The position numbers and the translations under genes are program-made. Positions 1 to 64,000 of a DNA stretch of 64,000 nucleotides are shown here, in pieces (within the stretch, counting starts at the first letter, position 1; every line of letters starts with the position of its first letter). The notes below the pieces were generated by a model, which was not told where the DNA came from, did no database searches, and saw only the letters and a list, made by a program, of their open reading frames with translations. This DNA is from Capitulum mitella (Eukaryota > Arthropoda > Thecostraca > Pollicipedomorpha > Pollicipedidae), in the NCBI GenBank assembly GCA_030062745.1, contig CP099846.1, positions 4,836,001 through 4,900,000 on the forward strand, in the 5' to 3' direction.

Positions 1-679
1 AATGACGCCCCCTTCTCGTTTTTCTCTTCTCCCTTTTTCAGCGTTCTCTATCAACCATTCCAAATTCATAATTAAGCATGTCAAAATCAAGACTTCCTTC
101 ACATATTCCCGTTTTCTGTGCCGGGGTGTTCCCCACGCCCCCTCTGCCCCGGTACCTCTTTGTCTCTTCTCCCCAGGGAGAGGACGGTTACCATTACGGC
201 TGAAAATCTGCGAAGCTTTATGACCAAGAGACTAGCGTGATGTGGCGCAGGACATTTTGATTACGGTATGACACTCGCATCACGGACGAGGCTCCAGGAT
301 GGCTGGTCTTCGCACCAACGCGTCGTCTAAGCAGAACAGGGGCCTTAAGACGACCTCTGGCTCAGACCTTGACTCAAGGCTGCTCTCGCCGACACATCTT
401 AATTAACTCTGTCTGAAGACTCCCTTGTCCTTCCCTTTCATCTCTACCACACCCCGGCTTTTGAAACTCCACGTGAGTGTAATTTTTCAGTTTGGTCTAC
501 GTCGGCTTGTGGCGCATCCAACTAACCCCCGGAGAAAGAGTTGCGTTCCTGGGCTTCGCATTCGGGCCCTGGCGCCAGCATGGCGATCCTCCCCAGTGGT
601 CTTGTGACCCACTGACGCCGGCGTCTCGGGTTAGGAGCGTGGCTGACAGGGACGTAGGAACGGGAGGTGGGAGGAAGGG
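1..679. other. Left-edge non-coding stretch
   Basis: I see no recognisable gene here. The sequence has ordinary CpG content, and its short open frames have no family resemblance or splice context. It may be intron or intergenic DNA of a gene lying to the left. Confidence 0.4.
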
Positions 680-689
680 GTTGGGGTTG

Positions 690-893
690 GGAAGGGAAGG
701 GGTTGCCCAAAGTTGCCCCAACTTTGGGCAACATTTGACATTCACCTCCACAGAGAGGTGGGGAGAGGAAGGGGGTAGCTGCCCCCAATTTTGGGCAACA
801 TTTGATTTCCATACACCACAGGTGGTGTATGGAAAGGAATGAGGTAAAAATTACATTTGCCACACCTCCACAGAGATTCCTTCACTACTGCTG
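690..893 (+). repeat. Dispersed repeat, copy 1
   Basis: The part around 820-890 (ATGGAAAGGAATGAGG, then TAAAAATTACATTTGCC) matches the reverse complement of 28488-28560 closely. Inside, 712-738 and 783-800 repeat a TTTGGGCAACATTTGA motif. There is no coding potential. It is an interspersed repeat of unknown class. Confidence 0.55.
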
Positions 894-1212
894 GCTCATC
901 CAATCTAAATTTGTTTTTCAATCATTTTCAGAGTCACACGAAACCAGCCTGTGGACCCTCCAGTCAATGCTGCTCACTAGAAATGAGTTGTTAACTGTAC
1001 CACTGCCAAGCCACTGTCATCTTTGGACCCAAAATATACAAAATTTTTGCCATTCTGTTCTACATGCTACAAAAAGCCAAAATGCAATCAATTACAAAGG
1101 CACTGGCATTGCCCTTGCCAAAGAATGAAGACAAGGAGGGGGCATATGGGCCACCCACCCTATGAGCCAAGCAGTCTACACAAGACATTTATTGATTTTG
1201 CAGGAATGCAGA

Positions 1213-1219
1213 ATATATC

Positions 1220-1303
<84 letters not shown>

Positions 1304-1312
1304 CATCTATCT
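1213..1312 (+). repeat. (ATCT)n microsatellite
   Basis: About 100 bp of nearly pure tetranucleotide repeat with a few interruptions (TTTATC near 1230, ATCC near 1300). It produces spurious Ile-Tyr-Leu-Ser repeat frames that should not be annotated as protein. Confidence 0.95.
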
Positions 1313-2189
1313 CTATACTGCTGCAAATGCCAATGATATCTTTCCCTGTATCTTTAATATTAGGCCATTTACCCAATATTGCTGCTTTTTCCTATAAATC
1401 TTGACATCAACTAGTGGCATATGATGAAATTTGGCATTTGCCCTCCCCCCTCCTGAGGAAAATTCCAGCAACCTGCCTTGCCATCCTGCAAAACTGAGTG
1501 AAAACTAACCCAAATGTCTATGGATAACTTCCCTCTATTTCTGAGACTCTGCCTGTGTTACTTACTTACTAGGAGATAAATGAGTCTGCCACTGTTCCAA
1601 AAATTGCTTCCAAACATGTCTTCAGACTAACAAAAGGAGATCTCAAGGCAGGCTGAATCAACCACCCTACAAAATTGTAGGGAGCAAAAAGTGAAATCCA
1701 CTGCATGAAAAATGGCTAAGGTGTTACTTCATCACCATGAAGCTATGGTGCATGAAAAGGTAATTGGTGGCATGAAAGGGAGAGCTCCAGGAATGTCTCT
1801 AGCCTGTATTATGGTTTTATACACTTAACTGCATCAATGAACCATAAGTCACTAACACATACATTTGGTTATGATCTACATGCACATGAACCACTGTAAA
1901 AGTGAAAATATAGTGTTTATTTTCCTCTATCCCATTTTAAATACCTTGAGCCCTAAGAAACAAGTCCATTCAACATTATATTACGAGTTCATATTATCTT
2001 ACTGACCATAAAAATTATTCTTAATTTTTCTGTAGGCTGCTAGAAAACCTTGGCTATTTCCTTCAAACAATCTATATTTCCTCTGCCATTAACAGGCAAG
2101 AACCACAGGTCTTCACATTTACAATTCCTGTTGCATTGTTTGAAAAAACTTAATAACCACTGAAGGTCGTCCTAACTGGATCTAACATT
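1313..2189. other. CpG-poor non-coding stretch
   Basis: AT-rich sequence with almost no CG dinucleotides and no gene that I can recognise. The segment 1425-1500 (TTTGGCATTTGCCC, then GAGGAAAATTCCAGCAACC) resembles the right end of the 55790-56041 element, so it is probably an old fragment of that family. The CpG-poor character matches the 5' parts of the five genes in this window. Confidence 0.4.
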
Positions 2190-2198
2190 GAATTATCT

Positions 2199-2584
2199 GG
2201 CAATCCTTTAGAAGTGCACGCCATAAACCAAGCACACTGGATGACACATATACGGCGCACGTGGCAAAAGAAGACGTCAGCTGTTGCAAGAAACAACATT
2301 ATGCACTGGAGCTCCAGGGTCGTAGATCACCTACTATTCGCTCTTGTTTTACACAGTAGGTTAGGTTAGGTTGGGTTAGGCTAGGCTAGGTTAGGTTAGG
2401 TTAGGTTAGGTTAGGTTAGGTTAGGTTAGGTCAGGTTAGCGAATAGTAGGTGATCCACGACCCTGGAGCTCCAGTGCATAATGTTGTTGTTTCTTGCAAC
2501 AGCTGACGTCTCCTTTTGCCACGCGCGCCGTATATGTGTCATCCAGTGTGCTTGGTTTATGGCGCGCGCTTCTAAAGGATTACC
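2199..2584. mobile_element. Foldback MITE with telomeric TTAGG core, copy 1
   Basis: A 386-bp element. Its arms, 2199-2341 and 2439-2584, are near-perfect inverted repeats of about 145 bp; both ends read GGYAATCCTTTAGAAG when viewed inward. The flanks carry a perfect 9-bp direct repeat, GAATTATCT, at 2190-2198 and 2585-2593, which is read as the target-site duplication. The core is (TTAGG)n. There is no open frame, so it is non-autonomous. Long inverted repeats with a 9-bp duplication suggest a Mutator-like superfamily, but that is inference. Left-arm differences from copy 2 include loss of CpGs (GTGCACG for GCGCACG). Confidence 0.88.
2357..2438 (+). repeat. Interstitial (TTAGG)n telomere-type repeat
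   Basis: About 16 units of the arthropod telomere repeat TTAGG with occasional variants (GGGTT, GGCTA, GGTCA). It lies exactly between the two arms of the foldback element, so it belongs to the element and is not a chromosome-end remnant. Confidence 0.9.
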
Positions 2585-2593
2585 GAATTATCT

Positions 2594-3259
2594 TATTCAA
2601 AGACAAATGAAGTCAAGACAGCCAACATGTCATGCAAGCTAAAACACAGCATGCATATTTTTGCAGAGATGTTTAAGAAAAGCACTGGCTCCCACCACCA
2701 TGGCTGTAAACATGGGGGGGGGGCTGGGGAGACATGTTCCCTCCCACCTGCACAAAATTGGCTTTTTCCAAAATTTTGATTGGGCGGTGAACTTTTTTGC
2801 AACCACCCCTTGGAAAATAAGATCTTGGGTTAAAACGCCCCCCAAATTCTAATTTGTTACCCTTTAACTTCTAGGACGTAGCTACACCAATGCCCACCAC
2901 AACAGGTGGAAAGTGACTGGCGTTGTGTGTTAAGCGTGACATCACACGGCGTTCTCATGTGCTCAATATATCGTCACATGCGAGGACCGCAGCCATTACC
3001 TTCTTTGACCGTCCCCGCCTGAAGAATAAATCTTGCTTCGCTGCGGCCAGTGATATTTATGGCTTTTATCTTGGGGCATTCTTTTCGCTTTCGTCATACT
3101 TGCGCTAGTTTTGTATATTTGATGAAAAGAGATGTACGCGTGAAAGAAAACAAAATTTGGATAATCTATACGGACTGAAATAAATACTGTAATCAGATAC
3201 TGAAATGAAATCACCTATAATCGTTATAAAACAAAATCCCTATAATTGTTAATTTATTC
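2594..3259. other. Non-coding stretch upstream of SRSF1
   Basis: 2594-2860 is CpG-poor and contains a poly-G tract near 2715. From about 2870 CpGs become frequent. The phrase AGGACGTAGCTAC near 2873 resembles the terminal repeat of the CGTAGCC element family. No coding exon is recognised. Confidence 0.35.
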
Positions 3260-3647
3260 TTCTTCTAAGAAAATTTTATTCACGTTAGCGTCGTAGTGTT
3301 GGTACTAGCAGGCGGCCATCTTGCAATACCGTCAAGGGATCTTGGGCGCGTGGAGCACGCAGACGCGAGTGTGAACGCGATCGGAGGGGATTCCTGTGTG
3401 TAATTAGGCAGTATCAGACTGTTGTACTGTAGCTGCTTCTGATCCCCGAGGTTAAACCCTGTCAGGAGGCAATCAATTAAAAGCTTCAGTCTAGTTCAGC
3501 AGGCTATTGTCTCTTCAGTTTTGAGGCGTCTGCCGCGCTATAATAAACGTAGGTGCTTGCGACTTCACGTATATCGCCTTTGGCGACGTAGCAGTTTGAA
3601 CCTGTTGTTTAGGCGAGCATTTCGCTGGACAGAAACAGACTATAAAA
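3260..3647 (+). promoter_or_regulatory. SRSF1 promoter and 5' UTR region
   Basis: CpG-containing segment directly before the SRSF1 start codon. GCGGCCATCTTG at 3312-3323 is the reverse complement of a YY1/Pleiohomeotic-type core (CAAGATGG), a common downstream element of housekeeping promoters. No clear TATA box is seen. The transcription start is probably downstream of about 3290, giving a 5' UTR of up to roughly 350 bases, but the exact site cannot be read from sequence. Confidence 0.45.
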
Positions 3648-6600
3648 ATGTCTGGGCGTAACGAATGCCGTATATATGTTGGGAATCTTCCTCCTGACAT
3701 TCGCACCAAGGACATCGAAGACCTCTTCTACAAGTTTGGCAAAATCGTGTTCATAGATCTCAAGAATCGCAAAGGCCCCCCATTTGCTTTTGTGGAATTT
3801 GAAGATCCCAGGTTTGTGGTGAAATGGTGGTTTTTGTGTTGAGGGCATGATCCTAGCATGAAAATGTTGCAGTCATAGGACATGGAAATGCATTATTGTG
3901 AATGACATTGCATAGTTGACATTGGCATTGACATTGCAACTGGTTAAGCAGCTTATTAGTGAAATGCAGTAGTTCATATAGTAATTCTGTCAGATCTGTC
4001 ATGCTTAGAGGTTTTGGAACACAGTGAAAAACCTAAAAGTTGTATCTAGAATCAGGCATACAGTGTCCATGGGCAATCCTTTAGAAGCGCACGCCATAAA
4101 CCAAGCACACTGGATGACACATATACGGCGCGCGTGGCAAAAGGAGACGTCAGCTGTAGCAAGAAACAACAACATTATGCACTGGAGCTCCAGGTCGTAG
4201 ATCACCTACTATTCGCTCTTGTTTTACACAGTAGGTTAGGTTAGGTTAGGTTAGGTTAGGTAAGGTTAGGTTAGGTTAGGTTAGGTTAGGTTAGGTTAGG
4301 TTAGGTTAGGTTAGCGAATAGTAGGTGATCCACGACCCTGGAGCTCCAGTGCATAATGTTGTTGTTTCTTGCAACAGCTGACGTCTCCTTTTGCCACGCG
4401 CGCCGTATATGTGTCATCCAGTGTGCTTGGTTTATGGCGCGCGCTTCTAAAGGATTACCCTGAAACTAACTATACTAACAGGACAGACAAGTGGGTTTGT
4501 TTTGGTATTGCAAAACACAAATGGAATAGAACATTTTCAGTATGTTCAGGTAGGGAAAAGCTATATGTGGCAATATGGGCCTATAGTATAAGCTTATGCC
4601 CATATTGTTCATGAACAAAGTAATGCTCTCTTTTGCCTTAACTGCCTTTTTTCTTCACAGTACAAGTTGCTGACTATAATAGGTTAGGAAAGGATTTATG
4701 TGTATTAGATGACTATTGCGATCATCTTTTGCATGGGCTGTGCATTGTTTGAGCAGTTGTTAGGATTTGTACCATTAGCTGTCTGACAATGCAGGATAAA
4801 TTGTTAGGTTTGCTTCTTGCCAATTATATTATCCAATGTTGATTTCTTTGACTGCCATGAAATGATGCAAAGCAATTTAATGTTGCTGAGATCAATTTTT
4901 GTACTTATGTTAAATCTTGCATTTCTTGTAGAATGAACTCAAGTATTAAGGAAGCTCCAGTTTCAAGTGGGATCTGTAATTAACAATGGCACAAAATTTT
5001 GCCTTTTTTAAACATTGCATTTCTGAAGCATGATGGGATGCTCATGTTATTTGGAAAGCATTGAGACATGTATGATGTGTATTGCAGTGAGGGTGTTGTG
5101 ATGTTGTAAGACATGTCAGTGGATGAGAGCACATTGAGATTGCTGTATGCAGCCTGAATCTTTAATATTTTTTAATGTTTTATTCGTATCATCAGTTGCT
5201 AACAGCAGCAGCACTTATATCCTAAACAGAGATTGTCTCAACTTCTGTGGATGTTGGGATATTGTTGCCATTACATTTTGTGCACTGAATTAGAGCGAAA
5301 TAATTTGTTAAGTCCAAAATAATTGAATAGTGGTGTAAAGTAATGAATAATTCACTTGTTTCTAATTTTAACCATTTTCGGCCATGTCTTATTGCACTTT
5401 TAGTCATCTAATCCAAACTGGTGCCAGAAATTAATTTCAGCTGGCTGCTACCAAACCTGCCTGCAAGTATATTACACTTTACATTTCATGACAATTTGTT
5501 CTACTCAGTTAACTTATGTGGTACAATAATAACATAAGTGCTAACAATAACAATAAGTGTTTGGTACAACAGTAACAATAAGTGTTAACTTACAGCTAAC
5601 ACTTATTGTGGGTTATTGTATATATGGAAACTATATGGAATATGGAAGCTATACGGAAGCCATATGGAAGCATACCAAAGGGGCTTTTATGATATTTTTG
5701 TAACTTGTCAATGCATGATACAAATGGAGATGTAATGGTACACCAGAAAGACTTTTTGTGTGTTTTACATTCTTTTGTGTTTTACATTCCCTTCCTACAT
5801 CACTGACACGTTTCCACGCACATCAGCATATGTAAAAGAAGGCAGACTTTGGAACATTGGTGAGCATTACCTGACTCCCAGATCTGACTGACCGACTGCC
5901 GCGCTGCCGACAGGGACGCCGACGACGCGGTGTACGCGCGCGACGGCTACGACTACGACGGCTACCGGCTGCGTGTGGAGTTTCCGCGCGGCGGCGGCCC
6001 GGGCCGCGGCGGCGCCATGGGCGCGCGCGGCATGATGGCCGGCCCGGGCCGGGGCCGCGGCCCGCCGGCGCGCCGCTCCCAGTACCGGGTCCTGGTGACC
6101 GGGCTGCCGCCGACCGGCAGCTGGCAGGACCTCAAGGACCACATGCGCGAGGCTGGCGACGTCTGCTTCGCCGACACGTACAAGGACGGCACCGGCACCG
6201 TCGAGTTCCTCCGCTACGAGGACATGAAGTACGCCGTCAAGAAGCTGGACGACTCCAAGTTCCGGTCCCATGAGGTTGGTTGCCATTCCCTTGTGATGCT
6301 GACCTTTTAACCCCTGATTAGTTGTGAGCTGAGTGTGAGTGGTACTAGCGTTTTTAAGTGTATTTGATGGTGGTGTCAGCTGGTACGACTTCTATTTCTA
6401 TCGTGCAGTGACTGGTGGTGGTTTTGTGCCTCAGTATCTCCCAGGCATTGTCTTTGCCTGCTCGGACACGATTATCTCGCTGCTGAAGATTACGTTCGGA
6501 CGTGCCGTGTATGTCGGTCTGTACTGTGCACGTGACCGGCGGGCTCCTTCCCCAGGGCGAGGTGTCGTACGTGCGCGTGAAGGAGGACACCGGCGGCAGC

Positions 6601-6726
6601 AGCAGCAGCAAGCGGTCCCGGTCTCGCTCGTACTCGCCGCGACGCCGCAGCTCGCCGACCTACTCGCCCGTGAAGCGCTCCTACTCGCGCTCGCGCTCCC
6701 GCTCGCAGTCGCGCGAGCGGTACTGA
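3648..6726 (+). CDS. SRSF1: Serine/arginine-rich splicing factor 1 (SF2/ASF)
   Basis: Nuclear SR protein that binds exonic enhancers, promotes 5' splice-site choice and shuttles mRNA. CDS join 3648-3811, 5914-6274, 6556-6726 gives 231 aa (human 248). RRM1 starts with IYVGNLP (residues 9-15) and has the RNP1-like PFAFVEFE. A Gly/Arg-rich hinge covers about 80-111. RRM2 contains the SR-family signature SWQDLKDHM at 124-132. The RS tail (about 190-231) has [12 protein letters not shown] and ends SQSRERY. The splice at 3811/5914 splits an Arg codon, and 6274/6556 is phase 0. Exon 1 is AT-leaning and exons 2 and 3 are extremely GC-rich. Intron 1 (2.1 kb) is CpG-poor and holds a TTAGG foldback element. 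The family assignment is firm. Confidence 0.96.
4072..4459. mobile_element. Foldback MITE with telomeric TTAGG core, copy 2
   Basis: 388-bp element in SRSF1 intron 1, near-identical to copy 1 at 2199-2584. Arms are 4072-4216 and 4314-4459; the core 4231-4313 is (TTAGG)n. No convincing target duplication is visible (left flank GTGTCCATG, right flank CTGAAACTA). Its CpGs (for example ACGGCGCGCGTGG) are intact although the flanking intron, 3841-4071 and 4460-4718, has no CG at all, suggesting a recent insertion. Confidence 0.88.
5575..5609. repeat. Perfect 13-bp inverted repeat
   Basis: ACAATAAGTGTTA at 5575-5587 and its exact reverse complement at 5597-5609 are separated by 9 bases. It sits in an array of AACAATAAGTG-like units (5520-5590) inside SRSF1 intron 1. 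No function can be assigned. Confidence 0.6.
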
Positions 6727-7117
6727 GCGGCCGCCGGACGGCGGCGCAGCCAGAGGACCGGCCCGCCGAGCGGCGGCGGCGGCCGGCAGCCGAGCCGGCA
6801 CCAGCGACCCGGAGGCCCCGCGACCGCAGCAGCCCAAGGTTCATACCAAGATTCTGACCTTTTGCTGTGTGCCCTCATCCATTACGAGTTGTATGTACAG
6901 AGCACGTGTGGAGTGACAGCGTTTTAGTTCATCGCCATCTTTGCTTCTTTGTTGCCGATAAGGCCAATTTATTAAAAAAGCATTGTCAGTCGTTCAAAAT
7001 GGATGGTGGAAAAAGATGGCAAGTCGATCGAAAAGAACGGTTGTCGCGTGAACTGTGCATTGCCAGTGTTTTGTCTGTTCGGCATCTAACACTCTTTCTT
7101 GTATTTGTTTTTTATAG

Positions 7118-7345
7118 AATCAAGGATGCGTTGGATAGCTCCCAGGATTGGATTTGGATTCTTTGGATTACACGCTGCGGCGCATTTGGATACATGGGAT
7201 TTCGCACTGGATCGGATTGGAGGGCATGTTACGCGGTGGCTAGGATGGATATCGCACGGATCTGGATCAGAATCGGACAGGATCGGACGTGGTGCCACCG
7301 CCGGACCCGCGGGACAGGACAGGAGCCACTCGGACGCACCTGGCG
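7118..7345 (+). other. Candidate GGA-rich 3' UTR exon of SRSF1
   Basis: A strong acceptor (TTGTTTTTTATAG) ends at 7117, and a donor-like GTAACG follows at 7346. Between them I count 23 GGA triplets in 228 bases, mostly as GGAT. SRSF1 binds GGA-containing RNA, and many SR-protein genes splice their 3' UTR in response to their own product. This may therefore be an autoregulatory non-coding exon downstream of the stop codon. A second good acceptor (CGTCCTCTTTCAG) ends at 7573. The upstream donor is uncertain (AAG/GTTCAT near 6838 is weak). Confidence 0.35.
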
Positions 7346-7833
7346 GTAACGTTCCCTGCCCTTCCGGCCACCACTTGCCGGCGCACACGCCCACCAATGC
7401 CGACCAGCGCTTGTCCCTTGTGTGGCGCAGAGCTGAACGTGTCACCTCTCATTGCATGCGCCGTCAGCCAGCTGTGGTCGGCGCCACTCTCGCTGTAACG
7501 TAACGCGGTCGAGCCGTGCTCAGAGTCAGCAGTGTGCTGGTGACGTGGTCGCAGCGCTAACGTCCTCTTTCAGTGGCGGCCGACCGCGGGACGGCGGCCG
7601 GCGGCCGACCGGCCGGCGGCGGCCGCGCCCGGACTCCAGACGTCAATACACGGCTCCTCATCTTACCACGTGTTTGTGCGCTCTCGCGCGTGAGACTGCG
7701 GCCGGCCGGCTGCGTGACAGTCCAGTCAGCTGGGGAAATGCCCTGACCGGGGCCGCTGACGGCCGGGCAGAAGTGGGGCAGTCCCGGAGGGACGGTCGAC
7801 GGGCGCACGAACACTGCGTACCTCCACATCGGT

Positions 7834-7900
7834 GTTGGAAACGTGGTTGTTGTTCTTGTCTGAGTGCAAGTTCCGTTTTCGAGTATACATTTTTTCATGC
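7834..7900 (+). mobile_element. Fragment of GTTGGAAA-type MITE
   Basis: The left portion matches the start of the element at 26458: GTTGGAAACGTGG, then GTTCTTG, and a GAGTATACATTTT segment aligned to GGAATACAAAATTTT. Beyond about 7900 the similarity fades. It lies in the presumed SRSF1 3' UTR region. Confidence 0.5.
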
Positions 7901-8225
7901 ATATGACAAATATGGGTCTGATCTGGTGTTTGCGTACATATGTGCTGCTCATCACAAGAAAATGAGGCCGCGATTGGCAAATCTTGCTTTTTGGTGGTCA
8001 TACTTCCTCGTGTATAAACACGTCATTAACATGTCATTCCTCCTGCCCAGTCCTGATAGAAGCATGTCAGTCCGATGTTCCAGAATCGTTCCTGAGGTGT
8101 CCTGCCAGATCCAGAAATAACCAACTTGATTAAACTTTGAAATCCTGTTTTTATGAAGGAAGACTCACCCGATAACGATTGAGTGATAACATGTGGAGGC
8201 TGCAGAACTTAGTCAGTTACGTGAA

Positions 8226-8231
8226 AATAAA
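8226..8231 (+). terminator. Candidate SRSF1 polyadenylation signal
   Basis: AATAAA, 1.5 kb downstream of the SRSF1 stop. I noticed no other canonical AATAAA on this strand between 6727 and this point, so it is a reasonable but unproven 3' end. Confidence 0.35.
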
Positions 8232-10160
8232 TGCCACATATTTCCTACGACAATTTAGTGCGTCCTCGCTTTCCTCAGTTCGGATCTGTTGGAATCCAAA
8301 CGACCCGTCGAAGGTCCACGATCTCCAGTTTTAAATGTGATACGCCCGGTTAGAAAACCAACAGTGGCTGGGTTGGCACGAGATCTGGCATAATGCGGAC
8401 GCAGCTGAGAATGGCCCAGTTTTCCGATTCATTGAGTTACACGGTAACCCCTTCTTTGCACTCTGTTACTGAGATAAGCCATGACTGGTGCCGCACCCGG
8501 TGACAATTGGAATCATCCGATGGCAAGTCGTGGTTATCTGCATGAAACTGGAGTAGGTAGAGATGAGTGCCGTTTGTTATGACGAAAAGAAACTGCATGA
8601 TGGCTCATCGAAAAGTTTTTCCTTGGTCAAGCAGCGAGATTCCTTAAAAAAATAAAAAAAGCCTAAGTCAGGTGCACCTTGTGCCCTAACATACGGGAAA
8701 ACTGCTTCCAAATATTGTGGCCTGCATTTTTATTTATTATTATTTTCATTTATTCCTTTACCCTTTTTTGGTTGATGCAGTGCCAGCTGACACATGTTGG
8801 GACAACAAATTGCATTTTTAATCATATCCATTTGCAATATCCTTAACAGCAGCATACCTTTCCTGCATTCCCTTTAAATCTCATCAGTTTGCAGAAAGTT
8901 ACTGAAGCGCGGAATATGGTGCGAAATAATGCAATTAAAGGGAAAGTCAAAAATTGTGACCTGGAGAGATCGACCTGAAGCCGTGATTTTCCTCAGTCAG
9001 TTCGGGGAAAAATACAGAACTGAAGAGACTTGTGAACGGGTATCATGGCATCAAAGATGCTGCACCTCAGAATGCTGATAATGCTGTTTTGTTGTGATGA
9101 ATAACAGTGACATGGAGTAGAGTGTGTTGGAGCACAACTTTTCGGTGTGTCCCGACACCAAAAAACGCCAGTTTTTCCGACACTGCTCATCCATTCGTAG
9201 ACGACCGGAAACCATTCTGCTGTAACTCGCAGATTTCGTTGCCCACTTGCCTGATGCCAAGACCGTTTATTGTGAATGGCTGAATCCCAACAACCGCGAA
9301 TAACTGATACGGGCTAGCTGGAAGACAGCCGTCAAGTGTGAGTCGATAATCGATGCCCGGTAAGAAGCGTGGGCGCCCGTCTGCGGGCCGACCATAGCTG
9401 CGCAGCGGCGAGACCAGCTCACCGCGAGGCGATCGTGGCGCGGACCGCGCGGCGGCTAATCCCACGTGGTAGTCGGGGGCCGTCCGGCGCTCTGCCCGTT
9501 CACCATACCGTGATCAGTCTCTTCACCGCACATCAGCGCTATGCATCGCAACACGTAAAAGCTCCTCGAGGGACGTACATCTGGCGCAATGTAAGTGCTT
9601 CCGTCGCGATCACACAAAGCCCTTGGCGGCGTTTTCAGTCTTCATTATTAAAAATACCGTGCAATTACTCACGTTTCGAGCACGAACGCAATACGACTAG
9701 CCCAAGATCGCGACGTAAAAATAAAACGATCCAATTCCAAGACGTGACTAGAAACGCTCCCATGGCACGATGAATGATTCGCGCAGTAGAAATGAAATGA
9801 AGTGATGATGGAGCGTTTCTGCGGCGGAAAGGATATCCTACGCCGCTTGTTCCCTGAACCCTCCGTATGAGAGCAAATCACGGAATGTGAAAGCTATGGA
9901 CCGATTGTGATCAAGACGAGTGTCGTGTGGTGCTGGCAGCCTACGGGAATCCCCGCTTCACCGCACAGGCGCCGGACGTGAGGAAGATTGCAGGGGAAGG
10001 CTTAATGACGCGCTGTCGGCGGTTCACCGCAGTAAAACAAGCGACCGCCGCGCGGCGCCGCCTTTATCATAGCAAAATAAGAACCCACTAAATCGGAGAA
10101 GCAGTTTCGTGTCCGGAGCGGACTCCGTCGGGAAGCTGCTCCAACAGCAGAGAGCTGCAG
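8232..10160. other. Intergenic stretch between convergent SRSF1 and NAGK
   Basis: No gene is recognised. The part 9115-9185 (TGGAGCACAACTTTTCGG, then CGACACCAAAAAACG and TTTTTCCGACAC) matches the right end of the GTTGGAAA-type MITE. The rest probably includes the 3' UTRs of the two tail-to-tail genes. Confidence 0.4.
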
Positions 10161-13100
10161 CTACTGTCGCCAGGAGCAGAGCAGCCGGGTGTGCTGGGAG
10201 CAGTCGCGCGGCAGCCGGTCTCCGCTGTGGCGGGCGGCCAGCACGGCAGCGCCGCTGCACAGCGAGCCGCGCAGCTCCAGCAGCTGGAACGCCGCCACGT
10301 GCGGACCGGCCGTCTCCACGAACCCGTCCCGCAGCAGCGGCCACGAACGGAACACGGCGCCGACCACGACGATCTGCAGACCGCGCTCGGCCATCAGCAT
10401 CTCCTGCCGGCCGGAGCCCGCCGTCAGTGACAGATCACCGGGCCTCAGTACACACCGGCCGACCGGGCCTCAGTACATACACGCCGACCGAGTCTCAGTA
10501 CACACAGGTCGCCCGGAGCTCAGTACACAGCGGCCGACCGAGCCTCAGCACACACAGGCCGACCGGGCCTCAGTGCACACAGGCCGACCGGACCTCAGTA
10601 CACACAGACCGACCGGGCCTCAATACACACAGGTCGACCGAGCCTCAGTACACACCGGCCGACCGGGCCTCAATACACACAGGTCGACCGAGCCTCAGTA
10701 CACACCGGCCGACCGGACCTCAGTACATACAGGCCGTCCGGGCCACAGTACACACATGCCGAACGGACCTCTGCATACACAGGCAGACCAGACCTCAGTA
10801 CACACAGGCCGACCGGACCTCAGTACACACAGACCGACCGGACCTCAGTACACACAGACCGACCGGACCTCGGTACACACAGGCCGACCGGGCCTCAATA
10901 CACACAGGTCGACCGAGCCTCAGTACACACCGGCCGACTGGACCTCAGTACATACAGGCCGTCCGGGCCTCAGTACACACATGCCGAACGGACCTCAGTA
11001 CACAAAGGCCGGCCGGGCCCCGTCGTCAGTAAAAAAAAATTACTGGGTTTCAACACACAGGCCGCTCAACACAAGGCCCTACAGCCTATCATCTACTTAA
11101 ATCCAGATTCTGACTCTTCTTTCCTGGACGACCCTGCCATTCAAGGTGAATCGATCGTCAAGGTGTCTATAATGGCACCAACCCGAATTCCTGGCTCGCA
11201 GCTGCAATGTCAATGGGACTGCCTCAGACGACCTCGCTATTCACTACCTCGTCGACGTTGGGCAGCAGGGCGACCACGTAGCGTCCGAGCCAGGCTCCGG
11301 CCTCGCGGAACAGCTGGCGGCAGAGCGCGTCCCCGTGTCGGGCGGCCGCCGCCAGGTGTTCACACAGCGCCGCGAACCGCTGCTTCTGGAACCGCGTGTA
11401 GGCGTGCTCCAGCAGGCCGAACCTGACGGCAGCGCCAGCTGTGTCACGGGTCAAGACGGCGACGTTACCAGCGATTCTCAGCTGGCGTCACCAGCTGCAT
11501 CGGACAGGATTAACAGCTGCGTCAGACGGCGCCACCAGCGCGGTCTCACCTGTCCTTGACGTCGAAGCAGTCGCGGATGGCGGCGCGGACGGCGTCGGTG
11601 CTGTGCGGCGGCCGACGCAGGTTGTCGTCCTCGTCGAACACCCACTTGATGGCGGCGTGCGCGATCCACCAGGCTGCGGGGTTCGGGAGCAGAGGGTCAC
11701 ACGGTGCCGTCCGTTCAGAGCGGGGTCGCAGTCTCCGGGCGGCGGTGCTGGGCACTACCCTGGAGCTACACTACAGGGGACTACACGGCTACATGGCCCG
11801 CTCCACCAGCCAGACGTCGCTACAGCTCAGGAGTCGGATTCACGGCATTCGAACAGATTCAAATAGGTTCGGATTTTTCGAACCCTCCAATCCTGAAAAC
11901 GAGAATTCGAGCCCCGAAAATCGGGATATGAATTCTAAAAACCAAAGTCCAGTCCTGAAAACCATCATTTAAATACGCAAAGAAATGTACTGAAATATGC
12001 TCTAGGCTCAAATTTTCTAGAAAAAAATGTAACCCGTAATATGTCGATACTGCATCGAACTGAGTCGCCCGTCCTCTGACTTTATTGCACTGAATTAGTT
12101 AATGCCGAACCCAACTGTTGTGGTTACTGGTTTTACCCCGTCACCACCATGTTTCGCTGGTTTGCTGAGGGAGTGAAAGTAAGACGGCTTTTGTAGCGAG
12201 TCTAACAGGAACCTTGTGGTTGGCAGGAAAGCACCTCCCAGCTTCGCACAACCACCAAAAATCGGTTTTAAAGTAGGAACTACATCACGTTAAATATTTC
12301 AAAATTTCAGCGCAAAGACTGCAATTTATTCGAATCTCGAATCCGAATCCACCCAACCTAGGATTCGAATCCCAAAATGCATGCGAATCATCGGCTCTAG
12401 ACAACGGCCAACGCGTACCCGTAACGCCGACCGGCACTTGACGAACGGTCCGAGAACAGACAAACGCAACAGCATTTATACCATCATGAACCTTCCACAC
12501 GTGACTGGGCGATCTGAACATTCAAATTCCTCCGTACGAACTAACGCGGCGAAATGCATTCACACCATCTGTGCCTCATGAAGCAATGTTATCGTTCCAC
12601 TTGAGCGGCCGCTTCCGCCCCGGTCCGAGGGCACGGATAAGCCTGCTGACGTCACGCCACGCCTCCTCAGGTTCCGGCACTCGAGCCGAGCCGACTCCGT
12701 AAGGACGGATGCCGCTGCCGGGACGACCTCCGCGCGCGGGCGGCGGGTACGGTCGGCCGTGCACACGGAGCCCGCCACGCCAAACACGACAAAGGCCGCT
12801 GCGAGCTGCATTCAGGACACAGAATCCACAGCCCGACAACGGATGCCCCACAACGACGAACATCTGGACAACGTTTCAGTTCCCAACATTTCTCACGGCA
12901 AACGCGCGAGCGTTCGTGTCCGATCATGACACGGCGCCAGTGATGGCGGTCCGCAAGCAGGTCCGAGCAGGTCGGAACCCCTGCGAACACGTCGGCCGGC
13001 AGCCGGCCCGGACGCCGTCCCAGGGCTGGGCGTGTCCGGCGGCCGGCGTGCTATCTGGCCGCCGCGGCCGGCCATGGCGCCGCCGCCGACGGCGGCGAAC

Positions 13101-16100
13101 CACGGCCGGGATTCACCGCACCGGCCAGGGGCGATAAACAACCGGCCGAGCGCAAACACCGGCTAATGCGGACCGGCGAGCGTCCAGCGCCAGATACCGG
13201 GCCGGGCCCCACCGACCCGCGGCGCCGTGCAGGCCGGGAACACGCACCGCACTCCTCCCAGCGGACTTTTACCGAAGGCGCTCACAACTGCCAGCAATGA
13301 TAAACGAACCGAAAGTTTCCGCGGCGTTCAGAGACCCGTGCCGAGATCCCAGAGCGCTCTCAGGAGCCGAGGGACACGTACCTCCGCCCTCGTCTCCGAA
13401 CAGGTGTCCCCAGCCGCCGCAGCGGTGCGTGCTGCCGTCCGCCTTCAGCAGCAGGCTGTTCGAGCCGGTGCCGGCTATCAGGCACATGCCGCCTGTGACA
13501 CACGATAGGGGAGGCGGTCAGAGCGGCCGCCAGGAGCCCCCCCCCCCGCCCCGGACAGGCCGCCCGCATCCAGTACACGAAACCAATCGGCTACAGCCGC
13601 GCACTGACGGCCACAATTTAACTTCAATCCGCCGCGTTCGACGACTGGACGCAACACAACTAAAATACAGATGCCATCTCGAAGCCAGCGATTATCAACT
13701 GCCGGTCAAGGGAGCCGAACAGTCACGGCGGCCAGTGTCAGACGAGACCGTGTTCGGAGTCTGGCCGTCACTGCCCGGGATTCAGGTCGTCACGAGGGTC
13801 TCAGGCGGTCCGACTCACCCTCCTCGAAGGCGGTGGCGATGGTGCCGACCGTGTCGCTGCAGACGTAGCAGAACTCGGTCAGCGTGGGATGGTGATCCAA
13901 CAGACCCTGGCGGAACAGCTCGTTCGTCTCGGCCACCTCGCAGCCGCTCAGGCTCAGGCCCTGGCGGAAGGAGGGATCTCACAGACTCAGACCCTGACGG
14001 AGAGAGGGATCTCACAGACTCAGACCCTGACGGAGAGAGGGATCTCACAGACTCAGACCCTGGCGGAGAGAGGCTGGATCTCACACTCAAACCTTGGCGG
14101 AGAGAAGGGTCTCACAGACTCAGACCCTGATGGAGAGAACGTGTCTCACAGACTCAGACCTTGACGGAGAGAACGTATTTCAAAGACTCGGACCCTGCTG
14201 GAGAGAGGGGATCTCAGCGAAGTCTGAGGATCACTCACGAGCACAGTCAACGGAAAGGACAACTCCAAAGAACCAAAATTTATCGTTCGAGACCTCGAGG
14301 AATGACAGTAATTCCTGTTTTAGCCTTGACAAGTCCCAGACCGTGCGCCCGTCAAAGTGGCAGCTCGCACGCCGGCAGCCGCCGCCGACCACAGGCGGCT
14401 TGCGCTCGGGCCGACAGAAACCTGCGCAGACTCCCCTGGCCGCCGGCTCACCAGTGCGCGCAGGGTCGTGTTCTTGGGCAGGTCGGCCAGCTTCAGGGCT
14501 TCGTCGACCAGGCCGCGAATCCTGGCCTCCGTCTCCGCCATACCAATAAGCTGAGGCGCCACGGACGGCATCACACGACAGGCGTGACGAACGCGCCGCA
14601 GTTCACGTACCAAGACCGTTTACACACTCTAATACGCTTTACAGTATGAAGAGGGACAAATACAAGTAAAAACAGAAGCAATGTATCCTTACACTGGACG
14701 AAAAAGACATTCTTATAGCACATGTTTCACAATAATGCATATTTTTACTTGGAGTGGCAGTCATCGATTATGGAGAAACAGTCACACTCTGATGTGTATT
14801 CCATCTAACATGTCCGATGCTATGACATTTAAGCCACCTGGTCACGACGTAAACGGAGCACGATTTCCAAGCGCTGATTTCGAGGACAGTCATGAACTAC
14901 CGCAGCTTTCGTATAATACACCGCTACTGCAATGACGAACAAACCACAAACTAAGAAGACGAACACCTACCAATGAATGGATTGTTAACTACCAAAGTGC
15001 GCGATTTCTCCACTGCAGCATGCATATGCAAAGAACATGCAAAAGGCCAAATGAAGAATTAACCCGTTATATTTTTATATTCATGTTCATATTCATATTA
15101 ACATTTGACGAAAAATGTCCTACCTCCCCAAAGGTCTGAAAACAATCAAATTCTGATGGGCTATGTCAAACATTTGGGGGTCACGTCTTTGTCAAGCATC
15201 AACAGGTTTGGAACCTTTTAACACAGTACTCTACGAAACGGCGACCAAGTTTAAGAATCCCATTTGTGCCAGTATGGATTGAATACATACACCTTCCAAA
15301 ACGCCAGAGATATCTGCCACTTGGCAAGGTGAGGGACATCAAAGGCATAAGGAAAAGTCTGTTCACCATACCGTAATTAAGTTTATGCAGGACTCCACAT
15401 GTTGCTGGAGTGAGATGAAAAGCAAAGTTATGAGACAAGTGAAAAAATAACTTACAAGGAAGTTGATACAGGGTCCATCACACTGAGACAGTCTCTTGCC
15501 AGACGAGTCATAGAGAGAGATTGCCGAATGGCTGCCGCCACTGCAAATACCAAAACGAATAAAGTAACAGTGCAAGCAGAATCAGAAACAGTTAAAAACA
15601 GACATGCCACTGGATCTCACAGAAATGTGGGTTTCCCCATTAAGTACCCCTTCGCTGACATGTACGTGTCATGTCATCTTTTGCGTCATTTCGGAAACAT
15701 CGTTTACCGGCAGAACAAGCGCAATGAAGGTAAGAAGTATCCATGTCACCTGAGAACCGGACAGAAACATTCCATTATGATCCAGTAGCATGCCAACTGA
15801 ATGAAATGTTAATGAAATCAAGCACATGGTGCAACTTAGCCATGGTGAGAAAGTTACCACCCCTACATAGGAAGGGAAAACTGGTGGCACATACGACTAA
15901 AAATTAAAAATAATTTAAACAAGATGCCAAGATGCCTGGTCTAATCACAACATCAGACATTGACAAACCTGTTCTTCAACACATTCATGCAAAAAGTGAC
16001 TCACTAAAAAGCTGACACAGGGGCCCTCACAATGCACCAAACATTGTCGACTTGCATCAAACAGCTCAATGGCAGAGTGGCTTCCACCACTGCAAAGGAT

Positions 16101-17697
16101 GAGAACAAACACACAAAATAAAACATTGCTTATTGCAATGCATGATGCATGTCTTGAAGGTACCCACATTTTGCACTGCATTCAGTATGTTAAGTAAAGC
16201 AGTATTCCTAACTGGAGATCATGTCTAAATTCCCCCCCCCCAAAAAAAAGAGCAATTTCAGTTAAAAAAATATCTTACTTGTGTCTTCATCTCCACTTTT
16301 TCTACTTTAACGACCATCCTGCCACGCCTACTTTGTCATTCATGAGTGTGAGGATGCTTGCAACTGGAAAATAAGTATACTGTGGTAGGGTGGACTATGG
16401 TAAACCCAGAGCCCAAGTTCCACACCAAATGTTTACCTTTGCCAGTACTCACTATTTCAGCACAAGACCTAGTAAGACTGAGTATCGAAAAACACCTAAA
16501 ACATCTACTACGGGATGAAATCCATCACTGTAACGTGATTTCTCCATGATATGCCCTCGAGAACGCAGTAACAGTTCCATGACCTGTGATGGCACTCACC
16601 CAAATTTTCAATAGTGTGTAAAAATATTTAAGACTGTTAAGCAAAATTTTAGAGTGCTCAAAACCGTCATTCCAGGGCAACTCACAAAAAACTCAGGAAG
16701 GGTTGCACTGACCCTTCCCTGTACTGACAACAGATCAAATCTGATGAAATGTTGCAGAGGTCAGCCAGCCAGAAGCAAGCACTACCACACAGTCACTAAA
16801 ACACCAATGCTTAAGCAGTGTGGTGCATTATTCAAGCCCAGGAGCAGTGGTGACCACAGGGACTTCAGGAGGATACAAGGGGACCAATGCGAGGATTTGA
16901 TGAACCCAACACATGCATGAATGGAGAACAGTTCAAACAAAACTTGGTCCTACAGAGCAACCCAGCTTATGCACAAGCTACTACTAGTCCAAGCACCATT
17001 TGGGATATTTCTGAATATACCCCTGGAAGGCACAATGGAATCATGGAAAACGGCATCCCTTTGTCTCTGTTATATGCCATCCAGTGATGCAAGTTAGTGA
17101 TCCTCACAGACAGACTGTGAGATATATGACCTTAACAAACCTGAAACATAATTTTTGGTATAGAGTGTGATCAAACTACACTCACTGCTCCACATACAGA
17201 CATGTATGAAATTATACACCTTAGATAAGTACACATCAATGTACACAAAACTCGCCTGCTGGCTGCACACTCATTTAGTAAAAGATCACAAAAACCAATA
17301 AATTGCATGGGAGCTTCTGTGGCAAATGTGCAAAGTTATACCACCAAACCAGGCAAATGCACATCAAGGGATGGAATGCAGCATTAAAGTGAACCACTCG
17401 ATATTACTGGGCCATAATCTACAAAAATCTGATACCAAGCTTAACCGTCTACATCTTGGAATTAGTGAATCTTGCATAGCAATGTTGCAGAGATGCAAAA
17501 ACCTGTCTATGTGAAACATACAAATTCTCTTAAACTAGCTGTGTCTTGCAGGTGGCTGTACACATTGAACACCACCTCCATCTAACCACTAACAAAGGCA
17601 ACTATGAATAAGTCACAAACAAGGTAAAAAAGGCTGAAACATACATACCCTTCTACACCAGCATATAAAACTGGTCTACTGTGTGATCCACTCATAT
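10161..17697 (-). CDS. NAGK: N-acetyl-D-glucosamine kinase
   Basis: Cytosolic sugar kinase (ROK/hexokinase-like fold) that phosphorylates salvaged GlcNAc with ATP to GlcNAc-6-phosphate. CDS complement of 10161-10403, 11248-11422, 11550-11673, 13382-13492, 13819-13960, 14452-14550, 15456-15540, 17651-17697 gives 341 aa (human 344); all phases match. The ATP phosphate loop VEGGGSHSA spans exons 1 and 2. Residues GLSLSG start at 78. The likely catalytic Asp is D113 in [19 protein letters not shown] covers 129-136, followed by [13 protein letters not shown]. The C-terminal exon carries [10 protein letters not shown]. Exon 2 has a tandem alternative at 16005-16089. The start Met lies in an exon preceded by an acceptor, so a 5' UTR intron exists. 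Introns hold minisatellites at 10437-11030 and 13951-14215. Confidence 0.95.
10437..11030. repeat. 25-bp minisatellite in the last NAGK intron
   Basis: About 23 units related to CCTCAGTACACACAGGCCGA in a GC-rich tandem array. Stops are absent in at least two forward frames, so long artificial reading frames appear. It is intronic on the opposite strand and not a protein. Confidence 0.92.
11830..12380. repeat. Possible degenerate foldback element
   Basis: The left part (GGATTCACGGCATTCGAA onward) and the right part (ATTCGAATCTCGAATCCGAA, ending GGATTCGAATCCC) are imperfect inverted repeats rich in ATTCGAA and GGATTCG. The sequence between is AT-rich. It sits in the NAGK intron 11674-13381. 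No target duplication was found. Confidence 0.3.
13951..14215. repeat. 33-bp minisatellite grown from a NAGK splice acceptor
   Basis: Eight units of about 33 bp. The first unit (13951-13983) contains the first ten bases of the NAGK exon 13819-13960 and its acceptor. The following units repeat the same block with few changes. On the minus strand each reads CCCTCTCTCCGTCAG followed by GGTCTGAGTC, that is a pyrimidine tract, an AG and a copy of the exon start (GGCCTGAGCC). Confidence 0.9.
15456..15540 (-). CDS. NAGK: NAGK exon 2, proximal version
   Basis: 85-bp exon with acceptor TATTTGCAG and donor GTAAGT. It supplies the third base of a Gly codon plus 28 codons, from GGSHSAI to DGPCINFL. Its last codons join in phase 0 to LIGMAE of exon 3, matching the human NHWLIG stretch. 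The Asn of INFL (residue 42) aligns with the human Asn that I recall as a GlcNAc ligand. I used this copy for the reference CDS because it keeps that Asn. Confidence 0.85.
16005..16089 (-). CDS. NAGK: NAGK exon 2, distal alternative version
   Basis: A second 85-bp exon 465 bp farther upstream in the gene, with the same acceptor/donor phases (CTTTGCAG, then GTGAGT) and an intact frame. Its 28 full codons share 17 identities with the proximal copy, including GGSHSAI. It ends GPCVSFL, so the presumed sugar-contact Asn is Ser. Joining both copies in one mRNA would add 85 bases and shift the frame, so they should be mutually exclusive. It is possibly a recently relaxed duplicate, but the absence of stops and good splice sites favour use. 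Confidence 0.75.
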
Positions 17698-18210
17698 TGA
17701 ATGCCTCCCTGAAAAATAACCATTTCATTAGATCACCAGAAACACAAACCAAAAGGCAAGGCAAATATAAGGTGGGGGAACAAAATATGTATGCAATGAA
17801 AGAGGTACATATTCCAAAACATTTTTAGAACTCTCAGGGGAAGCTGTTTGTTTCTTGGAATTCGCTAAATCTAATCACAACAAATTCTTAGAATTTTCCA
17901 AATTTGATCATAATGCAAAACACCAAACATTAAGCTCATAATCCACAAATACTATAACATAACACATCAGCCAAAAAGGGTTGTAAATGACAGGAATGCC
18001 TTCACCAGTAGTCCACTCCACAGCTTACAAAATTACTATATGCATACTGAAGTGATGTCCAAATTGCTTTCCATGACCAATCCTGATGCTTGCCCCCATC
18101 ATGAGTGTAATCAGAACATGAGCTACAGATCGAACCTAGAAACCCTCTAAACCCTGAATACTGTAAGGTGAAGTATGGTAAGCTTAACACATGATAAATG
18201 TCAATTTTAT

Positions 18211-18247
18211 CATGACATACCCCTTGCTACATGAGGGGTATGTCATG
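18211..18247. repeat. Perfect 14-bp hairpin in NAGK 5' intron
   Basis: CATGACATACCCCT at 18211-18224 and its exact reverse complement at 18234-18247, with a 9-base loop. It is followed by several further TGTCATGATAATG units up to about 18320. Function unknown. Confidence 0.6.
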
Positions 18248-18898
18248 GTAATGCATAATGTATGTCATGATAATGTATGTCATGTGTCATGATAGTGATA
18301 ATGTCATGATAACGTAACCGATTTTATGGTGCAAAAGCCCATAACCCAAAAGCATCTATCCAACACAGTGCCAGCCAAATATGGAAGGTGTCATAATATC
18401 CATGGGCTGCATTTCATCCTCTAGTTTTTCTTGAGACTAATTTTTGCAACTTATTAGTTTTAGCAGCCTCAGTGGATAGTTTAGATGACACTTACTTCAT
18501 CATATCACAAGCGCTCTGCTTAAGAGCTAAATAAAAACATCACTATGTCAAAAGTCCATGCCATCATCATCAGTCAACATCAAAACCAACAGTTTTTACA
18601 GTTTGGCAAACAGTATGGTTAAATTATCATGTACTGATGCAAACAGTGTGACTTAATGGCAACATTAAGGTTTAACATTCACATTTTTCCTTTGAATGAT
18701 GATGGACTGAGCAAAAAACAATGATCTGAGTGAGCTTGCATGATGTCTTAAGTGTTCGGATCTCGTGCCCATTTCTCTGTCGACCTTGCGTCAAGATCGC
18801 AGCATAGCTCTCTTCCACATGGGCTTGCTGAATTGAAACAGTGTCATATTTTGCTCGCTTCCTAAATCTCAGAATCCTACGTTCGTCCGCAACTTTAC

Positions 18899-18990
18899 CT
18901 AATCTCAACACCGATTTTGAATGCCACTTCACGCGCGCGCCCGCTGGATCACTACTTGCGAAGTGCCGTCGGAATGCACGGTAAACAAAC
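18899..18990 (-). other. Candidate NAGK 5' UTR exon
   Basis: A donor-like TTAG/GTAAAG on the minus strand puts the 3' edge at 18899, in the CpG-normal segment upstream of the CpG-poor NAGK 5' introns. It would pair with the acceptor TTTTTCAG that precedes the start-codon exon (top at 17710). The 5' edge is not determinable. Confidence 0.3.
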
Positions 18991-19900
18991 GAAGATAAAA
19001 GTTTTAGAGGTTTAAGGTTCTCGTCAAGTGCATTAATTCATATCTCTTGTAAAATTACGTCACTTCCCGAAAATATCACACTTTACGGAGAGAAATTAGA
19101 GAAAGCCACTCTGCCAATCCAGAACACGATCAGTTCAAAATATTTTCATAATCTCCATATATTCGATTAACCGCAAAGTTTTTTTACTCCCTCACGACCG
19201 AAAGCGAGTCCAGATCACTCTGACGAGGGATATGAGTCGGTTGCTTTCCCTTCGAAAACTTCATTATTAACCCTCTTCATTCGTTTTTCAGTCTTTTGAA
19301 CGGGTTCCATCGGTTTTCGATATTTCTTGTGCGTCTTGGTGCTTCGGGCTCTCAAGGGCGGGGAATATATTGATGTTAATGAGAATAGTCATATTACTAT
19401 GGCTCTTGCTTCCTCCTGTCAATGGCTTTCCTTGAATGTCTGAGTCATTTATACAAAGCAGTTCACAAGTGGTGCCCCCAGATCCACATCTGGCTTAAAT
19501 TTCATGACTGGTTGTAACGTAAATGATGTCAATTATCATTCGACATACGTTCGATTTAAGGGCCGCAAGCAAAAACGTTTCTTGTGTTTGTCTCCAACGC
19601 GCTATATTTGTTGCGGGGTATGTTTCGCATGTTGGGCAAAAAATTATTCAGCTCTGAAACTTGAGCCCAAGAGGCTGTGTGTTCCACTTCACAAACAAAG
19701 AAGCAGATCCACTCGTAAGCGATTCCAACGCTTGTTTGCGAGAAGGCTTTAAGTGAGCGTTTCTTCTTTTATGTCTCTCGAGGTGCCTGACAGTGACTGT
19801 TTCAACCTGTGGTTTAGGTCGTCGTTCTGGGAAACATGGGAGAATAGCCCCATGTCTTCTAGATATTTTATGCAATTCCTTCAGAGTTGTGTGAGAAAAT
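18930..19900. promoter_or_regulatory. Probable bidirectional NAGK/PRPF3 promoter region
   Basis: The two genes point away from each other, and this is the only CpG-containing segment between their CpG-poor 5' zones (left to about 18.9 kb, right from about 19.95 kb). No TATA box stands out. The inference rests on layout and base composition, not on a recognised core element. Confidence 0.35.
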
Positions 19901-20997
19901 CTATGCTTGAAACATAGTGTTCTGTGGAAGTGATTTTTCTCCCAGGGCCAATAAGGACAGCTTGGTCAGCATACTTTAAATATTATTTCTTGTGGGGGTT
20001 AACTACATGATGTTATGGCAAGTGTGTAGTGTTCTGAAATGAACAGTGGAGCTATGGCTGTGACTGTGGTACATATACCAGGTTTTTAGGCGATATTTAC
20101 TCCTAATGTCAGGTGTGTATTTCTGTTCACTGAAGCAAAGTTGTGTCAGGTAGGATGAATATTTCCAAAAGAAAACAGCATGCTTGAAGTTAGTAGCATG
20201 TGGAGTATATAATGAGAGGAGGGAGTTGCATTCCCACTTTTGTCATAAAATAAACAAGGCCTGTCTCAAAACATTGAACCGGCATTATATATACCTGAAT
20301 GTAGGCAATTAATTGCAACACCTCACCAAAAATTGTAGTAAACATGCAGAAACTGTTGTAAAAAAGATCCAGGGAAGTTCAAGCTTGTGAACCTTGTGTG
20401 TAATGTAAAGACAGGCAGAGAAATAGAATAATAATGGGATTGAAGAATTCACTTATCATCCATACTTCATCACATGGAACCAGTGACTTCCACTAGGGAT
20501 GCATGGGATGGGTTTTTTGCAGTATGGCCAGATATTGGATATGCTGGATTGGGTGTGGAATAACTGGCTGTATGCTGGATGTTACAATTACCTAGTATTG
20601 TTTGCTATATTAATTGCAAAAGTGGAGAAAAGACTGAATGAAAAGGAAAGATATAAAAATATGAACAAAATATGAAATGAAAATGTTAACAGTTTGTACA
20701 TTATTCCTAGTCCATACACTTACTGTGAGGTTTCCACAGGTTTTGTTGTAAACAATAACCAAAAAAATAAAAACTGCAGTAATCATAGCACAGTTCAACA
20801 TCTCCCACTGCAGGCAAAAGCATGGGTGTAGCCATGGTTCAGAAATTAGTGGGGGGTGGGACAAGCTGGCTGCCAACCACCAAGAACTGGCAGGGCAAGG
20901 GGTAAAAATCACTTTTGGGCTTTGCATGACAAGGTATGGTTAAAAGCCCTTTTGTCAGATTTCAAAACTCAAGAAATTGTGTCTCCAGTGCATTGTT

Positions 20998-21075
20998 GGA
21001 AACCTGGTTTTTCTTCCTGGTGTCAGAGTACAAATTCTCTTTTGGGGTATAAAATGCCATGCATTTATGTGAGAA
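20998..21075 (+). mobile_element. Partial GTTGGAAA-type MITE
   Basis: GTTGGAAACCTGGTTTTTCTT, then a GGTGTCAGAGTACAAATT segment and GGGGTATAAAATGCC, match the left third of the 26458-26751 copy. The right end is missing or too decayed to trace. Confidence 0.55.
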
Positions 21076-22331
21076 ACATTGACTAACTAGGTGCTTTGTA
21101 AGCATAGGTGGCCAGCAGGGTGTGTGCTCCAGCCTGCACAAAATCCCAGTATGAGGGAAACTTGTGTGTACATCTCCCATCATAGAGCACAACTAAGAAT
21201 TATGTCCAGGGAAATTGTTTCAGCATCCTTGAAAGTAATTCTCACAATTATAATAGGGGTTTTGGTAAGACATACATCTCTGCCACAGACATATCTTTCT
21301 CATGCTCCACCCAATCACTATCTCATTTTGTAAGACTGAAATAATGTTTGTTACAGTACAAAGCACATATAGGCCCATCACAGTTCTGAAATACCACATG
21401 GCTTGCACTGTGCCATGCAAGGGTGTTACTGGACAACTTTATTTATTTCTCAAATGAAGGATACAGTTGATCATGATGATGCAATTAGGCAAGCAGCATA
21501 ATTAGAATTAAGGCACAACTGCAGACTGTCAGATGCAGCTCCCATACATGCCATGATATACACTATGCCTCAGCCAGCCACTGGCATACCTTAGAAGACA
21601 GCAAATAAACCTCACACAACATAGCTTTCCCACTGGTCTAGATTACACAACACACTACAACTGCATTTGCATTCACGCATTCAGCAACGCACAGTCTGCA
21701 CCACAGCTTTGGGTACAGGCGGCAGTGGTGTCGTCTGCTCCCACTCTGTCCTTGTATCCATACAGATGTTGTGTTTTTAGGCCTGCACACAACAAGATCT
21801 TGTTGAGATTGTCATACTTTGCAGATTTGTCATATGACATGACTTACTGAACAGCAGCAATGACATGCTTCTTCTAAGAAGTGAAATGCCCATCATTTAC
21901 ATGAAATGGAAAGAACAGTGGAGGTGTTAAAATACTGTACAGTGCTTTTTATATTTTGTTTTTTCATTGAACATTGTTTATGAGATGAAAGGCTTGGGTC
22001 TTGTTACATGGTTCAGATAGTGTCAACAATCTTGACCAGTCTGCCAGAGCCTGCTTAACAAACACTGGTTGTCCCCATTGTCATTCATTTGTGACAAGGT
22101 CCAAGGATAGGATGACATCTTGCAGTTTATGGTACCTTGATTACAAAGCATTATATCATGGGAGGATTTTGCATTTATTTAACTTGGAAAAATGCTATGT
22201 TCATGAGTTATTGCTTGTAGTTGTATGCCATTTGCAGTATTTTCTAATTTGCATTTTATGACAGATGGCCAATTTTATGTGAATGTTATGAACATAGTCA
22301 TGTCCAGCCATTTATTCATGGTGGAGCAAGG

Positions 22332-22631
22332 GTAGAAAAGGTGTTGTTTTTGGTGTTGGAGAACACCAGAAAATATGTGCTCCAAAAACATTTTTGCACT
22401 CCAAAAGTTTGATCTTGTGCCTCCATTGAAAAGCTACATTATAACCATGTCAACAAATTTGTAATGCTGCAAGCAAAAATGTCTTTGTGTCCATTCAGTA
22501 AGAAGCAGGTGTGATGTCAAAACTGATATGCACCAAAATGCCAGCTTAAACTTTTGTTACTCCTTGCAAAACTTTGCACTCTGGAACAGAAATTATTCTC
22601 TGACACCAAGAACAAAAACTAAATTTTCAAC
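22332..22631 (-). mobile_element. GTTGGAAA-type MITE, CpG-decayed copy
   Basis: About 300 bp, aligning over its full length in reverse orientation to 26458-26751. Shared landmarks include CCTGCTTCTTACTGAATGG and TGGAGGCACAAG. Several CG sites of the other copy are TG or CA here (TTGTCGATATGG against TTGTTGACATGG). Ends are imperfect inverted repeats of GTTGGAAAATGT type. No protein is encoded. Confidence 0.8.
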
Positions 22632-22833
22632 CCTGTGGTACAGCAATACCGTGCCAACTGTTCTGATGGGTTCATGCTGTATACTGATACAAATTTCATT
22701 GTTTGCTTATTTTTTATTCATATTTTTATTAGTGTAGTATGATAATCCAGTTTACTTTCATGTTTAAATGGTAATAATTTGTTCTCCCACCAACAGGTTT
22801 TCCATTTTGTGTTGACATATTTGGCATCAAGAC

Positions 22834-25800
22834 ATGTCTTCAAGTAAAGGTGTGGAATACTATGTGGAGAAGGCAACTCGGAAGTATCTTGGCACCAGTG
22901 ATTCAACAGTGGTCTCAGCACTTACATCGCACATTAATGCTGGATACAGCAAGGACAAGGCTGCCAGTATGTGAACGTTGGTCTTGACTGACCCACAATG
23001 AAAAGCTTGCCATGCTAACATGTTGAAAAAATAATGGCCAAGTTAGCAAAAAATGGCATGGTATTTTCAGTTTTCTCTTGATCAGTTCATTGCGAAAACA
23101 TAACTGTGCAATTTTAGGGCTTTTACCTTCTGTCTCGGCCATAATATGAAATCACAAGTTTCCATTGTTCATAACAGGTAGACTATCACAACAACTGGTG
23201 AAAGCATAGCTTATTGTGTGAGCCAACAGTTGCAGGCTGTGGGTTGAACTGAGCTTTTTTATCACTCAGGTCAGCTACTAGCGAACTGCATGTGCCATAC
23301 AGCCACTGGCATGGTGTGCCTCGCCTAGTTCTCTTGTACGGTTACCGACCAGACTGTGTTCTGCAGGCAAGATCTCGTCCCTGATCGACGCCAGCAAGGC
23401 GGCCAAGCTGACAGCCCGCGTCTACGATCTGATGGAGGAGAAGCGGCTGGGGCCGCGGTTCGTGGCCAAGCGGCCCACCTCGTCCGCGGACCCGCCGGAG
23501 AACGGCGCCAAGAAGATGAGGCTGGAGGAGGCGGCGCGGCCGGCCGCCGGACCGGCCGCCGCCGCTGCCGCCGCCCAGCCGGCCGCGGCCGCCGCGCCGT
23601 CCGACGGCAAGGTGCCCCTCACCCCGGAGCAGGTACGGCGACGGCGGCATCGGCCGACCGCCGCGCGGATAGTCCGAGACGATTTTGCTGTCTGTGTGAT
23701 GGTTATGCAGCTGTTTTTAGCTGCGAGGGAGGCAAGATTATAACTTTACTTTCGCGGCATGAGGTTGATGAGAATAAAATGGAACATAAGAACAGAGTCG
23801 AAGTAACATGTATCTTTGTGTTATTCGCATAGACTCAAATTGAGGACGAAGTGTACAGGATGCACGTTCAGATTTATTTGTACAGGTATAACCTGAAGTG
23901 AGACTTGAAAAAAAACATCACGTTCATGTCCCAGAATTTGGAGTAGATTGATAATATTGGTTTGTTATAAGCCAGGAAAATACTTAATAATCATTATAAT
24001 GATGGCAACTTGGTTGAGTGTGTAGGGCATGACTTTTATTGCTTATTTGAAAACAAAATAATTAGTTCCAGTCAGTCCAGAAATTTTGAGAAAGAAATGT
24101 TGAAGTCTCAAAACTTTGAGAAGTACCCAAAGTATTAACCTTGGTGGGAAGGTGTGCGTTTGTGTGATCCTCATTTCGCGTGCTCTTGGCCGCAGATCAA
24201 AGAGATGATGGCGAACGCGCAGAAGATGATCGAAATGCGGAAGAAGACCCTGGGTGCTCTGGTTCCGGCGGCGCCGCCACAGCCGGCTCTCGCCGTGCCC
24301 GGCTTGAACGCGCCGTTCGCGGACAAGGCAAAAAAGATCGCCGACCTGCAGGTGCGTTCCTGGCCCGTCTTACCGTACCGTACCATAGCGGGAGGGACGC
24401 GTTCCCTTCTGGGCCGCCCTCTGTGGTTGGCTGCCGCGACATTGATGTGATGCTGTAAAACTGGCGCGAGTATGTGGGAACCCCAGGATTTGGTATGCTT
24501 ATTACATTTATGGCTCAGAATGCGTTTCCGGCGCGCATTTGTTACGTGTTTTTTATTGTTCTTTGTAACCGACTGCACTTGAAAGTTTGTTGATGACTTC
24601 ACATGACGAAGCTTGATAGTGAAGTGGTGTATTATCCAGTATATCTTGAAGTAGTGTGTTATCCAGTATCTCCGAATCCGAGTTGATCAACGTCCATCTT
24701 AACTGCTGCTCTGCCGTACTCGGATATGTTCATCGCCGATTTCGCCGGACCCGCGGGGGCTGCGGAGCCGCTTGTGCGGCCCTGTGACGTGAGGCCGCCT
24801 CTGACGGGCTGTTGTCTGCTGTGTCATTTTGTGGCATGAGACGGCCTCTGGCGGGCTCTGGTGATTCCGTTCTCGCCCTGTGACGTGAGGCGGCCTCTGG
24901 CGGCCTGTTTGAGTCCGTGTTCTCCCTGTGACGTGAGGCCGCCTCTGACGGGCTGTGTGTGATTGAGTCCGTGTTCTCCCTGTGACGTGAGGCCGCCTCT
25001 GACGGGCTGTTTAGCTGCCGTGCCGCTCCGCCCCGTCGGACCGCCGCTGACGGGCCGCTGCCGGCAGGCGGAGATCGCCGCCAAACTGTCGTCGCTGCCG
25101 ACGCGCTCGACGGACCCGGCCGACAAGCCGCGGCCGCTGATCCTCGACGACCGCGGCCGCACGGTGGACGCCTCCGGCAACCAGGTCCAGATCGCCGCCC
25201 GCATGCCCACGCTCAAGGTGAGTCGAGCGCGCCACCGCCGGCTGGGGGAGCCGGGGCCCGGCAGGGAGTCGGGGGGAGTGGAGTCTGCGAAGATGGACAT
25301 GTTTTGGTGGGCTGTTAGGATGACCGCCTGCTGTTTTCTGCGGCGTTGTTGTAGCAGCATCGCAGGACGCTGCGCTCCAGGGATATTTTTGAAGTGTGAT
25401 TTGGGGAAATGTTATAAGTGTGTTCAAAATGCATTTATTCTAAACAGCCTCGGTTCTGTTTACTGTTGAACCGTCACCTTTCTTTGTTAACTGTTCAGCA
25501 TCGATGCATTGATGTCATGCCAGTACGCCACTGCGGTGCTCGCCGAAGTGCAGCCCGTTACCACTGTGGTTCTCCCCTGAAATGCAGCCTGCCGGCAGGC
25601 CAACATCCGGGCCAAGCGGCGGGCCGAGTTTCGACAGCAGCTTCAGGAGCGGCCGTCGGAGGATGTCTCCGACCAGACGTTCTTCGACCCGCGCGTCTCG
25701 CTGCGTCCCTCCGTCCGCGGCCGGCGCTCCTTCAACTTCCACGAGCCGGGCCGCTTCCAGCAGGTGGCCGCGCGCATGCGCACCAAGGCCCAGCTTGAGA

Positions 25801-28800
25801 AATTGCAGGTCGGTGAATGATCGGCGGGGGGGGGGGTCGCGGAGGGCAGCTGGCGTGCGTGGGCCGTCATTTTGGGGCATTTTGGGCGGCTTTTAATTAC
25901 TGCTGGTTAGTTGGATTGCTGTTGATTTTAGTCACCTCTTCCACGTTAGGAAAATTTTCATGGTTATGACTAGTGCGATTAAACGGAACAAATCTCATTG
26001 CAGCATTAAGTGCGGATTTCCAAAAATTGAGTGTGGACATAAAAGGGCCGAAATTGCGGGTACTTGCCATAGAAACCAATATATTATCATGTTTTCTTCC
26101 GGTGTACATCCTTTAAGAGAGGAAATCTGTATTGTCGATTGCGCTCTCATGTTCCTGTGGGAAATGCAGATCATTTTCAGCAGGTATGTTTAGTTTTCAC
26201 TGGCACTCTCTACCGCCGATCAGGCACATTGAATTTAACGCTTACCCGTTTGATCCCCGTGTTCTACCACGTCACTAAAAATGGATGATGTCGCGAAGGA
26301 CGGGCGGTACACGGCCATTAACGTTATTTGCTACGGAGACCAGCGGGGACATACTTCAGTTGGCTGCTGCCTTGTGGGTGGTCTCTGAAGCCACGTGCGT
26401 CCGTCACGGTGATAGCCTCGGTTGTGAAGGGGTGATCATTCCTCTGCCTCCATCAGGGTTGGAAATGTGGTTTTTATTCTTGGTGTGGGAGTATAATTCT
26501 TGTTTTGGAATACAAAATTTTGCAGAGAGTAATACTGATTTAGGTTAGTGTGCATTGTGTAAGTCTGTTATGACATACCTGCTTCTTACTGAATGGAGAC
26601 AGAGTCATTTGCTTACAGAGTTAGGAATTTGTCGATATGGTTAAAATGTAGCTTTCTGATGGAGGCACAAGCCAAACTGTGGGAGTATAAAATGCTTTTG
26701 AAGCACATATTTTCTTGTGATCTCCGTCACCAAAAAAGGACATTTTCCAACTTTGCCTGAGCGTCACGAGCTCTGTCCCGCCGTGTCGACAGAGCGAGAT
26801 ATCCCAGATCGCGCGCAAGACGGGCATCTCGTCGGCGATGCGTCTGGCTCTGGTGGCGCCGCGGCCGGCCGGCTGGCAGCCGGCGGCCGACGGTGGCCCG
26901 CCGGAGATCGAGTGGTGGGACCAGGTGCTGCTGCAGGCCGACTCGTACGGCTCCGACGGCGACGACCGGCCGGCCCGCCACGAGCGCTACCAGGGCGTCA
27001 CCAGCCTGGTGGAGCACCCGACGCAGATGGCGCCACCCGGTTAGTCGGCGGGCGGCCGGGAGGGCGCGGCTGGTCCGGGATGGTTTTCGGCCAGCATCTG
27101 ACTGTGGCGTTGTAACCGTTATAGACAAGGCTTGTAAGGAATGCTTGGGAAAACTGGAAGACATGTTGCTTTTTTGTTATAGTCGGCATTTTTACCTTCC
27201 TCTCAAAACAGTTCATGGAAATGTGGTTCGGTGAATGCTGTATGCGTTGTACAAGTTTGGTTTTGAATGCGACACGATGAACGAATTGAATTGAACGAAT
27301 GTGGTACCGTGTTGGTTGCTGACGTTGATCGTGTTTGGCGCTGACTGTTGTGGTCCGATCGTGGATGAGCCGACCGGCTGCCGTGGGACGGGACGGGCTG
27401 GAATGACGCTGTCTCGCCGCCCGCAGCCGAGGACGGCAAGAGCGTGTTCCTGCCCGTGCTGCTGACCAAGAAGGAGCGGAAGAAGCTGCGGCGCACCAAC
27501 CGGCGCGAGGCCTGGAAGGACAAGCAGGAGAAAATCCGGCTGGGCCTGGAGCCGCCGCCGGAGCCCAAGGTAGGCCGACGCCCGGGCGGTGGAGCGCGAG
27601 ACAGCAGGAGGGAGTGCAAAGGGACGAGGATGCCGGGCTGCCGCGGGAATGGGTTGGTGGGACGTGGTGGGAGCAGGGGATGGGGATAATCGTCCAGTCA
27701 TCGCCGGTCTTGGTCGTTATCATCACGATTGTGGAAAGCAGGACAGTTGTGACCATCACCGAAATGTTGCGGCTTACTGCGTTGCAGATATAAATGTTTG
27801 TTTATGTAAACTTCGCGGACATGATTGCTTTTTGCATTGTGCTGTGTGCTGAACCTCCATGTTTGTGTCCGTTATTTTTTTGTCTTTGTTCCAGTTCCAC
27901 GTTGTTCTCTGGTGATGCCTTCACTCTCCCGTCTTCGTTGGCTCATGCCACTCTCTTGTTACAGGTGCGCATGTCCAATCTGATGCGCGTGCTGGGCAAC
28001 GAAGCGGTGCAAGACCCGACCAAGATCGAGGCGCACGTGCGCGCCCAGATGGCCAAACGCCAGAAGACTCACCAGGACGCCAACGCTGCGCGGAAGCTCA
28101 CCGCTGAACAGCGCAAGGAGAAGAAGGTGGCCAAGATCAAGGAGGACACCTCGACCGAAGTTCATGTGACGATATACAGGTGTGCAGGTGTATTTGTTGT
28201 GTTTACAGGTGTATGCAGTGTGTGTCTATTTACATGGATACATTTTGCACTGGGCACTATCGTTTCTAAGTTTCGTGGTTCATTGTGGTCCCCTATTCGT
28301 GGTGTCTAATTAAGGTTCTGATGTGCAAAACCTTCTGTATTCTGATACGTTGTGCTATATTTAGCGGTGTATTGGGGCTTGGCTGTCGTCTGTGGCATAG
28401 GTCCTTGCAGATTTGTGGCTATTGTTTTTTTCTTCTTAAGAGATGTGAAACATTGGAATGGACCAAAAAGACGGCATGTCATTAGCGGCGGAACCTCTGG
28501 AGATGGGGGAGTAAATGTGATTTTTACCTCGTTTCTTTCCATGCGCCACCATAGGGCTAATTCTAAATGTTGTTCAAAGCTTGGTGGGGGGAAGGCTGCC
28601 ACCCCCTCTGTCCCCCCATTGCAGCGCCCCTGCAAATTCTGGTTTAAATTTTTGGTTTCTGCCATTTTCCCTGGAGAGTGGTAAAACTTCCATAATGTTG
28701 GGCACTGAGCTCTGTTATGGGAATTGTTTCCTTAGTAGTAGGAAAAAGAGTGTGCTTTTGCTAGAATAGCTATAGATGATAAGCATAGTATGGGAGTTTT

Positions 28801-30880
28801 TTATGAGGTTCTGTGGCTTCTGGACCTTCTCCTGCACCCGCACCCGCACGTCCCTACGCGAACTCTCAGCAAATACCCTTGTCGTTTCCAGAGTGACAGA
28901 CCTCTCCAACCAGTCGAAGAAGTTCAAGGTAGAGGCCAACGCCAACCAGCTCTTCATGACTGGTGCGGTGGTGCTGTTCAAGGACGTGAACGTCATAGTG
29001 GTGGAGGGCGGCCCCAAACAGCAGAAGAAATATAAAAAGTGAGTGAGTTGGTCCAGCCCTGCCCGACCAGCCGGCTATGTCAGCCCCGGAAGGGCAGGAG
29101 TGATTGCGAGAACCCGGCATGGGACTGGAGGATGGGGTCATGTCTAGCGACGCCCTGAAGCATGCTTCAGCGGCTCTACTGGGCCCCAGCAGGAGGACAG
29201 TGTTATCGTTAGAGTTGTAATGGGGAGGAAGTTGGTTATTGGTGTGTTGTGTCCACTGTGGTTGGCGGTCAGGCACAGGCACTTACTGAAGCTCACTAGT
29301 GTCATCTGGTTAAAGTGTATGAGTGGTTGAGGCGGAACAAAACGGAATGTGTTGTATTCCATCTGTTTCCCTGAAAAGCGATTGAGAAACCTAAACGTTT
29401 TTCTCTTTTTGCATAATGTTAACATTACTTAAATGTCTGCTGGAACATGGTCACAATTCGTTTTGCTCGTTAAGGAGTGGCTTTTATTTCAGGTTGATGC
29501 TCCATAGAATCAAGTGGGAAGAAGATATGGTAAAGGGAAAAGAAGGCGAAGAAGTTGAAAATAAATGTGTCCTGATCTGGGAGGTAAAAAGTTTATGGAA
29601 TGAGGCAGTTTTATCTCAGATTGCTTCTGATAAATTCCATAAATGTATGCAACTAACTGATATTTTGTGCATGGTGTGTGGCAAAACATTAATTTGGAGG
29701 AAGTGCGGAGCGAGACGGATGAATAATAAGACACTTCCTCGTAGGTCAAGCCGAAGTTGGCTGAATTGTGACGTACACCATGTCAGGAGATATGGGGGGA
29801 AGTATAGACCTTCCAATTTTTAGGGACTGTTGCACCGAGCCTATGTTAATGACGGGAAAGCAGCTGTCCGAAATCGTATCCATACCCCAGTAATTTTCCG
29901 AAACCTGGAGCCATGGTATTCGCAGCATACGTGCTAGTGTGTCGCTTGTGCGTTTTCTATTTGTAATGGCTATCGCTCGTATCTGTTCGGTGTGTGTCGT
30001 CCCAACATTCGAATCGGCCGACATTGAAATCGTATCCCTTGCTCAGCATATCTCTCTGTGTAGACGCGACCGTTGCCCCAGAATACGTAAGTAAGGAACA
30101 GGTTTTTCTTTTTGGCGACTGTCGGTCAGATAATGCCGCGAAGTGAATTAAATTCTTCACGGTCACGGTTTCTGCGATCTTTGTGACACTTGCGTTTCGT
30201 CACGTGTAACCCCAAAGTGCTGAATGACGTCACTTTTCTTTCTGGGTTTTGACTCACGAGCTTACCTAGTAGAAATTAAGCATTGCTAGCTTTTTTGTTA
30301 TCGACATGCCAGCGATGCTGGTGCGGCAAGCTGCCTGCGGCAATATGGATTAACCACTACGACCTGGTGGGTAAGGAAACGGCCAACAGATTCCGGTGCG
30401 TGGCAGACGCTGGGTCATTGCGTGAGCAAAATGGACTCCTGCATTGTAAGCATTCGACCGCGTCGTGGAGTTGCACCGCACGCTTCTGCGCGGCATCCGT
30501 CGACGTCGTCTGCCATGGCTTCAGTGGAAAAATTGTTCTGTGTTGGGAGAGCTCGGGTAACGCGGTGAGGGTGCGGTGCAGTAGGCTCAAAATTGCGTGA
30601 ACCCTGATCCAAACTCTGTCCACTTAAACGCAATTGGGGTAAATAATGAAAAAATGTCGCGGAGTGGTGCGGCGAAACCCTGTGCTGTTTTGCTGAACCG
30701 GCCGGCCATTAATCCGTCTTCCTTCGTCAGGGAACCACCAAGCAGCGCAGCTTCGGAGAGATGAAGTTCAAACTGTGCCCGAACGAGAGCTTCGCGCGCG
30801 AACACTTCCGCAAACAGGGCGTGGAACACTACTGGGACCTGGCCTACAGCGCGGCGGTCCTGGAGCAGGAGGCGTCGTGA
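22834..30880 (+). CDS. PRPF3: Pre-mRNA processing factor 3 (U4/U6 snRNP protein)
   Basis: Nuclear U4/U6 snRNP component needed for tri-snRNP assembly and spliceosome activation. Eleven exons: 22834-22966, 23367-23632, 24196-24351, 25068-25217, 25599-25808, 26793-27039, 27427-27569, 27965-28179, 28892-29038, 29493-29583, 30731-30880; 635 aa (human 683) with all phases consistent. The N-terminal helical (PWI-like) part is [20 protein letters not shown]. An Ala/Pro-rich linker lies near residue 110. The PRP3 domain begins with [16 protein letters not shown] and FFDPRVSL, and includes EIEWWD and [18 protein letters not shown]. The C-terminal RNA-binding domain (DUF1115 type) includes [11 protein letters not shown] and LMLHRIKW and ends near [11 protein letters not shown]. 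Exon 1 is AT-rich, exons 2-9 and 11 GC-rich. The start is the first Met of the exon after a 5' UTR acceptor. Confidence 0.95.
24780..25060. repeat. Minisatellite abutting PRPF3 exon 4 acceptor
   Basis: Four to five units of about 55-65 bp built on GTGACGTGAGGCCGCCTCTG and ACGGGCTGT. The last degenerate unit (GGACCGCCGCTGACGGGCC) runs into the acceptor CTGCCGGCAG at 25067. Unlike the NAGK and ANKRD13 arrays, the units do not contain exon sequence. Confidence 0.8.
26458..26751 (+). mobile_element. GTTGGAAA-type MITE, best-preserved copy
   Basis: 294-bp element in PRPF3 intron 5. The left end GTTGGAAATGTGGTTTTTATT and the reverse complement of the right end, GTTGGAAAATGTCCTTTTTT, form terminal inverted repeats. 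It ends only 41 bases before exon 6 (starts 26793), so it supplies DNA close to the splice acceptor. No target duplication is evident and no open frame is present. Confidence 0.8.
28480..28640 (-). repeat. Dispersed repeat, copy 2
   Basis: Reverse-complement copy of the repeat at 690-893: GGAACCTCTGGAGATGGGGG, then TGTGATTTTTACCTCGTTTC and TTTCCATGCG correspond. It lies in PRPF3 intron 8. Confidence 0.55.
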
Positions 30881-32206
30881 TGATCGCCGCAGGGGGAGGG
30901 GGGGAGGTGTTCTCTTGGCGTTCGTCGTACCGGAGTGGATGGCCGTGTGGTGGAGCAGAGGGTCTTGTGCTGGTCGAGGGCGGGGCGGGAGGCGCCGGAG
31001 GGGCGGGACGTCTCGTCGCGTGTTGGCCGTGGTCCCGTGATGGCCGCCGTTCCCGCGGAAGGCGTCAGCGGTCGCCGGTCGGCGGCTGTGTGCCGGGAAG
31101 GTCCCGGCGGGCCGTGGCCGCGGCACGGTCGGAGGCCGCGGTCGGGGACCGGTGTGCCGTCGTCTCCTGTGGACGGACCGCGCCGCCCGGGCCCCACCGC
31201 TGCCGGCCAGGATTCGTCGCTCGCCTGCCGTTGCGCTCAGTGCCAGCTGCGGCGTGGCTGTCGCCTCTCAGGGCCGGGCGATGTCAGTGAACGTACTCTG
31301 CCGGTGGCCAAACGATCTTGATCTGTGGGAAGCGGTGTCGAGCCACTTGGAGGACCGTGCCTGCGCTCGAGAGCATCCCAGACCCGTGACAGGCTACAAC
31401 TTCGTTTTCTATGTAGACATCTGAAAAACACTAGCGCCGAGAATGACTGTAATTGTTTGGAAACGGAGTGTCATTTGGATAAATAAATATCCACCATCCT
31501 CGCCTCCGTAGTGCTGCCATAGTATCGTGTTATTGGAGGACTTGGTTCTTCGCTGGTTTGTTCACAGGTGAAACAAAGGTAAAACAAACCAAAACAAACA
31601 CAACCTACGTTCCGCCGTGTACACCCCGATGACTGTATTTCGTACGTGCGAAAGAACGGCAAGAGCGAGGGTGTTGGTTACTGAGATATTGCATCTATTC
31701 GTTATTCCGTTGCTGTTTGCCATTTATCATATATTCTTGATAAAACGGCGTCGTATGCATGAGGGGGTAAAAAAGGAAGAAAACAAGGAAGTATTGGGAA
31801 CACCATTTGCCCTGAAGTTAATATGTAATCGCAGCTCTGTAGATGCAAATAAAAACGCTTGCAGTGAATATCGCGGTGTAAGTTTGGTTGAAATCACACC
31901 GCTCGTTCCGAAATGCTTCAAGTTCAGAAGTGAAGTTTTCAATAGGATATGGTAGCCTCTAAAAAGGGCTTTACTGGCGCGTTTGATACATAACTACCAG
32001 GACTGGATGCGGGCGCCGGCGGCGCCCGAGCGCAATACAACGCTTGGGCACGACCAGGGCTCCATACACAGGCACGACCGAGTTGTGCGTTGTCATTGTC
32101 GAGAACAGGTTATGGGTTGCCATGCATTAATGGCAGGTGCTAAGCAATAAGTGTTTTTGTGCACTGAAAGTCTAGTAATATATTCTGCATTTGTTCTTGT
32201 TTACAG
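30881..32206. other. PRPF3 3' UTR and ERp29 upstream region
   Basis: The first 600 bases are GC-rich 3' UTR, ending near the AATAAA at 31482. The rest should contain the ERp29 promoter and first non-coding exon. A GC palindrome, GGGCGCCGGCGGCGCCC, lies near 32010. A good acceptor (TTGTTTACAG) ends at 32206, so the ERp29 5' UTR is spliced. The first exon cannot be placed. Confidence 0.4.
31482..31487 (+). terminator. PRPF3 polyadenylation signal
   Basis: AATAAA within GGATAAATAAATAT, about 600 bases after the PRPF3 stop codon. It is the first canonical signal downstream on this strand that I noticed. Confidence 0.55.
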
Positions 32207-32212
32207 GATACC

Positions 32213-34281
32213 ATGTTACTTTTGCCAGTTTTATTTTTCATTTTCAACCATGTCAATCAAGGGCAGTGCCTCAACGGACGAGGACTAACACCGCTGGATT
32301 CTGCATCATTCCGGAAGGTATGTAAGCAAACATCATTTTGCGATATGTATTACTACCATGTAATGCCACACATTGCCAGTTTTTAACATCTGCCAGTGAT
32401 TTTCCTTTGCATTTGCTGAATGGGGTATGCTATTTCCAACTACATCTCTTGCAGAGATAGAGCATTTAGATGGAATTGAGTATGAAGGCATTAATCAGAG
32501 AAAGTAAGAGTTTGGTGTTTTTATTGTTTTTTCAAAATGTACATGCTAGAAAATATGCCACATTTTTATAAGTTTTCTGTTTTGAATATAATTGCACAAA
32601 CATTGGCATTATATCTGTCCATAAACAGCTGTATTAGCTCAGAACAGGAATTAACTCAGTTTTGATTGATGCCACTTGCTTATTTCTACAGAAAATGTAA
32701 TGTTCTCCTAAGGGATGTGGTTGAGTTGTTAAATGGCGTGGTGTGTTAATTCACAGATAACCTCCAAGTTCAATGCAACTCTTATCAAATTTGATACCTA
32801 CTTTCCATTTGGCCCTGCGCATGATGAATATGTGAAGCTGGCAGGTGATGTCATCCACAACAATGATTTCCTTGTGGCTGAGGTAAGCAGGACAAGTCTC
32901 TTGTCACTTGGAGACAGAAAGGCTTGGTAGGACACAGGCAGGCTTATTAGGGAACCTAAGAGCAGTTTCTGAGCCTGCTATGCTTTTTTAACATGAACAC
33001 AAATGCACATGTTCAGTAGACAGCACACTAATGGCATCCTGGCAATGTTTGATGTCTTTGAGCCCATGTTTTTTCATTCCTCATAATTAAACATTTTCTG
33101 GTGTTGAAATGTTACTGGTTTTGATACATGGAAATTAGAAAGACCTAGGGCTATTTTATTGTCATTAGATGCACACTGATGGTGTTTTGCCCACTGCGAT
33201 CGATTAACCCGTGGCTTCTGATGACAGATTGGTTACAAAGACTATGGTGATTTTGAGAACCAAGATATGTTGGACAGATTCAAAGTATCAAAAGAAGATC
33301 TACCTGCCATCAAACTGTATTTCCCAGTGAGTACCCGGCCATCATGAGGGCCATGTTTTTATATCTTGCAGTTGTGTTTAACTTCATGTTGTTCTCCATG
33401 TCAGAAAATAACTTTTTTGCAGGAGCATAGGAGCATCCAGAAAAGGCGGGGAGAGCCAAGTACATTGTTCCCATAGGGAAAATCTTTAATTCCCCCAAAA
33501 GTTGGGAACCATGATCCCTCCCCCCATCCCTGCACCTACATTTTTGTCTTATAATGGTGTATTGATCCTCTTCAGAATAAACTAACTCACCCATGTGTGC
33601 ATGTAAGCCAACTTTCATTTGACTCGTTGACTTACGTTGGATATCTCTGTTGCTTGCCCTGCTCTGGGCTGCGCCCGCGCTCCAGGCCGTTCCGATGCCT
33701 ACGGTCCGCGACGCCGTCTCATGTCGGCCCGAGACGACGTCTCATGTCGGCCCGAGACACCGTCTCATGTCGGCCGGAGACGCCGTCTCATGCCGGCCCG
33801 AGACGACGTCTCACAGCGGGCCTGAGGTGGCGTCTGGCTGCCGGCCTGACACGCTGTCACGCTGCCGCAGGACGGCCGGCCGCCGGTGCCGTTCGCCGGG
33901 CCGGTGACGGCGGACGCGCTGCGCCGGTTCCTGCGCGCCGCTGGTGTGCCGCTGCCGCTGCCCGGCGCGCTGGCCGCGTTCGACCGGCTGGCCAAACGGC
34001 TGGCGGCGGCGCCGGACGCCGCAGAGCAAGCCCGGCTACAGGCGCAGGCCGCCGCCCTGCTGGAGACGACGCCGGCCGAGGAGCGGGACACCGCCCGGTA
34101 CTACGTGCGCGTCATGAGCGCGGCCGCGCAGGACGGCGCGTTCGTGGAGGCCGAGAGACGGCGGCTGCAGGGCCTGCTGGAGGGGAAGCTGTCCGACCAG
34201 AAGAGGCGCCTCATGGAGACCCGGCTGAACGTGCTGCAGGCGTTCGTGCCGCGTCCGGACGGTGAAAGGGACGAACTCTGA
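32213..34281 (+). CDS. ERP29: Endoplasmic reticulum protein 29 (Windbeutel-like)
   Basis: ER-lumen PDI-like chaperone escort that helps secretory proteins fold and exit. CDS join 32213-32317, 32757-32882, 33228-33326, 33871-34281; 246 aa (human 261), all junctions phase 0. A signal peptide covers about residues 1-18 (MLLLPVLFFIFNHVNQGQC). The thioredoxin-like b domain follows, with IKFDTYFPFG and DFLVAEIGYKDYGD; it lacks the CXXC redox motif, as in vertebrate ERp29. The helical D domain is wholly in exon 4 (RYYVRVMSAAAQDG, LNVLQAFVPR). The C-terminus is RDEL, a KDEL-type retrieval signal where many relatives have KEEL. Exons 1-3 are AT-rich and CpG-poor. Exon 4 is extremely GC-rich with Ala/Arg enrichment. 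Confidence 0.95.
33700..33870. repeat. Short tandem array before ERp29 exon 4
   Basis: Five to six units of about 21-23 bp on the theme CGAGACGACGTCTCATGTCGG, decaying toward the acceptor GCTGCCGCAG at 33870. Each unit holds the small palindrome GAGACGACGTCTC or a relative. The units do not include exon sequence. Confidence 0.8.
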
Positions 34282-36050
34282 CCGGCGGCGACCGGCTCTG
34301 GTATGCAGAGTCCAGCCCGGGGTGGTGAGTGGCAGATACGAGTGGCAGATATTAATTCCTCATAGTTGAAACGAAGCCCGTCCGTTGGTGCCCGTGCGAG
34401 GTTGCAGCAGAAATGGACCCCGCAGCAGTTGGCCCCGATGCCTGTTCATTTTTCGTGGCTGCTGACATTCCACTCTCGAGATCTCGCACGTGAAGTGTAA
34501 TTGATGTTGCGTTTTTTATTTTTCTATTTTATTAATACATGTTCGCAGTGACTCCTGGATGCCGGTTTTACGGCGCATCGGGCCGTAGTTTTCACAAACC
34601 ATTTCGCATAAACCAGATTTTCCCTTCCCAGACCGTCCTTGTTAACCGGATACGGGGCGGAGGTGGCTAGCGGCTGACTGAATTCATCTCCCACTCAGTT
34701 GTGGGAGATGAACAGTTGTGCGTTCAACGGGCTGAGGTGGCTGTACGCTGCTTGAATTTTGCGGAGACCATTAGTCGGATTCGGTGAGGTTGCGACACAC
34801 GGCATCGTCTCACTGGGTTGGTATCCAGATATCGCGCCGACTGACTACAAACCGTTGCCGTCTGACACGAGCTGGTGTCCGGAGCGCAGGCGGGGCGTCG
34901 GCAGATGACATGGATTTGTTTCTAGACAGCCGCTGACTACCCAGTCGACTGTGTGAACTTTTAACGGTATGAGGATTCCGAATGTAGTACCGACCACTGA
35001 TTTTGACAGGAAACTCGCGCGGTACACCCGCCAGCTCCGTAACAGTTATCGCGCTTCGCATTTGTTTAGCGAGGGGAGAAAACTCGACTAGGATTCATTG
35101 CCGGTGCTAGCCGGGCCACGCTGACTCTGAAACACGACCAGATCCTCTACTACCCATATCCAGAGAACTGTTTTTCACGTGATTCATACAAAAGAAAAGG
35201 ACATCATCTTGGCCCAGTGCCCGACAGGTACCACTATACTCCTTTGTCAGTTCAGTTATGCAACTCAGAGAGACGGAGGGAGATGCTACTCGTAGCCCAG
35301 CAACACAGAACATCATCAGCAAAGAAATACCCACGTACGGATGTTGCAACAAATGTATATTTCCTACAGGATGACACTGCATCGACCACGGTTGGGCACG
35401 TAACACACATCCATCAATATCAGATTAGACACTCGCACGATCATAGAAATACAGGCTGGTTTCGGTATGAATATGGGGATAAATAGCGATTATAAGCATC
35501 ACTGGGTTCTGCAGGTAACACGCTATTGAGCAAAACGCCGTCAGTGATCTCATGCACGCGGGAAAACTGGTTGTTTCACCTCACGCCATTACAGGCGAAT
35601 ATTAGTTGGTTCTGATACTCAAGGCCTTCTGCGACAGCCAATCCGGCGGCTCCTTCGCAACGCACCGCCAGCGTCAGGCAATCAGATGGCCCTGTCAGAG
35701 CAGGCCGTCTCCGGCAGCCAGGTGACTGTCGCAGCGCACCGCCAGCGTCGGCCAATCAAATGACCCTATCAGAGCAGACAGTCTCAAGCAGCCAATCCGG
35801 CGACTCTGTCGCAGCGTCGTCCAATCAGACGGCTCTGTCGAAGCATGCAGTCCGGGCAGTCTACCGGGTCCCGTCTGACAGCCACCTCAGCCCGGCCAAC
35901 AAGACAAAGGTGCCGGCTTAGACATCTACGGCTGTCACATCATACTCCGTCAGGAACAGCATCAACAGCGGCTGTCACTCTCAGCACAGCAGGAAACAGA
36001 CGGCCATCGCCAGACAACAAGACAGAAAGACACTGCTCCAGTAGGAGACG
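34282..36050. other. Convergent 3' region of ERp29 and ANKRD13
   Basis: Presumed 3' UTRs of the two tail-to-tail genes plus spacer. No coding sequence is recognised. TTTATT (AATAAA on the minus strand) and TTTTATTAATAC occur near 34515-34540 and could serve 3' ends. A tandem repeat occupies 35630-35850. Confidence 0.4.
35630..35850. repeat. Imperfect tandem repeat of about 70-85 bp with CCAATCA/GCAATCA motifs
   Basis: Three degenerate units containing CAGCCAATCCGGCG, CGCAGCG and CCAATCA or GCAATCA, then CAGAGCAG. They lie downstream of the ANKRD13 stop (minus strand). No function is assigned. Confidence 0.6.
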
Positions 36051-36327
36051 GCAGGTCACTCCTCCAGCAGGAGACGGCTGACCGTCGGTCACTGTTCCTG
36101 CAGGAGACGGCTAACCGCCGGTCACTGTTCCAGCAGGAGACAGCCGACCGCCGGTCACCGTTCCTGTAGGAGACGGCTGACCGCCGGTCACTGTTCCTGT
36201 AGGAGACGGCTGACCGCCGGTCACTGCTCCTGCAGGAGACGGCTAACCGCCGGTCACTGTTCCAGCAGGAGACAGCAGGTCACTCCTCCAGCAGGAGGCG
36301 GCTGACCGCCGGTCACTGTTCCCGCAG
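36051..36327. repeat. 33-bp minisatellite grown from the ANKRD13 stop codon
   Basis: About eight units of 33 bp. On the minus strand each reads near CTGCAGGAACAGTGACCGG, copying the last codons (CTG CGG GAA CAG TGA) and the bases just after the real stop at 36313-36315. The real CDS end is the first unit, and the array forms the start of the 3' UTR. Confidence 0.9.
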
Positions 36328-39300
36328 TGACAGCTCGATGGCGCGCCGCACCATCTCCTCCTCCTCGCGCCGTCGCCGGTCCGCCTCGGCGTTCTCCTGC
36401 CGGGACAGCTCCAGGGCGGCGGCCATGTCGGCGTCCTCCGGCTCCCGCTCCTGCTCCTGCTCCTGCTGCGGCCGCGGCCGGCCGCCGTCTGGCGACAGCG
36501 ACATCTGGATGGCCCTACAGGGTGAGACAGGGTCAGACCGGCCGGACTGGGTCGGCCCGCTGGACCAGAGCCCGCGCTACAGGACATACACTGACGACCG
36601 GTCCGCTACGCAGCGGCCACTGCGGGACACGCTAACGGCCGGCCAGAGTAATGGTCGGCCAGAGCAATGGTCGGCCGGAGCAGCGGTACAAGGCAGTGTC
36701 CTGACTACTGTCGACAGCTCGGGAGGGGGGACGCCCGGTTTGGTCCGTGCCCGAGGCCGGCGTCGCAACCGCTCAGCTCGGCAGCCGCACACACGGGGGG
36801 GAAGGAATCAGGACGGTACCGACCTCCGCAGACAGCACGGTCCGTACCGATGTAGAGAGATCCGTGGCCCTCGTAAACGTGTCATAAAGGTCGCTCACTG
36901 AACAGTCAGCCCGAGGACACAAGATAACCCGCGGGCGACCCGGGCGACACCGGCGCTCTACACCTGACGCCCAGACGCAGAACATTCATCGGGACATCCA
37001 TAGCGCATCGAGACAACAGAAGGGGTGAGCTGGTTATTTGGTGATTAGGGCGCACCGACAGCGTGGGTATAAATAGTCAATGACCGGAACTGACCCGGAT
37101 CTCAGTGGTTGGCACAGCGTCCCAAGCACCTACTGATAGCTCTCGATTAATTAATCCACGCGTTTCGGCATTAATTCAATTGACGTTTCTCAAATGTATC
37201 TGCTTGTTCATTCGCTCATTATCAATGCGGGCCCAACTTGATTTAAAGTGACTATAACCACCGTGGTGGAAGGGATGCTAGTGCGCGGATGCTGAATATC
37301 GTACTCCTCACGATAGGACATGCTAATCGTGCAATATCTCTAGCTCAGTGTCGGGGTCCCCGGCTAACTCCGGATACTGACAAGTCTAACGGCGAAGTCT
37401 GTTACAGCTAAAGGCCGGCTGCCTGGGACCCAGGAGTACGCTGGGTCGTGGGGTCGCAGGGTCGCGGGTGGTGGGGGGCCTCTACGCCTCAGTCGGCCGG
37501 CGACGCCTCAGCGACAGCGTGCGGAACAGGCGGGAGCCCAGACCCTCCGCGCCGCCGCCGCCGCCGGTCAGAGGCGTCTCCTGCGGACGGCGCCGCGGGC
37601 CGCGCACCGACAGGCACCGCCGGAGGCCGCGCGGCGGCGGCGACCCGCCAGCGCCATCTCTGGAGCGACGTCAGAAGATGGACTTGCGCCGCTTGCCGGC
37701 GGGCGGCGTGGGCGCCTTGGCCCTGAGCCGCGACAGCGAGGGCGAGCGGTGACTGCGGTACCTCTGCAGCATCTGTTCGTCCAGGTCGGGCGCCGGCTGG
37801 CCGCGGGGCGTGCACGAGTCGGCCCGCAGCGCCTCCCAGATGTCCACCTGGCCGGCAGGACGACGTCCGGTCAGGGGAGGCGGGTCACACGGCGAAACCA
37901 ATCAGCGTCGAGAACCATAGCCACCCAGGCAGATGTTCACGGTCGTGCCGATCTGACGGCAGCTGCAACACCTGCGGCCGACGGCTCGTCCGCTGAGAAG
38001 AACGCGCTGCGTCGCAAAATACACAGCCCAAGACTGGACGTCCCAAACTGCACCGACACCACTGGCCCGTGTTGTCAGTACTGTCAGTGTTGTGTACTGT
38101 ATCTCACTGATTACGTGGTCAGTACACCGCAGTACATCGGCTACCTGTTCGTTCTCGGTGCCGGAGTCGAGCAGACTCTGCTGAATGGCCATCTGCAGCA
38201 GCTCGTCCTCCTCGTCGGCGCCGCCAAAGTGGCGCATCACGCCGGAGCCTGCCGGGCGGACAGACATCAGGCCCCCGTCCGACCACCCGGACACGGCGGC
38301 CGCCGACGGGGAGACGAATCTCTCCCGGACGGCGAGACGTTTCCGCGTGGGGAACGGACGACGCTGGTGCTCTAACGGCAATTCTCTCCGATTTCGAACG
38401 ATACGGGCGCCGGCGCGGTAATGGAAGGAAAACGCCAGCCGTCCCGGCGGCAGCAATCAAAGACGCGGCCTACATGTCGGCCACACCTCATGGGGAGGCT
38501 CCACTGCTTCGCCGCACTCACCGACGCTGCGGTAGCCGGGCGGCGCCTCGAACACGGCCTCGTCCACCACGCACGACAGCCGGTCGGCCTCCGACACCGT
38601 CGTCACGTGCTCCACCGGCTCGTCCACGGCGAAGATGTTGCCGAACGTGATGCGCGCCGTCAGCACGTGGAACAGTGGGATCTCTGCGCGGAAAACGAAC
38701 ACGTGGAAAAGTGGATCTCCGCAAGAGGAGCACAGACGTGAAACAGCGCAATTTCTGCACGAGGAAAACACACGTGGAGCAGCGGCATCTCCGCACAGGA
38801 AGCACACACACCGAACGGTGGTTCTCTGCGCGATGAGCACTGCTGTGCCACAGGCGAATGCTTGTCAGACACGCGGGGCAAGCGGGAATTTCATCTCGAT
38901 TAGCAGCAGCGTTACAGTGACCTGCGTGTCACGCGAGCAATGCCTTTCAATAGATGAGACTCGCCACATCCAGACGAACTACCACATCAGCAAGACGCTA
39001 TTTATACGGGTGAACACGCGCAACCTTGGAATGCGTGAGTTGCATCGTGATTTTGACAGAGCGGTCCGGATAGTACAGTCGACCTACCCGGGCAGTGAAT
39101 ATGACCCGGTACTCCCCAATCTACAAGGATAATCCAGATGTAACTCATCTCAACGCATATCACTCACCTGCAGACGAAAACACTTCCGAAAGAGAGACTA
39201 CTAAGCTGCAAAAGCACCGTCATATGGAATGTGATTCAGAATAACACGGTATTCCTCGAAGGCGGTGGGCGGTGACCAAGAAATTTCAAATACGCGCTCA

Positions 39301-42300
39301 TCCGTCTAAAGATCATAATGCTCCTCACCCAGGATGTGAAAATCACCGAGGCGAGGGATGTTAATCGTGTGTAAGAAATAGCAACTCATCACAAGAATAA
39401 TCTGAAGCACTCTATTTTCCAGAAACAACCAGTAATCATTCAGGTAGCGTATTTTCGCAAACACCGCGCAAAGTATCAAAGTTGATGAATACTGCGGATA
39501 ACCAACCTCGTGAAAACAAACCGAAACGATTACGAAAGAGAGAGGCATCGCTCACCTATCTTGACGGGAAATCCCGCGGGCAGCTGCAGCTGAATGAATT
39601 CTTTTAGCTTGGCAAAATGAGTGGAATGTATCGACATCAGGTCGACGATGGGCATCACTTGTTCTTGAAGGCTGAGCGGGTATTCTTCGCAGAGCCAAAG
39701 GGTCGCCTGCAACACACACAGCCGGCTTAAATAGATCGAGCGGAACACGTATTCCATAAAGTTACCTAATGCGCCATTAGCATCCAAAGGAACCCCAAAT
39801 TCTCCAACACGGTTGCTTTCAACGCCGGTGATAACTGCGATCTGCGGTTACGATAAGAGCTCAAACCAGGGACGAGTTCAGCAAGACGGTTTGAAAGTGG
39901 CACAGATTTCACACTGTAATGTATGCTGTTGTGGAATCGTGCGCCGAACAGTGACGGCTGTCCCGGCGCTCGTGCCTGGGGCGCGGCCGGGCCGGGCCGG
40001 CCGCCCAGGGTGAACTTCGCCGGTGACCTGACCTCGGCTTGCGGCCGGCCCGTAGCAGCCCTCGTCAGGTCCCGCTCGCGGTCGCACGCGGCAGAGGCAC
40101 ACACCTCTATTACGTATTCTTAATGCCCAACTAGGAGATTAATGTCATCTACTCAGTTCGACAGCATGCCTTTGGTTAACACCTAAGGATGATTAAGGAA
40201 ACGAAACCCAAATGACATTTGTGAAAATCTTCTATGTATACAGAAAAAACTCTTCTTAGACCATGGGCACAAAATAGCCTCAGTAGTCAGCGCGCCTAAA
40301 AACACCAATAAACAACTTCTCAGACTAATTTAAAGGCCAAAAGCACTCTTCCTGTTATTTAGGATCGATAGCAGCTAGAACAGCCGTAATACTGTTTGGC
40401 TTGTACGTTTGGGACAGGCAAATGTCTTTTTCATGACCCGGTAACGGCCAGTGTTTCCGTGCGGCTCCTTGGCGACAGGTTGTGCGATCCTAACCCAATA
40501 CGACTTTCAGCTCGCCGCAAGCGAGTTCCTCAGCACGAACAAACCAAATTAACTAAAATGCGAAATAATGACGTCACAGCGACGGCGCCGTAGCCTAACA
40601 CGGCACGCCCCTGGTCGGCGACGGGCCGAACATTGGGCGGCGCTGACCTTGAGCTTCTGCGTTTTGGTGGTGACGGTGCGCGGGCGTCCAATGTCGCGGT
40701 CGCCCAGGTCGTAGGCCGGGTCGAAGTACTCCTCAGCCGTGATGTGGCACGGGTTGGTGCTGGTCTCCGACAGTTCCGACTGTCGGACAGCAGGCGCTCG
40801 TCAGCAGGACAAGAATGAGCGCCCCCCCCCCCTCCCGGCCGCTGGACGACCTTCAGACAGCTCTGAATACAATCAGAGGTGGGAAGCCAGAAAACAAACG
40901 ATAACCTTCAGCAGAAAGTCCCAGCAGCGTCTCCACCAACATGTGAGGGGCTAAGAAGACTTGCTTGTTTCTAGTATTTAGGATTATAAGATGCAGAATC
41001 ATATACCACAAACGCACCTGCGCCTCGAACGATATGCACATAGATGGTCCTGATCCCACCTATCCGGGGAAATGGGGAATCTCCAAGTCCGGTTGAAACA
41101 AGAAAGTGCCTTTCCGTGCCCGAGCCAGCACCAAGAAGCTTCCGTCACCAGCCCACACCGTGGTAACGTCAGGAGAACGTGCGTTCCAACACGCCTCTAC
41201 CCCGGCCGCGCCCAGAACTGGTCATCCTCACCAGCCCTCACCGTGATGACGTCAAGGGAGGGCGTGGTCCGGCAATCTCCCGATCTCGGTCACACCCAGG
41301 ACTGGTCACCGGCCCTCACCGTGCTGACGTCAGGCGAGGGTGAGGTCCGACACTCCTCCACCTCGGCCACGCCCAGTATCGACTGAAGCGGATTCTTCAC
41401 AAAGCTGCGACTCTGTTCTCGGTCCTGAAACAGACGCATGTCAAAAAACGGGATACACTATGCGTCTTTTCAGCCGCGCGGAGCTAACGTCACCAAAAAT
41501 TGGCATTTCAGATACGTTCTAGCATAGATTTTGGCCGCCTTGTCCCAAAACACAAAACCATGGGCTTTGCTCACGTCAAGAGAACGCAAGTACCTCCAAT
41601 ACAAAGGCCGAAACTGGCAGTTCTGTTGGAATCGGACGATCCGCTGCCACGCCGATCAGGAATCAGGTTCCCAGCTTAAACGGCATTCACATGGACCTTT
41701 TGATGACTTTACGTCGAAACTGCAAATTACTCACGAACGTTGAAAATGCAAATCCAGTTCAAAACAATTTCGAGTGTTACAGCATCGCGGCCAGAACCTT
41801 CATCTTTTTCGTGAGCCGGTAACCGCAGACGAATTCCGACACAACCACCCGGACCGTCCCGGCAGGCCCGACCAGCCGGACGGTGCCGCCGCACCTGTTC
41901 AGTCAGGTGCTCGGTGCGCGTTTTGGTGACCAGCTCCACGTTGCTGGCAGAGAACACCTTGCACTCGCGTCCGTTGACGTCCTCCGTGCGGTCCGACCGC
42001 CAGCCCCACAGGCCCGACTTGTTCCTGAAACCCGACATCATTCCGTACAATCCGCTCACCCGGACCGGATCGGGGCCCCGCAGCCGGGGATGTTTAGAAT
42101 GCATAGGACTGCATGGGGAAATACCCTCGACGGAGACAGAGAACAACGACGTTCCAAAAAGCCCCTCTGGCGCGGCGAACGTCGGACAGACGACTACGGC
42201 AACACCATGGAAATTCGTCAGGCACACCAGCGGCCACCGCACGGCTGCCGAGAGACGCACGGAACACAAGACAGCGAGCGGCCAACGGCCGACAGGCCCG

Positions 42301-45300
42301 GCCAGCGGGCGCCGGCCGCCCTGCGCTCGGGAGGCGGGCGGCAGCGTGGCGGCCGCACCGTTCGAAGTTGATCTTGTCCGTGTCGATGTAGGTGGTGACG
42401 ATCGGCGTGGTGAGGCGCGCCTCGATGGCGGCGTCGTCCGGGCCGACGGCGCCGGCCAGCACCTCGCCGCTGGCCAGACGCACCTCCTCCGAGAACACCA
42501 CCCGCTCCTCGTGGTCCACCTCGGTCACCATGACCCGGTCACCTGGTGGCGGCCGGTCAGCGGTCACGCCGGAACCGGGACGGAGCCGCCCACTGGCTGC
42601 ACAGAGACCAGGCAAAGCTGAGCCGCCGACACACGAGGACGTGCAAAACCCAGTCTACGCGAGCGTTTTTGCCTGCCGCGGCGGCAGCGCGACGCGCCTT
42701 GCAACGGCTGACGGAGGTCGCTGCGTGTTTGTTACGTCGCATATAAGTCATACTTCGTCACAGCGGTCCAGCCAACCCTGCTCGAGTACGACAATTCGAA
42801 ATCTGTAATCAGACTACGGTAAATTGAAACCTTGCGTTTCGCCCAGTGCAGTAGGCTTGGGCTTGCCTGATCTCTCGCGCGACGGACGTCGTAGTCCACG
42901 CGATCACTGACTGGCGCAAATGCCACGAGCCGTCGTGAGACAGGCGCGGCCGTTCGAGCGGCAGAGCCGCGCGTTTTTTTGCCGCCTGAGTAAACCGGCC
43001 TAAAACGTGGTCCGAACCGGACCGCCTACGGACCCGCCGAGTCCGGCCCTCGGTCACCAGTTGGCCGGGCGCAAGCGCGGGAACCGGACAGCGTTAGTTA
43101 CGGACGCCCGGTCGGCGGCGGCACGTGACTCGTGCCGTCCGCCGACCTGGTCACTGCCGCCCCCACTCCCCCTCCCGCCGCCGCCGCGGACCTTGTGACA
43201 CTCCGCGGACCGCGGCCAAACCTAACCGCTCATATACAACCCGACTTCGGCAGAAACACATCCCAACGGCAACTGACAGGAGTGCCTTCTTCACGGGAAA
43301 GAAAACGAACGTGAGGCCAAGTGCCAACGTCGGACAGACTGCGTCACCAGTCTAAGGTCAGCCCAGACTAAGAGCCCTCAGCCCACACGCCATCGACAGC
43401 AAGTGACCGTCACCAGAGCCAGAGGTGGGGCTGGTGAACACATCACCGCCACGGGACGAGGGTGTCGCTCCCTCCACGCTGACCGGCAACAGAGGCCGAG
43501 AGAGCCGCAAGAGGAAGCAGTCCGCCCAGGAGACGGCCACCACGTCCTGAATGTGCCCCGGACTACTCTATTACGGCGGCAGTTCAGGGCCGGCAGAGAG
43601 GAACCGGTCCGGGGCCACTACCCCGCGGAGTGCCTTCTCAGTGCCGCTCAGACGTCGACCGGTGACTAGGCGTGAGATACACGTGAAGCCACTGCCGCTT
43701 TAATGGAGCCATCTGCATTGCTGTGCTCTACCTGCTCTGCACTCGGTGCTCTGTGTTGTAAGAACCGAGAAAAGTCGTACCTTCTGGTTTCTCTCGGAGG
43801 GAGTAGACGATGCTTCTGTTACCTCGCACCGGTTCAAAAACTAAAACAACCGCACCATTTAGCGGCATCTCACAACGAACGTCCGCTCAGTACTAATTCC
43901 ACCTCTTCCTTCACAGCCATGTCACACCCAATACCTCACACCTCAAAATAGCCTCCACCTCTTTCTCTCGGTGCAAACAAACACCCTCTCACACTCTCTC
44001 CACCTTAAGACTAAACAGCGCACGATACACATATCCGAATGCAACAATGCCAGCTCCCGGCTAAAAATGGACAAGCAAAGTTCCACACGGCACATCGCAA
44101 CATCCTGGGCTGAGACAAAAACCGCCGCGAGACGCACCGACACAACAATACCACAAGACCAGACCCCCACACTGAATGTCCAGTTATGTGGACTTCCGGG
44201 CGCGCCGACACCAAGCTCGTCCGTCACACCGCACCCGACTGACGGCCGGGGCGCCGCGACAAAACCCAGAAACGACCGTCACGGGCGGCCGGCGGCCGGC
44301 GCCCGCCGCCAGCACTCACTCTGGCCCTTGAAGATGTAGCTCTTGTTGCCGCGCTGCCAGCTGGTGTCGTCGAAGCCGAGCAGAGTGGTGTCGATGCGGA
44401 CGCGCGAGCCCTGCTTGTACACCTTGTACGTGTCGTGCGGGCAGAGCCGGGACACCAGCGGCACTGCCGACGCAGCCGTCACGTGCGTCACGCCGAGACG
44501 ACACCGCGACGCGGCGGCGTCACGCGCCCGGCGGCCACCCACCGGGTAACGCTTTCCTCAAGCAGCCGGACACGTCACAGCTGCCGAGGCAGACACAGTT
44601 CCCAACGGTCCCTTCCGACCTCTCCGGTACGCTGGACCCTCTGAGAGTCGGCACACCGGAAGGCGGGCGCCGCTACTCAGTACTATACACACCGGTCACG
44701 CCCCGGGGCAGCAGCGTCCGGCCGACCCGCTGCTGGTCGGTACGATACACACCGGTCACGCCCCGGGGCAGCAGCGTCCGGCCGGCCCGCTGCTGGTCGG
44801 TGCGGCCACTCACCCCAGCTGGCGAACTCCCACTTCATCTCCACGTAGAAGTCGGGCGCCTGAAACACGGCAGGAACTGGTCAACCAGAGCCCGCGGCCA
44901 CCTTCAGCCGAACCCGGCCGGCCTGAGACAGGTGTGGGGAGTCACGTCTGTCTGTTCACGGCCGGCCTGAGACAGGTGTGGGGAGTCACGTCTGTCTGTT
45001 CACGGCCGGCCTGAGACAGGTGTAGGGAGTCACGTCTGTCTGTTCACGGCCGGCCTGAGACAAGTGTGGGGAGTCACGTCTGTCTGTTCACGGCCGGCCT
45101 GAGACAAGTGTGGGGAGTCACGTCTGTCTGCTCACGGCCGGCCTGAGACAGGAGTCGGGAGTCACGTCTGTCTGTTCACGGCCGGCCTGAGACAGGTGTG
45201 GGGAATCACCTACGTCTCTCCAGGGCCGGCCTGACACAGGTATGGGGCGTCATGCCTGTCTCTCCAGGACCGGCGGCCGGTCTGAGACAGATGTGGGAGA

Positions 45301-48300
45301 GTCACATCTGTCTCTCTAGGGCCGGTGGCCGGCACCACCAGGCCTATGACAGGTGTGCGGGGTCGTATCAGTCAGCAGCGGCCTGCACACCTACCAGGGG
45401 AAACGGCAACCCTACTGCCCGGTACCTGTACCGGTCCGGTAACTCCGCAGGTATCGTGCCGAAGTCGCCACTCCGTTAACTAGGCCTGCCAACAACTCTC
45501 CCGCCCCGGTAACTCTACTGGCCGGCAACTCTACCGTCCCGGGAACCCCAATGGCCTGTAGCTCTCCCGCTCCAGTAACTCCATAAGCTGGTAACTCTCC
45601 TGTCACGATAATTCCGCTGGCCGGTAACTACCTGGGACCGGTATCGGCGGATGCGGCGGCCCGCCGGCGGCTAAAGGTCAGGCCGGCGCGACCTGGCGCC
45701 GGCCATCGATTCCCCTGGCCTGCCGGCCGGGCGGCCGTCGGCAGCGCGGGCCCGCACGCCGCTCAACACACCGCCGCCGCTGGCACACACACAGAGACAA
45801 CAGAGACACTTACCTCGGCTGGCATAAATGATACCATGAGACAACCTAATCAATTTAAATGATCGTTTGAAAAGCATGATTGTTCTAACGCTATAGTGAA
45901 AAATGGCCAAAAAGACCATCTACGTACATGACGGCACCGAGGGCGTAGCCAAGGAGGGGGCCAAGGGGGTCATCGCCCCCTTGAGGATTAAAAATTTCAA
46001 GTTTCTGTACGCACCAAAAATAAAATAAATAGAAATTTAGAAATAGAAAAATAAATAAATAAACAGAAAATAAAGGGACCGAAATCCTGGAAACTTTCAG
46101 TTTCGAGGGGGGGGAGGAGCTACGTTTGTGATGGTCCCCTCCTTGGAGAAATCCTGGCCACGCCCTTGGCTAGCAGTGTGCCGTCTCGGCACACTGCACT
46201 CTTCAAAATATCAACTGAGCTGTCTTTGTGGCGGGCTGATAATGCTTTGCTAAGCCTGTCTGTCTGGCGACGAAAATAACTCCGTTTTCCCATGGGACTG
46301 CATCCGCCCAAGCAGGACAATCTGCATCACACGTTCTGGTCTTAATGACGTCGGCCGAGTTTACTGTTATTGGCCGCTCGCCAGCCGGCAATAGCGAGAT
46401 TCCTTCTGGCGCAGTCAACTTTTCGAACGGAATTAAAACTCCGGCCGTATTCTCACGATAAAACGGGCCCCGTGGCAGCGGCCGAGCACTGCAGGCGCGA
46501 GCGCGTCGTTTGTTTTCTGACTTTTCTTTCGACGCGTACGTCAGGGTTGACCATTAGCGTCGTGGTCGGGACCCGACTAGTCTTGTGTCAAGTCGTGTGC
46601 CTCGTCGGGCGTCAGTCGGTCGTCTGACGTCGTGTGCGTGGCGTCGTGTGTGTGTGAGTGGCGCCAGTCAGTCGCCAGGTGAACGCTGACACCGCGGTCG
46701 CTCACATCACCACCCCCGGACCAGAGCCACGTTCAAAACCTGACCCATGAGGCACACCCGAACCCCGTTCGTAAATTTAGCTACGAGGCACACCAGGTTA
46801 CCCTGATTAACACATTTCAGCAAACTGCGTTCATAAACCAGCCTGTGCCGTCACCTGAGTTACCTCGTAGGCACCCAAAGTTACTACGCAGTCGCCTCGG
46901 CGGGCGTCGGGGTAAGTCTCTGATAAGTATGCCGGCCTCCACGGGGACTGCAAATAATCACCCGGCCAAATATACTCACATCATGTTTCGACTTGTCTTA
47001 GCTGCGGAGTGACTGCCAAAATTCAAATGGCGTTCGAGGACCAGCCTACAGGACTGATAACCCACTGTAACCCACTGACAACCCAGGACTGACACGTCGG
47101 CGGCTCGCGGAATAGGTTCAGGACGGGGGCTCAGGTGGTGGGTACACCGGTCGCAGGCAGCTCGGTTGTCGATGCAAGACCTCGCCACGCACCGTGCCAG
47201 CCGGGCCGAGCGCCAGCATCTGGCGTTTGCGCCGGCACGAAGTCAGCTGGAGTCTGATTCACGGGGTGCGCTGATTTCGTCGGCCCGCGTGCCGGGCCTT
47301 TAAACGCTGAGGCTAGTGTGTCACGGAGGGTGGTGATTTGAACTCGGACGATACGACGCCGAGATAGTGCGTCACTGGCAAAGACGGCAGGGCAATAATG
47401 AGGCAAGAAGAAAGACGGGTCAGTAGGATGCCTGAGCGCGTAATCCTGGCATAGTTTTACGCTGCACGGTCTGGCTAGGTCTTTGCTGGAAGACAATATA
47501 ATGAGCTGGATATTCTTTTGTGTCGGAACCAATTGAGAGGGACGGACTAGATGTCCACCCGAGCATCAAGAAAGAGCCAGCTGGCTCTGCTCGGTCACGG
47601 ATTCACTCCATTTTTTCTGCAATGAACAACAACAGAGAGTGACAAATCTTTCCAATTCTGTACTTAAAATTATGGTGCCGAGATGTGCACAAAGCCGACT
47701 TTTTGCCAGCGGTTCCAATGAGCCAGTGCCGTATTTACGATGAACCCAAAATACGTCCAATATTTGGTGCATTTGTGGGCGTTTCTTTACATCTTAGTGT
47801 TCGAAAAGAGATAAAAAGGTATCAGAGGCACCTTTTTATATCCAAAACATTGCACAGCTTGCACTAAAAAACGGTAGGTTACCGCAAGTCCGAACAATAT
47901 ACCATAAACCGTTGTCTTTACGACCTAACCACCATGTGCGACTCCGTCAGGCTAAAACTTACTATGAACACAGAAAGTGCTATAAGCACAGGAATATAGG
48001 AAGCAGAGCTTTGAGAAAATCTGCATCTCATTTCCGCAGAATACCGTGTTGGAACAACTAATGCCCAGCAAGGTGTGCCATCACGCATCAGAAACATACC
48101 GGTGCACTAAACATCTCAAATGGGTCTGCACTGCAAACGCCAGGCAGCCCTGCTCCTGGGACGGGCATCGACAATTAACATGCATAACCAGCCAATGCCT
48201 TCCCCAAAATTGCCAACGCCGTCCGCTATTCACATGACAGACTACGATCGGCTCGCAGGCGTCACGGAGCGCTTTCGGCGCCAGCCGCCCGTCACTGTTT

Positions 48301-50532
48301 CCGCCCTCGAACGGACCAGCAGCAGACGGCCCCTCTCTCCGGTCGTGTGGACGCGGCGGCACGTACCCGGACCGCACAGCGGCCGTGACGTCACAGCGCC
48401 GGCCGGGCGTCGCGGCGAGGCTGGCGCCCCGCGCCGCGTGCCGCCAGTATTGTACGGCCTCCCGGGAAGCCAACCCGAGGCCGGAAGAGACAGCGGTCCC
48501 AGCGGTCCCGAGCCCGGCGTTCAGCCGCCAGGCATGGCCGCCAGCCGTCCAGCCGTCACAGACCGCAGACGGCGAGCGGTCGAACCGTCACAAAGGGCGG
48601 TCCCACTGTCACATACCGCGGCGGGCAGCTATCGGAGTAGGTACACATGTGTGACTCATGGAATCCAGATACCGATTACGTCGTTTTATATTTCTGCTGC
48701 TGCGGTGCTTGTCAGACACGACGCTAGGTCGCAGGCTTCCTGACAAGGTATCCCTGGATCACCTTGGAGACTAACCATTTTCGACCTGGGCCAAATCTGA
48801 TATCGTGATCGACGTGACTCTTATGCATAAAATGACACGAAACAAATCTGGTCTCCCTGCTACGCGTCTCGTGAAACATTATCCCCCACAAAACATTGAA
48901 GGGAAGAACTTGATTTCGTCCCGGCAGTCCTCGTCTCAACAGTTGGGTAAGGGATGGGCTCTGCATGTCTGTCAACTGCCACCATAGTGGCATATATGTA
49001 CGGTCGCCGCGACATCTCCCTCAGTACCTCTGTCAGTCTCGTATCCCCTGAACCTGGCGTAAGTCCCCGTTGGGGGCGGGCTCGGCCTCTGCGTACCTCT
49101 ATGAGCCGCCGCTGGTGGACGGGTCCGGCTTCGTTAGTTAGTTAGTTAGGGACCGACTGATTCGGCCATAATTTTCAAGTAGCTCCATTAAAAAGAGTCA
49201 CGGGGTCCGGCTTCTGTGTATCTCAGAGCCGCCACCGGTGCCTATGCGTACCTCTGTGAGCCGCCACTGATGGACGGGCCCGGCCTCTGCGTACCTCTGT
49301 CAGTCGCCTGTGAGCCGTCTGTGAGCCGCCACTGGTGGACGGGCCCGGTCTCTGCGTACCTCTGTCAGCCGCCACTGATGGACGGGCCCGGTCTCTGCGT
49401 AACTCTGTGAGCCGCCACCAGTGGACGGGCCCGATCTCTGTGCACCCCAGAGAGCCGCCACCGGTGTCTCTGCGTACCTCTGTGAGTCGCTGCAGCAGGG
49501 CCGGCAGCGCGGTGGCTCGGTTGCTGTAGCGCTGCACGTCCCGCTCACGGAGCACCAGCTGCGCCAGCTCCGGGTCGCCGGTGGCCACCGCCTCCTGCGC
49601 CACTGCCAACGGGCCGGTCCGGTCAGACGGCCGCGGGGGGGGGGGGCAGTCACGAGCGTCCTCCGACAGATGACCACACGGATGTCTGGCGGGTCCGGTC
49701 GGACGGCCGGCAGACGGACGGACGGGAGGCAGCCCCGCATCAGACGCGCAGCGGCCGACGCAGAGACAGCCGCACAGAAGGGTGATCCAGAGAGAGAGAC
49801 GCGAATGTCTTCTGGCAGAGGACTGTACAACCGTCTTCCGACAGGCGTCCACACAACATCTGCCGCGGTAAAACTACATGGCAGCCAGGAAGTCACAACC
49901 CAAATCAGAGTAATTCCAACCAGATGGAGACGAGCACACCAGGCCTCGGTTCAGGCTCGTGCGCACAGACACCCGTCCCCCCCCCAATCGTGACGCCTTC
50001 GCCGCCACCCCCGCTCGCCAGACGGAGACAGCATCAGCCCGCAGAAGACGCCTCACCGGACCAGCCGGCGGCCGTGTCGGCGTTGACGTCGCAGTTGTGA
50101 CGCAGCAGGACGCGGACGGCGCTGGTGCGGCCCAGCGTGACGGCCAGCATGAGCGGCGTGCGGCCGCGAGGGTCCCGCCGCTCCCGGTCCGCCTGCGGGC
50201 CACACGGCGGCCGTCAGCGGCCCGGCCCGGCTGCCGCCACCTCCGGACCGGGACACTGGCAGGGCCGTCTGGCACACAATGCCTGACAAACAGACTACCC
50301 TGCCACACACTGCAGGAGGAAGGGATATGCACACTGACCCAGATACACGCAAAGTCAAGCAAAATCATGGAAAGGTGTTTCTGGTTTTAATTAAGCATGC
50401 AGATATGAAAAGGGAGAAGCAAGAATGACTTACATCAATCTTTTGTAGCTCTGCTTCAAGCTTTGTGTGCTCATCATTCCAAACCAGCCAGTGCAGAGGA
50501 AATCTCTCAAAGATGTTGTTTGCAGCCTCCAT
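36313..50532 (-). CDS. ANKRD13: Ankyrin repeat domain protein 13 family (UIM protein)
   Basis: Ubiquitin-binding membrane-traffic protein; relatives bind Lys63-linked chains on internalised receptors. Fourteen exons (minus): 50434-50532, 50057-50192, 49478-49602, 44814-44859, 44320-44463, 42359-42542, 41895-42024, 41320-41424, 40648-40779, 39556-39706, 38522-38683, 38145-38248, 37762-37847, 36313-36514; 601 aa (human ANKRD13A 590), every phase consistent. Ankyrin repeats cover about 35-110 ([12 protein letters not shown]). The conserved middle includes [29 protein letters not shown] and FPLFH-type EIPLFHVL. Ubiquitin-interacting motifs are [26 protein letters not shown] (split by the last intron), [10 protein letters not shown] and [13 protein letters not shown]. 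The paralogue (A, B or D) is undecided. Several exon borders sit in minisatellites. Confidence 0.94.
37671..37847 (-). CDS. Possible alternative ANKRD13 C-terminal exon
   Basis: If the donor at 37761 (GTACCG) is not used, the frame of exon 13 runs on for 30 more codons to a TGA at 37671-37673, adding a tail rich in Ser, Arg and Lys that ends AGKRRKSIF. This would replace the three C-terminal ubiquitin-interacting motifs. Coding-like GC-rich codon use continues to the stop. It could be a real short isoform or chance read-through. Confidence 0.35.
   Translation of the reverse strand: MDIWEALRADSCTPRGQPAPDLDEQMLQRYRSHRSPSLSRLRAKAPTPPAGKRRKSIF
38663..38838. repeat. 37-bp minisatellite grown from an ANKRD13 splice acceptor
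   Basis: Five units of about 36-37 bp; the lowest contains the acceptor CGCGCAG and the start of exon 38522-38683 (AGATCCCACTGTTCCACGTG). Upstream units on the minus strand repeat forms such as TTCCTCGTGCAGAAATTGCG followed by CTGTTTCACG. Some keep the AG and some have GCGG, and together they translate into variants of EIPLFHV. Confidence 0.88.
41144..41376. repeat. 72-84-bp tandem repeat grown from an ANKRD13 donor
   Basis: Three units, 41144-41215, 41216-41299 and 41300-41376. The third holds the 3' part of exon 41320-41424 and its donor (minus strand CACG/GTGAGGGC). The second keeps an intact copy of that donor and the first a variant (GTGTGG). Units end with a GCCCAG or ACCCAG block on the plus strand. 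Confidence 0.88.
44680..44813. repeat. 64-bp tandem duplication beside ANKRD13 exon 4 donor
   Basis: Two near-identical units (ATACACACCGGTCACGCCCC through GCTGCTGGTCGG) lie immediately downstream, in gene direction, of the donor GTGAGTGG of exon 44814-44859. The near-identity implies a recent duplication. Confidence 0.85.
44907..45345. repeat. 44-bp minisatellite in ANKRD13 intron 3
   Basis: About nine units on the theme GGCCGGCCTGAGACAGGTGT plus GGGGAGTCACGTCTGTCTGT. Units are very similar at the start and more diverged after 45200. Confidence 0.9.
45420..45640. repeat. Irregular GGTAACTC-rich repeat
   Basis: Recurring short phrases such as CGGTAACTC, CGGCAACTC and TGGTAACTCTCC at spacings of roughly 20-40 bp in ANKRD13 intron 3. 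It is a degenerate minisatellite. Confidence 0.5.
45941..46165. mobile_element. Short TIR element, GGGCGTAGCC family
   Basis: 225 bp. The left end GGGCGTAGCCAAGG and the reverse complement of the right end, GGGCGTGGCCAGG, form terminal inverted repeats. The interior has poly-G/poly-C tracts and A-rich AATAAATAAATA stretches. No target duplication is visible. It is related to 55790-56041. Confidence 0.6.
46173..46197. repeat. Perfect 11-bp hairpin
   Basis: GCAGTGTGCCG and its exact reverse complement are separated by TCT. It lies just outside the TIR element at 45941-46165. Confidence 0.6.
49070..49502. repeat. 43-bp minisatellite grown from an ANKRD13 donor
   Basis: Units of about 43 bp (CTCTGCGTACCTCTGTGAGC, then CGCCACTGATGGACGGGCCC). 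The real donor of exon 49478-49602 (GCGTAC on the plus strand, 49472-49477) is the last unit. Intact decoy copies of the same hexamer lie at 49091-49096, 49246-49251, 49289-49294 and 49354-49359; a broken one is at 49397. An unrelated segment at about 49131-49200 containing (TTAG)3-4 interrupts the array. Confidence 0.9.
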
Positions 50533-50542
50533 TACTCAGCAC

Positions 50543-51936
50543 TGGAAAGGAAGATTCCAAATGAAACTTGAACCATTGGCAATAAGGAATACAAGCTCTC
50601 AGGAGTTTTGCAAGTTAACATGAAATGGTAATCATGATTGCTCCATGCTTTTCCTGGTACAGCTTGAAGCATTTTTATATCATCTGTGGAAATCTAATGC
50701 TAATAGCTTAGGCAAGGTTAATGTCAAATGGCTTTTTCAATTTCATGTCCATAGCACATGGCAATGACTTCCACCTCAAACTGATATCATTTGCCACCAT
50801 AAAGCTAACACTTCAGTTTTATTATATTAAGTATTTTATGGAACTTCATCTCATTTTGTTCCACACCATGATACTACATGTAATGCCAGTCACCTCCATA
50901 ATGGGGTCCAAACTTGGGTCAAGATCATCTTAGGCTTAAAACACATTAGCTGCAGTCACCAAGTTTTCAGGGCCTTTTACTGACCTTGACACCAAGCAAT
51001 CAGAACTGCTGAGTTACAAAGCAACAACAATTTTAATCTCTAATCATCAGAATTCATCCTCAAACCATTTAAGAATCCCTTATCAAGTAGCCATAAATGA
51101 TCCAATCAAACAGAAAGGCATCACAACCTCATATGATGTCACCTGTATGGTCATCATGGGACTTATGTATGATTGAAACTGAAAATGAAAACTGCCAGAT
51201 TACTGGTTTTACCAGATGCCACTTTTACTGGTCAGGTTTATGAGACTATATTAAAGAGGTAAGTTTCCACTGTGATGCAAGTCAAATTCCATAAGTCACT
51301 GATAAAGACATTTTTCCCACAATACAATATTAGCTGATGCAAATGCAGAATGCATTGGTACAAAAATTTGATTACATGCAGATAACATTTACACCAGTAT
51401 CAATGCATAAGTAATGATGTACATACAATACTGTGTATATGTTACTGGCAACAAGAAAATGCTGAAGTTCCTTTGTCATCTTAACAACAAAAAGTGAGCT
51501 AGATCACTGTGAAAACTATGCAGACCAGGAGGCCAGGTACCAGAATGACCATAAGGCAGATAATGTATTCACACTAAACATCATTGGCTGTTTGTATTTG
51601 TGGAGTGTAGTTTTGCCAGTTACCTGAAAATTTGTGAAGATGACACCATATTTTAGATTTGTGCACTCCTGCATTTGCCCATCTTGCATAAGAAAATGCT
51701 TACATATTTGCCATGACATTTCCACTGCTTATTATAGGGACCCACTACTTAAATGCATATCAGTAATGCAGACTTAAAGATTACTACACAGATTACAACA
51801 TATGGAACTATCAGCTATATTTTGTTTTTTACCACAATTTGAGTTTAACCCATTTCCTTACCAAACCCACTGCATGTTCATTTCAAGCAATCAGTTTCTA
51901 TGCTTACAAATGCTCCACCATGCCCTTTTGAAATTC
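50543..51936 (-). other. CpG-free ANKRD13 5' UTR intron
   Basis: An acceptor CTTTCCAG precedes the start-codon exon (its top is at 50541), so this stretch is presumably a 5' UTR intron. I find no CG dinucleotide from 50350 to 51936. No exon is recognised. Confidence 0.5.
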
Positions 51937-52560
51937 CGCCCAGTTACCTATCCTCCATTTACACATGGCCGGTGAATGATCCGCCCATCCTCAATCTTAC
52001 TCCTACAGTCACTACCTGCTCAGAAAATGAGCGCTGTTCTACAGAGCCCCTGTGAGAAGTCAGTTTTAATGACGTTCGCAACAGCTAGCACGTGATCATA
52101 CGAATTACCGTTCTGTGGACGCACCCCACAACAGCGCACACCAACCCCAATGATGCAGTGTACCTGTTTTGGTCCAAGGCTAGTTTTGGTTCAAGGCTCT
52201 GTTGTGACCAAGGTTTACGTTCGGTTCTCGCTTGTAGAGCACGGCTACATTGAGGTTTAAGGGCCTTTTACGTCATTGAAAGGTTTCAATGATGGCCTTC
52301 ACTGGCATGTTTATGACGACAGTTTAACGGAGGTCTCTACCGCAAAGATAATTTTTGAGTTAGACGAATACTAGCAAGTTGTTGCATGCCAGTCGTTACA
52401 TTTCACGTAATGATAGTTTTTTTCTGATAAAGCTGGTATTCCAAAAGCGACGTAACCAGACAACGGCAAGGGATCTTTTGGAATAAATTTTTTCATTGTA
52501 CCAATTCGCAGTGGTACAACTATTATCTGAGCTTTAGCTTATAAGATATATGCCATTTTC
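51937..52560 (-). promoter_or_regulatory. Probable ANKRD13 promoter region
   Basis: CpGs reappear abruptly at 51937, at the upstream edge of the CpG-free zone. By analogy with the other four genes here, the transcription start should lie in this segment. No TATA box or other core element is convincing. Confidence 0.3.
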
Positions 52561-52582
52561 AACACATTTTGAACCTCATTAA

Positions 52583-53820
52583 CCCGTGCCCGACCGTGGG
52601 TCGGAGCCATGCACGCCCGAATGGAGGGAGTGGGGGTGGGGCGGTTGACCGCCCCCCCTAATTTGCAAACGGTTGTTCGCACAATGAAAATAAGCACATC
52701 TTTGGAAAGCTCGTGATGAGTAGAGCTCGAAACTGACATCAGTTTTAGAGTTGGGTAAAATGTAAGTTGTCTGCGCCCTATATATGTTTTCTCATTGCCG
52801 CCTGCATGAGACCGAGAAACAGCCTGGATCTCAAGGGCAGTGGCTAATAAGGGTCTAGATATAGGCACCAGCGGACAGCTTAAAGTCCGCAGATCCCGAT
52901 ACACGTCTAATTTCTCTGATTTGTTTAATACAAACGCGGAAACGATGAGTTAAAGATACGCCAATTTTCGCGCCGCTGCGTGGTGGGCGCTGCCGACAAG
53001 GGCGGTATGAAATTAACGGGAGCTAATTTAGCGTTCTTTTATTTTCGCGAGTTACGTCTTTCCAAGTGTAGTTTCTTGATCCTAGTGGTTCTTACGATGG
53101 TTTCTCGTGCTTAAATGTTGAAAAAATCAGTAGTTATCAATCTACATATCTGGAAGAGCTTTATTCGCGAGAGCCTGTCTATTTCCAAAAGTTGCAATTT
53201 TTTGAAACTTTTTGAACTTATTGCTGTTATTCGCAACTGTGCGAGCCAGTTTTGCCATTTTCCACCCGATCTGAGTCATTCATCGCTTATTTTGATGGCA
53301 GTGCATTTTGACTCACAACAGTTATTCGTGACCTGACCTCGGGCCAGTGGTCGGAGGCCATTAAAATTTTGACCATTGAGAGCGAATGGGTGCCTGGAGC
53401 TTCCGACACTCAAATCGTTACCAAAAATTCCATCAGTATTCGAAAAAACGACGGTATGTGTTGAAAATGGGCTTGACCTTAGGTCAGTGGCCCGGACATT
53501 TCCGAAAAATCTGGGATGGCAGATTTGTTGCATTTATCTAAGTCTCTAACACTTGAAAGTTTTATTGTGATATCATGAATTGCAAAAAAGTTACAGGACG
53601 CTAAACTTTTTTGGATATAGGTCCATTTGACCTGACGTAGATCAGACATCTTTCTTGACATGAGGTCAAAAATTGGACGCAAGATGTAAAAATGATCAAG
53701 CAAAAGGTACAGAAAGTTTCGTGGCGTTACATTTGTTCGTTCTCTCGCAAACTCGGAAAAACCTCAGGGGGCGGTCAACCGCCCCCCCCCCAAGCGTGGT
53801 CTGGTAAACTCCCTAAAAAA
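52583..53820. mobile_element. Probable second piggyBac-type non-autonomous element
   Basis: Bounded by TTAA at 52579-52582 and 53821-53824. The left end starts CCCGTGCCCGACC. Subterminal hairpins GGGGCGGTTGACCGCCCC (about 52636) and GGGGGCGGTCAACCGCCCCC (about 53768) mirror the layout of 57076-58283, and the interior has similar TGACCTGACCTC phrases. The right terminal repeat is poorly preserved. No transposase frame is present. Confidence 0.4.
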
Positions 53821-53997
53821 TTAATGGATACACTGTGTCGTAATTTTATGGTGTGTCTTATTCACCGGCGCAGCCAAAGGGGTTCCAGTGGGCCCGGCTC
53901 GCCTTAGGTCAACATTTTTTTGCGAAAACCATTGCATATCGTCTTCCTAGCGGCAGTTTTTGTATGATTTCAGGTCACACTGAGCACTGTGGAACAA

Positions 53998-54500
53998 ATT
54001 CCCTCCTCGGCACCGGCGGCCGACCGGCGTCCGGCAGGGCGAGTCCATAAGCAGCAGGCGCCGGGGGCGGAGAACGCGTAAGCGCCCCAGGACGACGCAT
54101 GGAATTCTCCGCCGGGCCGTTGACACCAGGCTGGCGTGCCACAACGAGACGAGGATAAGGAAAACGACCCCCAATCATCACGGCCATCGATCCCGGAGGC
54201 GCCACAGGGCACCGAGGACTTCTGATCCTGAGCAGATGGCCGCAAATGCGCGGTTGGCGTACCACAACGAGACTAGAATAAGGAAAACGACCCACATACA
54301 TCACGGCCATCGATCCCGGAGGCGACCCAGGGCACCGAGGACTTCTAATCCTGAGCAGGTGGCCGCAAATGAGCGCATGGAATTCTCCGCCGGATCGTTG
54401 ACGCCACGCGCGAGACAGCTCGTCACGTGACATAAGCAGTAGGCGCCGGGGGCGGAGAACGCGTAAACTTGGAACCGCGAGGGGGTATAAAAGCTTCCGC
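53998..54500 (+). repeat. Nested direct repeats with a TATA-like box
   Basis: Two tandem 123-bp units (54131-54253, 54254-54376) are flanked by outer direct repeats: ATAAGCAG plus AGGCGCCGGGGGCGGAGA at 54047 and 54432, and GCATGGAATTCTCCGCCGG at 54098 and 54375. GGGGTATAAAAGC follows at about 54483. The arrangement resembles a regulatory block of a retroelement LTR, but no element body was identified. Confidence 0.6.
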
Positions 54501-55789
54501 CGGCCGGTAGGCGGGAGTTCGAGGGAGGCGGAGTTCGAGGGATTCCTGCGTTGGGCTCACACCGTGACGCCGTCTCGACTGACGTAGGGAAGCGACCTCC
54601 CACCGGCGAAACCATGTAAGAGACTGCCGAAATTCCGTTCTGGCTTGGCCAGAACGGAAAATGCTCGGTCTTGTAGGAACTTGGTAGACTGTGTACCTCA
54701 CCTCGTAATATGTAGTAGTAGTGGTTAAGTACTTTTGGTCATGGTAATCTCCGTACATAGTTCTGTCGGATGTAACTAGTGAAGCGGTATTCCTTAGATC
54801 TGTTTCTCTGCACCTGTGCCTTGAGGGATCTGAGAGGCCGGCATGCTACCACTTGTATATTATTAGAAATGGAGATGGTATCCGAACAATATACTAATGT
54901 TGAATCACTTTTACCTTGTCTAGTAACTGGGGCTGGAAACCCCCCAGTTCTTGAGTAGACGGTCGAGGATGAGATAAAGCACAGAGGAAAACCAAAATAT
55001 TCCCATAGCACCAGGACTCCCATAAGAAAATCCTGGCTGCGCCCCTGGTCTTATCTTACACTTAAGCTTTTCACGTGGCCAAGACTTGAGAAGAAATAAC
55101 TGACGAGGGAACAAAGGAAAGAAGATCCCCGATTTGGCGGTTTGTGTACATCTGACAAATTACATAGCGATCGTCGAATAAAAAAAGACGTTTTGAAACC
55201 AATGGTCATTTGCGTGATGTTTTATCATACTTCCAAACCTTAAATATGGCATTTAGTTAGACCAATTTCGCCGCTAAGCAAAATATCTTTCTCCCAAACT
55301 ATCTACTTTTCGGGGATGCCACAGCCACTGTGGCCGGGGCACTAGCGCCACCTTTTTGCTCGTGTCCGTCAAGCAGCGTCCTCCACAAAGCTTACGGCGT
55401 TCCAGCCAGCATGCGCTTACGATATACGCGTACGTACAGAAGCAACTTCCTTGCATTCTGTTCGTGTCGAGTAGCCTCCTGGAGACCATGAGAAGAAAGC
55501 TGCACCCGTGGCAGATGGCCACAAGGGCACAGCCAGAATTTTCTTACGGGAAGGAGTCCAGAACTCAATATTAACTGAAATCATACGAAAACTGCATGTT
55601 GGGAAGACAATGGTTTGCACAAAACTTGCGGGACTTGGGGGGGAAGGCTGGGCCACCCCCTTGACTACGCCGGTGGATGGTTGCATGCCGGAGGCGTTCG
55701 GTTTGGACCATGGACTCGTTAAAAGTTCGCGGACCACTGTGCCAAAACATGAACAGTGAACATTTCTTGATACGTCATGTGATCAGAGT

Positions 55790-56041
55790 AGGGACGTAGC
55801 CAAGGGGGGGGGGAATGGGGGCCATGCCCCCCCTGAGCTAGATACATGGCGATTTCGCATGAATACGTAATAGTGACCATATATATCCTGCAAAAACAAA
55901 CATTATATATTTTCCTGTGCATTAAATATGAGACAAATGGCCCAAAATTGCTTCTCTTTCTTGTAAATTTCGTCATATCCCTGTGACATGTGACAAAATT
56001 CGACATTTGCCCGCCCGAGGATAATCCTGGCAACGTGCTTA
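55790..56041. mobile_element. MITE of GGGCGTAGCC family with 9-bp target duplication
   Basis: 252-bp element flanked by a perfect GATCAGAGT at 55781-55789 and 56042-56050. The left end is AGGGACGTAGCCAAGG and the right end CCTGGCAACGTGCTTA; they are weak inverted repeats. Next to the left end lies a poly-G/poly-C segment. No protein is encoded. It appears to be inserted in LTR-like sequence. Confidence 0.7.
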
Positions 56042-56061
56042 GATCAGAGTGATATTCGGAT

Positions 56062-56227
56062 GTGCTTCAACATCTTGCATCGAAGATTAACACAACGAAT
56101 ACTCCTGGCTGTCGTGAAATAACATGAAGAACACTAACATCATGGGACACCTCCACATCATGACCAGCACTCCATCATTCCACCGCCCATGTGGGTCATG
56201 CAGTCCATGTGTCGGGATTTCGACATC
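56062..56227 (-). repeat. LTR-like segment, copy A
   Basis: Shares about 170 bp with 58317-58510 (CACCTCCACATCATGA, CACTCCATCATTCCA). On the minus strand it begins TGTCGAAATCCCGACAC right after a purine run (CTGGGGGA), as expected for an LTR following a polypurine tract. Confidence 0.5.
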
Positions 56228-56258
56228 CCCCAGTTTTCAGCTGGAAACATCAAACTGA

Positions 56259-56938
56259 TCAATCCACCACATAGTTCCTCAAGTACGCCGGCCGCCTCCT
56301 TTCCCGCAGGGTCTCTCGGGCAGTGATGTAGGAGGAGCGCACTGGCGCGGAAACGGCCACAATTGTAAGTCGCCAGCGTGCGTGGGCAGCGCCTCTGCCT
56401 GAGGCGGACATGGCGCCTCTTCCGGGCCAGACATCGGCGCATGCGCGGGCGTCAGTTCGGTGGGCAGCACGACCGCAGGTGGCGGCGTCTGAACTTAAGT
56501 GACCGACTGCCCGCGGCCACGTGGAGGTGGACGGCGACGCCGGTCCTTGGCTCGACAGCATCTTGTTTGCGGACCGTGGCCGCTGGGTGATGGGGGTTGG
56601 GGTGGCCTCGGTAAAGTCGTGGGTCGATTGGCGCGTGCCAGCCCTCGAACGCGCCACAGGGACCACCTATTCCTCAGGGTCACCGTTCCGGGTCCGTGCA
56701 CCTTGACTAGGTACTGGTCGTGAGGCTTGGCCTCTACAACTACGCGGGTCCTGTCCCAGCGTTTTCTGTAGAATACCGTCTGGTTCTGCATGAGCACCGC
56801 GGTGCCCGGCGTCAGTGGTGGCGGTTGACGCGTGTGGTGACTGAGATTGTCGACTTGCTTGGCGAACTTCAGCCTGAGCGCCTCTTTTTGACGCTGCCAT
56901 GTCTCGCGCCGCAATGACGGAAAAGGACGGTAAGGTAA
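56259..56938 (-). pseudogene. Ty3/Gypsy pol remnant (integrase C-terminus)
   Basis: A decayed end of a retrotransposon polyprotein. One frame (56495-56914) shows the post-catalytic integrase pattern with RRETWQRQKEALRLKF, LTPGTAVLMQNQ, KRWDRT and VTLRNR, typical of Gypsy-type GPY/F-like C-termini. The last residues, YLRNYVVD and stop at 56259, are in another frame, so a frameshift separates them. The upstream frame is closed by a stop just before 56938, and integrase core, RNase H, reverse transcriptase and gag are absent. It cannot be functional. Confidence 0.75.
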
Positions 56939-57075
56939 CTTGGTGAGTTACCTCGAGGCCGCAGATCTGCTGCTGAACGGGGGTCAGTCACGGGTATGAT
57001 CAAAATGGATTTAATTTAAGGTTCCTACTATTTATTTAATGGCATGTATTATCTAAATAACTGAAAAGTATTTAA

Positions 57076-58283
57076 CCCAATTCCCGGAGGGCTAGACGGT
57101 ATGGCCGATTCCCGGCAGGGGGCGGCCGGATTCGGCCCCCCCCCTGAGGTCTCGAGAACTACTTATCCGATTTCATCGCAACAAACGGCAATCGATTTGC
57201 CGTGACGTGAACTACATTTTTATAAAAAAAAATTCTCAAAATTTTGAAATTGGTGGATACAGGGGGACAAAAATGTCAAAATGGGGGGTACTTTTTGACT
57301 TCTTATAACTCCGTTGTTTATGGACCGATTTCGATAAAACTGGCATGAATCGAGAGATTATGGATAGGGCTTTTACCATGGGTATGCAAATTTGAAATTT
57401 TGAGAAAATTCATGGGCGTTCACAGGGTTTCAAAAATAGGGGGATTAGTTTTCCAATAACGGAATGAACAAAGAGGCCAAAACACTTTTTTAGCTTCTGC
57501 TAGTCATGTTATGCTAAAGAAGTACAAATCGCATTACAATGTTTGTATAATGTTAGCATAGGCGGTGCCAGAGACATAAAAAAGGGGGAACTGTCATGGT
57601 CACACGTTTCTCAGATCAACTTGTGACCTTTGACCTTAAATGACCTCCAGTGACCTTGAGGTCACCTGGAATGATGTCGTGTGCATTCAATATTATCTGT
57701 AAACGTTTTTAATCGATTGAATTCACTCTATTCCAAAAAAATCATTTTTTGGCTTTTGCGATATAGGGTACGTGCACTGACATTTTAGGTCATAGCTCCG
57801 TGACCCGACCTGATATCAAGCTGAAACTTACACAAGTAGAAGGCATCCTTCTACGTCATATATATTCCGGGTTTGGCATTTGAAAAAACGGCACCGAAAT
57901 TATAGCGAAAAAACAAATTTTGACTTTTGATCTTGACCTGACCTTGTAAAGTGACCTCAGATAAACAAAATTACATATGCACATTGCCCAACTATTTAGC
58001 TATACATTCATATAAAGTTTTAAGTTCTATCTTAAACACTCTGTTTTTGGCAGACATTTTCCTTTTACCCTCAACATGGCCAAAAATGGCCTGAGGTGCC
58101 TTCCAAAAACGTTGCCTGGCTCCGCCCCTGTGCAAAAAAGAATTTCGAAATTTTGTTACGGCGTGTAGAAGGAATAGCTAGGAAAAGTGACCAAGTTTCG
58201 TGAAGCTGCGTTAAAAAGCCTGGAATTGGCAAGCAAAAAACCCGAGGGGGGGTGGATTCCGCCTCCCCCTGCCGGGAATAGGG
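57076..58283. mobile_element. piggyBac-type non-autonomous element (1.2 kb)
   Basis: 1208 bp between TTAA at 57072-57075 and 58284-58287, the hallmark piggyBac target. Terminal repeats are CCCAATTCCCGG and its counterpart CCGGGAATAGGG. Subterminal GC hairpins are GGGGCGGCCGGATTCGGCCCC-like on the left and GGGGTGGATTCCGCCTCCCC-like on the right. No open frame above 60 codons lies within it, so the transposase must act in trans. Confidence 0.8.
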
Positions 58284-58316
58284 TTAATCAAAAGATTAGT
58301 TAATTAAGGGATGTAC

Positions 58317-58510
58317 TTTAACATCTTGTATTGGAGATGAACACAGCGAATGTTCCTGGCTGAAACAGAGAACAACCAAGACTAGCTAATGTCGTGAAGG
58401 GACATGTGGATCATAGCATCAAAGGACACCTCCACATCATGACTAGCACTCCATCATTCCATCGCCCATGAGGTTCATGTGGTCTATGTGTTGGAATCCC
58501 GGCAATGTGT
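58317..58510 (-). repeat. LTR-like segment, copy B
   Basis: Homologous to 56062-56227. It lies just outside the right TTAA of the piggyBac-type element, which suggests that element inserted into it. The sequence from 56940 to 57071 may be its continuation. Confidence 0.45.
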
Positions 58511-60977
58511 AGTGTTAATGGCAGCGTTACCAAAGAGTAAAAATACTGGTTTGTGGTTAAATAGTCGTATCGGGGTTTTAAACTATCGGATTAGGGTAGG
58601 GGTGTAGTTTTAAGAAACATGTCATGGAGTGATATCAGTTTTAGTCGCGATGTCATTTGCCTGCTTAACATCCTTAAGTCCCCAAGTGTGGATTTCGTGG
58701 CAATTTTCGGAATTTTACTTTTATTCTTGGTATTTTTGGAAACATTTACTTCCGTGCCAAGGTACTGTAACTTTATTCATTAATGTCATATGTCATATGT
58801 CATGTCATAAATTTATTCATTATTGTCATCAGGCTTGCAATATTCCTGCATTAATACATAACATCTCATATAACATATAACATATTCACCATACGTAACA
58901 TCAAGAAAAAGGCTAGGGTGTTTCTCTCATCACATTAAACTAGGGGCTTTATGTACAAGGTATTAGAAAAGATATCTTTTCTCAAGGGCTCTTTTTCCCT
59001 AAACAAGGAGACGCCGGACCTCCTGCTGGGAGATGTTTCACTCCACAGTTGGGCCATGCAGATGGAGGACGTGTGTTTTTCACGTCCTCAGGTTGGGACG
59101 TGCTGTGTTCTGCGTAGTGTCGGCAGACCGGATCGGCCTGGTGCCAGGTCGGGTCGGGCAGAGCCAGGACCGAAGTCACCTGTCCGCCGTCCGGAGCCTA
59201 GTGTGACGTCACAGCCAATAGGGACCGTGCGGAGGTGATGTTAGCCCGATCGCAGCCTGTCTGGTACAGAGTGCAGTCAGCAGCCGGTTCTCAATGAGTG
59301 CTGTCGTTTTCCTGCCTTACATTGTTGTCGCTTCCTGGTAGCCAGAGTGCACGTAATGTAGGGTCCGCACTCGTATCTGCTGTGCCACACAAACACGCGT
59401 CTCTTCTCCAGTAATACTCTGTCGTCTTGCTTGCTTTCGTTGCGTTTTTCGCAGTTTAATGTCAGCTTAGTTTTTCACTTGTTGCGGCTGTTAGCGAAGG
59501 AGTTTGCCTTTCCTCACACAGTTTGTTCTAACTGTTGCTACGTATGCGTTTAGTTCAGTTTTACGTCAGCTCAATTTAGCCGCGTACTCGTACACACAGG
59601 TCTTCACGTACCTTACGGTTAAAAGGACGCAACAATGGCGTGTGCTCGACTTATTTACCGCCGAACACCGAAAACGGCAGAGTTTTTACGAGATATTCGT
59701 GACCTCGTAGCCCAGTTTCAAAACCCTGTTGCACGACTCCGTAATTTTTATGCTCGCATCCCCATTTAGAGGTATAAGAGAATGGTTGAACAGCTTCGCC
59801 ATATCTTCGGGGATTTTATTGGCGTTAGAAACACGGCCGCTGTTGATGCTGAATCCTATCGTTCCAAACATCGCAATGCGTCCACGTATTCATGGTGGAA
59901 GGACTAAGCCGTCGACCGCCCCACGGGAGGCAAGGTCGGGCAGTGCCCCAGGGCACAGCCGGACCACTGAGCGCCAGCCAATCAGCGCCCGGGGTCCGGC
60001 AGCAGGCCCGCACCGCCACCCAGGCCTAGTGGCTGGTGGCGAGAGGACACTCAAACGAATGGTACTTAACAACGCCCAGTATGAACGGCTGTGAACCCAT
60101 GTCATGTTTCCCATTAGCCCGCAAGGCTAAAGGGATAATAAATAACTCTACTTGGCCATAAGCTTTCCAGAAATCGACATCTTTGTTGACTGATGTGTTG
60201 ATTCAGGTATTAAAAGCAGCGACCCTACTCTCAACGAATGCACACAAGTTTGTCAGACACAACTGGCATCATGCTACAGACTACAAGAAAAGCTATAAAG
60301 CTGGAGCAACCAGTTCGACCGATTTCGCCGTACCGTTTTCGCCATTATCGCAGCGCAACGTAAACAGGAAACATGGCTGTCGGAGAACCACATGAGAGCG
60401 GTCACAGAACATTGTCGTTGCAACACCGAATGGTATAAGACTAAGCTAGGATCCAGACTCAAACACTGCTGGGCAAGGGCAAGCATTTCAGTTAGGCCAC
60501 TCTACAGTTCGAAACTCCGCAAATATATTCTCTTGTCCTTTTACTGTTTATTTACTTGGCTGTCTAAGGCGACGCAAATTCAAGGTCTCTGCATCGGTGG
60601 GCGGGAATCCAAGCACCACTACAGCACACATCCAGTAATTCAAAGCTCAGCTCGTCACCACGTCCAAAGACCGTACACAATGACGCCAACACGCGACCAG
60701 CAGAGCATAGCATGTTTTCAACAGGCATGAACGCGACTTAATCCGACCAGAAACTTTCGCCAGTTCCGCCAGTCACGAAAGATGATGGAGGGACTATGGA
60801 TATTTGTTGGACGGTAGCGTTCTGGGAAATTAATGGTCGACATCGTAGAAAATTAATGGTGCCCACTCAACAACATGGCACCGCCAACAGCGGCCTCGGA
60901 CACCCCAAACTGGCTGGATCTGACCCGGCCTGCATCTTGTACGGAAACAATAGGGAGTCGCAAGACTCGTAACAGTA
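58511..60977. other. No recognised gene
   Basis: CpG-normal DNA. Short open frames have no family resemblance. No splice-linked coding series, RNA gene or repeat array stands out. Confidence 0.4.
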
Positions 60978-61345
60978 TGTGCTTCCGTTTCAAAACTGCT
61001 GACATCGCCGCCGACGTTGAGTGCGCGAAATTGCAGCCAGCATATATCAGCAGCACAGCGATGGCCAGTTGAGTTCCGGCCATTGTTCCAGTGCGGACTA
61101 TACAAATAACGTTATGCGATATTTGAAGACCAGTGGTATGACAATGCGCAGGACTTGTTTGTATGCTCGACGTGGACTGGTTACCTAGTCCAGCTTTGCA
61201 TTCCGAAATAACTTTCTACTAGAGAGATCGCCAAATGGTCACTTTAGTAGTCTCACAAATAACCTGCCTTAACACTATAGCTGATTTACATTGGGAAATA
61301 CCTCACAGCAAACTTCGGAGACGAGAGTTTCACTTGGAGATCTTG
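60978..61345. repeat. Duplicated 0.35-kb segment, copy A
   Basis: Matches 62693-63032 in the same orientation over most of its length. Landmarks are CATTGTTCCAGTGCGGACTA, GGTTACCTAGTCC, and CCTGCCTTAACACTA. Moderately diverged; class unknown. Confidence 0.7.
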
Positions 61346-61493
61346 TTATTCCGTAATACTGAGCCAACGAGAAGTTGTCGCTATACAGTTAATGCTGGTA
61401 GGATTCTATTTTGAACGTTGGTTGTTTGAAAGTACGCTGATCAGTGGTTTTCTCAATGATATATCGAACGCCACTGAATAGCCAGTGATGGTA

Positions 61494-61690
61494 TGTCTGT
61501 CAGCGATGGCCTGTCTGACGTTGCATCAGCTATTTGTCTGACGTTGCACCAGCTGTCTGTCTGACGCTGCACCAGCCGTCTGTCTGACGCTGCACCAGCT
61601 GTCTGTCTGGCGCTGCACAGCTGTCCGATGCTGCACCAGCTGTCTGTCTGACGCCGCACGAGTTGTCTGACGCCGTATAAGCTGGTTGCG
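61494..61690. repeat. 21-24-bp tandem array
   Basis: About eight units on the theme CTGTCTGACGCTGCACCAG with small length changes. It lies between the two copies of the 0.35-kb duplicated segment. Confidence 0.88.
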
Positions 61691-61699
61691 TCTGTACAA

Positions 61700-62692
61700 A
61701 TCTGTGCCAGCCTTTTGCTGTCGAAGCTACGCAGGCCGGCAACGGGGTGCGGCTGGTATGCTGGCCTGACCCATTTAAGCTTTTCCTGGACACTGAGAGG
61801 ACAGTCCGGCCTGCCTCAGTTTATTGACTGAGCGGACGGTGCGGACAGAGCGGACTCTGTTTGTCGCAGGCGGCTAGGGGCACAGAGCAGCACAAGTTTT
61901 CAACAGTCATGTATGAGGCAATCTGAGCAGATGGTTTCGCCAACTTCGCGAGAGTTAACATTAAGACACGGGTCAGAGAAATCCACACACAACTAAACAC
62001 TAGTAGAGGCTAGTCCCATAGTGATCTGGGTATAGTGTTGGAGACGTTCATGTGACGGAAAACACCAGCAGTCGTCAATAGGTTCACTCTCTCCTCTGAC
62101 AACAGCCATTGTATTTTGTAGCAAGATGTTTATGAGCGGAATCACCAAAAAAAGGTAGTCCTGAACGGCCCGTCATTTTTCGCAAGTTCACAAGGACCAT
62201 GCTGTGTAACTGTATGCTGCAGAACAGCGATATTGCGAACGGCACGTCAGGCGGCGCGTTCATCCCCCCACGTGCAGGCGTAATGGTCGTCAGTGCCGAC
62301 CCGGACGGCACTCCCCGTGGACGTGCATGGGTCAGCAGAGTCATCCAGGTGGTGTCGGGAGCTGCCCAACTGAACCACCGGGACTGAGACAGAGATCAAC
62401 GACTAGCGACTGTTACTGGCAACATGGCGACAAGTAATCACGGTCAGTAACCAGATGTGGATCGGAGAACTAAGGATGCTATGACACTCGGGTGACCATA
62501 GTTTCGGCAAACATCGTCTTGCGAGGTTAAAAAGGGTAAAACAAACACACATCGACTTGCGAAGTAAATACTTACATTTAACACCACATGCCTGTGCTTA
62601 AGCCAAAATGCACATCGGACGCAATGGCATGTTTCATGCCTGCACATTATCCTGTTTAGAAAGCGGTGAAATGTCCGACTAAACAATATTTG
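61700..62692. other. No recognised gene
   Basis: Unassigned DNA between the tandem array and the second duplicated segment. Nothing beyond short chance frames is seen. Confidence 0.4.
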
Positions 62693-63032
62693 TTTTTGCT
62701 TCAGAACGGCTGACACAGTCGTTGATCTTGAGAGCGCGAAGTGGTCCCGAACATAGTAGCAATAGAGGGATGAACAAACAAGTGCTGGTCATTGTTCCAG
62801 TACGGACTACGATGAATAAAGTCATGCGATATTCGAGGACCGATGGCATGTCAATACGCAAGACTGGTTTGCATGTTTAGCAGAGACTGGCTACCTAGTC
62901 CGGCTTTATATCGTGATATGACTTCGTGATACTGTAGTGATCAAACAATCACTTTCGAAGTCACACAATTACCCTGCCTTAACACTAGACTGACAGCAGA
63001 CTACATCTACAAGCGCTTCACGTAGAGATCAT
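62693..63032. repeat. Duplicated 0.35-kb segment, copy B
   Basis: Same-orientation partner of 60978-61345: CATTGTTCCAGTACGGACTA, GGCTACCTAGTCC, CCTGCCTTAACACTA. Interspersed or segmental duplication cannot be told apart here. Confidence 0.7.
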
Positions 63033-64000
63033 GTCAAATGGCCCGCGTCTGTTCGTCACGGTGCCAGCTGGGGGACGACCCCTCTCAGTTCGTCACGTTG
63101 CCAGCTGGAGGAACTGTATCGGCTGGAGGGACGGACCGCCGCCGAAGATAGCGTGATGGACATCAAGCGAATGGCAGGCAGCTCCACGTGCCGTCATCTG
63201 CCTGATATTACCGTCATCACCTGGGACATGTGCCGCCGCCGTGAATACTAGCTGCCACAGCGAGCTGTCCGGCAGACGTCACCGCAGGACGCCACCATGT
63301 GGTCAGTGTCTCTGCTGTCTGTCTCCGTCCACTGCAGATGATGGAACTGCAGGGACGCGCCGCACGGACCGAGCCGCCGGTTCCGGTCCTGCATCGGTTA
63401 CCTGGCCAACCTCCGCGCCGGCTGTTCCGCGACGCTGTGGCGCGGAGGCGTACGCGGCGCGGCTGTGGCTAGCGCGCATGGCCGTAATTGATAAGCTACG
63501 GTGCTCTGTGGCTGCGGTCGAGAGCAGTACAACAGCAGAGGATGGCAAAATCTTTACAGGCTTAAACGTGGTTCGCGACGATCCCGGCCGCTTGATTAAT
63601 AGCCACGTGGCCGCCTCTTGTTGTAAATCCGGCAGATTTTCCCACATAAGCCTTAGCAGTTTTGCAGCAGGGTGGCAGCAGAACATTTGCTCCGCGCTGT
63701 GGACTCGTGACCGGTTCGGAAAGAGTCTTCTTTGCGAGAAAATCTGATCAGGCGCGGTGATATTGGAAGACGAGATGATTCCGATGTTGCCCCGATCCTT
63801 CTACCGGACTTTATCAAACTGAAGACTTCAAAACAGCTTTTGATCTTGATCCATGATCTTGGCGGGGCTGCCTGTCAACATCAGCAATTATCTATTCATT
63901 CAGCTATTTTCTATAGGTATGATAAAGTTATGTGGTTTACATTTTCCCCGTTCGGCGCCGCGTCGTATCCGACTGCGGCCGGCAGAGGTCATACGACATG
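63033..64000. other. Right-edge stretch without recognised gene
   Basis: A 168-codon plus-strand frame (63241-63747) and a 127-codon minus-strand frame overlap here. Neither resembles a known family to me, and neither shows splice context. Treat as unassigned. Confidence 0.35.

Follow-up and report, generated by a model that had tools for sequence, protein, structure and literature searches.

The tandem arrays that lie at exon edges in the genome of Capitulum mitella are probably minisatellites of the mirage type, i.e. local tandem duplications seeded at the edges of exons and hidden by splicing. Units copying the border itself, a bias of arrays towards exon edges in a sample of genes chosen blindly, and units without a match elsewhere in approximately 330 kb of genome sequence were all observed directly. 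Border minisatellites of the lancelet type are now seen in an arthropod, in the majority of its sampled genes, and their bias survives controls for both GC content and intron length.

Genes and tandem arrays of the window

The window, i.e. the whole 64-kb stretch analysed (C8:4836001-4900000), comes from an assembly of 477 Mb in 16 contigs, and the interval of interest covers its positions 10161-50532. The genes modelled in the window (Table 1) are SRSF1, NAGK, a part of PRPF3, ERp29 and ANKRD13, with all introns of the GT-AG type and all frames open, the reading frames being intact across the authentic splice sites of the array-bearing genes. Concerning their identity, matches were obtained to the Pfam families PRP3, ERp29, ANKRD13_C and RRM, with NAGK matching only at the level of the BadF/BcrA ATPase superfamily; the names NAGK and SRSF1 are presumably correct. 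The introns of the window genes have a median length of 491 bp (35 introns).

Table 1 Genes and tandem arrays in the studied interval (window coordinates)
Feature	Position	Strand	Basis and details
NAGK gene	10161..17695	-	Open frame, GT-AG introns, Pfam BadF/BcrA ATPase
NAGK coding exons 1-4	17649-17695, 16005-16089 or 15456-15540, 14452-14550, 13819-13960	-	Gene model
NAGK coding exons 5-8	13382-13492, 11550-11673, 11248-11422, 10161-10403	-	Gene model
NAGK last-intron array, 25 bp x 23	10437..11019	-	TRF; 33 bp from acceptor 10403/10404
NAGK acceptor array, 33 bp x 8	13949..14216	-	TRF; unit = acceptor 13960/13961 + exon start
PRPF3 gene, 3' part, without 5' exons	23369..30880	+	10 exons modelled; Pfam
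PRPF3 intron array	24779..25055	+	TRF; stops 12 bp short of acceptor, exon 25068-25217
ERp29 gene	32213..34281	+	Exons 32213-32317, 32757-32882, 33228-33326, 33871-34281; Pfam
ERp29 array, 23 bp x 5	33702..33813	+	TRF; 57 bp from acceptor 33870/33871
ANKRD13 gene	36313..50532	-	14 coding exons; Pfam
ANKRD13 stop-codon array, 33 bp, 7 copies	36020..36334	-	TRF; includes stop 36313-36315, extends downstream
ANKRD13 exon 11 acceptor array, 36 bp	38684..38809	-	TRF + border copies
ANKRD13 exon 8 donor duplicates, diverged	41140..41345	-	Border copies; limits approximate
ANKRD13 exon 4 donor array, 60 bp x 2	44680..44813 (TRF 44680-44801)	-	12 bp off donor, exon 44814-44859
ANKRD13 array, 44 bp x 8	44915..45333	-	TRF; 55 bp from acceptor, exon 44814-44859
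ANKRD13 intron 3 array, 33 bp	45493..45629	-	TRF; nearest border 633 bp
ANKRD13 exon 3 donor array, 43 bp	49010..49490	-	TRF + border copies; outer limit approximate

Tandem repeats with a TRF score of at least 100 and a period of at least 10 were taken as arrays, most of those used having a period of 20-60 bp. Nine of the ten arrays of the interval overlap an exon edge or stop codon or lie within 60 bp of one, compared with 1.4-2.2 expected (P from 1.4e-7 to 8.6e-6, depending on the null, in a test that is post hoc), the sole exception being the array in intron 3 of ANKRD13. Under the intron-conditional null, the Fisher P for the window is 4e-5 (9 arrays). The arrays of the interval have a GC content of 0.56-0.73 and their flanks one of 0.53-0.62, against a background of 0.495 over 264 kb. 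SRSF1, located outside the interval, carries no TRF array at the same limits of score and period.

The first-pass annotation had placed an exon border or the stop codon inside five arrays of two genes, and this proved correct, the copied elements being one acceptor in NAGK and two donors, one acceptor and the stop codon in ANKRD13. Judged by the TRF limits alone, only the NAGK acceptor array and the ANKRD13 stop-codon array overlap a border; the remaining three have TRF limits 11 and 31 bp off the border or, in the case of the exon 8 donor, escape detection by TRF. Queries made from the borders themselves returned seven copies of the 33-bp unit at the NAGK acceptor, four copies of the acceptor region at ANKRD13 38683/38684 (exon 38522-38683; AG retained in two of the four), two diverged copies, both with GT, at donor 41319/41320 (exon 41320-41424), and seven copies at donor 49477/49478, where the unit consists of the end of exon 49478-49602 plus the donor and GT is retained in six. 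The three further arrays that had been described as abutting a splice site do adjoin one, at 12 bp in PRPF3, 57 bp in ERp29 and 12 bp at the exon 4 donor of ANKRD13. The stretch between array and acceptor in ERp29 resembles, by eye, decayed units, and the border query of the ANKRD13 exon 4 donor found no copies in the adjoining array.

The second exon of NAGK exists in two alternative 85-nt versions of identical phase, alike at 51 of 85 nucleotides and 18 of 29 amino acids; since both together would shift the frame, the pair looks mutually exclusive. Read-through at the ANKRD13 donor 37761/37762 leads to an alternative C-terminus ending near 37671, possibly a short isoform. Two (TTAGG)n tracts, at 2357-2439 and 4232-4314, one of them within SRSF1 intron 1, have short identical flanks on both sides; this telomere-type repeat is linked to arthropods, and the pair may mark a segment, duplicated or mobile, that carries such repeats. 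The remnant of an integrase C-terminus, Ty3/gypsy-like by look, is found at 56495-56947.

Structure of the border-copying units

Units that span the boundary together with its splice site were found in NAGK, ANKRD13 (three arrays), SPF45/RBM17, an NCAPH-like gene and the CCT genes on contigs C5 and C13, both donors (5') and acceptors (3') being affected, while many other arrays merely adjoin the border. The unit of the C5 CCT gene comprises the polypyrimidine tract, the AG of the acceptor and the opening codons of the exon, and 12 copies of the acceptor precede the real one, with AG in 10 of the 11 that are readable. The unit on C13 joins the last exon bases to the donor, GT being present in all 13 copies; a second array on the same contig repeats the donor 37 times, with approximately five exonic bases per unit and GT in all 36 readable copies. 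The array of SPF45/RBM17—a gene 91 kb to the right of the window, named by look, with Pfam matches to G-patch and RRM—repeats the exon end and donor in 23 copies, all with GT, and the NCAPH-like condensin gene (Pfam Cnd2) in the left flank has a donor array of three copies, again all with GT.

The SPF45 donor array is split by a 3.5-kb insertion (window coordinates 156324-159848) whose 14-bp inverted ends are identical and whose target duplication measures 8 bp, and which we take to be hAT-like; the array is therefore older than the insertion. In the 13-copy array of C13, the intronic copies agree with their own consensus (retention 1.00) but with the exon at only 0.74 of the dinucleotides, which indicates that expansion ran among the intronic copies. 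None of the 19 array queries found a match outside its own locus in the approximately 330 kb of genome sequence, and the arrays therefore look like local duplications. A dispersed repeat or transposon-derived array, with the same unit at many loci, was considered as well but is not supported, all 19 queries being private within these approximately 330 kb.

Border bias in the chaperonin genes

Since the count in the window is post hoc, the test was moved to genes picked without regard to repeats, namely the CCT/TCP1 family, defined by a genome profile search with PF00118 before any repeat had been seen there. The search gave 61 exon-level matches and 30 loci, merged into 16 pieces of 66 kb with 102 exon edges in sequence; 30 introns were modelled, seven exon pairs remaining without a model. 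Two matches unlike CCT, C2:23572307 and C7:19461942, were left out of the intron modelling, the former being kept as an exon in the distance test and the latter lying outside the examined pieces. The arrays of SPF45, NCAPH and TMEM do not enter the blind counts, as they were found by reading arrays.

The CCT loci contain 14 TRF arrays, on C2, C5, C7, C13 and C14 and none on the contig of the window. Nine of the 14, in six of the nine CCT gene clusters, are located no more than 40 bp from an exon edge (where no intron was modelled, the edge is that of the profile match and the distance approximate), compared with 2.07 expected under uniform and 2.39 under GC-matched placement, and none of 2000 random draws reached nine; the other five lie farther away. 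Within 100 bp there are 11 of the 14 (3.90 expected). An exon edge is overlapped by three of the 14 arrays (0.72 expected, P 0.03; GC-matched 0.83, P 0.05), including one on C13, where the exon edge was shifted after inspection from 13510180 to 13510149 and the array overlaps both positions. When the TRF cut was lowered to a score of at least 60, the proportion within 40 bp was 10 of 18 arrays. All these counts were drawn from one assembly, with the array on C5 contributing its distal part as an array of its own.

The intron-conditional null, applied to 12 introns of which four with one end unknown were scored one-sided and some ends are likewise approximate, gave a Fisher P of 3e-8 and a KS P of 1.5e-5 for the 14 arrays, and a Fisher P of 1.1e-5 for the eight introns with both ends known; arrays sharing a gene are not independent. 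The suggestion that arrays sit at exon edges beyond chance is thus upheld. As regards a single case, the 43-bp array at C7:17092691-17092861 begins among the closing conserved codons of a CCT subunit and therefore spans either a final donor or the C-terminus itself.

It should be stressed that the bias concerns where arrays are anchored and not repeat density, since coverage is flat across introns: direct-copy 40-nt windows make up 8.6% at 0-40 nt from the border and 6-16% deeper. Direct copies of 40-nt border segments (score of at least 16) were detected for eight of 128 borders and reverse-complement copies for none, and the copied share of border 40-mers, 6.2% of 128, did not exceed that of interior 40-mers, 10.6% of 789 at the same score. 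At the level of the whole genome, pairs of donor consensus sites 15-45 bp apart number 334 per 19541 single sites (1.71%), the same-composition controls giving 146/32285 (0.45%), 197/30801 (0.64%) and 90/8818 (1.02%); this excess offers modest support for border copying, weak in that one control reaches 1.02%.

Origin of the arrays and related systems

Composition alone, with GC-rich exons and flanks breeding minisatellites and short introns forcing them near borders, would agree with the elevated GC of arrays and flanks, with the short introns and with the flat coverage profile. It is nevertheless an improbable explanation: GC richness by itself is insufficient because 9 arrays were observed where GC-matched placement expects 2.39, and the excess remains when intron length is controlled by the intron-conditional null. 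The border excess over the GC expectation, together with the involvement of both donors and acceptors, would fit a junction-specific mutational process in which R-loops, or breaks linked to the spliceosome or exon chromatin, make the border duplications. We consider this rather unlikely, however, since the ANKRD13 stop-codon array sits at no splice junction and the coding-strand GC skew is inconsistent (17 positive and 11 negative among 28 arrays, mean 0.06); such mixed skew does not favour the R-loops that the first-pass annotation had invoked.

Very little probability is given to the idea that selection retains the arrays because extra splice sites provide useful isoforms or splicing control. 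Against an exon-based query, GT or AG is indeed kept in 101 of 109 copies, other dinucleotides being kept at 0.73, but this striking retention vanished when each array's own consensus served as the control, the splice dinucleotide being kept no better than others (mean percentile 0.44, P 0.71 in the 7 arrays scored of 8 tried; one of the 7 is out of register, and without it the mean is 0.51); special conservation of the copied splice sites was accordingly rejected, and some copies have lost the site altogether. An assembly artefact or collapsed haplotypes can hardly be the cause, as the copies are diverged, several contigs carry array-bearing genes and the SPF45 array is interrupted by a transposon-like insertion.

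The reading as mirage-type minisatellites would imply that a short segment at an exon edge is tandemly duplicated in place, probably by slippage or unequal exchange, the duplication often taking exonic bases and the splice site with it. Such a duplication could be tolerated since the exon-proximal site would remain available for splicing, and where that site is used, the extra copies fall in the intron and the protein is unchanged; with the stop-codon array, they would lie downstream of the stop, again leaving the protein unchanged. Later expansion would proceed among the intronic copies. The advantage of borders over equally GC-rich intron interiors would stem either from birth near exon edges or from better persistence there, and probably not from selection for extra splice sites. 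A bolder version, which we put forward tentatively and with more doubt than confidence, is that exon edges in this lineage might be junction-linked birth hotspots for tandem duplications, continually seeding introns genome-wide with splice-site copies as raw material for alternative splicing, intron gain or sliding.

Border minisatellites may be a wider means of multiplying splice sites. They could provide a natural system for studying how the spliceosome chooses among many near-identical sites and whether arrays feed intron gain, and they might mislead gene prediction in such genomes.

Concerning the known systems, the mirage minisatellites of amphioxus were reportedly dealt with by Canestro et al. 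2002, and Zhuo et al. 2007 is said, by its title, to concern introns arising from tandem arrays, whereas the arrays described here occupy one edge of introns that have additional non-repeat sequence. The amphioxus mirages are described from the globins BflGb6 and BflGb9, with Adh3, TnC and PGBD5 cited there, as units ranging from tens of bp up to about 160 bp that cross exon-intron boundaries at 5' as well as 3' splice sites, AG/GT being kept in many copies (PMC3087553, PMC3902484); the kind is marked by undisturbed normal splicing and by length instability between haplotypes or cells. The arrays of C. mitella share with them the minisatellite-size units spanning boundary and splice site at donors and acceptors, but differ in coming from an arthropod genome, in having one stop-codon array and a border bias quantified against null models, and in being known from sequence alone. 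The taxon, the measured bias and the stop-codon case thus appear to be what is new here, the anatomy itself being known from amphioxus. Internal tandem repeats at exon-intron boundaries are also described in human segmental duplications, where they can give rise to new introns or to alternative splicing (PMC2812944); those are recent paralogues with transcript evidence, whereas here housekeeping genes are seen in genomic DNA. The route to alternative splice sites, presented as new by the first-pass annotation, consequently has precedents in kind in both amphioxus (PMC3087553, PMC3902484) and human (PMC2812944).

In C. elegans, minisatellites within introns have been linked to alternative splicing; they likewise lie near splicing decisions, but belong to a dispersed family, CeRep25B, and are not local border copies as here (PMC4039745). 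Among crustaceans, no earlier report of border minisatellites was recognised among the matches listed in the open-licence literature. The prawn Rlec lectin genes have variable tandem units of similar size (30-33 bp) and alternative splicing, but their repeats are inside the second exon and translated (PMC7536079). In the left flank of the window (-42824 to -42345), a 30-bp array encodes, by look, NEFLGKR-type peptides of a candidate neuropeptide precursor.
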